Origin: Heterotrichella gracilis
Taxonomy: Eukaryota; Sar; Xanthophyceae; Tribonematales; Xanthonemataceae
DNA length: 64,000 nucleotides
Direction of reading: 5' to 3'
Assembly: GCA_032358255.1 (NCBI GenBank)
Contig: JAULBX010025164.1
Coordinates: 124,001-188,000, forward strand
The notes under the pieces were generated by a model. The model did not search any database and had not been told where the DNA came from. It worked only from the letters and a program-made list of their open reading frames with translations. Every line of letters starts with the position of its first letter. The first letter of the stretch is position 1. A program made the translations under genes and the position numbers. Positions 1-64,000 of the stretch are shown piece after piece.

Positions 1-831
1 GACTTTCTAAAGGGCGAAGCTCGTCTGAAGCCACAGTTCTAGAAGCCTGTCGCTGGGCAACTCAACTCACTGAGCCAGCGAGTCAGTGAGTTGAAATTGG
101 GGATTTCTTAATCCATCCTCCACACATTTGGCCACATTCCAACCTCCACTTACCAGCTACCGGCATATAGCTTATAAAATGTTTGAAATGGCAATGCGTG
201 CATGCCACTCTGGTGTTTCGGGTTTGTGGCTGGCTATGGCGCAGACTGCGGCATAAATGTGCCTGGTACAATGCAATGGCCCCTTAATATATTAATTCAC
301 AGTTTATTTAGTAAGCGGGGTGACTTTTTCAAGCACCCCCAACAGTCTCACGAGCCCGGGTTGGCTCCCTGAATGTGACTGTCAAATAAATCTTGTAAAT
401 CTTGTAATATAAGTACCCCGCGGTTTCTTATGTACTCAGTGCTGGACAGGTTGGTGAAGATAGCAGCTACAAGATGCATAGAGAGTTTCCAGTCACGTTT
501 CAGGAAATTGAGACTGATACAGAGCTTGTATACAATGCAGTGCGGCTAATCCAAGTACAAATGTACTACACGTGAACCAATGGAGCCAAAGGAGCACTGC
601 GCCGGACTTCCCTGATTTTTTTCTGATTTTTTTCTGTCATAGACAAAGTTTGATAACATGAGGGGGGTTGAAACAGGAAATGGCGGCGGTGAAAAGGACA
701 AAATATGTTTGCCAAAATCACCTACATGTCTACAGCAAAACAACAGTACTTTGGGCCCGCCCAGACGCCTCTGCAAGCCTGGCATGACTAAGAGAGCCAC
801 CATCCATTAGCTTCCCGGCCCAAGCACGCAC
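1..831. other. No gene recognised
   Basis: I see no supported gene here. Short open frames exist on both strands but none has recognisable protein character or paired splice signals. Confidence 0.5.
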
Positions 832-2295
832 CTTTATCCAGCGTCCCTGTGTGGCCATGCACTGGTGCAGGCGCTGCACCTCATGCATCATGTCGCCCGC
901 TGGACCTCCAGCTGAGGGACCCTGGCGGCCTGGGCAGCTGCATTGCGCCAGCTGGCGCCTCTCTTGCCCCTCCACTGCCTGCCGCTCCGGCCGTCCGCTG
1001 CCTGATTGGGGGCAGGGGGCATGGTCAGGGGGCTGCTGTTGCAAAACAAACGATTACATGCAATGAGTGGATTTTATTAGAATAAAATTTACATTAAATT
1101 TGATTTGATTTACGCTGCTGGAGGCATTGGCATATGTGCAGCACCACAGGGGCACCTTTCTAATGCTACCTAGGTGCTTTCTCTTGCGGTGTTTGTTAAA
1201 GGTTCATGGATCTATTACATTTTCAGAAAGATTTCTGCATGGTTTTCATGGTTTTGCTTGCAATTATACAGGGCGCCTGGCGGGGTGCTCCCCACATGGA
1301 AGCCGGTTATCTTCCCCTGCTTTGGAAGGGTTTTTATAGGGGGTGAGAAATAGGTCCTGTAGGGTTTGACATGGTGCTACCTGACAGGGCAGCGCCTCCT
1401 CTTGCTTGGCCTCCACCCGCTTTGAAAGGGTCCCAATTGCAATCGGGGGTTCTGTAGGGTTCACGTAAGGGTGTTGCTACTCACCTGACAGGGCAGCGCC
1501 TCCCCTTGCTTGGTCTACAAGCCTCCTCCTAATTGTGGCGGCTGTGCATTCATTGGTGCGATGGCCGGCCTCCAGGTGTCACTGCCTTAGAGCTGCATGG
1601 ACAGTGCGTGGGGGGCATGGGGGTGAGGGATTGATGTTAAAACCCTTCAGGTTCATATGTTAAGGTTTTGTGCTGGCTAGGATTATGGGTGCATGGTGGC
1701 TTGTATGCCACGGGTCCTGCCACTGGTTTAGAATCAGACCTGAGGTGTTCAGGTGATGCATGGCTGCTTACATCCCATGGGGTTGGGGTATAGGGTGCTG
1801 GGCTAAGAGTTGCCAGGGTGCCCGGTCCCGCAACCTGCACGTGCACATAGCCCTCACTGCGCATCCGCCCGAGCCTCGCAAGCTTGCATGCCCTGCGCTG
1901 TCCGGCGCCTCGGCCCGCTGCAGCTGGGCCACTTGGCATGCCGCATGCGGCAACCCTCCCACCCACCCAGCTGCCCCACCCAGCTGCCCAACATGGGACC
2001 AGTCATCGAACAAGGTTGCAACTCCACACTACGATCCTCGCGAGCACATGACTGCACCTCACAACCTATCTCCCAATCAGCTGCCTGCCCAATTCGCTGG
2101 GCCTTGGCACGTTGGCGCTGCCCCTCTTGCGCAGCCGCGTGTGCGGTTTGGCCTACCCTCTCCGCACCCGTCAGCAACTCCCCTTGCTGCTTGCATCTGC
2201 TGAATCCTTTGGAGTTGGCACAGGCGCTGCTGGTGGGCGTTGTGAAGCAGGCGGTCCAACGCACTGCCAGGACGGTGGTGATGATTAGGAATCAC
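832..2295 (-). CDS. Coding-like exons of an unrecognised, possibly decayed coiled-coil gene
   Basis: Several minus-strand stretches look like exons. The stretch 1001-832 is open throughout, lies between an acceptor (ATCAG) and a donor (AAAG|GTGCGT), and encodes a Gln/Arg/Glu-rich helix containing MHEVQRLHQCM. Near 1400 and 1490 an exon end reading like EAKQEEALPCQ is present twice, each copy followed by a GT donor (GTAGCA and GTGAGT). Around 2270-2190 a helical segment (LDRLLHNAHQQRL) continues as another helical segment (AAAQEGQRQRAK) in a different frame, which suggests a frameshift or sequence error. No domain can be named. It could be the tail of a coiled-coil gene or a pseudogene. Phases between these pieces were not resolved. 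Confidence 0.3.
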
Positions 2296-4668
2296 CGCTG
2301 TGCAGGTTTAGGGTTGGGTTTGCCATGTGGTCGTGGGCGGTGAGCGGTGTGCTTGGCCCCACTGCTTGCACAGTGGCTTTCTTTAGGGTTTAGGGTTTTG
2401 AGGGTCCTAGGTTAAAGATCAGGGTTTGGGGTGGTTGCTGTGCTGCTGGCGGGCGTCCTGCAGCACCCAACCTCACCAACTGCAGGCACAGCAATAAATA
2501 TCAGAAAAGCTATAAAAAAAACTGCATTGTTTGTATCCCTGTGGACCTTGCTGCATTGCGGTGGTGGTGGTGGAAGTTGCAGTGCCAGGACAGGGCTGCT
2601 TGGCGCAGGGCATGTAGGACTGACGGGTAATCCGGCTAAACTGCTGCTACGAATGTAAGTAAGTACGGTTGGTAAGTATCTGCAACCGTACTGGTGCCTG
2701 CCATCCCCGCTTGCAGTGCAGCATGTTGGTGACACGTTGCTGGCAGGCATTGCATGTTGCCAAAGCATGCATGCGTCAGCAAGGTGTTGCTGGCTGCCAG
2801 GCAATGTCAGTTGTGGGTGCATGGAGGTATTTTTATGGATACCTGTGACCCACCCTCTGATTGCAGCTTGACTTCGTGAGCGCGCTATGGTGGAACTAAA
2901 TTACATCGCTCAAGGTTTGAAACACTCAAAGCAACTTGTGGGTTGTTGGCACCAGATGGGCACAAGATCAACATATCCCCTTGTGTTCAGCGGCACTAGT
3001 ACAATAAGGAGTGTAAACCTCGAGCTAAAAAGTTGTGGGATTGGAATGCCTTTAAAGGCGGGTGCAAAGGTGGTGGGCGGCACCGCCAATGCAGCCGCCG
3101 AAAGGGGGATGATAAGATTTTGTGACTCGATTTGACCGTTGATCCAACTCTTGATCAGCGATCTTTCGTTTCAACTTGAAAGGCGGAACAGCTGGTCAAC
3201 AGGTTTCAAATCTTCTCAATCAGCGCATCCACCACCCCGCCCGAAGCGTCCCTCCCAGTTCCAGGTAACGTCTGCCCCGTGGTTTGGGTGCCGTGCATGC
3301 ACTGATTTGCACGCGCTGCACGCGACATCCACATGCCTGGTGATGTGTGCTGGGCACTCGCCTGGGATGGGCTGTTGTCTGTTGCTTTTTGCACACTTCC
3401 GAGAACGCGTACGTTGTGCATGCAGCCCCAGGTTGCGTCCTAGTCAGTAGTAAGGTCGAATCTGGCGCCGTTGCCGTCATTCAGACGTGTAATCCGTACC
3501 TGCAACTCGTTTCTAGCCGGTTGGGGGCACATTGGGTGTGAGAGTGGGGGACTGTTGGTGGGGAAAGAGGGCCCACTCCTGCCCACGATACACCCCCGTA
3601 AACGCTGCAATTCGTGCGCGATTGATAGCTCGACAGTATTGTACAGTTTTCTGGTGCTGCTGGGCCCTTTTCCTGCTCATCTAGCGCCCATTTGCACCCA
3701 CTTTGGACGTTGACCTTGGTCGGGTAGAAAGAGGCAGCAGCACACCTGTCAAGCCCAGCCCAGAACCTGCTTTTCTGTCCCACTTTATCAGTCCTGGTTG
3801 ATGCCAGGTGGGCAGTGTGCTCTTCAAGAGCTTTTCAGCGCGTTAAACCCGGGTTTAAGGGTACAATCCGGCCCCAAAATAGGTTTTGCCACTGTTGGGC
3901 ACAGCACCTTCAGGCTGAGCTGCTCCTGTGCAACTGCTGGCAAAAGTTCGGTTCCCAGCGGCGCTAGTTAACAATAACGGACAGGGTTGCTTCAGCAGTG
4001 CAAACGTTAAAAAGGAGCTTTGGTTTCGTGAGTGGTTGCGCCAAACATCCGGTTGCATCGTCGCTGTTTTTGCGAAACTACGCCTTTGCTTTCCACACGG
4101 CCGCGAGGGAGAACACCATCCAAGGTAGCAGCCCAGCAACCGCCCTGTCCTGTAGCGATGCCAGGGTTTCAGCGCCCGCTCGGTCCGCTTCTCAACTGTG
4201 GTGTTTTCTCGCCCACATATCGTCTGCTGTTGCAATCCGTTTGGTCCGTTTGCAAAGCCAGGTGTTGCACGTTCAGCATCCACTGGAGGGAGGTGGGCGC
4301 CACGCAAGCCCACCAAGTTTTGCCCAATACACAGCTCTTTTGCTGCTGCATTGCTGGGGTATTGCACCTGTTTGAGGCTGGGAGAGCGTGTGAGGCGGTC
4401 ATAGCCTGGGTTTGCTCTGGAATAGGGCACTGTGAAAGCGGTTGTGCGTGTTTCGTGCATGGCCATGTCCAGGACAGCCATCCCAGCTCCGGTTGCCCTT
4501 CAAGCCCTTAGTGGCAACCGCTAGCAAGCCACTTTGCAGCGTTTTCGTAACGTATCCCTCTGTGTGTTACTTACGTGCTGTGCTGTGTCATTTCCCTGCA
4601 GGATCTACAGATATCCACCCATCACTCCTGCCGGCGTTTTTCGCTCCTCCACACAACCAACAGTCGAC
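2296..4668. other. No gene recognised; upstream region of histone H1
   Basis: No gene can be supported. Open frames of 159 to 208 codons occur on both strands between 3855 and 4511, but they overlap each other, carry no family motif and lie directly upstream of histone H1. The stretch just before 4669 probably holds the H1 promoter and 5' UTR. Confidence 0.4.
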
Positions 4669-5593
4669 ATGGCAGACAAGGCAAAGACGGCGCCCAAGCC
4701 AGCCCCCGAGCACCCCAAGTACGTACTTAACCCCTCAATACTTTGCTTATGCCTATTCCCTGCCTTGTTGGTGATCCTTTCGTTGTGCCTTTTGTGTGAA
4801 GTGCTGCCTGCCCAACCCATGATGTGCACTTGTCCCAGGTATGTGGACATGGTGAAGGCAGCAATCGCTGCCCTCAAGGAGCGCACAGGCAGCTCGCAGC
4901 AGGCGATCAAGAAGTACATCGGTGACACCTACAAGCTGCCAGCTGGGTGGGAGAAGACTCTGTCCTACCAACTCAAGAAGCTGTCTGCCAGTGGCAAGCT
5001 TGTCAAGGTACTTGCCACACCAAACGATGTATCTGTGCAGTCAGACGCACCCAGTACTCAGTGTTCCTACCAACCCACTGAGTACATCCAGATGTGTGGT
5101 TATCCTGCACTGTTTTCCCTTCAAACCCAACTGAAAGCACCTGTTGTGTCTGTCCATGCAACCGTTTATTCATCCCTCGCTGTGCGTCACGCAACGTCTG
5201 TGCTCGATGCAGGTCAAGGCCTCCTACAAGCTGAGCGAGGAGCTCAAGAAGCCTGCCCCCAAGCCCAAGGTGAAGAAGGCTGCTGTGGTGAAGAAGCCAG
5301 CGGCTGAGAAGAAGAAGGTGGTGAAGAAGCCAGCTGCTGAGAAGGTGAAGAAGGCGCCAGCCAAGCCCAAGGCAGCCAAGCCAGCCGCAGAGAAGAAGAA
5401 GACGCCTGCCAAAAAGGCCAGCAAGCCCAAGGCAGAGAAGAAGAAGACGCCAGCCAAGCCCAAGGCTGAGAAGAAGAAGACGCCAGCCAAGAAGGCCACC
5501 AAGCCCAAGGTGAAGTCCACCAAGAAGGTGGCACCCAAGAAGACCCCCAAGAAGACGACAAAGGCCAAGGCACCCAAGGCCAAGAAGGCATGA
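4669..5593 (+). CDS. Histone H1 (linker histone)
   Basis: Three exons: 4669-4718, 4839-5007 and 5213-5593. Phases close to give 199 residues. H1 binds linker DNA at the nucleosome entry and exit and compacts chromatin in the nucleus. After a short Lys/Pro-rich head, residues about 15-85 form the winged-helix globular domain: HPKYVDMVKAAIAALKER, then SSQQAIKKYI, then YQLKKLSASGKLVKV. The rest is a Lys/Ala/Pro tail with repeats of the type EKKKTPAK. The TPAK/TPKK sites are typical targets of cyclin-dependent kinases in the H1 family. The start is the first ATG of the open frame that runs into the globular domain. The introns are short (120 and 205 nt) and lack the duplicated exon edges seen in other genes here. 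Confidence 0.95.
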
Positions 5594-5963
5594 GTGCCAA
5601 CAGCCACCTTGCAATGGGTGAAAGCCAACACGTGCAGCTCAATCACTGCTGCTGAAAAGCACTGGTATTGACCTTGTAGCTGCACCTGCACTGGGTGCAG
5701 TAGATCTCTGCAGTGTTGGTACTTTACCGAGAGGGAATTTAACCGCCCCAGCCTCCCTTTGATTTCGTGGTTTGCTTCTTATGCCTTGTTTTTGGGGAAC
5801 TTGCTTGCCTATTTCGCTACTAACTGCCCTGACGTTGGTGACTGTTTTGAAGAAACACGGTACCCGGTGTGCATATAATTATTTGTACATTTCCACTGCA
5901 TAACGGCTGACATGTACCTGCTGCTGACTGCAGCAATGGTGCGCTTACATCGTTTCACTTCGC

Positions 5964-5968
5964 TGTAA
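5964..5968 (+). promoter_or_regulatory. Probable polyadenylation signal of histone H1
   Basis: TGTAA lies 371 nt after the H1 stop codon. TGTAA is the usual chlorophyte polyadenylation motif. A pentamer occurs often by chance, so the position is tentative. Confidence 0.35.
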
Positions 5969-6345
5969 CACAACACCTTGATGACCAACATTTAATGTCC
6001 AATTTTACGACAGAATCTCAGTGTTAATAAAACTTGGGACCTTCACTAGGTGCCCAGCAATCTCAAATGTATTACAAAGAAGGCCAAAGTGGGTTGCAAG
6101 CCTGCAACTCAGTATTGTGCAAGTGGATACACTATTGAAAAATTGTCACACAGTCCAGCCTTGGCTAGCAACCTTGCAAGAAGTTCATTGTTGGGTTGAA
6201 GTCTGCTATAATTGGTTCATTCTTCATATATGTTTGCATTTTCAAGCATACAGAGTCAGCCATCACTGCACAGAGTAACCTGACCGACTGGACGTCACAT
6301 CATAACCCTAGGTAAAGTTTGCAGGTAAGCAGCTCTGTGCCAATT

Positions 6346-6625
6346 TCACGTGAAATACCCCCTTTGAAACCCAAAATTCGCCTTACAGCGGCTGGCAAAA
6401 CACCACTGGCCAATGCAGTCAACTGTCGCCAGTCGCCTGGAAAAAACCGCCATAGGGTTGCCATTCCAGCACTCCATCCTGCGACACCCCCACACACTGG
6501 CGTAGTCAAGCACCATCTGCGCTGGGAACTGCCATCTGCCAGCCCACCCATGGCCAGGTTGAGCACACAACCACAGTGGTCAACTGCCGCCAGTTGCTGG
6601 AATAACCCCATCATAGGGTTGACTG
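6346..6625 (-). pseudogene. Degenerate copy of the last GH16 exon
   Basis: About 6503-6572 is a diverged copy of 6697-6787, the last exon of the adjacent GH16 gene. Translated in two different frames it gives VLNLAMGG and QFPAQMVLDYASVWG, matching VLNLAVGG and QFPAQMVVDYVRVWG of the intact exon. The shift between frames shows that it is broken. Two further short copies of a neighbouring segment lie at about 6411-6465 and 6575-6625. The copy sits downstream of the GH16 stop codon and is unlikely to be translated. Confidence 0.7.
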
Positions 6626-6662
6626 CACCGCATCATAGGGTCAACGGCCAAACAGCTGCACC

Positions 6663-9161
6663 CTATCCAGTCAGCGACGACCCCCACACCCTCACATAGT
6701 CCACCACCATCTGCGCAGGGAACTGCGTGCTGGCATCGGGTGGGCCTGGCCACCTGCCCCCCACCGCCAGGTTGAGCACCATGTAAAAGGGCTTGTCAAA
6801 GGGGGCCTGGGCCGAGGCCTTTGCGCCGTAGCTGTTGGCTGTGAACCAGCCCTTGTCGTTGACCGCCTTGGAGTAGGCGGTGTGGTAGTTGACGCCGTCC
6901 ACGTACCTGCACGGGATAGGGTTTAAGGTTTAGGGTTTAGGGGGGATAAGAGTTAGATGGGCGGGTGAGAATGTGTGGTAGTTGACGCCGCCCACAGTGG
7001 AAAAACACATAAAGGAAAATGACACAAGCAGAAATGGCAGCGCCAGGACAGAGCCGAGTGGCGCAAGCTTGTGCAAGGCTGACTGCTATTCTGGCTGTAC
7101 CACTGGTAGGGTACAGGGGCAGAGGATGCAGGTAATTAAAAAGACGAGGGAGGAGCACATGGGCTAATCTGACCCAGCAGGACCTCATACCACTGTAACC
7201 ACGTACCAGCGCATGGTGTTGGCGCTCCACTCGATGGAAAAGGTGTGGAACTTGTCGTCACCAAGGTTCTTGTGGGACCAGCGGCCGGTCTGGGGGAGCA
7301 CAGGGAGCAAGGGTAAGGGTTTGATTATGGTTTTCAGCTTAAGCGGACCAGCGACCAGTCTGGGAAAACAGAGGGGCACTGGGATAAGGGTTTGCTGAGG
7401 GTTTTCAGCTTTTTTTTTGGTACCAGCAGCCAGTCTGGGGGAGCACGGGGGGCATGGGTAAGGGTTTGCTTAGGGTTCAGCTCAGGGTTGCAGTGCGGTA
7501 AGACATCTTGCACCAGACATGGATCTAATGCAAAGCGCAGACCTGCAGTGCTGACACAGTCATTAAGCATCTTCAAGCGTGCCACCACCTGCACGGCATG
7601 CCAGCGCCCCGCCCAGCAACCCAAACAAACCCTTGCGCCCCAGCGTGAACCCTTGCAAAGGGTTTGTGGCTATACCTGCGACACTAGGCCCCCCACGGCG
7701 CCGTAGTGGGCCACGCCATTGGCTGCATTCATGGCATTTACAGACTCCAGGATGTCGATTTCGCCGCTCTCGGGCCAGGGGCCATAGTCGCCGCACGCGT
7801 TGCACTTGCCGCCGGCTGGCAACATCCAGAAGGCGGGCCACAGGCCAATCCCTGCAGGTGGAATAGGGTTTAGTACAAGGCGTAACGCCACAGGCACATC
7901 CCTGCAGACGAATCACTGTATGATTTTAGGGTTTAAGCCGCACTGGGTAGGGTGTAGGGTGTAGGGTTGAAGGATGTAAGACCACATGCGTTGCATTTGC
8001 CACAGCGGGCAGCATCCTAAAAGCGGGCAGCATCCTAAAAGCGGGCAGCATCCTAAAAGCGGGCCACAGGCCAGTCCCTGCACTGGGGGCTGCATTAGAT
8101 TAAAAATGTGATATGCGTGAAGTATATCACATTTTTTTACGTCCATGATCTGCACCAAATAATGCACTAAACTGGCATGCTTCCTGGTCTATGCTGCACT
8201 GCCACACACCGTCCCTGGAACCATTGTCATAAATGTGAATCACCAAACTGACCAAGAGAACCAAACAATCAACCAAAAGAGGGCAATCATGCTGACATAA
8301 TCTATTTAATGGGAACCATCATCGCTGTACCAGCAATGAAGTGAGATGAGGTGTGAGCGCAAACCCTACACAAACCCTACCCGCACCCTAGCCCATGGCG
8401 CACCTCTTGGCAGCTTCACCCTGGTTTCGATCTTGATGGTGGGGAAAGTCTTCCCCGCTTTCATCCCCGGGTAAAACGCCTTGGTCCCCTTGGTGGTCAG
8501 CTTGGCTGAGGTCCATCCAAACCCTTGGTAGGTTTCCTCCAGGGCTTGGATGACCAGGTTGCCGTTGTCGATATACACATTTTTACTGCGGGAGGTGTAA
8601 TACTCAAGCTCATCGTTGCCCCAGCCTGCAGACATTCACAAGGGTTTTGGTAAGGAACTCACACATTATTTGAATGTAACAGACCAAGCAATCCGTAAAG
8701 AGTTTGCTCCGCATGCTGCTGAACAAGTTACCCAACTTGGGTATGAATACAAGGAATGGAATCAAGAATAATTAATGTTTACTTCTTACTGCAATGAATT
8801 GTGGCTACTTTGTGCACAAGCTTGACCGGCAATACATGGCCTTTGGACTTGTTCTAAAAACAGCAACCAGGCTGCGCATGCCTGGTTTTAGGAGGCTGCA
8901 GCATACGGTGCAAATCGGTGCATGCGCAGTCTGTGACATTCAGCACAGTGGTGCCTGACTGATTCCAGGAAGGCACGCAAAATGTGAAACACGTCCAAAC
9001 CGCAAAGAGAGCAATGCATGCGCACCTGGCAGGCTGATTGACTCCCCGTTGCCCTGGTCAAGCTTCCACACCTTGGTGTCCAGCGTGTTAAAGTCATCTC
9101 CCCAAATCAGCTTCCAGCCATCGCTACCTGTGCATGGGCAGCAATCGCTCCATTCAGCCAT
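6663..9161 (-). CDS. Glycoside hydrolase family 16 (beta-1,3-glucanase/laminarinase type)
   Basis: Five exons in transcription order: 9161-9026, 8625-8404, 7851-7676, 7289-7207 and 6906-6663. Phases close for 286 residues. GH16 enzymes cut internal beta-1,3- or mixed-linkage glucans with retention. Visible hallmarks are WGDDFNTLDTKVW near the N-terminus, GWGNDELEYYT, the strand GIGLWPAFWMLP, and the catalytic motif GEIDILE (E-x-D-x-x-E: nucleophile, assisting Asp, acid/base). FHTFSIEW and the C-terminal MVVDYVRVWG strand complete the fold. The ATG at 9161 gives a closed frame but no secretion signal. An acceptor (gcacag) at 9128 means an upstream exon with a signal peptide could replace it. 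The gene is probably secreted and acts in wall remodelling or glucan breakdown. The introns hold duplicated exon edges and CCCTAAA runs. Confidence 0.9.
7276..7482 (-). repeat. Tandem copies of a GH16 exon/intron boundary
   Basis: The first bases of the 7289-7207 exon plus its acceptor and adjoining intron appear three times, at about 7276-7340, 7341-7409 and 7421-7482. Each copy carries the sequence around CCAGTCTGGG and is followed by a TAAGGGTTTG-type run. Only the first joins the coding exon in phase. Confidence 0.75.
7813..8080 (-). repeat. Copies of the GH16 catalytic-exon edge
   Basis: The start of the catalytic exon (reading GLWPAFWMLPA on the minus strand) is copied in diverged form into the upstream intron at about 7993-8080. 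A short unit, gcgggcagcatcctaaaa, is then tandemly repeated three times, and a fourth copy reads into a sequence matching the acceptor region. Confidence 0.7.
8102..8136. repeat. Perfect 13-bp inverted repeat (hairpin) in a GH16 intron
   Basis: Arms 8102-8114 (AAAAATGTGATAT) and 8124-8136 are exact reverse complements around a 9-nt spacer. The repeat lies inside the second GH16 intron. It could be a small MITE remnant or an RNA hairpin. Confidence 0.6.
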
Positions 9162-9465
9162 GGCCTAAACCCTAGACCCTAGACCTTAAGACCTAGCCCT
9201 ATGCACGTGCAATGGCCAGCTTTAGTGGTGCCCTAAACCCTCAACCCTCAACCTCTGTGCGTGCACCGCCAACCTTATAAGTGGTGCGCTACACCCTAAC
9301 CAGGCCAGGTCGCTTCCAGCCATCGCTACCTGTGCATGAGTAGCCATCGCCCAGTCAGAGATGCCCTACACCCTACACCCTAAAACCTAAACCCTAATTT
9401 CCCAGATCAGCTTCCAGCCATCGCTACCTGTGCATGGGCAACCATTCTCCAGTCAGCGATGCCCT
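9105..9465 (-). repeat. Three copies of the GH16 first-exon acceptor region
   Basis: A segment of about 55 bp around CCATCGCTACCTGTGCATG occurs at about 9107-9165, 9310-9370 and 9410-9465. It includes the acceptor and the beginning of the exon that encodes SDGWKLIWGDD. Runs of CCCTAGACCC and CCCTAAACCC separate the copies. The copies differ by a few bases and by the last part of the unit. Confidence 0.75.
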
Positions 9466-11800
9466 ACACCCTAGACCCTAGACCCTAGATCCTCATCCTA
9501 TGTACGCGACACCGCCAGCCTTGTTGATGCTGCCCTAGACCCTAGACCCTAGACCTCAACCTATACATGCGCAGCCGCCAGCCTTGTTACTTGTGCTGGA
9601 CCCAGGACCCGAGCATCACACACACCTCACTGGTGCACAGGTTACATCTGCCAATGGCCGCATAGCAAAGGTGCATCCATAGCGTGCTAAGTGGGCAAGG
9701 TGCAATACTATGCTAGGACAGGATGATAGCATGGCACAATACTCATTAAAATGGCTCGGTTCACAGAAGATCAAGACAACGATGAAGATTATGACGCAGT
9801 CCACATGGCGCAAGTACAGCTCTCGGGCAAAGCGGTTGAGTAAAATTTAATTCAATGAAGCTTATCCAGCCCTTTATCTGGCATGTATGGTTGTGGCATT
9901 CAAATTCCCCACCTGCTTTTCTGGGATTTGGCTGGGGCACACTAACGATCCCCTGGGGACGGGACGAGAGGATCAGCAGCTGCAGAAATCCGGTGAACCA
10001 TCTGCACGTGGTAAGGGGAGTAACAGGTATTTAGACCAGGGTAACGGGTAGCAGGACCAAAACCCTAATTCCTACACCCTGAACCCTAACCTAGCCAGGG
10101 GATTAGCAGGACCTCATACAGGAGATAAACATAATGAGTTGATAGGAACGCTTGGCGTCCCATAAGCCACTCTGAAAGGCTGATCATCATTATTCTGTTA
10201 TTCTGTCAGGGCTTTTCATCATTATTCTGTTATTCTGTAAAGGCAGAGCATGAACAGGCTGCGTTGCCCGCAGCCAATGCACAGCAAACACAACCACCAC
10301 AAAGCTACATGTGACGAGGTGGCACCCCACCCGGCCGCTCCAACCCACAGCCAATGCAACGAGCAACGTGTTCCGAACCTCTGCAATTCTACGTCGCCCA
10401 GCAGGCGTCAGAAATCTGTTCCAAAGCGCTGTAAATTTTGCATTTCTGCGTTCCCAGCAATGGTCACTCACCTTCTGAGAAGCTGCGCCTGTGCCATGGT
10501 GGGGCCCGTGGATACAGACGAGCTGTTGTACATGTTCAACCGCTCCCGACACACAGGAGCTTTCTTTTCTTTCCCCTTTTTCACCCACGTCGATGAACCT
10601 GTCCCAGCCTGCCGCACAGTTCAAGGCAAGGGGAGGAAGTCACTCTTTTATGAAGTGTGACTGGAAGGTGCTGGGCGGTGGCCTGGAGGTAGTGGGCGCT
10701 GGTGTAGAGGTGGTGGTCTGTGCAGTGCGGGGATTTGGTGGTGATGGCAGGGGGTGGTGGGCTGGCAGAGTTGACGGTGGTTGACTGGTGATGGACCAGT
10801 GCACCATGGTTAAAACCCTAAGGGTCTCTTGACAAGACGTGTGGGAAAATCCTGCAGAGGCGGTGGTATGGGAACGATGCACAAGCAGCGTGCGTGGGTT
10901 GGTACCATCTATCATGCGGAGGGTTGGTGATCAAGGTGCGTTAGGGTGGTTCGCTGTGATACAAGCATGCTTGGCGCCTGCCCAGCAGATGCCAAAGCGT
11001 GTTAAGCGCTTTGAGCGGCAATTGACGAAATTCACGCACGTACAAAAAGGGCAGAGCTCGAGGCGATTTGGTTAAGATTTGAAGTGTGCGTGGCTCGATC
11101 ATGGTCCGGGGGCAAGAAAGAGCGTGCCCAGCTGGCAAGTGCAAACGATGTGCATGCATTCCGGGGGAAGGACCCAGCGGCACCCGGGTTCAACAAGCAC
11201 CTCAATACCAACAGGAACGGACGAAAGGATACGGCTCCAAGTAAATATCGGCAGGGAAGTTCCAACTTCGCTTCAACGCGCCGATGCATGCAAACCGCGT
11301 TCAGCCGCACCCACCTACTTGTCCCTGTACATAGGTTGACACAGCTCCCAACACAGGCCTGTGTGCACAAGTTGTTGTTTTAAGCTTGTTGGAGGAGGTA
11401 TTGGAGCTTTATGTAGGCAAACTTGCGTTCTGATAGCATCTCGTGTGGATTGATTTCTTTTTATTGCACTTTTCTTTATATTTGTTTTCTTTTTCGAGGC
11501 TTGGCCAACCCTTATCCACTCGAGTTATCCGACGCCCACTTTTAAATAGGAGCCCACCAATCCTCCCTGCACTTGGTCAACCATAGGCTGCTTTGATATG
11601 CTAGCTTGCAACCGACCAGGAGGCAATTGGGCAGCAAGCGAGTAAACCATCTGGTCGTAAAGTGCCACAGCACAGCTCTCCACATCCCCTCACTTGGGTC
11701 CAGTATTCTATATTCTAATATTATCTTTAAGCAACTACTTTCCAGCGGTTGCGTATCGTGGGGTTGTACAGCTATCTTGTTATTAGGCACTGGCAACACC
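9466..11800. other. No gene recognised
   Basis: Nothing can be assigned. At 10186-10240 the unit catcattattctgttattc is repeated twice in tandem. A minus-strand open stretch from 10624 ends at a good donor (CAGAAG|GTGAGTG, near 10476) and contains a hydrophobic continuation below 10390, so a small gene or an upstream exon of GH16 cannot be excluded. A GGT-rich stretch lies at 10670-10780. Confidence 0.4.
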
Positions 11801-12258
11801 ATGACGGGCGTACTAGTGGCAACCAGCCAGGTTACAGTGGCAGGAAGCAGCTTCCAACCCAGGAGTAGGGGAACCTTGAAGGGAGCTGCACTACCTAGGT
11901 CAACTGCGTACAGCCTGGTATGCAACCTCTCAACTCCAGCAGCATGTTTGCATGCATTCCCTCCTACATGGGCATGGCACTGCGATGCATGCTATACCCA
12001 ATGGCTAGAAAGGTTAGGGCCATCAAGGCTGCAATTGGTCGCAGTAAATAAAAGCCATGGACTCTTTAAAGTCCCAATAACTGTGTGAGTTGTGGCATGT
12101 CTCAGTTTGTCTAACGGTAGTGGATGAGCTGGGTGCATTAGGTGAACCTTTGCGAGTGCCAACGGAAACAGCTTCTATTATGAAAATCACCTGACACTGC
12201 ACTCCGCTTGTTTCAGAGCTTCAAGCCAAGCCAAGCCGCAAGGAGCCGACAAACACTG
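11801..12258 (+). CDS. Possible 5' (transit peptide) exons of the plastid membrane protein gene
   Basis: An ATG at 11801 opens 39 codons, beginning MTGVLVATSQVTVAGSS and rich in Ser, Arg, Ala and Thr, and ends at a donor (CCTG|GTATGC). A 42-nt exon-like piece at 12217-12258 (acceptor TTTCAG, donor GTGAGT) also reads like transit-peptide sequence. The composition fits a chloroplast targeting signal for the gene at 13235. The phase from 12258 to 13235 does not close as drawn, so another small exon or a different boundary is needed. This link is inferred. Confidence 0.35.
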
Positions 12259-12349
12259 GTGAGTAGTGTGCGCTCCCCCACGCCCACCATCCCTCACCCA
12301 CCTTGAGACGGCGGGGATGTTGGTGGCTAACCCCGGCAAGTCCCCGCAT

Positions 12350-12455
12350 CACCACAGCCACCACCACCATCACCGCCACTGTCTGTGCATGTGCCATCGT
12401 AACCTCCACCATCACCATCACCGCCACCACCCACCACCACCACCACCCCACACTC
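12350..12455. repeat. CAC/CAT-rich microsatellite
   Basis: A low-complexity run of CACCAT, CACCGC and CACCAC units. It produces spurious His-rich open frames on the plus strand and Gly/Val-rich frames on the minus strand. Confidence 0.85.
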
Positions 12456-13010
12456 CATACTGGATGGGCAGCAGCGGGTTGCCATTGCCATGGCATCTTT
12501 TGAAGAACTCTTGCGTGCAATGCGGTTCCTGCGCGTGCGCATTCACCTGAGTGTGCCTGTTACACAACGCAGTCTGCACCTGCAAGCCAGGGGAGTGCGA
12601 ACACAACTTGCTGACGAGTCACACCTGGCTGCGCAATTGGACACATATATATTTGTGCTAACGCACTCCCCTGGCTTGCAGGTGCAATGTCGCCCACTCC
12701 ACACTACCCAGTGCAGCAGCGGTCACAAGGGTGCAGCGCACGAGGCGGACCGCTGTAAAAGCGAACCTGCGCAGGCGCTAAACAGGTGGGCCCTAAAAAT
12801 AGAACACAAAATAAAAACTTTAATCGTGTGCGCCTTGGGCGGGATGCCACCTGTCACCTCACACCGGGGTGATCCTGCCATGTCAATGTAGCAAATTATG
12901 TCAATTATACACAGCACCATGTGGCAGATAACCTCAGTAAAAATCAACGGACTGACACCTTGTAACCGATGTTAGTGCTCCTAAATCCAAGCATTGATTG
13001 GGATGGGGTG

Positions 13011-13062
13011 CAGTGGCAGCTTTGGCAGCATGCAGCGTGGTGCTGAGCATGCACCGATCATG
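13011..13062 (+). repeat. Diverged copy of the exon start at 13246
   Basis: The sequence around tggcagctttggcagcatgc near 13013 repeats the exon start at about 13251 (cggcagctttggcagcatgc) and then diverges. It is another exon-edge copy placed in the upstream intron. Confidence 0.65.
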
Positions 13063-13234
13063 GTGCTTTGTTTTTAAAATGTAAATGTTAAAGGCATTCA
13101 AGCCGAACACCAGCGAATGCCATTTGTCAATGCAGCGCTAAATGGAGTGGTTTAAAAATCACTGCAAGCACGAATTGGAGTAGTTCAACTTTAAATTCCA
13201 AATCCACCGACTGTGTGGCACATGTTCCTTGCAG

Positions 13235-14030
13235 GGTGAGCGGCGTGGCAGCGGCAGCTTTGGCAGCATGCAGCCTTGTGCTGACACCTGGCATGGCGCA
13301 TGCGGATGAGCCAATCGTGAACGACTTCACTGTGTCTATCCTGTTTGGGGCGGTGGTGTTCTTCCTGACCGTGCTGACAGCAGGGGTAGGTGGAGGGGAA
13401 GGAAACCCTAATGCTTGAATCCTTAAACCCTTGGTAGCATGTTGCAGTGGTTTTCTTCCTGTCGGTGCTCACTCCATGGGTGGGTGGGCGTAAAAAATGA
13501 AAGAGAGCATGGCACTCAGCGCTATCCTGATGAGCTTACTCGTTTAGGGTTTAGGGTTTGCTTGATGTCTTGGCACACTCACTGAGCGCATGGCACCTGT
13601 CACTAGGTTGCTTGGCTGCTCGTCTGATATTCAATTATAATTGTCAAAACCTGTTTTCCCAGGTTGCGTACGTGTCGCTTGCCAACTGGTTGGATGAGCG
13701 CAAGGAGGAGGAGGAGAGGAGGGCATACGAGACAGCGGAAAGGGCAAGGTGGGTCGAATTGCTAAATGCCATTTATTTTTGGCAATGGCAACGGCAACGG
13801 CAATGGCAAATGGCAAAGAAAGGCTCTCAGAAGTTGGCTAACTCCTTGCACGCCATGTCATACAGTCTTACAAACATGGTTACATGCACAGCAAAAAGGG
13901 ACTTGGCAAGTGTAATCACAATCTACAATTACCCTTGCGCAGGGTATCGCAGGCGGCCAACGCCCCGCCCCCAGGCAAAGCAGCCATCCGCAAGCCAAAG
14001 GCAGCAAAGGGCAAGGGGTTCTCAAAGTAA
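13235..14030 (+). CDS. Small single-pass thylakoid or plastid membrane protein, function unknown (5' end missing)
   Basis: Three exons, 13235-13385, 13663-13748 and 13943-14030, splice in phase. The N-terminal part is a hydrophobic stretch ending in GMAHA, which looks like a thylakoid lumen signal with an Ala-x-Ala cleavage site, followed by DEPIVNDFTVS. One clear membrane helix follows (ILFGAVVFFLTVLTAGVAYV). After it comes a charged helix, DERKEEEERRAYETAERARR, and a Lys/Pro/Ala-rich end, KPKAAKGKGFSK. The topology suggests a short lumenal segment, one transmembrane pass and a basic stromal tail. I do not recognise the family. It resembles small photosynthetic accessory subunits only in layout. 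The transit peptide exon lies upstream (see 11801-12258). Confidence 0.7.
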
Positions 14031-15120
14031 TCAGTGCTTAACATCTTGATGGCGACAGGGGGAATGCGCCATGGGTGGTGCACCACAGGCAAGGCAGCTG
14101 AACAGAAGCAGCCATTCAAAACTCTGCTTGTGCAGTTTCAGTCAAAGGCATTCCCAGCTCGTCGTGGCTGATTGCCTTGCCTGCTCTTATAGACACAATC
14201 TTGGGGAAATGCGCCATGGGCGGTGCACAATGGGCAACGCAGCTGAACACAAGCAGCCATCAGGGCCCTGTGCTCACTTCTACCATCTTGGAACAATATT
14301 GCGTTTGAAAAAGTGGATCAAAGCTGCCACTCTAGCCTCCGTTTGCAGCACCCGATTGTCCTGCTCCACCTGGTGTCATATCACACAGTAGACTCCATTC
14401 TTCGATACTGTCTGTCACATTGTACAATATCGTAGAAGTATTGTACAGGATCCTGTAATCTGAATGTTGCTCCTAACCCCGCGTTGCGCCTGGTCATGCT
14501 CAGCACCCGGCATGCGCTAAGGGGGCCTTTCTCCCTTCCTATTGTGGGAGGTGCAACCTGGCTGGTCCAGTTGTCACACGGTCCGTGAGCCATGGTGTAA
14601 AACTGCAGTACTAAAGCAACAAGCCTTTCTGTTAGTTTGTGATTACTAGGGTGCAACATGCATGGTCAGGGCCTGGGGAAGGGCCTGGTGCTGAAAGCCG
14701 CGCGCCATGCGTTAATCCCATCGGGTGCACCATTCACTGCCATCCCTGGGATGGGCCAAACTTGTTGAATGGCGTATGTGGGACGTCACGATCATGATAG
14801 TGTTTAAAAGCTGTGCAATATTACCGCCGGTGCCATCTGTTCGCCGTGATGATCACTGAGATATATGCATTGGAGTAAAAATGCCCAGAGCTGCACTGCA
14901 GTGCAGTTAATGCTGGATTTATGAGGCTCGTGATCAGTGCCACTGACTCAAAGTCTTCACGCTCCATATTATTACATATATGCAATTGGAGTATAAATCA
15001 CTAGTCCATGAGACTGACTGCAGCTAATCACCAAGTCCAACTGGCCCAGGATCAATAGATACTAACAAATAATCAAGTGCAATGACATTTTTACATAATG
15101 ACCATCATTACAATCATAAT
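14031..15120. other. No gene recognised
   Basis: No gene is supported. The 3' UTR of the plastid protein gene probably covers the first part. At 14040-14120 and 14210-14240 a segment containing gcgccatggg and ggtgcaca is repeated (gcgccatgggtggtgcac, then gcgccatgggcggtgcac). Confidence 0.45.
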
Positions 15121-15169
15121 GCATTGTGCAATGTATGCCGGCGCAGTGCCTGGCGACCCAAACCCAGGT

Positions 15170-16010
15170 CAGGTTGTGGGTCCCTAGGGAGGCTCCCCGC
15201 TCAAGTGGCTGCAGCGCTGCCTGCTGGGAAAACCCTAAACCCTACGACTCCCGCCCACAGTGGCTGAAGCGCTGCCTGCCTAGTAAAACCCTAAACCCTA
15301 CGCCTCCCGCTCACAGTGGCTGCACTGCTGTCTGCCTGGGGGTGTAGCCTGGCACCACTTTTGCCTTGGAGTTGGTAGAGACCATTGCTCCCTCAGTGAC
15401 ACCCACAATCTGCACACGTGGCGCTTCCAGCGTGGGAGTTGGTTTGTGGGAGTTGATTTGTGGCTCATTTCCTGTGCTGCACTGGGCGCTGTGCTTGGCA
15501 TGTAGTCCACAACCCTGAGCCCGGCCCCAACCCAGTGGGACCCTGGAAAACCTTAATGCAGGGTTTACAGGCCCGAGCCCCCCGTTCACAGAGGCTGCAC
15601 CGCTGTCTGCCTGGGTGTGCATCCTGGTACCACCTTTGCCCTGGAGTTGGCTGAGGCCACAAAGGAGCTGAAGTCACGCACAAGCCTGCGCAGGAGGAAA
15701 GGTTGTTTTGGTCAAGCTGGAGAGGTACAAGGGTTCGCATGGGCACGGCTGGTTAAACCCTAAACCCGATTCGTTAATCTGGCGTTGGCAGAGGCAACAA
15801 AGGAGCTGAAGTCACGCACAAGCCTGCACAGGAGAGGATGGGAACTCAGGTCAAGTGTGAACCCTAAACCCTACCTCCTAATGGCCTGCGCAGGGGAAGG
15901 GATCTCAGGTCAAGGTTGAACCCTATACCCTAAATCCTACTTGCGGTGGCTGAGGCCACAAAGGAGCCGAAGGTACGCACAAGCCTGTGCAGGGGAGAAG
16001 GGGGCGCTCA
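15170..16010 (+). repeat. Array of orphan exon-like repeats with CCCTAAA runs
   Basis: Two unit types alternate. One contains gtggctgcagcgctgcctgc and appears at about 15205, 15260, 15315 and 15590. The other reads as TTFALELAEATKELKSRTSL at about 15630-15700, with diverged copies at 15345-15395, 15780-15830 and 15945-16000. The last copy has a possible donor (GAAG|GTACGC). Copies are joined by AAACCCTAAACCC runs. The translated unit looks like real coding sequence, but no intact gene surrounds it. It may be what is left of a plus-strand gene, or copies of an exon from elsewhere. Confidence 0.6.
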
Positions 16011-16090
16011 GTGGCCATTGGGCCAGTGGCCATTGGGCACGATGTCATAGGGTAAACCACAGTAAACCCTAAAACACAGGATTCGTCTAC

Positions 16091-19000
16091 TCACTTGAAG
16101 GTGGAATCCGCCATGTGCACGCCATACTCGGTGCGCTCATCCTTGTCAGAGGGCTTAATATCCCACTCCCAGAACATGGCCCCCTTGATGCCATCCCCCT
16201 TGCTGATACTGGCGCGGGCGGCATCATACATCGCTGCAAAGTAGGCGTCGCGGGTGCCTGCGATGGTCTCTCCCTCTGTGGCGTTCACCACCTTGCCAAA
16301 CTGCAGGGGAGCAAAGGGTCAATGATCACTTGAATTACCCTACCCATAGGGTCAGTCACCACAGCAGATGACCTCAGATCACCAATGATGACCTTAGCAA
16401 GGGTTGCAGATTGCAGACAAGTTAGCGATGCGATGCACCTACTTTAGGGATGGGCCTGTTACGGAAACGAAACCTCTAGTCCCTTACCTCCTCCACCAGG
16501 AGAGGCTTGTCCATGGGCTTGGCCTCCATCCGGTGCACGTCAACCCCAAACCCTAAAACATAGAGCATAAACCCTACAGTATGAACCCTAAAACCTGCAC
16601 CCTTACCTCCTCCACCAGGAGTGGCTTGCCCATGCGCTTGGCCTCAGCGCGGTGCGCCTCCACCCACTGCTGCACCCACGAGATCTGCACATTGCCCTTC
16701 TCAAACTCCCAGTTGTCGGGCCATGTGTGGGTCACTGCATAGTCCATCTTGGCGTGGTTGAGGGTGAAATCCTGGCCCTGGAGGTAAGGTGGAGGGTAAG
16801 GGGGGGCAAGACATGAGTACATGCTTTGCAATGGACATTCGCCAAAGTTCCATGGTGCCATGCAAATGTAAGTGTTAAGCCTGCTAGGTAAGGGTTATAG
16901 GGTACTGCAAGGAAGTACATCTAGTGACAGTTTTATCCTACCACGTACCGTCTGTGTGCTCCAGGTGGAAGCTGCCCCTCCTGCTGGGTTGAACCCTACC
17001 ATAGGGCTTTGCGCGCCCCAGAAACCCTCCTCCCCAGTGCTGACCTGCAACACAGCCACACAGGAATCTCAGGGAAGAGGAATACCCTAGCAAGTCAGTT
17101 GTAAACCCTAACAGTTACAACCTGACATAGACAGCCTAACGTTTACAACCTAAGGTTGTAGCAAGGTAGGATAAACCCTAGGATAGGTACCTGATGGTGC
17201 CTTCTGCCTGGTGTGCCCGAAAGATGGACTGCAATGGATGAGCTCTCAAGTGTAAACAGCGAGCATCACCTCATGCTTGGGGTGCGCGGCACATGCATGA
17301 TCCCATTTCATGCATAAAGGTGCACATGCGTATTATGGATGCAGTTCTACAACTACAGTCATGTTGTACCAGAATCCTATAAACCCTACCATGTGGTTTT
17401 GGTCCAGCGACCGCAGGTGGGCCGCCATCTCAGAGTACCAGCCATCGATGGCCGACACCGCGCACTCAGTGCAGCGCGGCTCGTTCACCAGCTCCCATGC
17501 CATGATGGTGGGATCGTCGCGGTACATGACCCCCGTCAGGGTGTTCATCCTGCACAAAAGCCCTCAGTTAGGGTTCTCTGATCAGACCGTGAGGCAGGGC
17601 CGTCTTTGGAGTTCTTTGTTTTCTTTTGCATGCCTTCCCATGGCATCTCGAATCGCGTTGAATGCAATGCGGGTCGTTCACAATGCGCCATGCTATGGTG
17701 GCGGGTACCTACAGGGTTTGCGATTTGCAGCTAGGGTCTACCTGTTGACCATCACGCCGATGTGGCTCTTGAACATTGCTTTGCAGCTAGGGTTTAGGGT
17801 TTAGGGTTTTACCTGTTGACCATCACGCCGATGTGGCTCTTGAACATTCCTTTGCAGCTAGGGTTTAGGGTTTAGGGTTTTACTGTTTAGGGTTTGACCA
17901 TCACGCCGATGTGGCTTTTGAACATTGCTTTGCAGCTAGGGTTTAGGGTTTGGGGTTTAGGGTTTAACCTGTTGACCATCACGCCAATGTGGCTCTTGAA
18001 CATTGCTTTGCAGCTAGGGTTTAGGGTGTAGGGTTTTACCTGTTGACCATCACGCTGATGTGGCTCTTGAACATTGCTTTGCAGGTAGGGTTTTGGAAGA
18101 ATGCCTTGAGTGAGGGCTCGGTCTTGCTGCCTAGGCACCACTGCGCAAACTGTGGGCAAGGGGGAAAAGTTATACTTCGTTCTATACTTCGTTCCTATGT
18201 TTGCATACTTCGTTCCTATTTTTGCTTTCTATCTTTTTTTCAATTTTCAAACTGCGCGCACACTCTTCCAGTTGAAGGTAGCTTTTTTTGCGCGCTCAAA
18301 TAGAAATTGGAATTCACTAGGCAGTCCCTGTTGCAACATCGTTCACAGTGCAACAAAGCCCTTCCCAGGGGTTTCCCATGTCTGTGACCACAATCCTTAC
18401 CCCTGGAATGCCATCGGTGGTCTTCCAGTAGTCGGCCAGTGAGAATATGACTCGAATGCCTGCCGCCGATGCCTGCTGGAGCACGTAGTCAAGTGCACGG
18501 AAGGCGCGCTCGCTGTACACACCTGGGGGTAATATCATAGAATGAAGGCAATAAAATGGAATACACTTACTCACGTACATGCGTCCCAGCAGTCCTACAT
18601 GCCTTGCGCCAAAATGAAACAGATCATTGGTAAAAAAATCATTTGACTTCAAAACCATACAACATGTGCAACATGTGCATGGACCCACTGGGAGGCATGG
18701 ACCTCAATGTCCCTGAATCCTAACCCATCAACCCTGCAAACTGAACCTTGAATCCACCCACCTGGCTCTGCCTGCAGCGTCAGCCCAACCTGGTAGTCGT
18801 TGTCCCCGTGAGCAAATATGCGCACAGTGTTGAGACCAGCTAGCGAGGCCTGCTTGAAGAAATATGCCACCAGCTCCATACCCTCCGTGAAGCTCATGTC
18901 TACGGGGAGCACCTCTAAAACCCCTGCCGCAATCTCAAGAAACCTCCACCTGCAGAGAATGGAAGGCATGTAATGATGCGATGCAGTTGGGGAAAGGGTC

Positions 19001-19856
19001 TATGTTAGGTGCGATGCAGTTCCGCTTCAAGCACGCGTGCGAATGATGGGCATGTGTAGGAGGCTTTCAATGTGCACAGCAGGGCCATCGTTTTGGTAAT
19101 TGTCAGTGTCATGCGCAAACCCTATACCCTAAGACATAAAACATGTACCCCAAAACCCTAACCGTGACTCGCGAGTTCCAGCCGCTGATGTAGACCTCCT
19201 TGCAAATGTTATGCGCAAACCCTAAACCCTACGATATAAAACACTAAGCCCTAAAACCCTAATCAGTGACTTACGAGTTCCAGCCACTGATGTGGAACTC
19301 CTTGCAGGTGTCATCCACGAACGCCCCCCCTGCCACGCGCAGGAACCCTGAGGGTCTGCCACCCTGCGCGGCAGCCGCTGAAGCCAATGGGAATGCAGCA
19401 ATGGCCATGATGGCGATCACTGCGCACATGGCGGGGACCAGCCTGCAGGCAAGGGGAGATTGGTAATGTGGGATAGATAATCATTTGATGGATTTCCGCA
19501 ACCACGATACGCATGACGGGGAGGGGGCTGCAAACAAGCGACAATTGATAACACGGGTGGAGAATTCCTATGTCTTTCACATTCCACTGACATGACGCCA
19601 TGACCCACCAGTCCCAACTGCAAAACATTCACAGCAGTACAGCACAGTGTGTAATATGTTCACAGCTTCTGGCAGTATAGTACCTGCTGGCAGTTGGAGG
19701 GGCAGATGCGGGCTGCTGCTTGTCCCTCCCTGCCACCTCCGACATAGGCTTGGGCGCCTGGGGTGTGGAAGCCATGGCGCTGGATGTGTGGCGCTGGCTG
19801 GTGGACTGGGGCAGCGCTAGCGCCCACCACTTTTGGAGGCCACCCGGTGTGGCCAT
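16091..19856 (-). CDS. GH5 endo-beta-1,4-mannanase (mannan endo-1,4-beta-mannosidase)
   Basis: Nine exons in transcription order: 19856-19684, 19442-19275, 18949-18762, 18522-18401, 18149-18040, 17549-17390, 17044-16949, 16777-16607 and 16300-16091. All phases close for 465 residues. The enzyme hydrolyses internal beta-1,4-mannosyl bonds of mannans. The family signature DDPTIMAWELVNEPRC holds the acid/base Glu (NEP). VSTGEEGFWG and LLVEEFGK follow, the latter with the nucleophile Glu. NTVRIFAHGD near the N-terminus and MFWEWDIKPSD near the C-terminus fit the TIM barrel. Before the enzyme lies a polar head of about 58 residues and then the hydrophobic MCAVIAIMAIAAFPLASAAA, so it is either a signal peptide from a later ATG (19430) or a membrane anchor. 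Several introns carry copies of exon edges. Confidence 0.93.
16484..16525 (-). repeat. Copy of a mannanase exon end
   Basis: The sequence cttacctcctccaccagga with the following GGCTTG...CATG...CTTGGCC repeats 16602-16650, the end of the exon 16777-16607, including its donor. It lies in the next intron and is diverged at several positions. Confidence 0.7.
17750..18090 (-). repeat. Tandem exon-end array in the mannanase gene
   Basis: The last 45 nt of exon 18149-18040 (coding CKAMFKSHIxVMVNR) are repeated four more times toward the next exon, with a period of about 70 bp. Each copy is followed by runs of TTTAGGG. Copies starting near 17751, 17814 and 17968 keep a CAACAG|GT donor, and the copy near 17890 has lost it. 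On the minus strand each added copy is preceded by AAACCCTAG, a possible acceptor. A 45-nt insertion would not change the reading frame. Confidence 0.85.
19155..19205 (-). repeat. Copy of the mannanase exon end at 19275
   Basis: gcgagttccagccgctgatg with its flank repeats acgagttccagccactgatg at 19273-19292, the end of exon 19442-19275 (HISGWNS). It is diverged at several positions and followed, as elsewhere, by CCCTAAACCC runs. Confidence 0.65.
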
Positions 19857-20269
19857 GGCGGAATGGTGGTTGGTGCAATGGCTGGCTTTCAAGGTTGTGG
19901 TGATTGAGCCCTCAGAGGCTGTTTCAGGCTTGGGAGCCGCTCTAGAGATCTGGTGGGACCTGCGGGGCAAAAGTCAATTGAAATTGGAACCAAACTTCAA
20001 TATTTGCAGTGTGAGAGAGATGCAGGGCTGCCATTGGCATGCATGCAGCCGCTGCATGGCAAGTACTGCCATGCAAACTCATATGATAGGTTGGGAGCAT
20101 ACAGGTATGACAAAGACTCTGGCTGTGCAGTATACTAGCTGACAGCACAGTGTGCAATAGCTAGTGCACTACGATGGTCACATTCAACATGCATCGATGG
20201 CCCAATCGATTGGATCCCATTGGGCGCGTACCAACGCTCAGCTCTGAATGATGGCAACTGTGCCACTTG

Positions 20270-20690
20270 AAGACAATCTGTTGGACGGCTGTCGATTCAG
20301 GCAGACAGAGGAAGCGTGATCGTATGAATGGCGACGAAAACATCACCCTGCGTTTCAAGTACCCGAGTTCAGCACCGTTGTTGCGCATCGGGCGTCCGGA
20401 TCCTGCGTGCACCCTGGGCCAGCGTCGCCGGATTCGCAGTGCCGACGCGATGACCATTCCTGTTGTCCAGGGTGGTGCTAACCCGGTTCGACGGCCGCTG
20501 CCGTACGGACGGTGCACACACCGTACCGGGCGGCTGTTGCGCTGCCAACGGCGCACGTGACCCGGTCCGGAGCCCTAGACTTGCCAGGACCCGGTGCATG
20601 GTGGCATTGGCAAACACATCGTGACGTTGCGGCGATGAGCAATTGGCGTGCATCGGTCTGGTGGGCGCGAGTTTGCAATCAGTGACTTGT
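20270..20690. other. CpG-rich island of unlike composition
   Basis: This stretch is dense in CG dinucleotides and balanced in base use, unlike the GCA/TGC-rich DNA on both sides. It lacks CCCTAAA runs. A plus-strand frame of 97 codons and a minus-strand frame of 131 codons run through it, both Arg-rich. I recognise no product. It could be a transferred fragment, an old element or an unmethylated promoter. Confidence 0.45.
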
Positions 20691-21759
20691 AGAACTTTGA
20701 AAGTACTAGTGACAGCTACCTAGTGGTGGAGCTTAGCTTAATATCCAGTCTTCCACCTGAGATTTACAATATTTGGTGTCAGGTTGACCACCAGCCAGTG
20801 ACCAGTCTGGCAGGTGCACCACTAATGCCCTGATGTCTCAATAGGCATAATGACTTTGCATGCGGCCTGGCCCAGAGCTTCTTTCAATTTGATCCAAAGT
20901 TGCAAACACCATGCGCATGTCTACGTGCTACTAGCCCATGCCAACTGTGACTGTGTTCGGCATGCCACCCAGGTGGCTGGATCATGTAGGGCCCTGTTAA
21001 AACCGCTGTTGCCTCCTGGTCACCTGATGAGAAATTGAATCATTGTCATAGTATAACACAGTTAGCGCAGGCCTGTCACAGTGGCACTGGCCATGTCCAC
21101 CTTATCCTTTGATACTCTCACTTTGTCCTTGTCCAACACCTGCTACTCCCAGTTCCGATGCTTCCCTCTCCACCGCCAGCATCCAGATCTGCAATCCCCA
21201 ACCCATACTATTCCACGCTGCCCGCCCATGGTCTGCTCACGTGCATGCTCCACCACAATGTCTGCTTTCTCAAGCTACCCTTCAGTGCATGGCTGCCATG
21301 CAGAGTGAAATGACCTGAACTGAAGTTGACCAGTCCATTTCATCGATGCCTTGCAAAGGGGACGGCACCTTACCTCCTGCACACTGCCATGTAGGTGTGC
21401 GATGCGCAGTCCTCGTTGCCAGGCACGAGCTGGCTGGACAGATCTCTTGGCAGCGCAAGTCACTTAATGGTACATGACTGGCTGCACCTGAGGGGGTTCA
21501 CTCTGCCAGGAGCTGGGCGGTAGCGTGTCATGCCACTTCTCTGCTGGCTGCGGTGACATGCCCATGACTCTCAGCTTGCCCACTGTTCAGCTTGAAGCAG
21601 CTTGCCCACTACTCTCAGCTTGGCCCAGCTTGAGCGCCAAGTCCTTCACGTTCAAACAAAAAATTTGCAGTGGTCCGAGGCAGCAGCTGGCACACGGAAG
21701 AGGACCTTGCCGAAATGTAAGTGGGTGCGCATGGGTGCACGGGAGTTGCTGAAGAACAA

Positions 21760-22010
21760 AATTTACTTGAAATATGTGAAATACATATGGAAATAGCAAA
21801 GAATTGTATTTTAAAGATAAACTGGTGTATTTTTGGGGTGGTATGTGTATTTGTATTGTATTTTGCATTGTATTTAAGATTGAAGTGGTACATTTTACTT
21901 CAGATATGTTGATAGCACACGAAAATTCTTAACATTAATTATGATTTAATACGGTACATCATAATGAATGTTCGAAAATCCATTTCTGCCAATTAAAGTA
22001 TTCACCGATC
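21760..22010. other. AT-rich island
   Basis: A stretch of markedly low GC with TTTT/TATTT and ATTAATT runs, containing no telomere-like repeats. It could be an organelle-derived insertion or a matrix-attachment-like region. No organelle gene is recognisable. Confidence 0.4.
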
Positions 22011-23342
22011 CAGTTCTATACCAACTGGAGCACGTCCTTTTAGCCGTCTGTTTAGGTGTCTGGCGCATGTTTTGCCTGCCTGCTTTGCTGGGTTTCTGAC
22101 TGTGAAGGGTCAAGGTAGGCGGTGGCTGTGGCAGTGGCTGCCCCTTGCATTCAGGGTATCATGAGGCAACTGGTTGCCATGTGCTATGTCAGGATTGCTT
22201 GCTCTGTACCATTGAGAAGTACCGGTACTGGAGCCGCAAATCAGCTCAGCTATCAGCTCGCGATGGGATGGGGCACAGCCCAAGCTCTGGCAGGCAGGAG
22301 CCAGGCAGCTTGGGACGTTTATGACCCCGCTGTCGTTGGTGGAGCGGCCACAGCCAACACCCAGCGCTTTGCGCACAGCACCACTGGCAGTCAGCAGTTG
22401 GAAGTTTCAGGCAGCAGCGAGGGGCATGCACCACTGCCTCGCGAGTGCCTGCAGCGCACGATCACGCCCCTCATAATGAGTACATTGGGTGCAAGGGTGT
22501 ACAGTTGGGAGGCCCAAAAGCAGCTGGTCCAGAAAGCAGGCTCAGCTTGGCAATCAATGTGCTTACGTTCTGTGGCCAATTAAGCAAACCTTCGGTGCAC
22601 CACTGACACATTTATTGCCTTGTCTACCCCTGAAGGGCACACATTGTTTCATAGTAAGACTGATAGGAGATAACATAAAGACAGATGAATTGACAAGTGG
22701 CTCTGGGCCAAAGCCTTTGGCAATTTTGCCCGCTGTTCTACCAAATATTTGTGATTCAACTTGTAACCATCGAATGCCCGCGCAATGAAATTGTAGACAC
22801 GATTGCTTCACTAGATATGCGCCAAACTTGGTGGACCACCAGGTTCCAAAAATGGCGCACCAAAGTTGGAACCACCATAATACAAAGGTTGTACTGTACA
22901 TGGGCCATTCATATTTGGGCTTAGCCTATGTCTCGGTGCAGTGCTCACTAGCAGCTAATGCCCATGAACCACTTTCGGTCTAATTGGGTAGCACGACAGT
23001 GCGGTAAGGGCACGACTGGTTGGCCACCATCTGCCACACTGGAAACAGTGTCAGCTAAGCCTTGGCTCTTAAACTGGGGTGAGCCATACCCAGCATGCTA
23101 ATTTGGCTTCTAAGCTGGAATGCAGATACTTACTTCCTTTCTTTCTTTCTCAGTTATGGTATTAGGGGTTACGCACAGGGGTTGGCAATGCCATTCTTTA
23201 GGATTTCTGGGGATGAAAGCTGTTCATTACTGTATCGCCCCTTGATATCAGATAGGTCGCCCCTTGAAATACTTACAAATCCAACTGCTCAGCAGCTTGT
23301 TCATTTGGTCAGTGAAGTGGAAACGGCACCCACTTCTCTCAG

Positions 23343-25522
23343 GTGTTTGTCCTCTCAATGTTCAAGCACTGCCTACGAGCATTGGGCCTACTTCATCTCA
23401 ACCAGGTTCTCATATGTCAGCCTCCTCATAAGCCTCCGGCTTGTCCTTGCAAACGCTGCTGGTCACTGACCATCTCACCTTGTACCCAGATAGACAGACT
23501 CTTCGTTCTCACCTGGCCCAGGTCAACGTTGCAGGTAAGATAACATTTGGGTACTGGCAATGTTCTGTGTTGCGACACTGCGTTAAAGGCGAGCAGTTCT
23601 CGTTTAAAAGCCCGACTTGACAGTGTGCTTGCAAAACCTGCTTCACTGTTACACCGTGATTGAACCATCATCTTTAAAGTGACCTTAACATTAGAATTTT
23701 ACATGAGGACCAATGCGGACCACAAGTGTTGAGCTTGCTGTCCCCTTATCAAAGCCTATCATAGCCTGGTTAACCCATTTCACAACCTGCAGGCCCTGCG
23801 GTGGAATTCCATGGATGCCATAGAGGGCAACCTGCTAGCATGTCTCCTTGAGCTTCCAGTGCAAGTGGTGGAGCATGTGGAGGAGGAAGAAGAGGAGGCA
23901 GTGACACAGCATGAAAGGCGCTTGCAGCTGCAGGCATTCCTGGAATGGGGGCTGGAGAGGCCGCCCCGCACTGCAAGCCTGGCTGACCACATTAGGAACC
24001 TCTTGCCTGGGTTCAACATACAGATCCAGTTTCGTGGGGACTTCAGATTCACTGAGACCCTTGGGGTGGGCAGGTTTGGGCAGGTGTGCAGCGTGGTGCA
24101 CAAGCAGAGCGGGGAGGAGTCAGCACTGAAGCTGAGCATCAAGGAGAACGAGGAGGAGGTGCTGAGGGAGGTCTTCATGACAGTCGCCCTCGATGGCTGC
24201 AGCAACGTGGTGCGGTGCAGCGGTGTGGTGGTGGAGGAGGGGACCGGCCGCGTGGTGGGGATGCTGATGCCAAGGTTTCCAGGCAGCGTTGAAGGCCTCT
24301 GGACATAAGGGTGTGCATGCATGGCATTGACAACGTCATAAAAGCGCCTGCAACCCACTGGCTCCAAACTCTGCCCATTGTGAGGGAACGCAGCGCATTC
24401 CCATAAATTTGTCTTTAAAATGCTATTCAATGCAATGCATATGCTAGCTAGGCTGCTGAGCAAACCCCAGTGATTTTCTCCAACAACCAACAAATTTTAA
24501 CCCACCGCACCTCTGTCATTACAGTGGCAAAGAAACACATACTGATCGCCTTCCCTTCATTTTGCCCATTGCAGCGAAGTCAAGGCATTGGCCCTGGCTG
24601 GTGTCACAACCAAGTGGCACCTTGCCAGCACTCTGCTGCAAATCCTCATGGGGGTGCTCAGCGGCTTGGCGCAGGTGCACGAGCGCCACATGGTGCACGG
24701 CGACGTCAAACCCGCCAATGCCCTGTTCCGCTACAGGAAAGGCACTGTGGAGGTGGCGGTGGCAGACCTGGCTGGCGCTGGGCTGGTGGATTACTCCAGC
24801 AGCACGGCTGTGTTCACAATGTAGGTGTCTGCAATGCCAAGGGAGTCGGTTGGATGCTCATCTAATTGACATTTGCACATTCCTTGCATTGCATATATCA
24901 GGCGCAGCGTCCATCAGTCAAATGAATTTTGTCACATAATGGCTAAAACATCATGCTGAGGCCCATTTTTGCGTGAAATCCTGAGCTATTTTTGCTTTGA
25001 TTTTGGTGGCATTTCATTTGTAGGTGGACATTTTGAGCAATTTTGAACAATGCATGCTTCCATAACCAAATTTGCAGCAGCTGCCATAAGTGACAATTAC
25101 AAAAACAAATCACGAAAAAATGTTTTTTCCTTGTCCCGCCACAGCCTGCCTGCCCTATTGGTCTGTGCCCCATTGCCAGGTGGGAGGAGCGGTTTGTTGC
25201 TCCAGAGCTCTCTGACCCAACACTGCTGCATGGGTGCCGGTTGAACGGCGCTGCAGCAGACATGTACGCCTTTGGCAGCTCCATGCGGGGCATGGTGGAG
25301 GAGCTGGCGGCTGTGCTGGGACCCGAATGGGGTGACTTCACCCTTACCATCCAGAAGGTGATGGACCGCTGCATTGTGCAGTCACCTGTCTTGCCATCCC
25401 GGGTCCTGGAGCGCCCTACAGCGCTGGAGGCACTGCATGAACTGCAGGCAGCGAAGGACATGCTGCATGGGAAGTTCCTGGCATTGTCTGGTGACGCTGC
25501 TGGCCACCTGGGTGCGCCCTGA
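23343..25522 (+). CDS. Divergent protein kinase, tandem copy 1 (5' end uncertain)
   Basis: Exons 23343-23534, 23793-24304, 24575-24820 and 25180-25522 match in phase. The domain has a glycine loop (LGVGRFGQV), a candidate beta-3 Lys (ESALKLS), a catalytic loop HGDVKPAN in place of HRDxKxxN, DLAG in place of DFG, VAPE (subdomain VIII) and ADMYAFG (subdomain IX). It is therefore a Ser/Thr-type kinase relative with altered catalytic motifs. The first exon is Leu- and Cys-rich (LRALGLLHLN) and not identified. The donor after 24304 reads ATAAGG where copy 2 has GTAAGG, and without splicing a stop follows at once, so this copy may be truncated or use another route. The stop at 25522 is 5 bases before the start of copy 2. 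Confidence 0.75.
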
Positions 25523-25527
25523 GGTCA

Positions 25528-28103
25528 ATGTCAGACCCTCCTAACCCTCCCGTGGTGGCTGTGGCTGAGGCTGGGGGCCCTGCAGCGCCGATGGCGACGG
25601 CTGTGGAGGCCATTGCAGCTGGGCACGAACAAGCGCTACTGATGGCTCCGCAGATGCGTGATGAGGAGGATTCTGAGGTTACAGAGTATACGCCCTTAGA
25701 GACTGACAAAGGTAACGCCTACACCCATCACCCTTGCACAGGATGGAGAACCAGCCATGCATGTACAGTAAAAGATCAAGACATGGAAGTGAGTGAGAAG
25801 GAGGATGTCCAACAATGTCTGCAGCTGGCACATTATTTATCCAGTGCTGATGAGTCGATCTTGGAAAGCTTTTGCATTTCATAGTAGTCGTTGCATTGGC
25901 CCTGCTTGAAGCACTAGTGATTACAGATCTGTGCATGTATGCATGTGCATGTGCACGTGCACCATCTATGCATGTGCAGGGTATGCCAACCCATGCCTCA
26001 AATATGGGTTAACAATTGTGCCCCCAACAGCAAGGAAGGCATGCTGTGCAATTGCGGATCCGATCGCTACAGTGTACCAATAGCTGTAACCCTGACACCA
26101 GCAAATTTCTCCCCCTCAGCAGACCTCCCCAAGCTGCCAGTGCAAGCGGGGGGGCACGTGGAGGTAGCACGCGAGGCATCGTCTCAGACTGACACCCGCT
26201 CGCCGCTGCGGGCCTTCCTTGATTGGGGGCTGGAGAGGCCAGGCTGCCCCCGCAGTGCCAGCTTTGCGGACTTTGCCAGGAGCGTGGAGCGCATGGGCAG
26301 GGCCTCTGGGTTCCCTGGATCCCGGTTCATCCCCTTTGGGCATGCGGCTGGGGACGTGCAGTACATGGAGGTCACAGATTCGGAAGTCGAGCAAGTCAGC
26401 ATGTGCCCAGAGGGCGACATGCACAAGCGGTTTGTGCTCTGCAACCTGGTGCGCCGTATGGCGCTGATGCCTGGGTCCACCTTCCAGGTCCACTATCTGG
26501 GCGAGTTCAGCCAGACAGGCGCCCTGGGGAGGGGCAGGTATGGGGAGGTGTTCAGCGTGGTGCACAGGCAGTGGGGAGGTGGCAGCCATGAAGGTCAGCA
26601 GAGGAGGGATGAGGACGAGGTGATGCTGGAGGTGCTGAGGACCGCTGCCCTGAACGGCTGCAGCAGCGTGGTGCAGTGCAGCGGCGTTGTTGTGCAGGAG
26701 GGGAGTGGCCGCGTGGTGGGGATGCTGATGCCCAGGTTCCAAGGCAGCGTTGAAGACCTGTGGAAGTAAGGGCCTGCACCCAAGTCACCATATTTAGGAA
26801 GCCCTTGCTGCCCTCATTGTCTTCCGGCCCAAACTGCATCCGTGCCCTGCAACACGTGGAGACTTCATGCAGTGCCACCCCATTGCATGTCCCCAACTTG
26901 CTACCAATTCACCTGTTTAGCCACCTTGAACACACCGCCAGTGCCACCACATGCCACTGGCACTGTTATTATCTATGTTAATGAAATTAAAAAAGTAACA
27001 TTAAGACAATAATAATGCATGTACACAATTTTAAAAAATGACATAATTGATTAAACTTTAACCATCACATGCCACTGACCACCTTGCCTCCGTCCTCCCA
27101 TTGCAGCAACGCCAAGGCGCTGGCGCTGGCTGGCGCCATCACCAAGCGGCAACTTGCCAGCACACTCACGCAAACCCTCATCGGGGTCCTCAAGGGCATG
27201 GCGCAGGTGCGGGAGCGCTGCATGGCGCACGGGGACACCAAGCCCGCCAATGCGCTGTTCCAAATTAGGAACGGCGCACTGGAGGTGGTGCTCGCAGACC
27301 TGGCTGGCGCTGGGATGGAGGATCCCTGCACCCGCACGGCAATATTTGAGATGTAGGTGCCTGCACTGCCGTGGGATTGTGGCGATTGGACATGTGTGTG
27401 GGTGGCACTCGCTGTGGTGAAAATGTACCAAGGCCGTGAAATGCATGAGGCATAACACCTGCAAGCCATTGCATTGGATTCTTCAGGCGTTCTTCAAGTT
27501 GAATTCTGCCTCACATGCTGCACCTGTCCCCGTTTGTGGATAATGTGTGTTCATTTCTAATGTTTATACATGCTCTCAGTCTTTATCTTGAACACAGATA
27601 AAGATTTGCTTTCAAAGTGCGCATCCAGTGGCATGGCGATTGGTAACTGAGAGGAACCGCACACCAGGTCACCTCCTGCAGCAGGTTTAGGGTTTAAACT
27701 TGCTGTGTGTATTTACCCTAAACCCTAAAAAGTGCCAACCCTAAACAGTTCCTCCCTGCCTGTTCTCACTGGTACCCGGCCGTGCGCCATTTGCAGGTGG
27801 GAGCCACAGCACGTGGCACCTGAGCGCTCGGATCCAAGCCTGTTGTTTGGGAGCTACTTCAATGGTGCGGTTGCAGACGTGTACGCCTTTGGCAGCTCCA
27901 TGCAGGGCATGGTGGAGGAGCTGGCGGCTGTGCTGGGGCCTGCGTGGGTCAAGTTCACGCGCGCCATTGAGGCGGTCATGGAGGCCTGCATGGTGAGAGT
28001 CCCTTCGACGCGCTTTAAGAAGCGGCTGACAGCGCTGCAGGCAATCACTCGGCTGCAGGCGGCAGAGCGGCTGTTGGGCGGGGAGTTTCTGACGATGGAG
28101 TGA
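25528..28103 (+). CDS. Divergent protein kinase, tandem copy 2
   Basis: Exons 25528-25711, 26120-26765, 27107-27352 and 27797-28103 splice in phase to 460 residues. It is a paralogue of the upstream kinase: the third exon is the same length (246 nt) and the C-terminal exon is clearly similar (VYAFGSSMQGMVEELAAVLG). Visible motifs are the glycine loop LGRGRYGEV, HGDTKPAN, ADLAGAG, VAPE and ADVYAFG. Where copy 1 has the beta-3 Lys, the frame here reads WGGGSHEGQQ. The expected VAAMKVS is present only in the next frame (26575-26600), so activity is doubtful. An insertion of about 55 residues precedes the glycine loop. The N-terminal exon is Ala/Pro/Glu-rich. Confidence 0.8.
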
Positions 28104-28750
28104 GCGCCCACGTGCCCTTCAGCCCAGGCAAATTACAGCCAGTCCAGGAATTTCTGGGTATGCGTCACCTTAGCACAAGGGTGGGGGGCGAGAGGAAAAT
28201 AACTATCATGCAGTATGCTCCATTCACAGTTTCATGTGGGGAAGACTGGTTGGCAGCACAGAGTAATCATGCAGGGTTATCAGGCGTAAGGCTGACCAGC
28301 AGGCTGTGGTTTCATATATGGTTGACAGGCAGCCTTGTGCTCAGCACAGTGCACCCATGGGCAAATTCTTTGCTGCAGTTGCCATGCGATCATGATCATC
28401 GACAGTTTCCCTGCAGGCTGACTGAACTGCTCCAAATTGGAAAGGAAAGGAAAAGTATGAGCCAACAGCTTTGAGCTCCTAGCAGGATCATGCCAGTGGG
28501 GTGTGCTGTGGAAGACCAGGGGCAGCAGTGCGTGCGCGCAAAGATTGTAGCGTACACAGAAGTTTCCAGTATTTTTTCTTTGCCCAATTGTGATCTTTTG
28601 GTCAGCAGGTGCAGGTACAATACTGCTGGGCAGCAACTTTCACGGTTTTAAATTTCCTACATTTATTTTGCAGTAATTGTGTATTTTTATAACTTTGCAA
28701 TTTGTCGCAGCTTAGTTGCAGCACCGGTGGTCCTTTTCCACTGCCCCTGG

Positions 28751-28758
28751 TATATAAG
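28751..28758 (+). promoter_or_regulatory. TATA-like box
   Basis: TATATAAG stands in otherwise moderate-GC DNA. No gene start can be tied to it, so it may be chance. Confidence 0.2.
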
Positions 28759-29330
28759 GCCTGCGTGGGTCAAGCTGCTATTACTCTGACACTTTGTTCT
28801 AATGGTCATACTTTATAAATGTGCCCCGCAGCGTTAGTCGCCCACCAGTTGCAAGAAACAGCAGCACGTGTAGTGAGCCTGTGTGAGCACCAAGCATGAC
28901 AGTGGTGCCTGCCTACCTACACACGGGTAGGGCATTTTACCCCTTGGCTTGTGCCCTGTGGCCGCAGCTGCCTGCGTGCGCTCGCCACTTATGCTGCTTT
29001 GCTTGTGCAAACCAAACAGCGTTTTGGCAGGTGCACAGCACTCACACAGCAATTCTAGCAACGAACGTGCTTATCTGAAGCTATGCCTCTTTGTTCAACC
29101 AGGCCTGGTTCAATGTAAAATTCTGCTTACTACACACGTCCCTCCAATCATGAGTCATGGACCTGACTTGCGGGTATTCCGGCCCTGCATCTGCAAGATC
29201 TGCATGTGCAGCATCCGCAACTAGCGTATACATTGCCTGCAATTGCCTGCATATGTCATACTCATTGAGTCATCGTATGACCTGCGCAGCGCTGCTCCCG
29301 GAGCCTGCTCCTGCTCCTGCCAGCCCTTAC

Positions 29331-29414
29331 CTGCAGGATCTGCTGCTGCTTTGCCTGCATGGCCAGGCAGATGCACTCCCTGCCAATGCGCACTCTCTTC
29401 TCAGGCCGCGCAAG
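29331..29414 (-). CDS. Possible orphan exon
   Basis: An 84-nt open stretch with an acceptor-like AAAG and a strong donor (CTGCAG|GTAAGG). It encodes a basic, Gln-rich helix (EKRVRIGRE, then MQAKQQQILQ). No neighbouring exon was found. It may be part of an unseen minus-strand gene or a relic. Confidence 0.25.
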
Positions 29415-30426
29415 CTTTAAATAAAATCAAGTGGAGGGGGAGCCAATATTACAGTAAATTTTCAAAATGCTGCATATACAAACGTGTGCCAAGGATCTGG
29501 CTCCGGAAGTCACAACGGTTGGCAACGCAATGCGAGTGAAGACTCTTGGAAGAACAACTAAATTTCAAGCCAAACAGCTTGAGCAGTGCTGTCCACATGT
29601 TCATGCGTAAAAACACCCAGGCATGCTGTGTACATGCCATGCAAGCGTGGCACAAAGCGGTGTGCAAAAACGCATGAAACTGCCTGCCTTCATGCAAGCA
29701 ACTGCCATTGCTTGGCAATGCCATGCCTGTGGGTCCAGTCTTTTAAACCCTGCCAACCCTGCACCACATGCAAAGAGCCCAGCCCTGTAAACCCTAGCCG
29801 CTCTGCTTGTAGCCATAAGCTGTATTCCATGCATGTGAGCGCAGCTCAAACCCTTCTTTAGGGCATGTGCATGTAGCCCTACCCTTGCTTAGGATTTTAT
29901 GCTCTAGTGTGCACTCGCCATGTGGGGTATGCAAGTTGTCCCACTTTTGAACCCGATTCCCTGGCCAACCAACACATTCACAGCGCCTACCTAGTAGTAC
30001 TGAAAAACGCGCCCCGTTGCCAGCTACCTAATTGGCGCACAATCATTGAGAGTGGCTGAACCCCCACGCCATGTCAGGTGGCTCGCCACAAAAATCAATG
30101 CCTCCCTTGCTTGCATTTAGTATCAAACTCCCTACTGCGTTTCGCCATCCCGTGCCACAGTGCATGGGTGCTGAAAGCATGCTGCCTGACGATGAAAATG
30201 GCCAAAGGCATGCTTGCAACCAGATGTAATAAACGCCTCAATGCCCGCAATCAGTAGCGATCAACAACCCCTGCTTGCAATCAGCAATGATGAACACCCC
30301 CCTGCGAGTAATCAGCCACGATAAAGTCTGGCCTGCCTTGATCCCGGCTGCAGCACCCCAACTTCCCACTGGGATTGCCCTGATCCCTGCTGCAACTGCG
30401 CTCATCCCCGCCCTATCACCTCCCCT

Positions 30427-31449
30427 CTACCACCTCTTGCGCCCAAACCCCTTGCCCATGCCAAACTTGGGCCTGAACTTGCCAGCCATGCCAAATTTGG
30501 GGCGCATCTTGCCAAACCCCATCTTGGGGCGCATTTTGCCAAACCCCATCTTGGGCCTCATTTTGCCCATCCCGTACTTGGGCCGCATCTTGCCCATTGC
30601 ATAGCCTGCTGCCATGTACCCCATGGGGCTGGGCCCTGAGTTGTAACCATAGCCGGGCGTGGAGCCCTGGACCACCACTGTTGTGCCTGGTGGTGCGTAG
30701 CCGTACCCTGCACAGGGTAAAGGCCTCATGTCATGACCAAGCCGAATAGCGACGAATGCACGTGATACGCAAATGGGTCCAGGAATAGCGCTAGTGCCAA
30801 TCGCAGATTCACTAGATGCCGCCATTTTCTACAGGGTATTTCAGACAAGCCCCCTGGACCACCACTGTGGTGCCTGGGGGTGCGTAGCTGTACCCTGCAA
30901 CATGGGAGGCTTGGCTTAGGGTTTATGGTTTAAGGTTTAGGGTTGAAGATATCCTTCTCACCAGGTGTGCTTCGGGTGGGCAAAGTAGCTGGCTGCATTC
31001 CTAGGAGGGTGGGACACGCATCCCGGGGCGGGGCTCCCCATTAGCATACACAACTTGGGATTTCACGGCTGCAAGTGGTGCATGTTTCTCCATTTCCTGG
31101 GAAAGTGATCGGGGAGTGGGGCGCAGGCGCCCTACCCTAGAAAACCTAGCAGATCTGGGGAGGGCGGCACAAGTGCCCTACCCTGGAAACCCTAAACCCT
31201 AAAAGCCTGTGCATCGGGCTCACCTGGTGCTGGGGCAGGGTAGGCACCAGGGGGAGGAGCGTAACCCTGGGGTGGAGGGTAGGGCGCTCCGTAGGGCTGT
31301 GCATACCCTTGTGGGGGTGGGGCGTAGCCAGGGGCGCCGTAACCTTGCTGGGGGTAGGGTGCACCGTACCCCTGGGGGGGAGGGCCGCCTGGGTAGGGCT
31401 GTTGCCCTGGGTAGGGCTGCTGCCCCGGGTATCCTTGGGGAGGGTATCC
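30427..31449 (-). CDS. GRP-A3-like XYPPX-repeat protein (5' end uncertain)
   Basis: Two exons, 31449-31224 and 30707-30427, join in phase. The first gives proline/glycine/tyrosine repeats (GYPPQGYPGQQPYPG, then PYPQQGYGAPGYAPPP). The second passes through a short Gly/Ala segment (MGYMAAGYAMG) into a basic tail of KMRPKxGxG units ending GFGRKRW. This layout of XYPPX repeats, a short apolar stretch and a Lys/Phe/Gly tail matches plant glycine-rich protein A3-like proteins, whose molecular role is not well defined. Such repeats are prone to phase separation or membrane association. The first exon starts in phase 0 after an acceptor (CCTACAG), so a short upstream coding exon is expected. Confidence 0.75.
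30845..30900 (-). repeat. Copy of the GRP-A3-like second-exon start
   Basis: ctggaccaccactgtggtgc with its flank repeats 30668-30710 (YGYAPPGTTVVVQG) including the acceptor. It is diverged by a few bases and lies in the intron, followed by a TTTAGGG-like run. Confidence 0.7.
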
Positions 31450-32605
31450 CTGTAGGTGTAGGGTTTTGTTACGGGTGGAGGGCGCTGGGGTGGGTGGGGT
31501 GCCAAACAAGTGCGCGGGTAGCGAGATCTAGGTGCATACAAGACCGCAGGGACAAGTGTGTGCAGCTGGAAGCAGTATGTGGGTAGGCATGGCCCCTTAT
31601 ATCTGTGACTCATGGTGTGAGTAGGCTAGTAACTCTTTGCACATCCCTAGCTAGGCGAGACACCCTGGCATGATAGGGTTGTGCAGCAGATGGTTGTCGG
31701 CATATTGACACGCTTTGATATTCATTTTAGTGACAGTTGCAGCGCAGGAACGACTGTCACAACGCCAGAAAACGTATGGGGTTGCTCTGCTGGGGTGCAT
31801 AGCATGCCATCATTTTTGAGTTGGGGTACACCATTCCCCACCCAGGTAGCACAGCAGTCTACTCACCCCTTGATACCTCGGATCCTGCGCGCAACACGAC
31901 AATAGGGGTTAGTTCAACCTACTTCACCTCGCGCTGAGTGACACGATGTGTGGCTTTGAGTGATGCGTCAAGGAGCCCTCAATTGCCCCGAATAGGTGCA
32001 AGGCATTGGTACGGGATCTGCACCATCTACAGGGCAGTTGGGAAACCTGTGGACCTACGTTTGGAGGGTACATCTCAGCCCGACGAGCTCAGTGGCGTGG
32101 CTTGAGTTGGGTTCCAAGTGGGTTCCGTAGCGAGCACCCGTAGCGCAGACCGTCTGGCGGAGAGGATCACAGGCGAGGTGGAGCCTACCTTCACGTATCT
32201 GTCAGCTGCAAACCTGCAGCGTATTGTGTGAGCACTCTGTCGGAGGGCTGGCTTCTGAGCTGGCTTGCAAGGGCACGTCCAAGGAAATTGAATTTCTATG
32301 TGGGGCTCAAACCCTACATAAGGGTATAGAAATATTTAAACTTTATTGAATTCAAATTTAAACAATTGCATTTTTTTAATAACAAAAAAACGGGGTTCCA
32401 GCTCATCGCGCCCATGTGGCACACGCCGGAGCACTTTGATTCGTCTTTCAAACCCAGTCAGCAGGGCTCTCGTGTACGCCACACACTTTACAAAAGCAAG
32501 CTTTGGTGTGTTGGCATGCTGCAAACCCTCGGTCTACCCACCATGGCCGTGCAATAGCCCCTGCTCGTGGTACCATCACACCCCGGGCTAACACCACACG
32601 GTGCC
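31450..32605. other. No gene recognised
   Basis: This stretch probably holds the 5' part of the GRP-A3-like gene (minus strand) and the promoter and 5' UTR of the Mpv17 gene (plus strand). A four-codon upstream ORF (ATG at 32543, stop TAG) precedes the Mpv17 start. Nothing else is recognised. Confidence 0.45.
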
Positions 32606-35600
32606 ATGTCTGTCCACCGGGCAGCAACCCCTGCCATCCAGGGCAGTGGGCGAGCCCTAACAGGCCTCCCACACCGCGGGGGCGCACCACGCATGCCAGT
32701 ACTGCACCGGGGGCATGCGAGGTCCCATGGGAGACTGGCCTGTGTCGCTGCTAGTGGTTCTGGCAACGGCATCAGCGGGGCTACGCCAGAACCTGTGCGC
32801 TTGCCCAGCAAAGGGGCAAAAAGCGGCAGCCATGGCAGCACCACCCAGTCCTACGCGACAACCTCTGGCAGCAGTGGTAGGACCAGCAGCGATCCTCTGG
32901 ATGCGTCTGCGGGGCCAGCGGTTGCAGCCACGATAGCCAGCGACCCACCTTCCCCTCCAAAGCTGCTCAAGTTTTTGGAAAACGAGGAGCAGGAGTTCAA
33001 CCTGGTGGTGAATGGGGCGCTGATTCTACTGGCGGGGGGTCTAGCAGTGACGAAGTTCGCCACGGCAGACATGAGCCTGTGGCACAAATACGACTCCTGG
33101 GAGGTTCTTGCAAAGCTGCCAGATGCAAATTGGGCGGTGTATGAGCAGGCGCTGGCCTCCAACCCCGTGGCTGCCAAGGTATGTGGAGTTACAACCCCTG
33201 CACCGAAACACCCACGAGGAGGGTACGCTTCGTTGGGGTGTGCTGGAAGGTTCACGGGTGGCAGTTACACACAGCGTTTAAGGCCACAGTCATCACCTTC
33301 GCATCTGCCAGCCTTCTGTGTAAACTTTTAGTGGGTTTGGAGGCGTGTGGCATGTGTCTGCAATGGGGACAGACTGGGGAAGAAGACAGGCACCCTTATT
33401 TATGAACAGCTCCCAAAAGCCACACCAGCCCACTGCCACGATATATAGCACAAAACTAAGCCTGTAGCCTGCAGATGGAATTGCCTGCATCCCACGGGTC
33501 CATGGCGCTCTGTCAAACCCTGTACAACTCTTGTGTACTGCAACCCCTGCAACCAACTTGCCTCGCACAAACCTCTCAGTTTCCACCATGCAAGTGTGCA
33601 CCAGTTTGAGGTGACACCGTTTCAGCTCATAATTACTTCCCACCTGTACACCTTGACACTTCCAGTGCAATGCCCTCCTGTGACTCTCTGTCTACCCAGT
33701 CACAGCAGCTGGCACAAGCGTCTCTAAACTCACCTTGCTTTGCACCCCAATTACTTCCTGTGACACGGGTTCTTAGTGAAATTCCTTTATAAAGCCTCAC
33801 TTTGAACCCTTAAACCTTCCAGTAGGCTAGGCTAGGTGTGGGTCCAGACTCCCAACGAGGCTCTAGAGTCTTGCTGTCATTCATGGGAGGCTTGGGTGTT
33901 CAACCACCTACAAAACCCCACTCCAAAGTCCACCTCCACCTCACCAACCGCAACCCCCTCCCCCACAGGCCTGCATCAGCGGCGCTGTGTACTCTGTGGG
34001 CGACCTGATGGCGCAGATCTACGAGGGCCGGGGCCTCTCGGAGTTTGACAGGGCACGCATCCTGCGCTCGGGCATGTGCGGCTTCTTTGCACACGGCCCC
34101 CTGTCCCACTACTACTACCAGCTGTGCGACTGGTCCTTCTCACACCTCACGGTACGCCCTGGGATTAGGGTTTTGTGATTAGGGTTTAGGGTTTAGGGAA
34201 ACTGCCCCACTACTACGAGCAGCTGTGCAACTGGTCCTTCTCATACCTGACGATACGCTCTGGGGTTTGGGGTTTGGGGTTTGCGGTTTAGAGTTTAGGA
34301 TTTAGAATCTAAGGAAGCTGACCCACTACTACTACCAGCGTGTGCAACTGGTCCTTTTCACACCTCACGGTATGCCCTGTGGTTTATGGTTTTGGGTTGT
34401 AGGGTTTAGGGTTTAGGGTCTAAGGGAACCGCCCCACTACTACTACCAGCTGTGCGACTGGTCCTTCTCACATGTGACGGTACGCCCTGGGGTTTAGGGT
34501 TTAGGGTTTAGGGGAATTGTTCAACGCACACTTGACGGTAAGGGTTTAGGGTTGTGGGGTTTAAAGGTTAGGGAAACAGGCCCTTGGTGCCCCTTCAGGA
34601 CAGAGGGTTGGGTGCATAATACCATGCGCCCTGCATGGCATCCACCCCGCCCTGCCATGCATCCACACGGCCGTGCATGGCATGCACCCATGTCCAGTAT
34701 GCCGCGCAGCAGCAGCGAATTATGTCCCCTACTACCAATATCCATACCTCCCACCACCCACCACCCACCACCCACACACACACACACACACCCTTACCCG
34801 CAGATGGCACCCACCTACCAAGTCCTCCTCAAGGTGGGCGTGGACCAAACCATATGGTCAGTCACATGGAACAGCCTCTACTATGTGCTCCTGGGCCTGC
34901 TCAAGTTTGAGTCGCCGAGCGTCATTGCTCAAACAGTGAAGAGCTCCTGGTGGGACCTGCTCAAGGCTGGGTGGCGGCTGTGGCCCTTTGCACACATCAT
35001 CACATATGGCGTGGTGCCCATTCAGCACAGGTAGGATGAGAGAGGTGGTGGCGTGGGCGATTATCTTGTCATACCATGGCCGGGAAAAGCGCAGGCGCAT
35101 GGAGGCGGCAGCAATTGAAGTGAACATAATTCTCCAGAATACCTAAAATGACCAATCTTACGCTAATCTCTGCCACTGTCAATCTGTGGGGTGCTGTGTC
35201 TTGACACAATTGAGCTGGTGTGGGTGACCATGCTGTCATACTATGGCCAAGAGCAACGCATGGGGATGGAGGCAGCGGCGATTTTAATTGAATATCAATT
35301 TCCCACTATGACATAATTCCGGTAGATTTCCTTCCAAATGTGGCCCAATCTCTGCCTTTTTCACCTCGCAGGGTTCTGTGGGTCGACACAGTTGAGCTGG
35401 TGTGGGTGACCATCCTGTCGTACTACGGCCAAGAGCAGCGCAGGCGGATGGAGGCGGCTGCGGGGGGCAGCAATGTGCCCTCCCAGGTGGCCTGTGCCCT
35501 GCCGGGGGTGGATGGGGAGGGGGGCGACGCAGCGGAGGAGATCCTGCGGGGGATCCAGGTGGGTGTGGGGGTTGGGAGGGGTGTGCGTGGTGATGGTGGT

Positions 35601-36096
35601 GGTGGTGGTGAGGCTGCAGGCGGGGTGGGGTGGGTTGTAGTGGCTGCTGGGACAGACAGCATGCTGATTCAACTGGTTTGTGCAATTTCGGTGGTGAATT
35701 GGGAAGCGGTGCCGTGGCGAAGGGGTACTGAGGTGGGGGTCGTGGCGGATGGCAGCAGGGGTTTGAATGGGGAGGGGAAGACTGGTGTGTCGCTGGATTC
35801 ATTGGCATGGAACGAGGCTTCAATTGTAGGGCAACAGTGCTGTGTGTGAGGCTTGTGGTGCAGCCCCATGGGCGGTGGTTGTGGAGATAGTATATTTGTA
35901 AAAGAATAAATCTTCTTGATGCCATTTTTTGTGCTTTAGTCATGCGCCTGATGCGCCCTGGTTTCCATGGCTGCAGAGCGAGGGGCAGATTGTGTTTGAG
36001 GACAGCGAGGGGCGGCGGGAGGTGAGGACTGCGGAGGAGGTGTATGGGGAGGACATGGCTATTGGGGCGGCAATTGTGGTAAAAAAGGACCGCTAG
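32606..36096 (+). CDS. Mpv17/PMP22 family membrane protein, probably plastid-targeted
   Basis: Five exons, 32606-33178, 33969-34151, 34804-35030, 35372-35558 and 35977-36096, close in phase for 429 residues. The first about 110 residues are Ser/Arg/Gly-rich and look like a chloroplast transit peptide. One hydrophobic helix (LVVNGALILLAGGLAVTKFA) follows. The Mpv17/PMP22 core shows ACISGAVYSVGDLMAQ, HGPLSHYYYQLCD, KVGVDQTIW, WRLWPFAHIITYGVVP and VDTVELVWVTILSYY. Family members form four-helix channels or pores in the inner membranes of organelles. An acidic tail of about 60 residues (FEDSEGRREVRTAEEVYGED) is added. The start was chosen because it gives the first good transit peptide. Confidence 0.9.
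34185..34495 (+). repeat. Tandem copies of the Mpv17 second-exon end
   Basis: The end of exon 33969-34151 (HYYYQLCDWSFSHLT plus donor) is repeated three times at about 34200-34256, 34320-34372 and 34432-34484, separated by TTTAGGG and GGGTTTGGGG runs. The first copy has lost its donor (ACG|ATACGC). The second and third keep ACG|GTA. Confidence 0.85.
34756..34800. repeat. CCCACCA and AC microsatellites
   Basis: Short tandem ACCCACC units run into (AC)n immediately before the acceptor of the third Mpv17 exon. Confidence 0.85.
35040..35290 (+). repeat. Two diverged copies of the Mpv17 fourth exon
   Basis: 35045-35115 and 35200-35282 repeat the sequence coding VDTVELVWVTILSYYGQE (true exon 35372-35558) in partly decayed form. 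Both lie in the preceding intron. Confidence 0.75.
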
Positions 36097-36199
36097 GTCT
36101 CTGGGGAGTCAACCTCTGCTGCAATGCTGGACAGTATTGCAAGCTCGGCTTTTGGGCAATGGTGTTGCTTCCAGAGGTCAATGTGGGTGGCGCCGGTAG

Positions 36200-36280
36200 G
36201 TGAAGGCAGCAGGGAGGTGTATGGGGGGGGCATGGCTATTGGAGCGGCAATCGTGGTGAAAAAGGACCGCTCGTTTTTTT
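36200..36280 (+). repeat. Copy of the Mpv17 last-exon end
   Basis: 36210-36272 repeats 36032-36094 (EVYGEDMAIGAAIVVKKDR) with several changes. It lies downstream of the stop codon and is not part of the protein. Confidence 0.75.
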
Positions 36281-36284
36281 TGGT

Positions 36285-36815
36285 TTGGGGATGCAGGAAG
36301 TAGGGGCAGGGAAGCGAATATGCACCAATGAGGCGCTATTGCAAGCATCGCTTCTGGGCAATATTGCAAGTCAATATTCTGATAAAGGTTTCATTATTGG
36401 AATATTTCAACAGTTTTCTAGAACTGGTGCATGCTTAGAAGAGGGACTGGTCCGAGCGGGTCAATCTGCACGGAGCTATACGGGGCTGGGGCACAATTGG
36501 CTGCCTGTAGCACGGCATAATTCAGTTGGGATTTATGGGGATGGGGGAGAGATGCCAGTCAATTTTGCTTGGCAAACGGGAGGGTTGGCCATGGATGGGA
36601 TCAGAGGGAGTTGGAATGGTTTTCTTGCACCCTGCATGTATTTTTTGTTTGAATGTACATCACTGGATCCGCAGCTCGGCAGTGCTAAACAGGGATACTG
36701 CGTTGTTATGAACGGAAAAAAGTATGTTGCTCCCAGGTTATATGTATTAAGGTGTGGGTTTCCCAAGCACCGAGGGTTGACGTGCATTGCGTGCGATTGC
36801 CTTGTTTTTTCATGA
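36285..36815 (+). other. Long open frame without recognised product
   Basis: An open frame of 176 codons crosses AT-richer DNA downstream of the Mpv17 gene. Its start overlaps the copied Mpv17 exon region, it has no family motif, and its codon use does not resemble the recognised genes. It is more likely non-coding or 3' UTR. The rest of 36816-37997 holds nothing I can name. Confidence 0.2.
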
Positions 36816-37997
36816 ATTCGAACGATCTTACAGGCACTGCAATTTGCTTTGCCCCAGAAACCAACGTGCAACAATGTTGCGAGCGGGACTGTAGCTATTT
36901 GTTTTAGTTTGAACTGTAGAATTTCACAGGGGTTTTGAAGCGGCATAAGCTCTGACACAGTGTGCTTAGTGAGTCACCAGTATCTAGCAATTTGGAGGAT
37001 TGGGCAAGCACCTTACTACGGTAAGGGATTCAAGCCTTATTTTGGCAAGCCCAGGGTTCAGGGTATGACCTCCTTTTTCATTGAGATGGCTGTTTGCTAC
37101 CCGGTGCCAGGCATGGTGCAGTTGCATTGCTCAAGTTCCCGTTCATGCCTCAATTTGTAGGTTTTGTAGAGTAGTCAGAACCAGAACCCATGCTCCACAG
37201 TGATTTTTTTGCAGACACTGCATGCGCTTTTGCTGTTGCAGCGACACTGTTCGAATTCACAGTACTAGGAGTATGTTCTGGCCAACCACGTGTTCATCTG
37301 TTGGAGCACATTAACTGGTTACTAACAGGCAACGCATGCTTGACTCTAAATTTATGGAATATCTTTTTAAAAGGACCTACCTGGTATGCCCTGGGATGCA
37401 TGGAAATACTACCTTGTGCAACAGAGCTCTGAAGAGCTCTGCAGTGCAGCGGCGTTAAGTGCTGCAAGTTGAACCAATCACTGGTCATCAGATTAGAAGT
37501 TGCGTGTTTTCCCGGTCTCCCCATTGATGGTATCCGGCAGTCACCTGTGTAGATTTAAAAAAAATTGCAGTAAGGCGCTTCAAGCCAACAACGGCTCCTC
37601 TCTGAGAAAGTGCAGGTAGGCTGTTGAATGTTGTTATTCTTTATTAGACTGGAAAATGAGCAATTGAGGAGACGGGTCTGGGGCACTCGGTCACCAGAAC
37701 GAAAAGGCAGAGCCAACTCTGCCACAACTATTGAGGTTATGCGCTGCCAGCGGGAGTTAACCGTTTGCCCTCCAAGTTTGGCAGGGGTGACCACAATGAC
37801 CTGTTAGTGGCTCCAGCCGCAGACATGTCAACATGCCGATCAGGTCGTGGCCAGGTCCCACCGCACGCTCCGATGTGGCTTCCAGTGCAGCTTCAGATAC
37901 TGCCGATGGATAGGAGCGTTCGGTAGCTAAATTAGCGTCAATGTGGCTCTTATTTCAGTCTTTGACAAAGAGGGCAGTAGTTTCTTGAAGTGCAACC

Positions 37998-39344
37998 ATG
38001 TCTGGGGGGTGTATCTGTGATGAAGTGCGGCCAGAGATAGCATCGTGGTTGTACCTGGCTGGTTTTGTCGTAACCTCCGTGCTTTCTTGGGTACTGAGGG
38101 ACTATGGCCACCTGTTTCACATTCCTAAACAGCTGACAGCGTGCTACAGCAACGAGGAGCTGTCTAGCACCTGTATCGGCAAGGAGGCAGTCCTCAGGAT
38201 AGGTTTTGGCAACACCGTCTTTTTCTGTTTTCTGATGTTACAGCTGCTGTGTGTCAAGCAAAAAAGCGACCCAAGGAGGGTTATTCACACTGCGTTGTGG
38301 CCAGTCAAGGTGGTGGTATGGGTTGTATTGCTGGGGACCACCTTTCTGATGCCCAGCGGAGTGTTCAAGGTGTACTCCCACATAGCTCAAGTCCTGGGAG
38401 GCATTTTCCTGGTGGTGCAGTTGATCCTACTCCTAGACACCATTTTCAAAGTGAACGAGTACCTTTTGGCAAGGGGGCACCTTCCAGCACTAGTTTGTGG
38501 CAGTTTACTCCTGTATGCAAGCTCATTCACAGCTATGGGCTTTTTGTACCACTACTATGCCCCTTCTCCCAGCTGCAGCCTGAACATCTTCTTCATAACA
38601 TGGACCATCATGCTTATGTTGATATGCACAGCAATATCCATATCACCCATCAGAACAGACAGCGCTGGCCTCTTCACATCAGCAGCTGTCTTCCTCTACA
38701 CCATCTTCTGCCTGTGGGGGGCCTTGTCAAGCCTACCAGTCAGCAGCTGCACACCCCAGGCAGGAACAGGGAGAGCCTTGCTGGTACGTGCCCACCTCCT
38801 GGTATCATACCACGTGAACACTGCACATTCACAGCGCTAAGTCGTGCCGCTCCCACAGCTGCATACTTAAGTTCAGCTAGTGAGGACTTAACAATCAACT
38901 GCCAGGTGCATTGCCCACTGTGAATGGTACACTCAGCACCAAGCCAAGCTAGACCGGTTTAGGCCTAAGGTTGGTGACCATTTGAAGTTACCTTTGCAGA
39001 TTGTCAGCTTCTTCCTGGCGCTGGCTTCAGTCATCTACTCCACAATGGCCACCAGCGTGGCCGGCCAAGCCATGGAGCTGCGCTCATCCCAGGCCCCACC
39101 CACCGAAGATGACCTCCCCTACCGGCCAGACTTCTTCCATCTGACCTTCATGCTAGCATCGGCCTACATGGCCATGGTGCTGACCGACTGGAGCACATCG
39201 GATACCGTGGGCCAGTTCCAGGTGCAGCGGGGCATGGCCAGCGTGTGGATCAAGATGGTGTCGCAGTGGGTGTGCGTGGGGCTGTACGTGTGGGCCATGG
39301 TGGCCCACAGGGTGCTGAGCAACTGGGACTTTGCCTTTGCATGA
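37998..39344 (+). CDS. SERINC/TMS (TDE1) family multipass membrane protein
   Basis: Two exons, 37998-38783 and 39000-39344, join in phase 0 for 376 residues. SERINC proteins are ten-helix membrane proteins linked to serine incorporation into membrane lipids and lipid scrambling. Many hydrophobic helices are visible (WVVLLGTTFLMP, LICTAISISP, FLALASVIYSTMA, YMAMVLTDW). The family features seen are IRTDSAGLFTSA, the acidic loop before YRPDFFHLTFMLASAYMAM, and VSQWVCVGLYVW near the end. It is slightly shorter than animal members. This gene has only one intron and shows no exon-edge copies. Confidence 0.93.
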
Positions 39345-39434
39345 GACTGGATAGGCGCAGAAGGGCGATGCATGCTTGACAACGTCTTGTCCCTGACTAA
39401 TTGTAACAGCGGTGGACAAATCATGTTCAATTGT

Positions 39435-39439
39435 TGTAA
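39435..39439 (+). promoter_or_regulatory. Probable polyadenylation signal of the SERINC gene
   Basis: TGTAA lies 91 nt after the stop codon, a typical chlorophyte distance. Confidence 0.5.
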
Positions 39440-39506
39440 TCACTGACACTCAGCTGAATCGGATTGATGCACATTCAGTTTGATTGCACAGCACCGACGT
39501 TGCAAG

Positions 39507-39542
39507 GCTGATCATTTGAGCAATGCGTCTCAAATGATCAGC
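39507..39542. terminator. Perfect 14-bp inverted repeat between convergent genes
   Basis: Arms GCTGATCATTTGAG (39507-39520) and CTCAAATGATCAGC (39529-39542) are exact reverse complements around 8 nt. It lies between the 3' ends of the SERINC gene (plus) and eIF2-gamma (minus), where a transcript hairpin could affect 3'-end formation on both sides. The terminator role is inferred. It may instead be a small MITE. Confidence 0.5.
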
Positions 39543-40052
39543 TCACATCCCAACATATTCCATACGTAACCCGGTGATCAGGTAAAATGCAACCTACTGA
39601 CAGTCCTGACAAGCACAAAAATCCACAGGCAATGACCCACACTCTGGCAGAATCCCTACGATCTGCACATATTGAGCAGTTGGATGCTGTACTCTAAATC
39701 GTTTCTCCACAGCAAAAACGCTGCGCTTCCCGTTAGCCTGCTGTGGCAGGCCCCTCAGGAAACCCGCTTAGTGGGTCATGCAAACCCCACCCCGCCATGC
39801 ACAAGCGCACCCATTCAGGCCATAGCTAGCTGCCAAGAGGCCCGTCCCATCCCATGCCAACACCACAGTTGGATGTACATGCTTACAACATACCCAGGTG
39901 CATGCACACACAGCAAGGTGCCATGCAAAGCACGTGGGTAACCGCACTTCGCCCTCCAGAAACACCACCCCCTCTCCCTTTGCCAACACCCCACCATGAG
40001 CAATCACCCCCTCTCCCACACAACCGCCCTCCATTTTACGCCCCTGCCCCCC

Positions 40053-43000
40053 TCAAACCGCCTTCTCAGGCATGTCCATCTTGAGCCCCTTTTGGATTTG
40101 GCCCCATCCGATGAGCCGCCAGTGCTTCTCCACCCTGCGGCTGAGCGCCACCTTCTCCCCCTCCTTGGTGCACACAGGGGAGGTCAGCTGGACCTTGGCG
40201 AGATCGTGCTTCACCTGCAAGGAGAAAAGCATATCCAATAAGTAAAACATGTTAATGATTTCCCTATCTGGCAAATAATCCTATTCATACAGATGATATT
40301 GCTAGATATCCTGCAGGGGAGCTTTAAATTGAGAAAGACTACTTAACGCTGCAGGACCTCATTTATGGTTCACAGTTCAGAGCTAGAACACCAGGGTTTT
40401 CAGCTGCACCATGCACCAAATGACCTTTGCACCTGCAGGGCCCCGTGCACATGGAGCACTTATTGTGCATGAGTACCTCCTTACAACTACATCTGATTAT
40501 AAATCTGAAAGAACAAGATCTGCGGCGTAGGCACCTCCTTAGAATGACCAATACTAGGGTTTGATCCGTGAATAGAGGCTCCAAGAAGGCACAACTCACC
40601 GCGATGACCTTGGCCCCCGTGCACATGGAGCCAATGTTGAGCATGAGCACCTCGTTCTTGGACAGCTTGGTCACCTTGCCCTGCTTCTCGCTACCGCTGG
40701 TGCGCACACCCAGCAGGCGCCGCAGCAGGAAGAAGTTGATCTCAAGCTCGGTGAACACCTCGGGGAGGGCGCCGACCTGGGAGGTGGGTGGGCGGGTGGG
40801 GGTCAGTTGGGTCATTTTCTCTGCCACAATGAGTTGGTTGAACTTGCTATTTCACATTGCCATTGTTAGGTTGAGTTAGGTGATCCATTGCTGCGGCAGC
40901 CACACACGCGGCAGGAAGAAATCTGATCTCGAGTTCTGGGAACACCTCAGGAAGGGCGTCAACCTGGCAAGTGTATGGTGTGGGTTGATTGCATGCCCTC
41001 CAGCCATGCATCCAATGCTATAAACCCTCAACAGAAGCAGGTACATGTGCAGCGCAGACTGGCCTAGGGCAGCGCAATTACCACAACCAGGCTGAGCACC
41101 AGTCGAAACCCACCTGGTCCAGCACTTGCAGGGTTCAGCGTGATGCAACAGCCTAAACCCTAAACCCTAAAGAGGCTCAGCAGCAGTCGCAACCCACCTG
41201 TCCAAGCACTTGTCCCACCAATCGATCAGCACGCGTGAGGGTAGGGTCAACCTGCAAGGGGGGAGGGGAAGGTGTAAACAAGGGAGGGAGGAGAGCACAG
41301 GCAGGTGCACACGCTAGCTGGTGCTCCGTGTGCATTTGTGAAGAAACAATGCTTGGCGTTTGCATTGCAGTCCTCCTAGTCCAATAAAATTGCAACATCA
41401 GAAACCAGCAAAATAGCTTTCCAACATTCGACGAGGTAGAGCACAACGGTGCAGGTAGTAACACCATGCCATCCAGTGCAGGTAGAGCCCATTCCTTGCA
41501 TGGCACCCACTGCGGTTACATCAAATCATGCGGGGGGACCTACCGTTGTTCCCACACCAATCAGGCCTCCTGGCACCGCGTATTGCAGCTCATTTTGCTC
41601 GGCAAAGAGGGATACAATACGCGAGAAGATGGGGATGCAGCGCGCGCGCCCCTCTGCGTCCTTGGTCACGATGCCTGGCCGGATTTCAATCTCCTGGCCC
41701 ATCTTGAGCACACCCTATGGAAGGGTAACACAAGAGTCTCAGTTGGCGCTCACAGCTTGAGCACACTTTATGGAAGGATAACACAAGGATCGCGGTTGAC
41801 GCTCACAGCAAGAGGGGGACAGCACAGGGTACAGGTTATAGAGTAAAGGGTTTAGGGTTTATGATGTGTATGCGCCATCGTGAGGTCTGCTAGAGTGAGA
41901 ATGCAAGGTGGGTATGCATGTAGAGTGCTGCGTGTTTCAGAAGCCAAGCGTTCATGCTAAAAGTTGTTTTCAGCTTGGTGGCAGCACCCCGGTTTGATCA
42001 GCCGGGACACACCTCAAACGAAAAGGATTTCATCACAAAGCGCGCAGCAGCAGGGCATGGGTGGGATGCAAGTGCAATGAGTAGCCATGAACAGGTATGT
42101 GGCAAGCCATGGTGCTTGAACTGGGGCAAGGAACCCCCAATACCCCTGACCTCGCTACCCAGCTGGGATACATACTAAGCTTACTCTGAACGACAAAATA
42201 TAAACCCAATGCTGAACATGGTTTGTGGATTTAAAAGGTTGCGAAACAGTGAGCGCACGTGCATCTAAACATGTATGGTGCAGTGCTGCGTGTTTCAGAA
42301 GCCAAGCGTTCATGCTAAAAAGTTGTTTTCAGCTTGGTGGCAGCGCCCCGGTTTGATCAGCCGGGACACACCTCAAACAAAAAGGTATTCATCACAAAGC
42401 ACGCAGCAGGAGTAAATAGATGCATGCAATTGCAGCAAGTGGCACAACAGGCTGGCCTACAAACAAAGTCCCTGGCTCTTTCACAATGCAAAAACATACC
42501 CACCAATGAGATCACCTCGATACATTACACCTACATATAAAATATGCTTATTCCTTGCTTTCTAGCACCAGTGAAAGGATGCAATGCAGGCTGTGCGATA
42601 TGAAGCAGGAAATCCTGGGGCGTAGGCCATGAGATGGGACAAGAGGACACAGGATCTATGAAAGTGACGTGTGACAGGGGAGCGCTACGTGTTTCAGAAG
42701 CCAAGCGTTCATGCTAAAAGTTGTTTTCAGCTTGGTGGCAGAGCCCCGGTTTGATCAGCCGGGACACACCTCAAACAAAAAGGGTTTCATCACAAAGCAC
42801 GCAGCAGCTCCCAGACGATGCAGCAAAACCCTGACCCTGACCTTTGCATTCTACTGCCTCCCACCCCCACACCCACACACAGCAGCAAAACCCATGCCAT
42901 GCCCAAAATACGGATCACGCTACAACTCCATGAGAAGCCCTTAAGACCACATGTACCTTCCAAACAGAGCCGTTCCAACCATAATTTTCACCCAAACAAC

Positions 43001-46000
43001 ACCCATTGACGGTAGAGCCAGCGCCAGTATGGGATTGCTTGGCGCCGCTTGCCAAGGCTGGCTACAATACTGTAATGCATGAGACTTATCAAAGACCGTA
43101 CAGCCCACCCCGCCCACTCCTCCTCACTTGCAGAGTTGACCCTCCTGCAACGCCCAGTTGCTAACCAACATGCACCTGCTAGGCAACGCAACATCCAACC
43201 CCACTTCCACCAACGATGTCCCCTCCCCACCTGCAGAATCGACCCTCCTGCCACGCCCCCCTTGAGCTCCTCCACCTCAGACCCTGGCTTGTTCACGTCA
43301 AAGGAGCGAATCACAATCATCTGGGGAGGGGAGGTGAAGTCGCGCACAGGCACCGGGATCTTCTTTGTGATGTACTCACACACCACGTCGATGTTGTACT
43401 TGAGCTGGGCGGAGATGGGGATGATGGGGGCGCCCTCGGCGATGGTACCCTGCAATCGGCAGGTACTCAGCAAGATTTTTGCATGGGGCAAGTCAATCTG
43501 GTGTACTTGACGCGCTCGGCAATTGTGCGCTGCAAGGGCTTTAGGGTGCGTGCTTAGGGTTTTGGTGTTCGCAGCTGGGCTTGATGGGAAGCGACGGCGT
43601 TGCAGCCAAAGGTTTGCTGCTGCTGTGGCACGCCGCCCACCGCCACAAGATGCAAGTTCACACTTGCTCAGCATGCAGCACCACCGATTATTGGGGGTTG
43701 CTTGGGCGCCTACGGCAACCACCATCAGTCTCTCCCATGCCCATGCCCGTGCCACCACCCTTTGGCCTTCCACGTTGAACCAACCTCCTGTCTGTGCACC
43801 CATCGCCACTACCTCTGCACACACGTCCCTCCACCCCATCCCCTTGGCAAGCAAATGCACTCGCACTGGTTCTGAGCGCTGCTGTAGATCACCCCAGCCC
43901 CCGACCCCTGCCACCCTAGGCCCCCATCTGGATGAACGCGCGGATGGCCTCATACTGGTTCTGCGCGCTGCTCTCGTTCACTTCAAAACCCTACACCTAA
44001 ACCCTAAAACCCAACACCCTGCCCGCACCTAGATGAACGCGCGGATGGCTTCGTACTGGTTCTGCGCGCTGCTCTCGTTCACTTCAAAGTCCCTACACCT
44101 AAACCCTAAGACCCAACACCCGGCCCGCACCTGGATGAACGCGCGGATGGCCTCGTACTGGTTCTGCGCGCTGCTCTCGTTCACCAAATCCACCTTGTTC
44201 TGCAGGATGATGATGTGCTGCAGGCGCATGATCTCAACAGCAGCCAAGTGCTCGCTGGTCTGAGGCTGCGGGCAGGGCTCATTGGCAGCAATCAGCAGCA
44301 GGGCGCCGTCCATGACCGCGGCTCCGTTCAGCATGGTAGCCATCAGGATGTCGTGGCCCGGGCAATCTACAAACGACACGTGGCGCAGGAGCTCCAGGTC
44401 CGAGGATTCGAAGCCCGCCACCTCGCAAGGCGGGTTGTCCTCTTTGCTGCTGCCATACGACCTGGCACAGATGGGAAAGCGCGTCAAATGCTGCGCTGGA
44501 ATTCAATTCCTGCTGAAGGGTTTGAGGCGGGGAATAAATGAATATGAAGTGCTGCGCTGCACGGTGCAGCCTGCACCTATAGATGAGAACCTGCACAAGG
44601 ATCTTTTGGGCGGGGTTAAGGGTTTTGGGACCACGTAGGATACCTGGTGCACAAAGACCCTACACCATATACCCTAATGTTGCACCTGTACGTCATCGGC
44701 CTGGGGCACTTTGCGTCCTTGCACTTGAAGATCTTGGCGTTGGCATAGCCCAGCTTGATGGTAATGTTGCGCTCCAGCTCGTTCTTAAACCGCACCGTTT
44801 GCACACCCGAAATGGCCTTGACCACCGTGGACTTGCCATGGGCCACATGCCCGATGGTGCCTGCGTGGGGAGGTGGGCGTGTGAGGTTGCTGTGGGGGGC
44901 GTTGCACAGCTTTGGATGTGTGAAGGGTGTGCTGGTGGTACGGTAGGGCGTAGAAAAGGAATTGTGATACTACTGTGCTATGCATTTTCGATGGTTTCTT
45001 GGCGCAGGTGGGTGTGGGCGAAGGCATATGGTAACCACTGTGCGCTGAAGATGGCTGTGGTGCCCGAGGCTCAGATTGGATGTGTGAATGGCTGTGCTGA
45101 TGCAAGCGGTTAAGATTGCCTCCCTAAGCAAGTGTGGTATGCACTTGCCATGGACCACCTGTGCCCGATGGTGCTTGTGTAAATAGGGTGGTGAAGCTGT
45201 GTGGAGGAGCACATGGTGAGGGGCCGCTGTGAGGCAGCTTTGGTGCCAATGTGCAGCTTTTGTTGTGTGTAAGTGGAGCTCGTGGAAGAGTGCGATTGGG
45301 ATGCTTGTGACTGGTATACTATAGGACGCCTGCGGTTGCACGCAGACCAGTATAGCGTTCCCAGGGAGTTGGGTGCGTACCAATGTTGATGGTGGCTTGC
45401 CGTGAGATGACCTCAGGCGATAGCGGCGTGAGTGTGGTGACATCGAGCTTGCTCAGGTCCTGGAATGTAAGCACAACACTAGTGTGAAAAGCAGTATTTG
45501 ATGAGCCTATGCAATGATGCTGATGCTGGGTTGGTGGAGTACTCACACTGATTGAACAGGTTGCTGATGCACCCAGTGGGTGGAAGAGGTTGTGTGGCAA
45601 GGTGAAGCCTCAGTTGTGCAGGAACAGTTTGAATTAATACTATTCAGCACTGCCAACAAGGCCCGTGGAAAACCAAACTTGCATTGTGGGTGCATAAGCC
45701 CAATGGCACAAATGGCATGCAAGATGCAACCTCGAGGATTTGAGGATCCACACCTGTTCCCTGAGACCTCGCTTCGACATTTTGACAGATTGTATGGAAA
45801 CACAACGGCAGCTGCCTTGCCGAGGTTACACCAGGTACGAAATACGCTGCACTGCAGCGATGGGTGATTGCCTTCCTTGTTTGTCTGCCCACTCTTGTGT
45901 GACTACCCAGCTCTACATCAGGTCTGCTGCGACGAGGACTGAAGAAAATACAGGTTGCATGCACAATATCGGGCACGTAGAGTCCTGCAGCTGGTCCACC

Positions 46001-46320
46001 CAGGACGCAAGCTCGCTGTTTTGTGGGACAAAGAACACCAATGCTTCAAGGTGGCTGAGTCAAGAGCACGATGGGTATGGTGGCTCAGCTGGGACAGGCA
46101 CACACGGGAACTATACACTGTTGGCAGAGGCTATCGATGCAATAAAGTGGGGCTTGCGATTGCAGGTTGTGCCCAAACCTACTTCTGCTTTGAGCCGCCG
46201 CGCTAACTCCAGCCCGGTGTTGGTTCTCCCCGCTTCTGCTTTAATATGACGACACTTTTGAACGTCACTCCAATCGCAGGCCACTTTATAGAGCTTCACA
46301 AACTGCAGCTTACGACTCAT
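40053..46320 (-). CDS. EIF2G: Translation initiation factor eIF2, gamma subunit
   Basis: Nine exons in transcription order: 46320-46300, 45459-45381, 44860-44686, 44461-44131, 43449-43231, 41714-41544, 41251-41198, 40776-40600 and 40214-40053. Phases close for 462 residues, close to the plant length of about 465. eIF2-gamma is the GTPase core that carries initiator Met-tRNA to the 40S subunit. Motifs are G1 GHVAHGKST, the switch region [11 protein letters not shown], zinc-knuckle cysteines (CKDAKCP), [15 protein letters not shown]3 DCPGH and G4 NKVDL. Domains II and III follow ([25 protein letters not shown]). The first exon of only 7 codons (MSRKLQF) is inferred from phase, a usable donor and the family N-terminus (M..K...DLSKLD). 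Exon-edge copies and structured repeats fill the introns. Confidence 0.92.
40900..40972 (-). repeat. Copy of the eIF2-gamma exon start at 40776
   Basis: gaacacctcaggaagggcgtcaacctgg repeats, with changes, the acceptor and first codons of the exon 40776-40600 ([14 protein letters not shown]). Another edge copy at 41097-41130 repeats the end of the 54-nt exon 41251-41198. Confidence 0.7.
41740..41815 (-). repeat. Copy of the eIF2-gamma exon start at 41714
   Basis: cttgagcacactttatggaa followed by ggataacacaagg repeats 41704-41735 (the acceptor region of the exon reading GVLKMGQ), and the adjoining gcgctcacag is repeated as well. Confidence 0.7.
41925..42812. ncRNA. Three copies of a structured ~125-nt element in an eIF2-gamma intron
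   Basis: Copies lie at 41925-42050, 42283-42409 and 42679-42812. Each can close with a terminal stem (GTGCTGCGTG with CACGCAGCA in copy 2). Inside are a hairpin CCAAGC/GCTTGG, a hairpin CCCGG/CCGGG with loop TTTGATCAG, and a small hairpin CCT/AGG. In copy 1 the 3' strand reads CGCGCAGCA, which keeps the stem through a G-U pair. Copy 3 extends it with GGAGC/GCTCC. The sequences between copies are largely unrelated. The orientation of any transcript is unknown. It could be an intronic non-coding RNA, a SINE-like repeat or a MITE. I could not match it to a snRNA, snoRNA or tRNA. Confidence 0.5.
43120..43155 (-). repeat. Copy of the eIF2-gamma exon end at 43231
   Basis: cacttgcagagttgaccctc repeats ccacctgcagaatcgaccct at 43228-43247, the end of the exon reading [10 protein letters not shown], with a lost donor. 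Confidence 0.7.
43926..44187 (-). repeat. Triplicated eIF2-gamma exon end
   Basis: The end of exon 44461-44131 ([17 protein letters not shown] plus donor) occurs again at about 44030-44093 and 43931-43988, separated by CCTAAACCCTAAAACCC runs. The coding copy at 44131 has CAG|GTGCGG. The middle copy reads TAG|GTGCGG and so would end the frame. The outer copy lacks the donor. Confidence 0.85.
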
Positions 46321-46583
46321 CTGTCCAGGTTTCGCTTCCGTGCTTTGAACCCGTGGGCTGTGGTGCCGGCGAGTAGGTACCGTTGAGTATCCTGCGTGTA
46401 TCAGTCCACTCTGCCCTAGGAGGAAGGAGCTTACAACTGTAGCGAAGGTAGGTCGAGGCTCCCCCTTTGCGGCGTGACCTACGCAGTTTGGGATCTTAAA
46501 AAGCCGTGTACTGGGTTAGGCTCCATTCCCTTTGGTCATCCTGCACTAATGCATACTGATGCATATATCCTTGTTTGCTCCAG
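46321..46583. promoter_or_regulatory. Shared upstream region of eIF2-gamma (-) and QCR8 (+)
   Basis: The two start codons are 263 nt apart and diverge, so this stretch must hold both promoters and 5' UTRs. A CTCCAG immediately before the QCR8 ATG could be an acceptor of a 5' UTR intron. No TATA box is evident. Confidence 0.55.
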
Positions 46584-47058
46584 ATGGGCAAGCACCCCAT
46601 GCGCCTCAAGGAGGTGATGTACACACTCTCTCCTTTCCAGCAGTCCGTGGTGGGGACTCTGTTCAAGGACATGCAGCACAAAGTCGGCCACAGGCTTCAT
46701 CAGGTTCGGCACTTGCTCTCTGTACACCTTTGAGTATCCAAGTACCCTACAATAGAGGGGTGCAGGGTTTGAGCTGGCCAGCTGTTTCCCGGATTGCTCT
46801 TTTCCTGATGTCTAACCACTTTCCTTGTCTCTCATGCAGTTGACCTTTGACTTTGGCGCGTTCTGTGCCTTGCCGCTTGGGGCAATTGTGTGGTAAGTGT
46901 GCATCTGCAAATTCACCCCTACTTCAGCAAGTGTGTCAACACATTGCTATCCGTCGCAAACGACTCTCAGTTGGGTACTGAGCTGGTGTTGTGTTACTTC
47001 ATCTATCAGGTATTGCGCAGACTTCAAGGAGAAAGAGAAGCAACACCACAGATACTGA
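46584..47058 (+). CDS. QCR8: Cytochrome bc1 complex subunit 8 (QCR8)
   Basis: Three exons, 46584-46703, 46840-46892 and 47010-47058, close in phase for 73 residues, matching plant QCR8 (about 72). QCR8 is a small single-helix subunit of mitochondrial complex III that helps assemble cytochrome b. The start MGKHPMRLKEVMYTLSPFQQ, the central hydrophobic part LTFDFGAFCALPLGAIVWY and the basic end EKEKQHHRY are the family pattern. The small exons explain why no single long frame covers it. Confidence 0.92.
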
Positions 47059-48253
47059 GGTTCTGCCGTCAAGGACAGTCATGCCCCGCGTTGGTGCAAG
47101 CAGCTCTCAGGTAACAGCTAGAGGGCAGCAGAATGGATTCAGCACTTGTGGTCTGGCTTGTTTTTCTCGTGGCTAGCTCCACGCTCTTCACACTCTTCAA
47201 TTTCCGTAATACAAACAGCTGACTGCCCGTCGGTAGCAGCGTCACCTGCAGAGTAGCCAATCAGTGGTAGCACGCTCCCTTTATTCCACCGGTTATTCCA
47301 CCATTATTGTGCCAGCAGGGACTAGCATGGCAGCCTCCACACTCTGTGCACTGAGGGCTTCTACCCAGTGACCCTGTAATACATTGAACCACGATCTGCG
47401 ATACAGGCGACGCTGTATTAGATTGTCACAAGCTGTCTGGGGTGACCTGCACAGTGCACCCTTAAGGGTTGCCTGTGGTACGTGTGTGCAGGAAGTTCAC
47501 CGCTCTTCCTGGCAGTGTTGGTAAAGGGAGGTGGTCCCACCGGTAGTTCCCACAGCCGTTGCAATGGTATTGCACATGGAGGTGATGCAGCGCATGCCGC
47601 ATCACTGTGCCAACCCAACGGGGCTCAGAAGGCAAGCTTCAACTGTCTTAAGCCTCTAGGAGAAACCATGCTTGGGAGACTTTATTTGTGGGCTGCCTCT
47701 CACTTGGCTGAGGCTCGTATGCTTGTGCCAATGCAAGGGGCAATCGACAAGAGGCAAAACATATTCTAAGTGAGCTTGTTACAAACTCTTATCACAACAG
47801 CTCATGCCCGTTGACCTTCCCCACAGAATCTCATTTGCACGAGATGCAAATTACCGCACACACACATGCGGTATTCCAACTCCCCAAGCTCCCCAAGTAA
47901 CCCTGCTCCCCTCACATACCGTGCACCACGGCTGTTGCCCAAAAGGAAGTGAAGCAACCCACGTGCCGTGGTTGTAGTGCCAGCGACCACAACCCACAAG
48001 TGGACGGGGCTAGCTACTTTTCCCCCTTTTTAGCTACTGTACATTGCAGTCCAATTCCACATCCCAGGTTTGTCATGCAACCTAGGCTTGTCGTGCAGTC
48101 TATTTGCGGTGGCAGTTCTTCAAAGCTGGCAGGAGACGCCCCTCAACAAAGCCCACATACGCGACAGGTGCCACACACGTGACCAAAGGCTCCTCCATAA
48201 CGTTGAAAATACACAGTGCTGAAAATAATGTGCGTCAGTGCCCCTTTGATTCC
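47059..48253. other. No gene recognised between QCR8 and MPC2
   Basis: Convergent 3' ends of QCR8 (plus) and MPC2 (minus). A TGTAA at 47375-47379 could serve QCR8. No other gene is supported. Confidence 0.5.
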
Positions 48254-48733
48254 TCAGGGCTGGCTTGGAGCGGCTTGCATATCGTGCCGAACCTTCCTGC
48301 TCAGTTGGTACAGCCCAGTGACAGCCATGAAGCAGTTGACAGCGAGGAGGTTGTAGTTCACCTGCAAGTTATGTCACACAGTCAAACTCCATCACAAGTA
48401 GAATATTTGCAGTGCAATATCGACCCATGTCACTTGTGGGTTGCAGGCCTCCCACCACATACCACACGCACACGCGCGGCAGTTTCCCCATCCCATGTAC
48501 AAAGGCCAGGCAGCACGTACCGGGGTGATCTGCGTGCTGAAGCGTGACCAGATGAGGCCAGTTGCAGTGATGGCTGTTTGTTGTGGGTATGACACCAGCT
48601 CTGCTGGGCGGTTGTAGTCTGCAATGTTTGCCAGGGAGATGCCCCACTTGAACGTTGGCGCCCAAAAGTGGATGGTCTTGGGACCAGCTGGGTGGTTCCA
48701 GAACTGTTTGAGTTTGGAGCCTGCGGCAGCCAT
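48254..48733 (-). CDS. MPC2: Mitochondrial pyruvate carrier, MPC2 type
   Basis: Two exons, 48733-48521 and 48361-48254, join in phase 0 for 106 residues. MPC proteins form a heterodimer in the inner mitochondrial membrane that imports pyruvate. Family residues are FWNHPAGPKTIHFWAPTFKW, then GLIWSRFSTQITP and NYNLLAVNCFMAVTGLYQL, with three hydrophobic helices. IWSRxS with HPAGPKT marks the MPC2 branch rather than MPC1. The start is the ATG giving MAAAGSKLKQ. An in-frame TTG upstream is ignored. Confidence 0.95.
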
Positions 48734-49880
48734 CTTGAGCAAAAGGTAGACACCTGTTACAACATTTCAGCACTTAACAACCAATATTCGGTGGAGAAAG
48801 CATCTAGGGTATCAGGCACAGCCCAGTGCCCGTAGAGAACGGCACACACCAGCAGTTGCCACAAAGGTATTGATGCCAATGTCTTGCAGGTTAAACGCGG
48901 TAAACAAGGTATGGACAAGGCTGGAGTGGACAAGGCTGCACTATCGTTTGAAAATGCATGCATATGGAGCATGACTGAAACGACAGCCCCAGTGAACTAT
49001 CGTGGGCTAATAGTGCACAGCGATGTTCTCGTCAGAGGTGTATCACTTGCGCACCGAATCACTGCAGAAAGGACGGTCTCAGTTGGGCCCGTACAGCGGC
49101 GAGCAGAGTGATGAGAAGTCACTGCATGCAACCCACTTCAACCTGAGCGTACTGATCGTTGTCGACGACTCGATATGCAAGCTGATCAGGGCTTGAATCA
49201 AAGACAAGCTATCACCGTGACACCGTAGAACTTCCGTTGTTGTACCAAAAGGTACACTTTGGCATTTGGGCAGTGTGCGAGAAGTTCTTGCGCCACCAGA
49301 AACCCTAGGATAATACCCTTAGTCCTGGCCACCCACCCATGCACGCGCAAGGCCCGAGTGTGTGGGTGTTGGAGGGATGGTGGTGCCATGATGGTGTAAG
49401 CGGCCAGGAGATGGTGGCGTAAGCCGTAGGCCATTGTAATGAACATCATTTTTGTCACCATGCCCAAGCATCGCCCCCACTACCGATCCATTTTGCCCAA
49501 GCATCTTGCCAACCACACATTGCATGTCACTGACTCAAGGGGTCGGCGCTGGTGTCCAGAGGCATTACACAAATCCGCTAACCCTCAGTGCCAGCCAACT
49601 GCGGCAAGGCAGCACAACCTGTGAGAGCATCATGGAGTCCCTCAGACACCTTCCAACCCAACGTGATAAGGCATAGGGCAGCTTTTACGGTGTCTTACCC
49701 AGTGCAAGGAACCACTGTACTGTGCATAGCTACATAGTCAAGAAAGCTATATAATAGAAAAAGGGTCACGGGCAAACAACCAGGAAAAAAAACTCCACGA
49801 GTGCACAAACCAGTGGATCAACAACGCCCATGAAAACCCCTAAACATGATCAAGGAACGCAACAAACCGGACACATACAC
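48734..49880. other. No gene recognised
   Basis: Upstream side of MPC2 and downstream side of the fucosyltransferase-like gene. No supported gene, RNA or repeat. Confidence 0.5.
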
Positions 49881-51900
49881 TCAACTCTCCTGGCCTAGCC
49901 ACGTCCACAACGGCTCCAGAAGCCTGCGCAATAGCCTGCGGCTGGCTGGGGGTTCCTCAACAAGGGTGCCCCCTGCATGAATAGTTTGTAGCCACAGCTT
50001 GGGCTCGACCACCGCAGAGCTGTTGACCAAAAATGAATGTGTTTTCTTAGGCTTATTATGGCTCATGGCCCTGACCTCCCGGACCAAGAACGACATGGTG
50101 GACGCCTCCAAACCCACAAACTTGTCTGCGCCCAACAGCAGCAAGTAGTCGATCGCTGCCAGCTGCTCAGAGTGCAGCTCCTGCTTCTGCTCCTTGGAGA
50201 GGTAGCGCTCCTTCCACCGCACCTCCTTGGCCAGCTTGGCATCCGTCACGTCCGTGGCAAACTTGAAAAACACCTTGTCAGCCTCGTATGACAGCAGCCC
50301 CGAGGCGATGTACACCACCGTGTGCTCGTCAAACCCAGCACCCCGCATCTCCTCCAGGTAGGCGTCCATCACGGCGCTGCGCCCACCCAGCAGCATGAGC
50401 CAGTCCTCCACGTCGTCCTCTACCCGCAGGTGCACCGCATTGTACTTGCTCCCCACGTGCTTCCCCACAGCAGCAGCGATCTTCTCCAGAGCTGAAGCCA
50501 CCTTGAGCTGGGCAGCCACCTCGTTCACAAACCGCATGCCTGTGGAGGGGTGTGTGTGTGTTAGTCACAGGCATTCCGATGCAGCCACCTCGGCCACAAA
50601 CCGCACGCATGCGCAGGCAGGAAGGTTAGTTACAACCGGCCACCTTGTGCACAACCGGCATGCCTGTGAATGGAGGGGGTTTTCTTAGTCACAGGCGCCC
50701 AAGCCAGGTCAGCCCCATATGCCTTGGCCCAGTTAAGCCTGGCAAATGCTCGCACCAACTGCTATGTATAATGCGATCCCCATGCCTCCCCCGTCCCTAT
50801 GCACGGCGCTTAAGCCCCCGGGCATCGCCCCAGTGTCTCCCACACCCAATGGGGTCCCTGCCATGCGCCAATAATGAACCCACATGCACACCAACCCATG
50901 CAGAGGCAGAAAACCACCTCTACACCAGTGCTATCAATGCAGACTTCACCCTGCACCCTGAACCTTGGCCAGGGCAGCTGCACGCACCTGTGGAGGTGTT
51001 GACAGCAAACTGGGTGCAGGGGAGGTCGATGACCGTGACAGACCCCGGGGCGTGGTTGAGCAGCTTCTGCTGGTCGCGCTTGTTCTGCTCCACTGTGTTG
51101 CGGAACATGGCCAGGAACTGCTTGAGCGGGAGGGCATTCCGGAACACATTACGAAGCTGCCCCGCTACATGCGCAGCAACCACGTCGCTGTCTGAGTGCA
51201 CTGGGAAGGCATAGGCTGGCCCATTCAGGTCTGGGAGGCTGGTGTTGACTGGCACCAGCTGAAGGGCCACCTGGTGTGCCTCAGCCCACTGCTGGAGGGG
51301 CGGGTAGCTGAAGAGGGTGTCAAATGGCTGGGTGGTCCACACCGCTGTAGAAAGCTCCTTGAGACCCACATCGTCAGTGTCTGGTCGCCAGGGCTCGCCA
51401 TACGAGTCCCGGCTGATGGCTGGAGGGATGCTGACCTTGATCTGGCTCACAGCCAAGCTGCTCTTCAGGGTACGCACCAGGGTGAACACTGACGCGTGGC
51501 TGTACCATTGGGAGGCGAAGCCCCCGCAGACCGTGTAACGGATGGTGAGCTTCAGGCGCATGTAGGGCCTGCCCTCCTGCTTTCCGTGCTTCAGAAAGTG
51601 GAGCATCGCAGCCTCCGCCGTCTTGATGCCCACGGCAGGGAGGTCTGGGTTGAGTGAGAGGTATGCTAGCCAATCAAACCCCTTGGGGAGGGCTCCCTGG
51701 AACACGCCAAACTCTTCGCTGGCAGCAGCGTCCTCTTGCAGCGCGTTGGCATCGAACTCCTCGAAGTCGCCCCCGCCCTCAAACTCCAGCTGCTCAAACA
51801 CAGGCTGCTGGGCGTGCTCAGCCCTGTGTTGGATGAGGTGCTGCCCATGGGATGCCAATATCACACAACTCGCCACCAGGGCAGATAACAGCCAAGGCAT
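49881..51900 (-). CDS. Secretory O-fucosyltransferase-like protein with an added NPDL-type module
   Basis: Two exons, 51900-50988 and 50539-49881, join in phase for 523 residues. An N-terminal signal sequence (MPWLLSALVASCVILASHG) is followed by an acidic linker. A module of about 45 residues then appears: FDWLAYLSLNPDLPAVGI, then HFLKHGKQEGRPY. This resembles the YLxxNPDL...HGxxEGR module attached to many bacterial and algal glycosyltransferases. The rest resembles the GDP-fucose protein O-fucosyltransferase fold: VCGGFASQW near the start, AVHLRVEDD (the HLRxExD box binding GDP-fucose) and VYIASG in the second exon. It would act in the ER or Golgi lumen. The substrate is unknown, and the family call rests mainly on HLRVEDD and the layout. 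Confidence 0.7.
50539..50700 (-). repeat. Copies of the second-exon edge of the fucosyltransferase-like gene
   Basis: cacaaaccgcatgcctgtgg at 50526-50545 (acceptor and codons MRFVNEV) is repeated as ggccacaaaccgcacgcatg near 50592 and tgcacaaccggcatgcctgtg near 50647. The flanking ttagtcacaggc is copied too. Confidence 0.7.
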
Positions 51901-53180
51901 GGCACAGCCGGCACTAGGAACAAAGGATACAGATCAAAACCTAATGCTGGCTACGCCCACCACCTTGGCCCTTGGGAGGCCCAGCCCGCAACAGTGGGCC
52001 CCCACTAAATAATGGACATGGCCCACTTTTTGCACATGCACCAAACCCAACAATCTGCAAGCAACGACCACGATCACGACAACGGGAAATAGGCTGGAGC
52101 ACGATTATTGTCCGAGTGTTTTCGACAAAGAGTGTGCAGGGCGAGGGCTTGCCCGAGTGCTTATGAATATCGCAGTGCAGTACTCCCAGCGCCACGAGAG
52201 TGGTTTCCTGCTGGACACGTGTGCGAGCCTTCTTCAGAAGGTTCCTATTGAAAGAAGTGGCGAATTGGGTTGGTGGGCGTGATATAGTTGTGTTGTGTTG
52301 TGTCGCCAGCGCTACCGAGACTCCCACCAATTTGGAGCAGACGCTTGTCGCATGGGTTGCATGCGAGGTACCTTCACGGAGGTAAGCCCCAATCGAACCT
52401 GCACAACGCCAGATTGGGCAAGCCTCTGCCTGTCCCATAGGTTATTGTGACATTGGGGAACGACCCTGTGCCTCATTCAACCGCTGTCGCTGCAGCGTTT
52501 TATAAGTAGCTGATGCCCGCTGTGTCTTTGATCAATCCCCTCAACTTGTCAAACGTCTCTGACACCTAACTGCGTATGGTGCAGGCCAATCAGGGCATCT
52601 AGCCCGCTTTGACTGTCGTGTGGCCTTTCCTGGCAAGAGCCCAGTAGAAGGCCCAGCCATGGAACCTTCTCACGTCTACCCTAGCCTGATTACTAGTAGC
52701 CCTAGGAGCTTAGAGCACTTGAAACGCGGATAAGGGTCTCAAGCGCAGCCCTAGGAGCCCAGTTTGCAGCAGCAGTTTCAGCCGGAGTCCAGAACCGTCT
52801 GCAGCTTTCTCCATCCCCGCGACTGAACCACCCATGGCCTCCTGGGTACTGCCCACAACCCACCGCAGCTTGGTCCAATCCAGTTGAGGCAACAGAGTAG
52901 CGCCGTATCTGGCAACAAGGACTACAACAGCAGCACTTGTGAAACAAGCACAGCTGAAGAGGCTGCCGTGCAGCAGGAGGTAGCCAGCTGTTGCACCAGT
53001 GCTCAGTGCTCCCGCACCCAAGCCTGTGGGTACCCTGCAAGAGTGCATACACCACCACCGTGGTAACCTCACCTCATCCTACAGTCAGCACCTGCGTCAG
53101 CAGATTCACGGCCAGCTGCTGCGTGCCAAGTGGTGCCCACCGTCACCGCCGTCAGCCCAGCCCACCGCCACCACCCACTC
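51901..53180. other. No gene recognised
   Basis: An open frame of 165 codons on the minus strand (51941-52438) shows no family motif. The first part is probably the promoter of the fucosyltransferase-like gene. Nothing else is recognised before the SGNH hydrolase start. Confidence 0.4.
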
Positions 53181-56100
53181 ATGAGGTCCGTACATGCCCT
53201 CCCCACCTTACTACTGCTAGTGTACATCCCCTTTCTTCCACCCGCCGCCACAGCGGCATTGACCAGCACCCGCACCAGCACCAGCACCAGCACCAGCACC
53301 AGGGCACCACAGGCGTTGCGCAGGCGGCTACACCAGGGCACCTCAGGAGTAACCCAAAAGGTGGGCATCAATAAACCCATTTTGTGCCTTGCGGTGAAAT
53401 TGTGCCGCGTGGCGTGCACCTTGCGCCATGCAGTATATATTATACGTGGGATGCATGGCATGTTCCTTCCGCCTTGCAATGCGTGTGTGCTGCATCGCAA
53501 AGCAGCTTGCACTGTGCAGTGCACATATGCCGCGCCGCATCGCAAATCATCAGCATTTTCTTCTTTTCAGAAGCCTTGTTCCCAAATCACTCTGTTTTTG
53601 TATACCGTATTACACGCATTGGTCCAAAATGGGCTTTGTGATGTAAGACATATATTTGGGAAGCGTGTGATTCAGAATCCCCTCGTGTGATTCAGAATCC
53701 CCAGAAGCGTGTGACCCCGGGGTCAGGGCATGTCAACCATGTTTTGGGACGCGCACCAGAAAAATTTAAGGTTTTGGGTTGGCAAGACCGTTCACACTCA
53801 ACTTTGAAGTGGGTCTCACCCACGTCTCGTTTGGGGCCTAAGTAGTACGCGCCCCGCATCGGCGCACCTGACATGCGCACCTGACATGACGGCAATGACG
53901 CCAAAAATCTCAACCCTACCTGTGCAGCAATACCCTTACGGCAACCAGCACCATGTGCCTTGGGCGCATGCGCGTGACTACCAGCCCTGGCGCCACNNNN
54001 NNNNNNNNNNNNNNNNNNNNNNNNNNNNNNNNNNNNNNNNNNNNNNNNNNNNNNNNNNNNNNNNNNNNNNNNNNNNNNNNNNNNNNNNNNNNNNNNTTGC
54101 ACGCCATGTATGTCAAGGAGGTGGAGAATGCAAAGAGCAGCGGGGAGGTAAGGGTGTAGGGTTCATACATTATGGGTAAGGGTTTGGGCGCATGCGCGTG
54201 ACTACCAGCCCTGGCGCCACTTGCACGCCATGTATGTCAAGGAGGTGGAGAATGCAAAGAGCAGCGGGGAGGTAAGGGTGTAGGGTTCATACATTATAGG
54301 TAAGGGTTTGGGCGCATGCGCGTGACTACCAGCCCTGGCGCCACTTGCACGCCATGTATGTCAAGGAGATGGAGAATGCAAAGAGCAGCGGGGAGGTAAG
54401 GGTGTAGGGTTTATACATTATGGTTAAGGGTTTGGGCACACGCGCGTGACTACCGGGCCAGGCGCAACCTGCTCGCCATGTATGTCAATGGAGGTTGACA
54501 TGGCCTACCCGCTTGAATGTAAAAAAACTACAAAGGCGCATTGCCCAGTTGCGGTTCTACGATGCCAAATAGAACACTTGGCAGGACAAGGAAGACCATT
54601 TTCCGGGACGCTTGAACACTTTGCCCCTCGCATGCACAGGGCCTGGAGCTGATCTTCTATGGCGACTCCATCACCGAGTCATTCCGCGGCAGCGTCATGG
54701 GCCACCCCTTCAAGCTGTTTGATGGCACCCCGGAGGTGTGGCAACATCACGTGGCGGACAGGTTCAAGGCAGGCGCGTTCGGCATCTCAGGTGCGGGGGG
54801 AAGCAAAAACCCTAGGACAGGGCTCTTGTGTTACAACGCGTGTGGCAGTGCCATGTGGTGAGGCGTGGGTCGAGGCAGAGTGTTTGATGGCGGCATCGTC
54901 CATGCGTCACCCCTCCAGGCCCCTGTTTAGGGTTTAGGGTTTTTTATGGCTTGCCCGAGGTGTGGCAAGGGCTTGCTGCATATAACCTGAGGGCGGGGCG
55001 CGTTTGGCATCTCAGGCACTGGCAAAACCCTGCGGAAGGGTTTCCAGGTGAAGCGAGAACCTCCCAAGCGACATGACAGGGCGCCGCATGTGGCGCTACC
55101 ACTTGGGTCTTGTAGGGTTTCGGGTGTTCTTAGGCCTTGCCCCCCTCGCGTGCAGGTGACGTGACAGAGCACCTGATGTGGCGCCTGTTGAACGGGGAAG
55201 GCCCAGAGGGGCTGGGTGCTAAGGCGATCGTGCTGCTGATCGGCACCAATGATTTGGGCCACGCGATGAGCGAGGTGCGGAAACCCCAACCCTGAACATA
55301 AACCCTAAACCCTGTACCGTGATCAGCGATCGTTGTGCTGATCGGCACCAGCGATCGGCACCAGCGATGCGCGATGAGCGAGGCGCACGAGCGCCGCCTA
55401 GGAACTGAAAACCCTAAACCCTTAGGGTGCCCCAGCGTATGACCAGGCCCATAGCGCTCATATGTAATGATTACATATGGGATCACAAGTAATATTACAT
55501 CTGATCATTTTATCATTTTATCATTTATGATCAGCTGAGCTTAATGACACCCCACTTCCTCCTCTTGCAGAAGAGCAAGGAGGCCTATGACCAGGCCACG
55601 GGCCGACCTCAACTCAGATGTAATTATTACATACGGGATCAGATCTAATGATTATGTATGATTGCATACGCTTGATTACACCCCATTCCCCCCCTTGCAG
55701 GAGAGCAAGGAGGCGTATGACCAGGCCATGGCCGACATCATCTCCAATGTGGTGGCAATCTGCCAGTATTTGCAGCAGGCGGCCCCCGGGGCGGAAATCT
55801 TCCTGATGGCGCTGCTGCCCAGGGGCCTGGGTTTCAGGAGCGGGAGGGTCAAATTCGAGCAGCCATCCATGTGAGTTGTGGGGGCACATGTTGGCAATTA
55901 TGTAATCTAAGCACTTGCCCATTTTAAACGTAAAGAGGGGGGCGCTTGGGGCAGTGTCAAATGTTGTGGATCAGGCGGCCCCTGAGGCAGAAATCCTGCA
56001 TGCTGCCAGGGGCCTGGGGTTCAGGAGCGGGAGGGTCAAATTTGCGCAATCGTGCATGCAGGTTGGGGGGCCATGTGGTCTTCACCAAATTTGCGCAGCC

Positions 56101-57224
56101 GTCCATGTATGCTGGGCCATATGGTAGGGTATACATGCCACATCAATGTAGCGATTGCAGGGGATAGAGTAGACACGAGGTAGCACCTTCTTTGTTGCGA
56201 CCTCCTCGTCCTTAACCAACGCGTCAGTTCACAATATGGCAACATGGCTGCGTAGATGTTAATTTGATGTAATTACTTAAGATCCTCCTGTGGGAAATGC
56301 AGCAGCCCTCCTTGTGAGGGGAGAGAGGTGCCCCAGTTGGGAAACGGCCCTGCCCCTGCCCCTCCCCTCCTGTGCGCAGTCCCACTCCCCCCCTGGACCA
56401 AACCAACAAGGTGGTACCCTAGCCCCGGAACCCTACACCCCAAACCCTAAATCATCAACCCTCGAGGATCGGCTGACACCCTCCCCTCCTGCGCGCAGTT
56501 TCACCCCTGCCCTAGACCACATCAACAAGGGGTATGCAGATTTTGTGAAGGAGGGGAGCTCGGGCCACATCCACTTTGTGGATTGCGACCAGCACTTCAT
56601 TTCTGATGACAAGAAGCGCCTCAAAAAGGATCTGATGCCTGACGGCCTGCACCCCAACGCAGCCGGCATGGAAAAGGTAGGGGATGCTGGTTAGGGTTTA
56701 AGCTAGGGTTTAGGGTTACACCCACTGATGCCTGAAGAGCTTGCACCCCATAGCAGCTGGCATGGAGAAGATAGGGCGATGGGGTTCTGGCTAGGGTCTT
56801 GGCTGGGGTCCCGCCTAGGATGTAGTCCTGGATTACATTAGGGTTTGAGCTAGGGTCAGGGATGGCCGCCAGCAACCCAAGAGGTGAAGAACGACCCCTT
56901 TTTAATGATCATGTTACCAGCATCGGATCGTTAAAAAGGGATGCTGGCATCGTACCTGTATGGAGCAAGTAAAAGGACTAAAACACATCCTGCCCCATGT
57001 GTGGCGCCATCCATGGATGAAAAGTGCTTTACACGCACGTTCTGTCGAAAACATCTCTACCCAGAGCACCAACGTTTCCCCTCCCCTCGCAACTGATACA
57101 GCCCTTCTTCCCCTTGTTGCAGGTGCTGGAGTGCCTGGAGCCGCACCTAGGTAGGGTTTTTGGCAGCAGGCACACCATCAGCCAGGGAAATGACAGCAGC
57201 GCCAAACCCCAGCCTGCTCAATAA
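53181..57224 (+). CDS. Secreted SGNH/GDSL hydrolase, PAF-acetylhydrolase-like
   Basis: Seven exons, 53181-53360, 53928-54147 (containing the N gap), 54640-54790, 55156-55274, 55701-55870, 56499-56676 and 57123-57224. Phases close; without the gap there are 339 residues. SGNH hydrolases are Ser-His-Asp esterases acting on acyl or acetyl groups of lipids or polysaccharides. Block I is FYGDSITESFRG (catalytic Ser), the Asn block is LLIGTNDLGHAM, and block V is DGLHPNAAG (catalytic Asp and His). The first exon gives a signal peptide (MRSVHALPTLLLLVYIPFLP) followed by Thr/Ser/Arg repeats encoded by a CACCAG microsatellite, so the enzyme is secreted or enters the ER. WRHLHAMYVKEVENAKSS precedes block I as in animal and algal PAF-AH-like proteins. 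Almost every intron carries exon-edge copies. Confidence 0.9.
53261..53303 (+). repeat. CACCAG microsatellite inside the first SGNH hydrolase exon
   Basis: Tandem CAGCAC/CCAGCA hexamers encode an alternating Thr/Ser run after the signal peptide. Length variation here would keep the frame. Confidence 0.85.
53960..54490 (+). repeat. 123-bp tandem array of the SGNH second-exon end, with an assembly gap
   Basis: The unit carries the codons HARDYQPWRHLHAMYVKEVENAKSSGE, the donor GAG|GTAAGG and a TAGGGTT-type intron part. After the coding copy it recurs at about 54188, 54311 and 54435, and the last copy is strongly diverged. The second and third copies keep the donor. Confidence 0.9.
53997..54096. 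other. Assembly gap of exactly 100 N
   Basis: The flanks (...ctggcgccac and ttgcacgcca...) are contiguous in every other copy of the surrounding 123-bp unit. The gap therefore probably hides a whole number of repeat units, and its true size is unknown. Confidence 0.95.
55455..55660. repeat. AT-rich palindromes and an exon-edge copy in an SGNH intron
   Basis: 55459-55479 is a perfect palindrome (CATATGTAAT, G, ATTACATATG). Similar taattattac and tgatcatt...atgatca inverted sequences follow up to 55660. Between them, 55565-55600 copies the start of the exon at 55701 (ESKEAYDQA). Further edge copies lie at 55960-56060, 56360-56385 and 56726-56770. Confidence 0.7.
56895..56940. repeat. Inverted repeat in the last SGNH intron
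   Basis: Arms CCCTTTTTAATGATC (56896-56910) and GATCGTTAAAAAGGG (56926-56940) pair with one mismatch around 15 nt. Possible MITE remnant. Confidence 0.5.
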
Positions 57225-58857
57225 CAGCCACCAGCCCAATCATGACTTCCTTCCTCCCTGCAGCTTCAAAAACCCCTGCCATAGTCCCCTCCTTTTCACA
57301 GTTGCTGTTAACCTCTTGATGCCATGGTAGATCACTGGATTGCCAGATAACGGGCATAACCCTGACTGGTCTGTTTGCATGACACCTGACACCTATACTG
57401 TGCAGACCTATGACCCATCTAAAACGTAACACTGATACCAATTTTGCCCTCCCCCGGACCAATCCCGAGCTGACTTTTGCTTGATGCGTGAGTTGCGATG
57501 CCGTTCTTGCGCGCTTTTGGCATTCGTTTTACTGTCTTTTAATTTATCCCCAGCCTCAGACCGCAGGGTATACTAAACCCTACTAGGGTCTGGAGTGCCA
57601 GCACTTGTGCAGCGCTGCAGAGTTGGTGGCAGGTGACCTGATGCTTTCCCCTGGTTCTGCGACACGTGCTGTGCCCGAGCGTGCAAGACAATGCCCTTGT
57701 AATGATATTAAACCTTTTATCCAGTAGGCAGGCACAGGGTGCATCACCACCCCACGGTGAGACCGTCTCACCACCCGTGTGTCTACTGTTGAATCCTTGC
57801 CCTGTCCCCAGGCAGTCCCGCGAGCGCGGCCACAGGGCTGGGGGTGACGCCGCCCGTGGCCACCATGGCATTGGTTGGTTGCCCACCATTGCAATCCCCC
57901 ACCACCGCAACACCCGCTTCACCAGTCTTTTGGCAGACGCCAGCAGTGTGATTATAACGCAAAATAGCACTTTCAAGTTATACTGCAGCGTCCTCTAGCG
58001 GCACTGTGGTCCTGTTCCCTGCAAGAATGCATATGCCTTGATGCATCGAGGGGAATGTGCCAGTGTTTGGTGTCTCCCCTGCCAGTCATTACGGTGGGCG
58101 GAAGGAAGGAAGGAGGCGAAGTGGATCAGTTAAACCTGAATGGAGCCTAGGCGTCTGCTGCTCAATGTCTGCCCAAGATCAACTCCCCAATGGAATTGAA
58201 TGCCTGGCCAACTTCATGCCACCATGCCACCAAAGACAAGTACGGTACCACACAGGCAATACGTTTCTCCTGACAGCACGACAGCTGCAGCTAGCTGTTG
58301 GGTGGCTGCCGTGGAGTGACGTTGCCTCGTGAGGTTGGGCTGACACTTTTCTGTGGTTCTGACGAGAAGACCCTAGCGCGCTATAGCGTGGCGCGCCGCA
58401 GACCAAGGGAACCCTCCTGGGGTCGAGGCCAAGGGACTTGGACTGACACACGTCGGCTGACGTATAGGATACCGTGTCAACACCAAAATGGTTGCAACCT
58501 GCAACCTGCGCGCTATCAGTGATACTTGGTCGTCAAGCTTGTGCAGGTGTAGGTTGCTGGAAGACATCGTCGTGCACCTGGTACACTTTCACGTTTGTAC
58601 CTTGTCGGTGGTTAGCGGGCGAGGCGGACCGTTGCGGTAACTGGTCTCCTCGACCAAGAGTGTCGCATACAATAAAGAACAACAACGTTTACAAACGGCC
58701 TGATAGCTGCTGCAACCATCAAGCGCCAGCGAAACGTTTTTGTCATCAACGTCTCGGGGCGTTGTATTGCGATTTCAGCTTGATCCCGGAGTACTGGTCT
58801 GCTCAACTAGTTGGGCAGTACTAACATGGGCAGAACTTGCCTTTACGCAACCCGCCT
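57225..58857. other. No gene recognised
   Basis: 3' UTR of the SGNH hydrolase and upstream region of the TKL kinase. Frames of 103 to 145 codons on the minus strand (57539-57976) show no motif. Confidence 0.45.
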
Positions 58858-61800
58858 ATGAAAGCGTGCTCCAACTTCTCTACTATGGTCTCAACCCCTG
58901 AAGAGGATACGGGTACAGCGACAGCGATACACCACCAGCAGTTTCTGGCAACGTTATTCACCGCAGCTGGGTGGCAGAAATCGGGAGGTCGAAGTGGTTC
59001 CAGCGCAGGGACATGCAGCTTGCACTGGCTTTGCGTCGTGGTTGCGTTTGCAGCGCTGCACCTGCTGAAGCTTGCCACCGTGGTGAGTTCATGCCTGTGC
59101 CCGCGGTGCAACCTCGTTTGAACTGCAAGTTCCCATATTGTATGCACTGCAATGTGCCATGGCAGTGCGTGCGATTTCAACCCGCGGCCATCTGCGGCCA
59201 TGACTCATCGGGTGCATGCATGTCCACCGCAGCAGAGAGGTGTCAGCAGGCCACTATTTGTAACGTTTGCCCGGAATCATTCAAATATGTTACGTCCCAG
59301 TGCCGTAGCATCGTCGTGCTGCATGCATGCCTGTATTGCACAGCCATTGCATCGCTTCACTCTCTCTGGCTTCTTGCTTTCCATTTTGAGTGCGGTCTGC
59401 GCCCGCACCGGCAACTCGGACCTTTTTTAAGTAAGGCTAACCGATATCTGGTGTAATTTCGCAGGCGTGTGATCCACATACACAAGAAGATGACCATATA
59501 GGCCACACAGCGATGATGGCGGGAACGCAGTCGTGGTGTAAGGGCGCGGGATACCTGCACAGCCTCCTTGCCTTCCCGTATGTATCAGGTAGGGCCAACA
59601 CCTTGGTTTCAAAAGCCATCTTCGCCGTCTGGTCCCTCGAGTGCTAGCTTTCTCTGCCTTGTTCCAAATCTAGCATTTGTTCTACGGGCCATGGAATGGT
59701 GTTCTACTGCAGTAACCTAGGTTGAATATACACACACCCAGAAGTCCAGCCGCACTAAAAACCTCTCTGTGGGCGTCATTTCAACCAGGTCTGACCTTGT
59801 GTTCCTTGGTGTGTTGCAGCAGCAGTGGCAATTGTAGTGATCACTGTGGCGCTGCTGGCTGCCACCTGCGCCCTTGTATACTCCAGCTACGCCAAAAAGC
59901 AGGCTACCACATGGCAGACCACCACAAAGCAGGCTGCACAGGACAGTTCATCTAGTACCCCCTCCACAGCCCAGTTTAGCGATCAGTTAGATCAGGTGGC
60001 AGCACCTACCAATGCCCTTGCACCCAGGGCAAGGAATGACAGCGTAGGCAGCGTGTTGCAAGCCTTGCAAGACGGGCTAGACTCTGCCCTGGGGGCTCCA
60101 GCCATCCCAGCAAAGAATGGCACAAGCCTGCCACGCACGCGCAGCTCCCTCAGCTTCAAGGTATTCCACGATGACCCTGTCAAGGGTTCGGACAAAAACC
60201 CTAGCGCAGCCGCCCAGAACCAACGGAAGAGCCTCCAGCTGGCAGCGCGTCAAAGCATCCAGCTGGCAGCGCGCAAGAGCGCGTGGATGCCCAGTGTGGT
60301 CATTGAGGACCTCTGCAAGTCGGGGTCAGAGGTCAAGGAGTGGGGAATCGTTGAGTCTGACCTGCAGTACTGCACGAAGGCCACGGGTGAGGCGTGGAAG
60401 GTTGGGGAAGGCACGTTTGGCAAGGTGAGGGGCAAATGTAGAGCATACACCTTGCCTGAGTGAGTGACATGGTGTGCCTGGCTAGGTGCAGTAATTGACA
60501 CATGCTGCAGCTGGTGTAAGCGGATCCATTGCTTGTACCCCTCCTCGCCTCTGTCAACCCTACACTGCTGAACTTTCCTTAAAACCCTCAATGGCCAGTG
60601 CTATCCACACCCTAAACTATGCTCCTGCACCCTAAATAAACCCCTTTCTTAAAACCCTAAACCCTCCTGCACAGGTGTACAAGGCGCTGTGGGCTGGTGC
60701 CACCTACGTGGCTGTCAAGGTGGTGAGCACGGAAGAAGGGGGGGAGGAAGAGAGGAAGGCCATTATGGAGGAAATCAGCATCTTGAGGGCATGCCGCAGC
60801 CCATACATTGTGCAGGTGGGACAGCTCGAGGGAAATGCAGTAAAAGAGGAGCTAGGGGAGAAACTGCATTTACTTTGTACTGAAGTGATGGACATTGCAC
60901 AACAGCAGCTAGTAAATATATACATGTAGTGCAACGGCAGGCGTTATGAATTGGATTGTGATTCTTACGGTGGCTGCTCCTTTGGCCTTGCGGCAAATGC
61001 GTGTAGCATTGCTGCTGAAATGCGCGTGACTAACTCGCTCCCATTTTTTTGCAGTTTCTGGGGACCTGCGTGCATCCCCACCAGGTCCTGCTGGTGACTG
61101 AGCTCATGGATGGCGGGGATTTGCACCGAGCACTGGTCAAGGGGCTGGTCACATGGTACAGAAGGTAGGGTTTTAGGGTGTAGACCCTACTCATGGCGCC
61201 CCAGCCCACACACACGACCACCACGACAAAACCCTAAAACTTGACCCTAGATCCTTGATGTCCCAACTTGAGTACCAGTGGTTTTGCCAGGCTCAAGGGC
61301 CATGTGGGACATCTTACGGCGCACTCACTGGTGTGCATGCATTCAACGCTGCATTCCAAGTCCAGGGGCCTGTAAAGGGGAAAATGCTCCACAAAACCCT
61401 ACATATTGAACCTTGTTCATCTCATATACTGGAGTGTTCCTTCTGCTGCAGGGGCGCCAAGATTGCACTGGACATTGCGCGTGCCCTGCACTACTTGCAC
61501 AAGCACAACGTGGTGCACATGGATGTGAAGAGCCCAAATGTGCTGCTCTCCCGGGAGGGCAATGCCAAGCTTGGTGACATGGGCCTGGCTACCATTGTGG
61601 GTGCTCAGGCTGACCTGGGGGGTGATGATATGCCCAGCCTCAAGGGGACGTGGTCATGGATGGCGCCTGAAGTAATCAGTGGTGAGTGGCTAGAACTTCT
61701 GTAACAAACTGTAACCACAATCACCATATTTACAAATGCAAGCGGAGTACTTTGCCCATGACATGCCTAATTGCAAGGGGACAGGTAGGCCATTGTGTTT

Positions 61801-63961
61801 GATGGTTATGGTTGGCCTCATATGTGCCAATGGGTTTTCTCTTTTTCCAGGTCTCTTAAAACATTACTGTTATTGTTTTGCAGGGAGCAGCTTTGGTCCC
61901 AAGGCTGATGTGTACAGCTTTGGGCTGCTTTTGTGGGAGATCACAACTGGGGAACTGCCCAAGAAGACCACGCTGCGCCTTGCCAGGTAATTGCCACATA
62001 AAAACCTGCTCCTTGTTCACGCACATGTGTAGAGTGAAACACTTGATTTGTCTAGAGTTCCAAATCCCCCACCAAATTGTGGGGACAAATATCTGAGATG
62101 CACTGGAGAATTTGTTTGGAGGGGCTGACCCAGGATCACCAATGATTTTCATCAAACCGCCTTTTTTCTCCATCCCCAGGTGCCCCACCGAGTGCCCCGA
62201 AGGCATCGCCCACCTGATGCTCGACTGCACAGCCTCCAAGCCCTGCGACAGGCCTGAGATGGCCCAGGTGGTGGAAACCCTCCAGGGTTTTGTCGACCAG
62301 GCGCTCAAGGATCAGCGCAGGTCTGCGAACATCCACTCAGAGGGCTCCAGGAGTCGAGCCTCCGCCATCAATATTGCGCTGGCATTTGCAGGTGAGCAGG
62401 ATAAAACCCCGCTCTCAGACCCTATTGTGTATTCTCTTGCAGCTGCTGACAGTGCGTGGGGGTTGGTGTGCATCCCTTCAGCCTCAATTTCAACCTCACA
62501 CCGCTGTCCCAGATGGGTACCTTGCCGCTTAAAGACTAATCCATTTTCCTCACCTTTCCCGTCATGTGCAGATGCTTCCCCGGGCAACTCCCCTCGATCC
62601 CCGGCACCCCACCCATGGTCCCCACAACCACAATCTCTGGAGCGCATCCCCACCACCCCCACCCTCCACCCCTCCAGCGCCCCCACCCAGTCACCCCTCT
62701 GGCCCCACCAAGCAGGAGTGGGGATTGGGTCCCCACCCACTCCACCCCCCGGCCCCCATCTCCCACCACTCATCACCATCACTGGCTTCACCCCCTTGGA
62801 CATTGGTAGTGGGGATGGGTGTGAATCCCCAAGCCCAACACAGGTGGTGGCAGGCACTGAACAGGCGATTACAGCCACTCAACAGCCAGCTTCAGCCACC
62901 CAACAGCCAGCTCGAAACCCTCTGTCGGTAGGTGTTGATAGCCTGCACCCTGTCATGTGCAAGCTGCAATCGCCTGTGGTTCCTACCTGGGGGGGGAAAG
63001 ACTCCAATTGGCTTTAAGGATGGCTTTGGCAAGAAGGAACAAGCATGCCTAGTCTAATGTTCATTAATATATGTCATATATTTCATTGAAGTTTTTGTTC
63101 AATGTATGGAATTTACTTACATAAATTTCCTTTTCTTTGCATCGGCAGGCGCCTCTTCCGGCGGTTGGTCGGCACCGACCCGTGTGGGCACAGCGCCACG
63201 TCAGCCCATTCAGCAGACCCCAGCCAGCGGCCCAAGCTCAGGCAGGTCCCGAAAAAGCACCCATCAGGGTCCACTCGGCACCCCTGCGGCTGCCTCCCAG
63301 TGGGCGTTCGAGTGGTTTCAGCCCCGTGCAGGTGGGGAGTACTAGTGGCGATGTGGTCTCCTCCCCTGGAGGGAGCGCGCAGGTTGTCGATACTGGGGGG
63401 GTTCTGTTGGCATCTGGAACACCATCCAGTTTTTGCGGCTCGGCTGCTGGAGTGACATGTGGCAGTGGAGCTGAGTCTGGGGAAGCGGCTGGGGATGCGG
63501 GTGCCAGTACAGCATCCCCGCATGGCGGCTGTGTAGGCTGTGCAGACGCGGTTGATGCTGATACCGCCAGCGATGCAGCAACCCCATACGGCGGTGGCGA
63601 TGGCGGTGGGACGTCATCAAGGCCCAGCACACCAGCCAAGCAGTCCCTTGTTGTGAGCGCCTCACCTTTCAAGCCCCACTCAGCTCAGCATACAAATGAT
63701 ACAAATGCGCGCAACACCAGGGATGTTAAGCGGGACTTCAGGGCCCCATGCCAGGGGCGCTTTTCGGCCATGGAATTGGCGGCATTGCCGCAACACCTGG
63801 GTCACAGTGGTGGGGCAGCAACGGGGAGCTTTTCTGGGATTTCTGGAATCCCTGGGTTCACTCGTTCCCACTCGGGTGTGGCGTGTGTGGGTCCCAGTGG
63901 GGGCCTGGCGGCCGCATTGCGAGGGGGAGGGCGCATGAGTCTGGACAGGGTGGGGGGATGA
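58858..63961 (+). CDS. Membrane-anchored TKL (Raf-like) protein kinase
   Basis: Ten exons, 58858-59082, 59465-59588, 59820-60424, 60675-60815, 61055-61164, 61452-61681, 61884-61986, 62180-62391, 62572-62927 and 63149-63961. Phases close for 972 residues. Two N-terminal exons give a first hydrophobic helix (LCVVVAFAALHLL) and a short Cys-containing loop. A second helix follows (IVVITVALLAATCALVYSS), then a Ser-rich juxtamembrane part. The kinase has GEGTFGKVY, VAVKVV (beta-3 Lys), HMDVKSPNVLL for HRDxKxxN, GDMGLA for DFG, WSWMAPE, ADVYSFGLLLWE and DRPEMAQVV. The Asp residues needed for catalysis are kept, so activity is likely. A long Pro/Ser/Thr-rich and Gly/Ser-rich C-terminal tail follows. 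The first two exons are inferred from phase and splice sites. Confidence 0.85.
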
Positions 63962-64000
63962 CAGCTATTAGAGGAAAGGGGAGGGAGCCATGTGGTCAGT

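What the first reader, a model, noticed from the sequence alone, without database searches (positions are those of the whole stretch)
6346..56770. Exon edges with their splice sites are repeatedly copied into adjacent introns, joined by telomere-like repeats
Seen directly in at least seven unrelated genes: GH16 (7276, 7993, 9105), mannanase (16484, 17750, 19155), GRP-A3-like (30845), Mpv17 (34185, 35040), eIF2-gamma (40900, 41740, 43120, 43926), O-fucosyltransferase-like (50592) and SGNH hydrolase (54188, 55565, 55960, 56726). Each copy spans the last or first 20-70 coding bases plus donor or acceptor and some intron, and copies are mostly separated by TTTAGGG/CCCTAAA runs. Copies decay by distance, and the coding copy is the intact one. 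H1, SERINC, QCR8 and MPC2 lack them. This looks like one continuing process that enlarges introns, for example break repair with template switching, with telomere repeat addition at the junctions. It also creates spare splice sites. The mechanism is inference.
Basis: partly seen in the sequence, partly recalled or inferred. Interest (0 to 1): 0.85.

Follow-up and report, generated by a model that had tools for sequence, protein, structure and literature searches.

The report
Telomere-like repeats duplicating algal exon edges
In this green alga, short internal telomere-like repeats often sit just inside intron ends and are often sandwiched between two copies of the neighbouring 45-65 bases, so pieces of exon with their splice sites get copied into introns; this looks like break repair slowly lengthening introns.

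Summary
All 18 cited places show local direct repeats (15 strong, 3 weak). A telomere-like run (T) lies between the copies in 8 of 18. In 314 kb of this green-algal genome local direct repeats are common, while inverted repeats and shuffles give none.

(1) Of 126 T runs, 49 are flanked by a direct repeat, against 6% of random sites and 0 inverted. In 25 of the 49 the form is a tight X-T-X, with X a median 50 bp. (2) T runs pile up just behind predicted 5' splice sites (27 of 99 within 20 bp, 5 expected). Genome-wide pattern counts agree. (3) Orientation is biased: mostly G-rich after donors, C-rich before acceptors.

Exon edges are not clearly preferred over intron interiors. Exon interiors are spared, as selection would do. 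"Decay by distance" fails.

Best reading: repair of staggered breaks with telomere-type addition, then tandem expansion of X+T units, kept where splicing tolerates or favours it. Telomerase itself is not shown: no in-register priming, no empty sites. Closest known: short interstitial telomeric insertions in mammals. New variant of a known kind.

The parts
16485..16645 (-). Mannanase (GH5) donor edge, a clean X-T-X: exon end plus GTAAGGG, then T (16542-16603), then a second copy of the exon end followed by T-free intron
17739..18090 (-). Mannanase donor-edge array: coding copy (18037-18090) and four further copies separated by T runs; the exon itself carries AAAACCCTA in front of X
19107..19314 (-). 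Mannanase donor edge, [X+T] tandem pair
9101..9461 (-). GH16 acceptor-edge copies with T runs that are C-rich on + (G-rich in coding sense)
7267..8082 (-). GH16 acceptor-edge copies, two clusters (7267-7482 with degenerate T only; 7815-8082 with T at 7948-7968)
13010..13284 (+).
15196..16003 (-). 3' part of the mannanase locus: mixed local repeats with T runs
30665..30899 (-). GRP-like gene: 48-bp direct repeat, 94% identical; T lies beside it (30916-30944), not between
34101..34509 (+). Mpv17 donor-edge array, three copies in the intron, G-rich T between
35049..35462 (+). Mpv17 acceptor-edge copy without strict T
40721..40973 (-). eIF2-gamma local direct repeat without T
41753..41787 (-). weak acceptor-edge copy in eIF2-gamma intron (score 50)
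43119..43155 (-). weak donor-edge copy in eIF2-gamma intron (score 49)
43919..44184 (-). eIF2-gamma donor-edge array, [X+T]n; coding copy 44122-44184
50639..50693 (-). weak acceptor-edge copy in O-fucosyltransferase-like gene (score 45)
53960..54498 (+). SGNH-hydrolase array of a 124-bp unit (exon end + GTAAGGG + intron); interrupted by a run of Ns
55539..56076 (+). SGNH acceptor-edge and donor-edge copies, no strict T between
56632..56781 (+). SGNH X-T-X at a coding edge ending AAAAG|GTAGGGG

Best explanation
Breaks with long staggered ends arise in genes of this alga. Repair fills in the overhang, so a stretch X of about 45-65 bp ends up on both sides of the break, and telomere-type repeats (TTTAGGG)n are added to a 3' end before joining. 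The product is X-T-X. Once present, the X+T unit can expand in tandem, giving arrays of exon edge plus splice site. Events in exons are lost by selection. Events in introns, or with X straddling a splice site, survive, so exon edges appear copied into introns. T accumulates just inside intron ends either because the G-rich 5' splice site (GTRAGGG) resembles a telomere primer, or because splicing tolerates or uses G-runs after the donor and CCCTAA before the acceptor. Shown: X-T-X geometry, local and direct only, intron-end position, orientation bias, tandem expansion. Inferred: staggered break, fill-in, telomerase, priming.
For: T runs are real telomere-type sequence: 127 TTTAGGG runs at score >= 12 in 314 kb against 0-4 for the reversed unit and two permuted units. 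Genome-wide, (TTTAGGG)2 occurs 5629 times against 5 for the pattern read backwards.

T and duplication go together: 49 of 126 merged T runs have a direct repeat in their flanks, 0 of 126 an inverted one, and 151 of 2392 random positions a direct one. In 25 of those 49 both copies lie within 15 bp of T, with X median 50 bp (IQR 45-62) and the stretch between the copies median 35 bp.

There are events where T follows one copy and other intron sequence follows the second (window 16485-16645, L031:3592), 7 of 25 second copies have no T-like run in the next 30 bp. Tandem duplications of X+T with the same T are also seen, e.g. L015:5603-5770.

27 of 99 T runs in well-supported introns start within 20 bp of a donor (5.0 expected, 0 of 1000 placements); T runs number 121 in 179 kb of intron, 6 in 44.5 kb of intergenic sequence and 0 in 90 kb of predicted exon.

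A gene-model-free check over the whole genome: donor-like AGGTRNG within 20 bp upstream of (TTTAGGG)2 454 times, downstream 108, decoy AGGCRNG upstream 102.

Precedent: mammalian short interstitial telomeric repeats inserted at breaks, some with target duplications (passages of PMC2246262; passages and section 2.5 of PMC7215372).
Against: No empty sites could be compared: no relative is held, no second haplotype was found for two loci, and one paralogous gene pair had unalignable introns. The hallmark of telomerase priming, bases in register at the break, was not seen: 0 matches in 7 informative priming junctions (a weak test, because local alignment trims matches). X identity and T purity are not correlated (rho 0.18, p 0.38, n 25), as they should be if made together. 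In 18 of 25 pairs the second copy is also followed by a T-like run, which fits tandem duplication of an older X+T unit as well. 36 of 60 spacers of 10 bp or more show no T above 95% of random segments, and 17 further pairs have a shorter spacer or none, so telomere sequence is not required. Five stretches outside contig C2 held only 5 T runs and no edge copy at score >= 50. Absence of T from exons is partly built in: a run has an in-frame stop about every 21 bp and the gene models forbid stops.
Confidence: 0.5

Rival explanations
1. T came first and is a fragile, G-rich spot. Replication slips or switches template there and re-copies the 45-65 bp in front of it together with T. The exon edge is copied because it happens to be next to T. 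Telomerase plays no part in the duplication.
For: 18 of 25 second copies are also followed by a T-like run; in L015, eIF2-gamma and window 19164 the T behind both copies is nearly the same sequence; T without a detected X copy is common, 77 of 126.
Against: Cases where T follows only one copy (window 16485, L031:3592; 7 of 25). It leaves the origin and intron-end position of T unexplained.
Confidence: 0.3
2. Intron-end placement and orientation of T are the work of selection for splicing, not of where T is made: G-runs act as enhancers behind the 5' splice site, and CCCTAA(C) supplies branch-point-like sequence before the 3' splice site. This can be true together with the main explanation.
For: Orientation within 30 bp: donors 20 G, 11 C; acceptors 11 C, 1 G; Fisher p 0.0015. 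Genome-wide within 25 bp before YTGCAGG: C-run 205, G-run 80. In 171 T-free introns GGGGG is 9.5 times enriched behind donors, and CTGAC and TAACC 3-4 times before acceptors.
Against: C-oriented runs are also frequent right behind donors (11 of 31; 280 genome-wide), where I know of no such role. It does not explain the X-T-X duplications.
Confidence: 0.4
3. Ordinary minisatellites that happen to overlap exon ends, with telomere-like units by chance.
For: Several are true tandem arrays with about 2-5 units; 36 of 60 spacers carry no T above random.
Against: Clusters hold T 23 times of 65 against 9.7 expected, 0 of 2000 permutations; 49 of 126 T runs are flanked by direct repeats; T hugs donors.
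Confidence: 0.08
4. Assembly artefact from repetitive reads.
For: A run of Ns sits inside the SGNH array.
Against: Copies differ from each other (X identity 73-98% in 25 pairs); donor-T patterns are listed on many contigs.
Confidence: 0.03

Closest known systems
Short interstitial telomeric sequences (ITS) inserted at double-strand breaks in mammals (PMC2246262, passages; PMC7215372, section 2.5 and passages)
   Same: Short internal telomeric runs, one-step insertion, target modifications including direct duplication; a staggered break is proposed for the horse duplications.
   Different: There, duplications are a minority (4.6% in rodents, 16% in primates), human introns hold the share expected at random (31%) and the breaks show bases in register (67-80%). 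Here 49 of 126 runs have direct repeats (the tight ones about 50 bp), placement is at intron ends, and in-register bases were not detected. Their one-step insertion rests on empty orthologous sites; here none could be compared.
Intron gain by break repair or by tandem duplication of AGGT sites (Daphnia, Drosophila; papers seen only in the search listing, mechanism otherwise recalled)
   Same: Direct repeats around a break, splice sites duplicated.
   Different: Here existing introns are enlarged at their ends; introns that consist only of T plus X were not searched for.
Direct repeats near intron borders (PMC11782384, abstract and outline only)
   Same: Direct repeats within tens of bp of splice sites, read as traces of break repair.
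   Different: That survey reports 4-30 bp repeats with a mean of 11.4 bp around introns; here about 50 bp, both copies at one end of the intron and often separated by telomere-like sequence.
Tandem duplications after paired nicks in plants (recalled, not read)
   Same: Short direct duplications from staggered breaks.
   Different: No telomeric filler that I recall.

Membership tests
Short interstitial telomeric sequences inserted at breaks | Short internal run of the species' telomere motif, far above chance | tested here: met
   That TTTAGGG is this species' terminal repeat was not tested; TTTAGGG as ancestral in green algae is stated in PMC8226300 (passage).
Short interstitial telomeric sequences inserted at breaks | Empty orthologous site in a relative | not testable with these tools
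   No relatives held for G000; paralog introns unalignable.
[quoted passage not shown]
   0 of 7 informative junctions, method biased to zero; last 6 bases of X hold 72 G of 150 against 46 of 150 at its start, but confounded with donors.
Short interstitial telomeric sequences inserted at breaks | Target duplication at some loci | tested here: met
   Direct repeats around 49 of 126 runs, 25 with both copies within 15 bp of T.
Short interstitial telomeric sequences inserted at breaks | Position in introns as expected at random, as reported for human (not a strict membership rule) | tested here: not met
   27 of 99 within 20 bp of donors, 5.0 expected. This is what makes it a variant.
Minisatellite | Head-to-tail units | tested here: met
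   For arrays only; two-copy X-T-X with other sequence behind the second copy are not.
Introner-type intron-generating transposons | The same element dispersed in many introns | tested here: inconclusive
   Two queries (Mpv17 and mannanase loci) returned T-like matches, a simple repeat, a short dispersed repeat and one exonic stretch; no clean second copy of a duplicated edge, but four matches at 71-74% span T, an X copy and T.
Intron gain by segmental duplication | New intron made of the duplicated unit | not tested
   No systematic search; introns with T are longer, median 393 against 279 bp.

The most novel reading that the evidence does not exclude
Telomere-type repair is coupled to gene structure: the 5' splice site, whose G-rich start (GTRAGGG) looks like a telomere primer, is a preferred site where break ends are healed with TTTAGGG. 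Each event stamps a second copy of the exon edge and its splice site into the intron, so the splice site is itself the seed of intron growth and of spare splice sites.
Probability: 0.25. Interest if true: 0.9.

Novelty: new variant of a known kind. Interest (0 to 1): 0.7.

Why it matters
It would give a readable record of how introns grow: each event leaves a telomere tag and a duplicate of known origin. It ties telomere-type repair to exon-intron structure, offers a natural supply of duplicated splice sites, and makes a long-standing question (what makes introns longer) testable by comparing strains.

Tried and rejected
Paralogous kinase-like genes at 23.8-25.7 and 26.1-28.1 kb were aligned for an empty site; their introns are too diverged. 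A loose T scan gave nearly as many hits for permuted units and was dropped for a strict one. Second haplotypes of two loci: none found. In-register priming test: nothing, and the method is biased to zero. Age correlation of X and T: none. First gene models with many micro-exons were replaced by stricter ones. Plastid psaA/psaB for lineage: no match in the assembly. The rubisco small subunit was used instead; its best match is a long-loop small subunit of the kind that I recall as green-algal (the table does not name the organism). The species was not identified. Ten literature searches (listings capped at 10-20 papers) listed no paper whose title or displayed start of abstract describes telomere-like runs at splice sites. 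Read beyond listings: passages of PMC2246262, PMC7215372 (also section 2.5), PMC8226300 and PMC12636532, and the abstract of PMC11782384.
Full report
What was checked. The window is G000:C266:124001-188000 of a 68.5-Mb genome in 903 contigs. A nuclear rubisco small subunit points to a green alga. Besides the window I held 25 stretches of 10 kb, 20 of them from contig C2, in all 314 kb.

The observation. T-masked self-alignment (score >= 50) finds 46 local direct hits (lag under 800 bp) in the window and 55 in the 25 stretches; inverted repeats and three shuffles give none. They form 65 clusters, 23 in the window. All 18 coordinates of the finding are matched, 15 by clusters and 3 only by weak edge alignments. 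Gene models trained on the held sequence recover O-FucT, MPC, eIF2-gamma, SGNH/GDSL, Mpv17, GH16 and GH5 domains (six proteins given, cut from fused models). eIF2-gamma aligns end to end with solved structures across the exon join at which two near-complete copies lie in the intron; the mannanase likewise for its array. In the gene model one mannanase copy (16488-16523) was called as an exon; I left it out of the protein queries, and the alignment runs through that join.

What the telomere-like runs do. Strict scanning gives 127 TTTAGGG-type runs against 0-4 for the reversed and two permuted units; near variants such as TTTTAGGG score between. Clusters hold T more often than when placed at random: 23 of 65 against 9.7, 0 of 2000 permutations; window alone 12 of 23 against 3.9 (1 of 2000), stretches alone 11 of 42 against 5.7 (32 of 2000). 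Of 126 merged runs, 49 have a direct repeat between their two flanks (score >= 34), 0 an inverted one, and 151 of 2392 random positions a direct one. In 25 of the 49 both copies lie within 15 bp of T; X has a median of 50 bp and the stretch between the copies a median of 35 bp. The other 24 lie further from T, several of them in longer arrays.

Anatomy. In window 16485-16645 (X ending GAG|GTAAGGG) and L031:3592, T follows one copy and other intron sequence the second; L026:9326-9453 is similar, with a T-like run some 14 bp further on. Others are tandem duplications of X plus T (L015, eIF2-gamma, window 19164). In a slightly different set of 25 pairs (score >= 30, copies within 12 bp of T), 18 second copies are followed by a T-like run and 7 are not. 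So two steps are likely: an X-T-X event, then tandem expansion.

Where T lies. T runs: 121 in introns, 6 intergenic, 0 in predicted exons (179, 44.5 and 90 kb); the last is partly built in, since a run brings in-frame stops. Of 99 runs in well-supported introns, 27 start within 20 bp of a donor against 5.0 expected (0 of 1000); 8 end within 20 bp of an acceptor against 5.0 (137 of 1000, not significant). The donor excess holds in the window (6 of 31 against 1.4) and in the stretches (21 of 68 against 3.6). Gene models could draw donors towards T, because exons cannot run into it. Counts over the whole genome need no gene model: AGGTRNG within 20 bp before (TTTAGGG)2 454, after it 108, decoy AGGCRNG before it 102, AGGTRNG before (CCCTAAA)2 280; within 25 bp before YTGCAGG, C-runs 205 and G-runs 80. 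AGGTRNG is 1.3 times as common as the decoy in the held 314 kb. In coding sense, within 30 bp, donors have 20 G-rich and 11 C-rich runs, acceptors 1 and 11 (p 0.0015).

Are exon edges special? At score >= 50, local copies were found for 25 of 354 donor edges, 24 of 354 acceptor edges, 29 of 544 intron-interior queries, 3 of 268 exon-interior and 1 of 123 intergenic queries. Edges are little above intron interiors; exon interiors are depleted. Selection on where a duplication may survive explains most of the exon-edge pattern. T near splice sites is more often in a tight X-T-X (15 of 49 within 40 bp of a splice site, 5 of 49 interior), but exon sequence decays more slowly, which favours detection there.

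Results against my reading. Telomerase priming is not shown: no in-register bases in 7 informative junctions. X identity does not follow T purity. 36 of 60 spacers have no T above random, and 17 further pairs have a spacer under 10 bp or none. Two genome searches found no clean second copy of the duplicated edges, but four matches at 71-74% span T, an X copy and T, so strict locality is not proved. The five stretches outside C2 had 5 T runs and no edge copy at score >= 50, so density varies, although the density of (TTTAGGG)2 on C2 (36 listed in 457 kb) is near the genome mean (5629 in 68.5 Mb). T-free introns also have G-runs behind donors and branch-point-like 5-mers before acceptors, so the orientation bias may come from splicing selection.

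Known ground. Mammalian short interstitial telomeric repeats are inserted at breaks; duplications are 4.6% in rodents and 16% in primates, a few in horse and ascribed to staggered breaks, and human ones lie in introns as expected at random. [quoted passage not shown] The present genome has what looks like the same kind of insertion, with a higher share of direct repeats and at intron ends.

Verdict. Real, and not chance; found in the window and on C2, with splice-site-linked T runs listed on many contigs. The process is best read as break repair with telomere-type filler plus tandem expansion, sorted by selection around splice sites. Which of these puts T next to the 5' splice site is the open and interesting question.

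Noticed in passing
window 35556-35645: A short stretch matches about ten places elsewhere in the genome at 71-85% identity; a dispersed short repeat in or next to a predicted Mpv17-region exon.
   Followed up: no
window 17472-17524: A stretch inside a mannanase exon matches two other places (C211, C354) at 85-87%, possibly paralogues.
   Followed up: no
window 53997-54096: A run of Ns inside the SGNH array; copy number there is unknown.
   Followed up: no
window 23793-28103: Two tandem paralogous genes that look kinase-like by eye (not searched), exons about 72-77% identical in the aligned pieces, introns not alignable.
   Followed up: partly
window 18040-18149: The mannanase exon itself contains AAAACCCTA directly before the duplicated unit, so telomere-like sequence flanks X on the exon side too.
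   Followed up: partly
window 12575-12686: Perfect 25-bp inverted repeat with a 62-bp loop.
   Followed up: no
G000: No psaA/psaB match in the assembly, though a nuclear rubisco small subunit is present: plastid genome probably not included.
   Followed up: no
171 T-free introns of the 314 kb: GGGGG is 9.5 times enriched at donor +7..+45, a G-run signal behind 5' splice sites in introns without telomere-like runs.
   Followed up: partly
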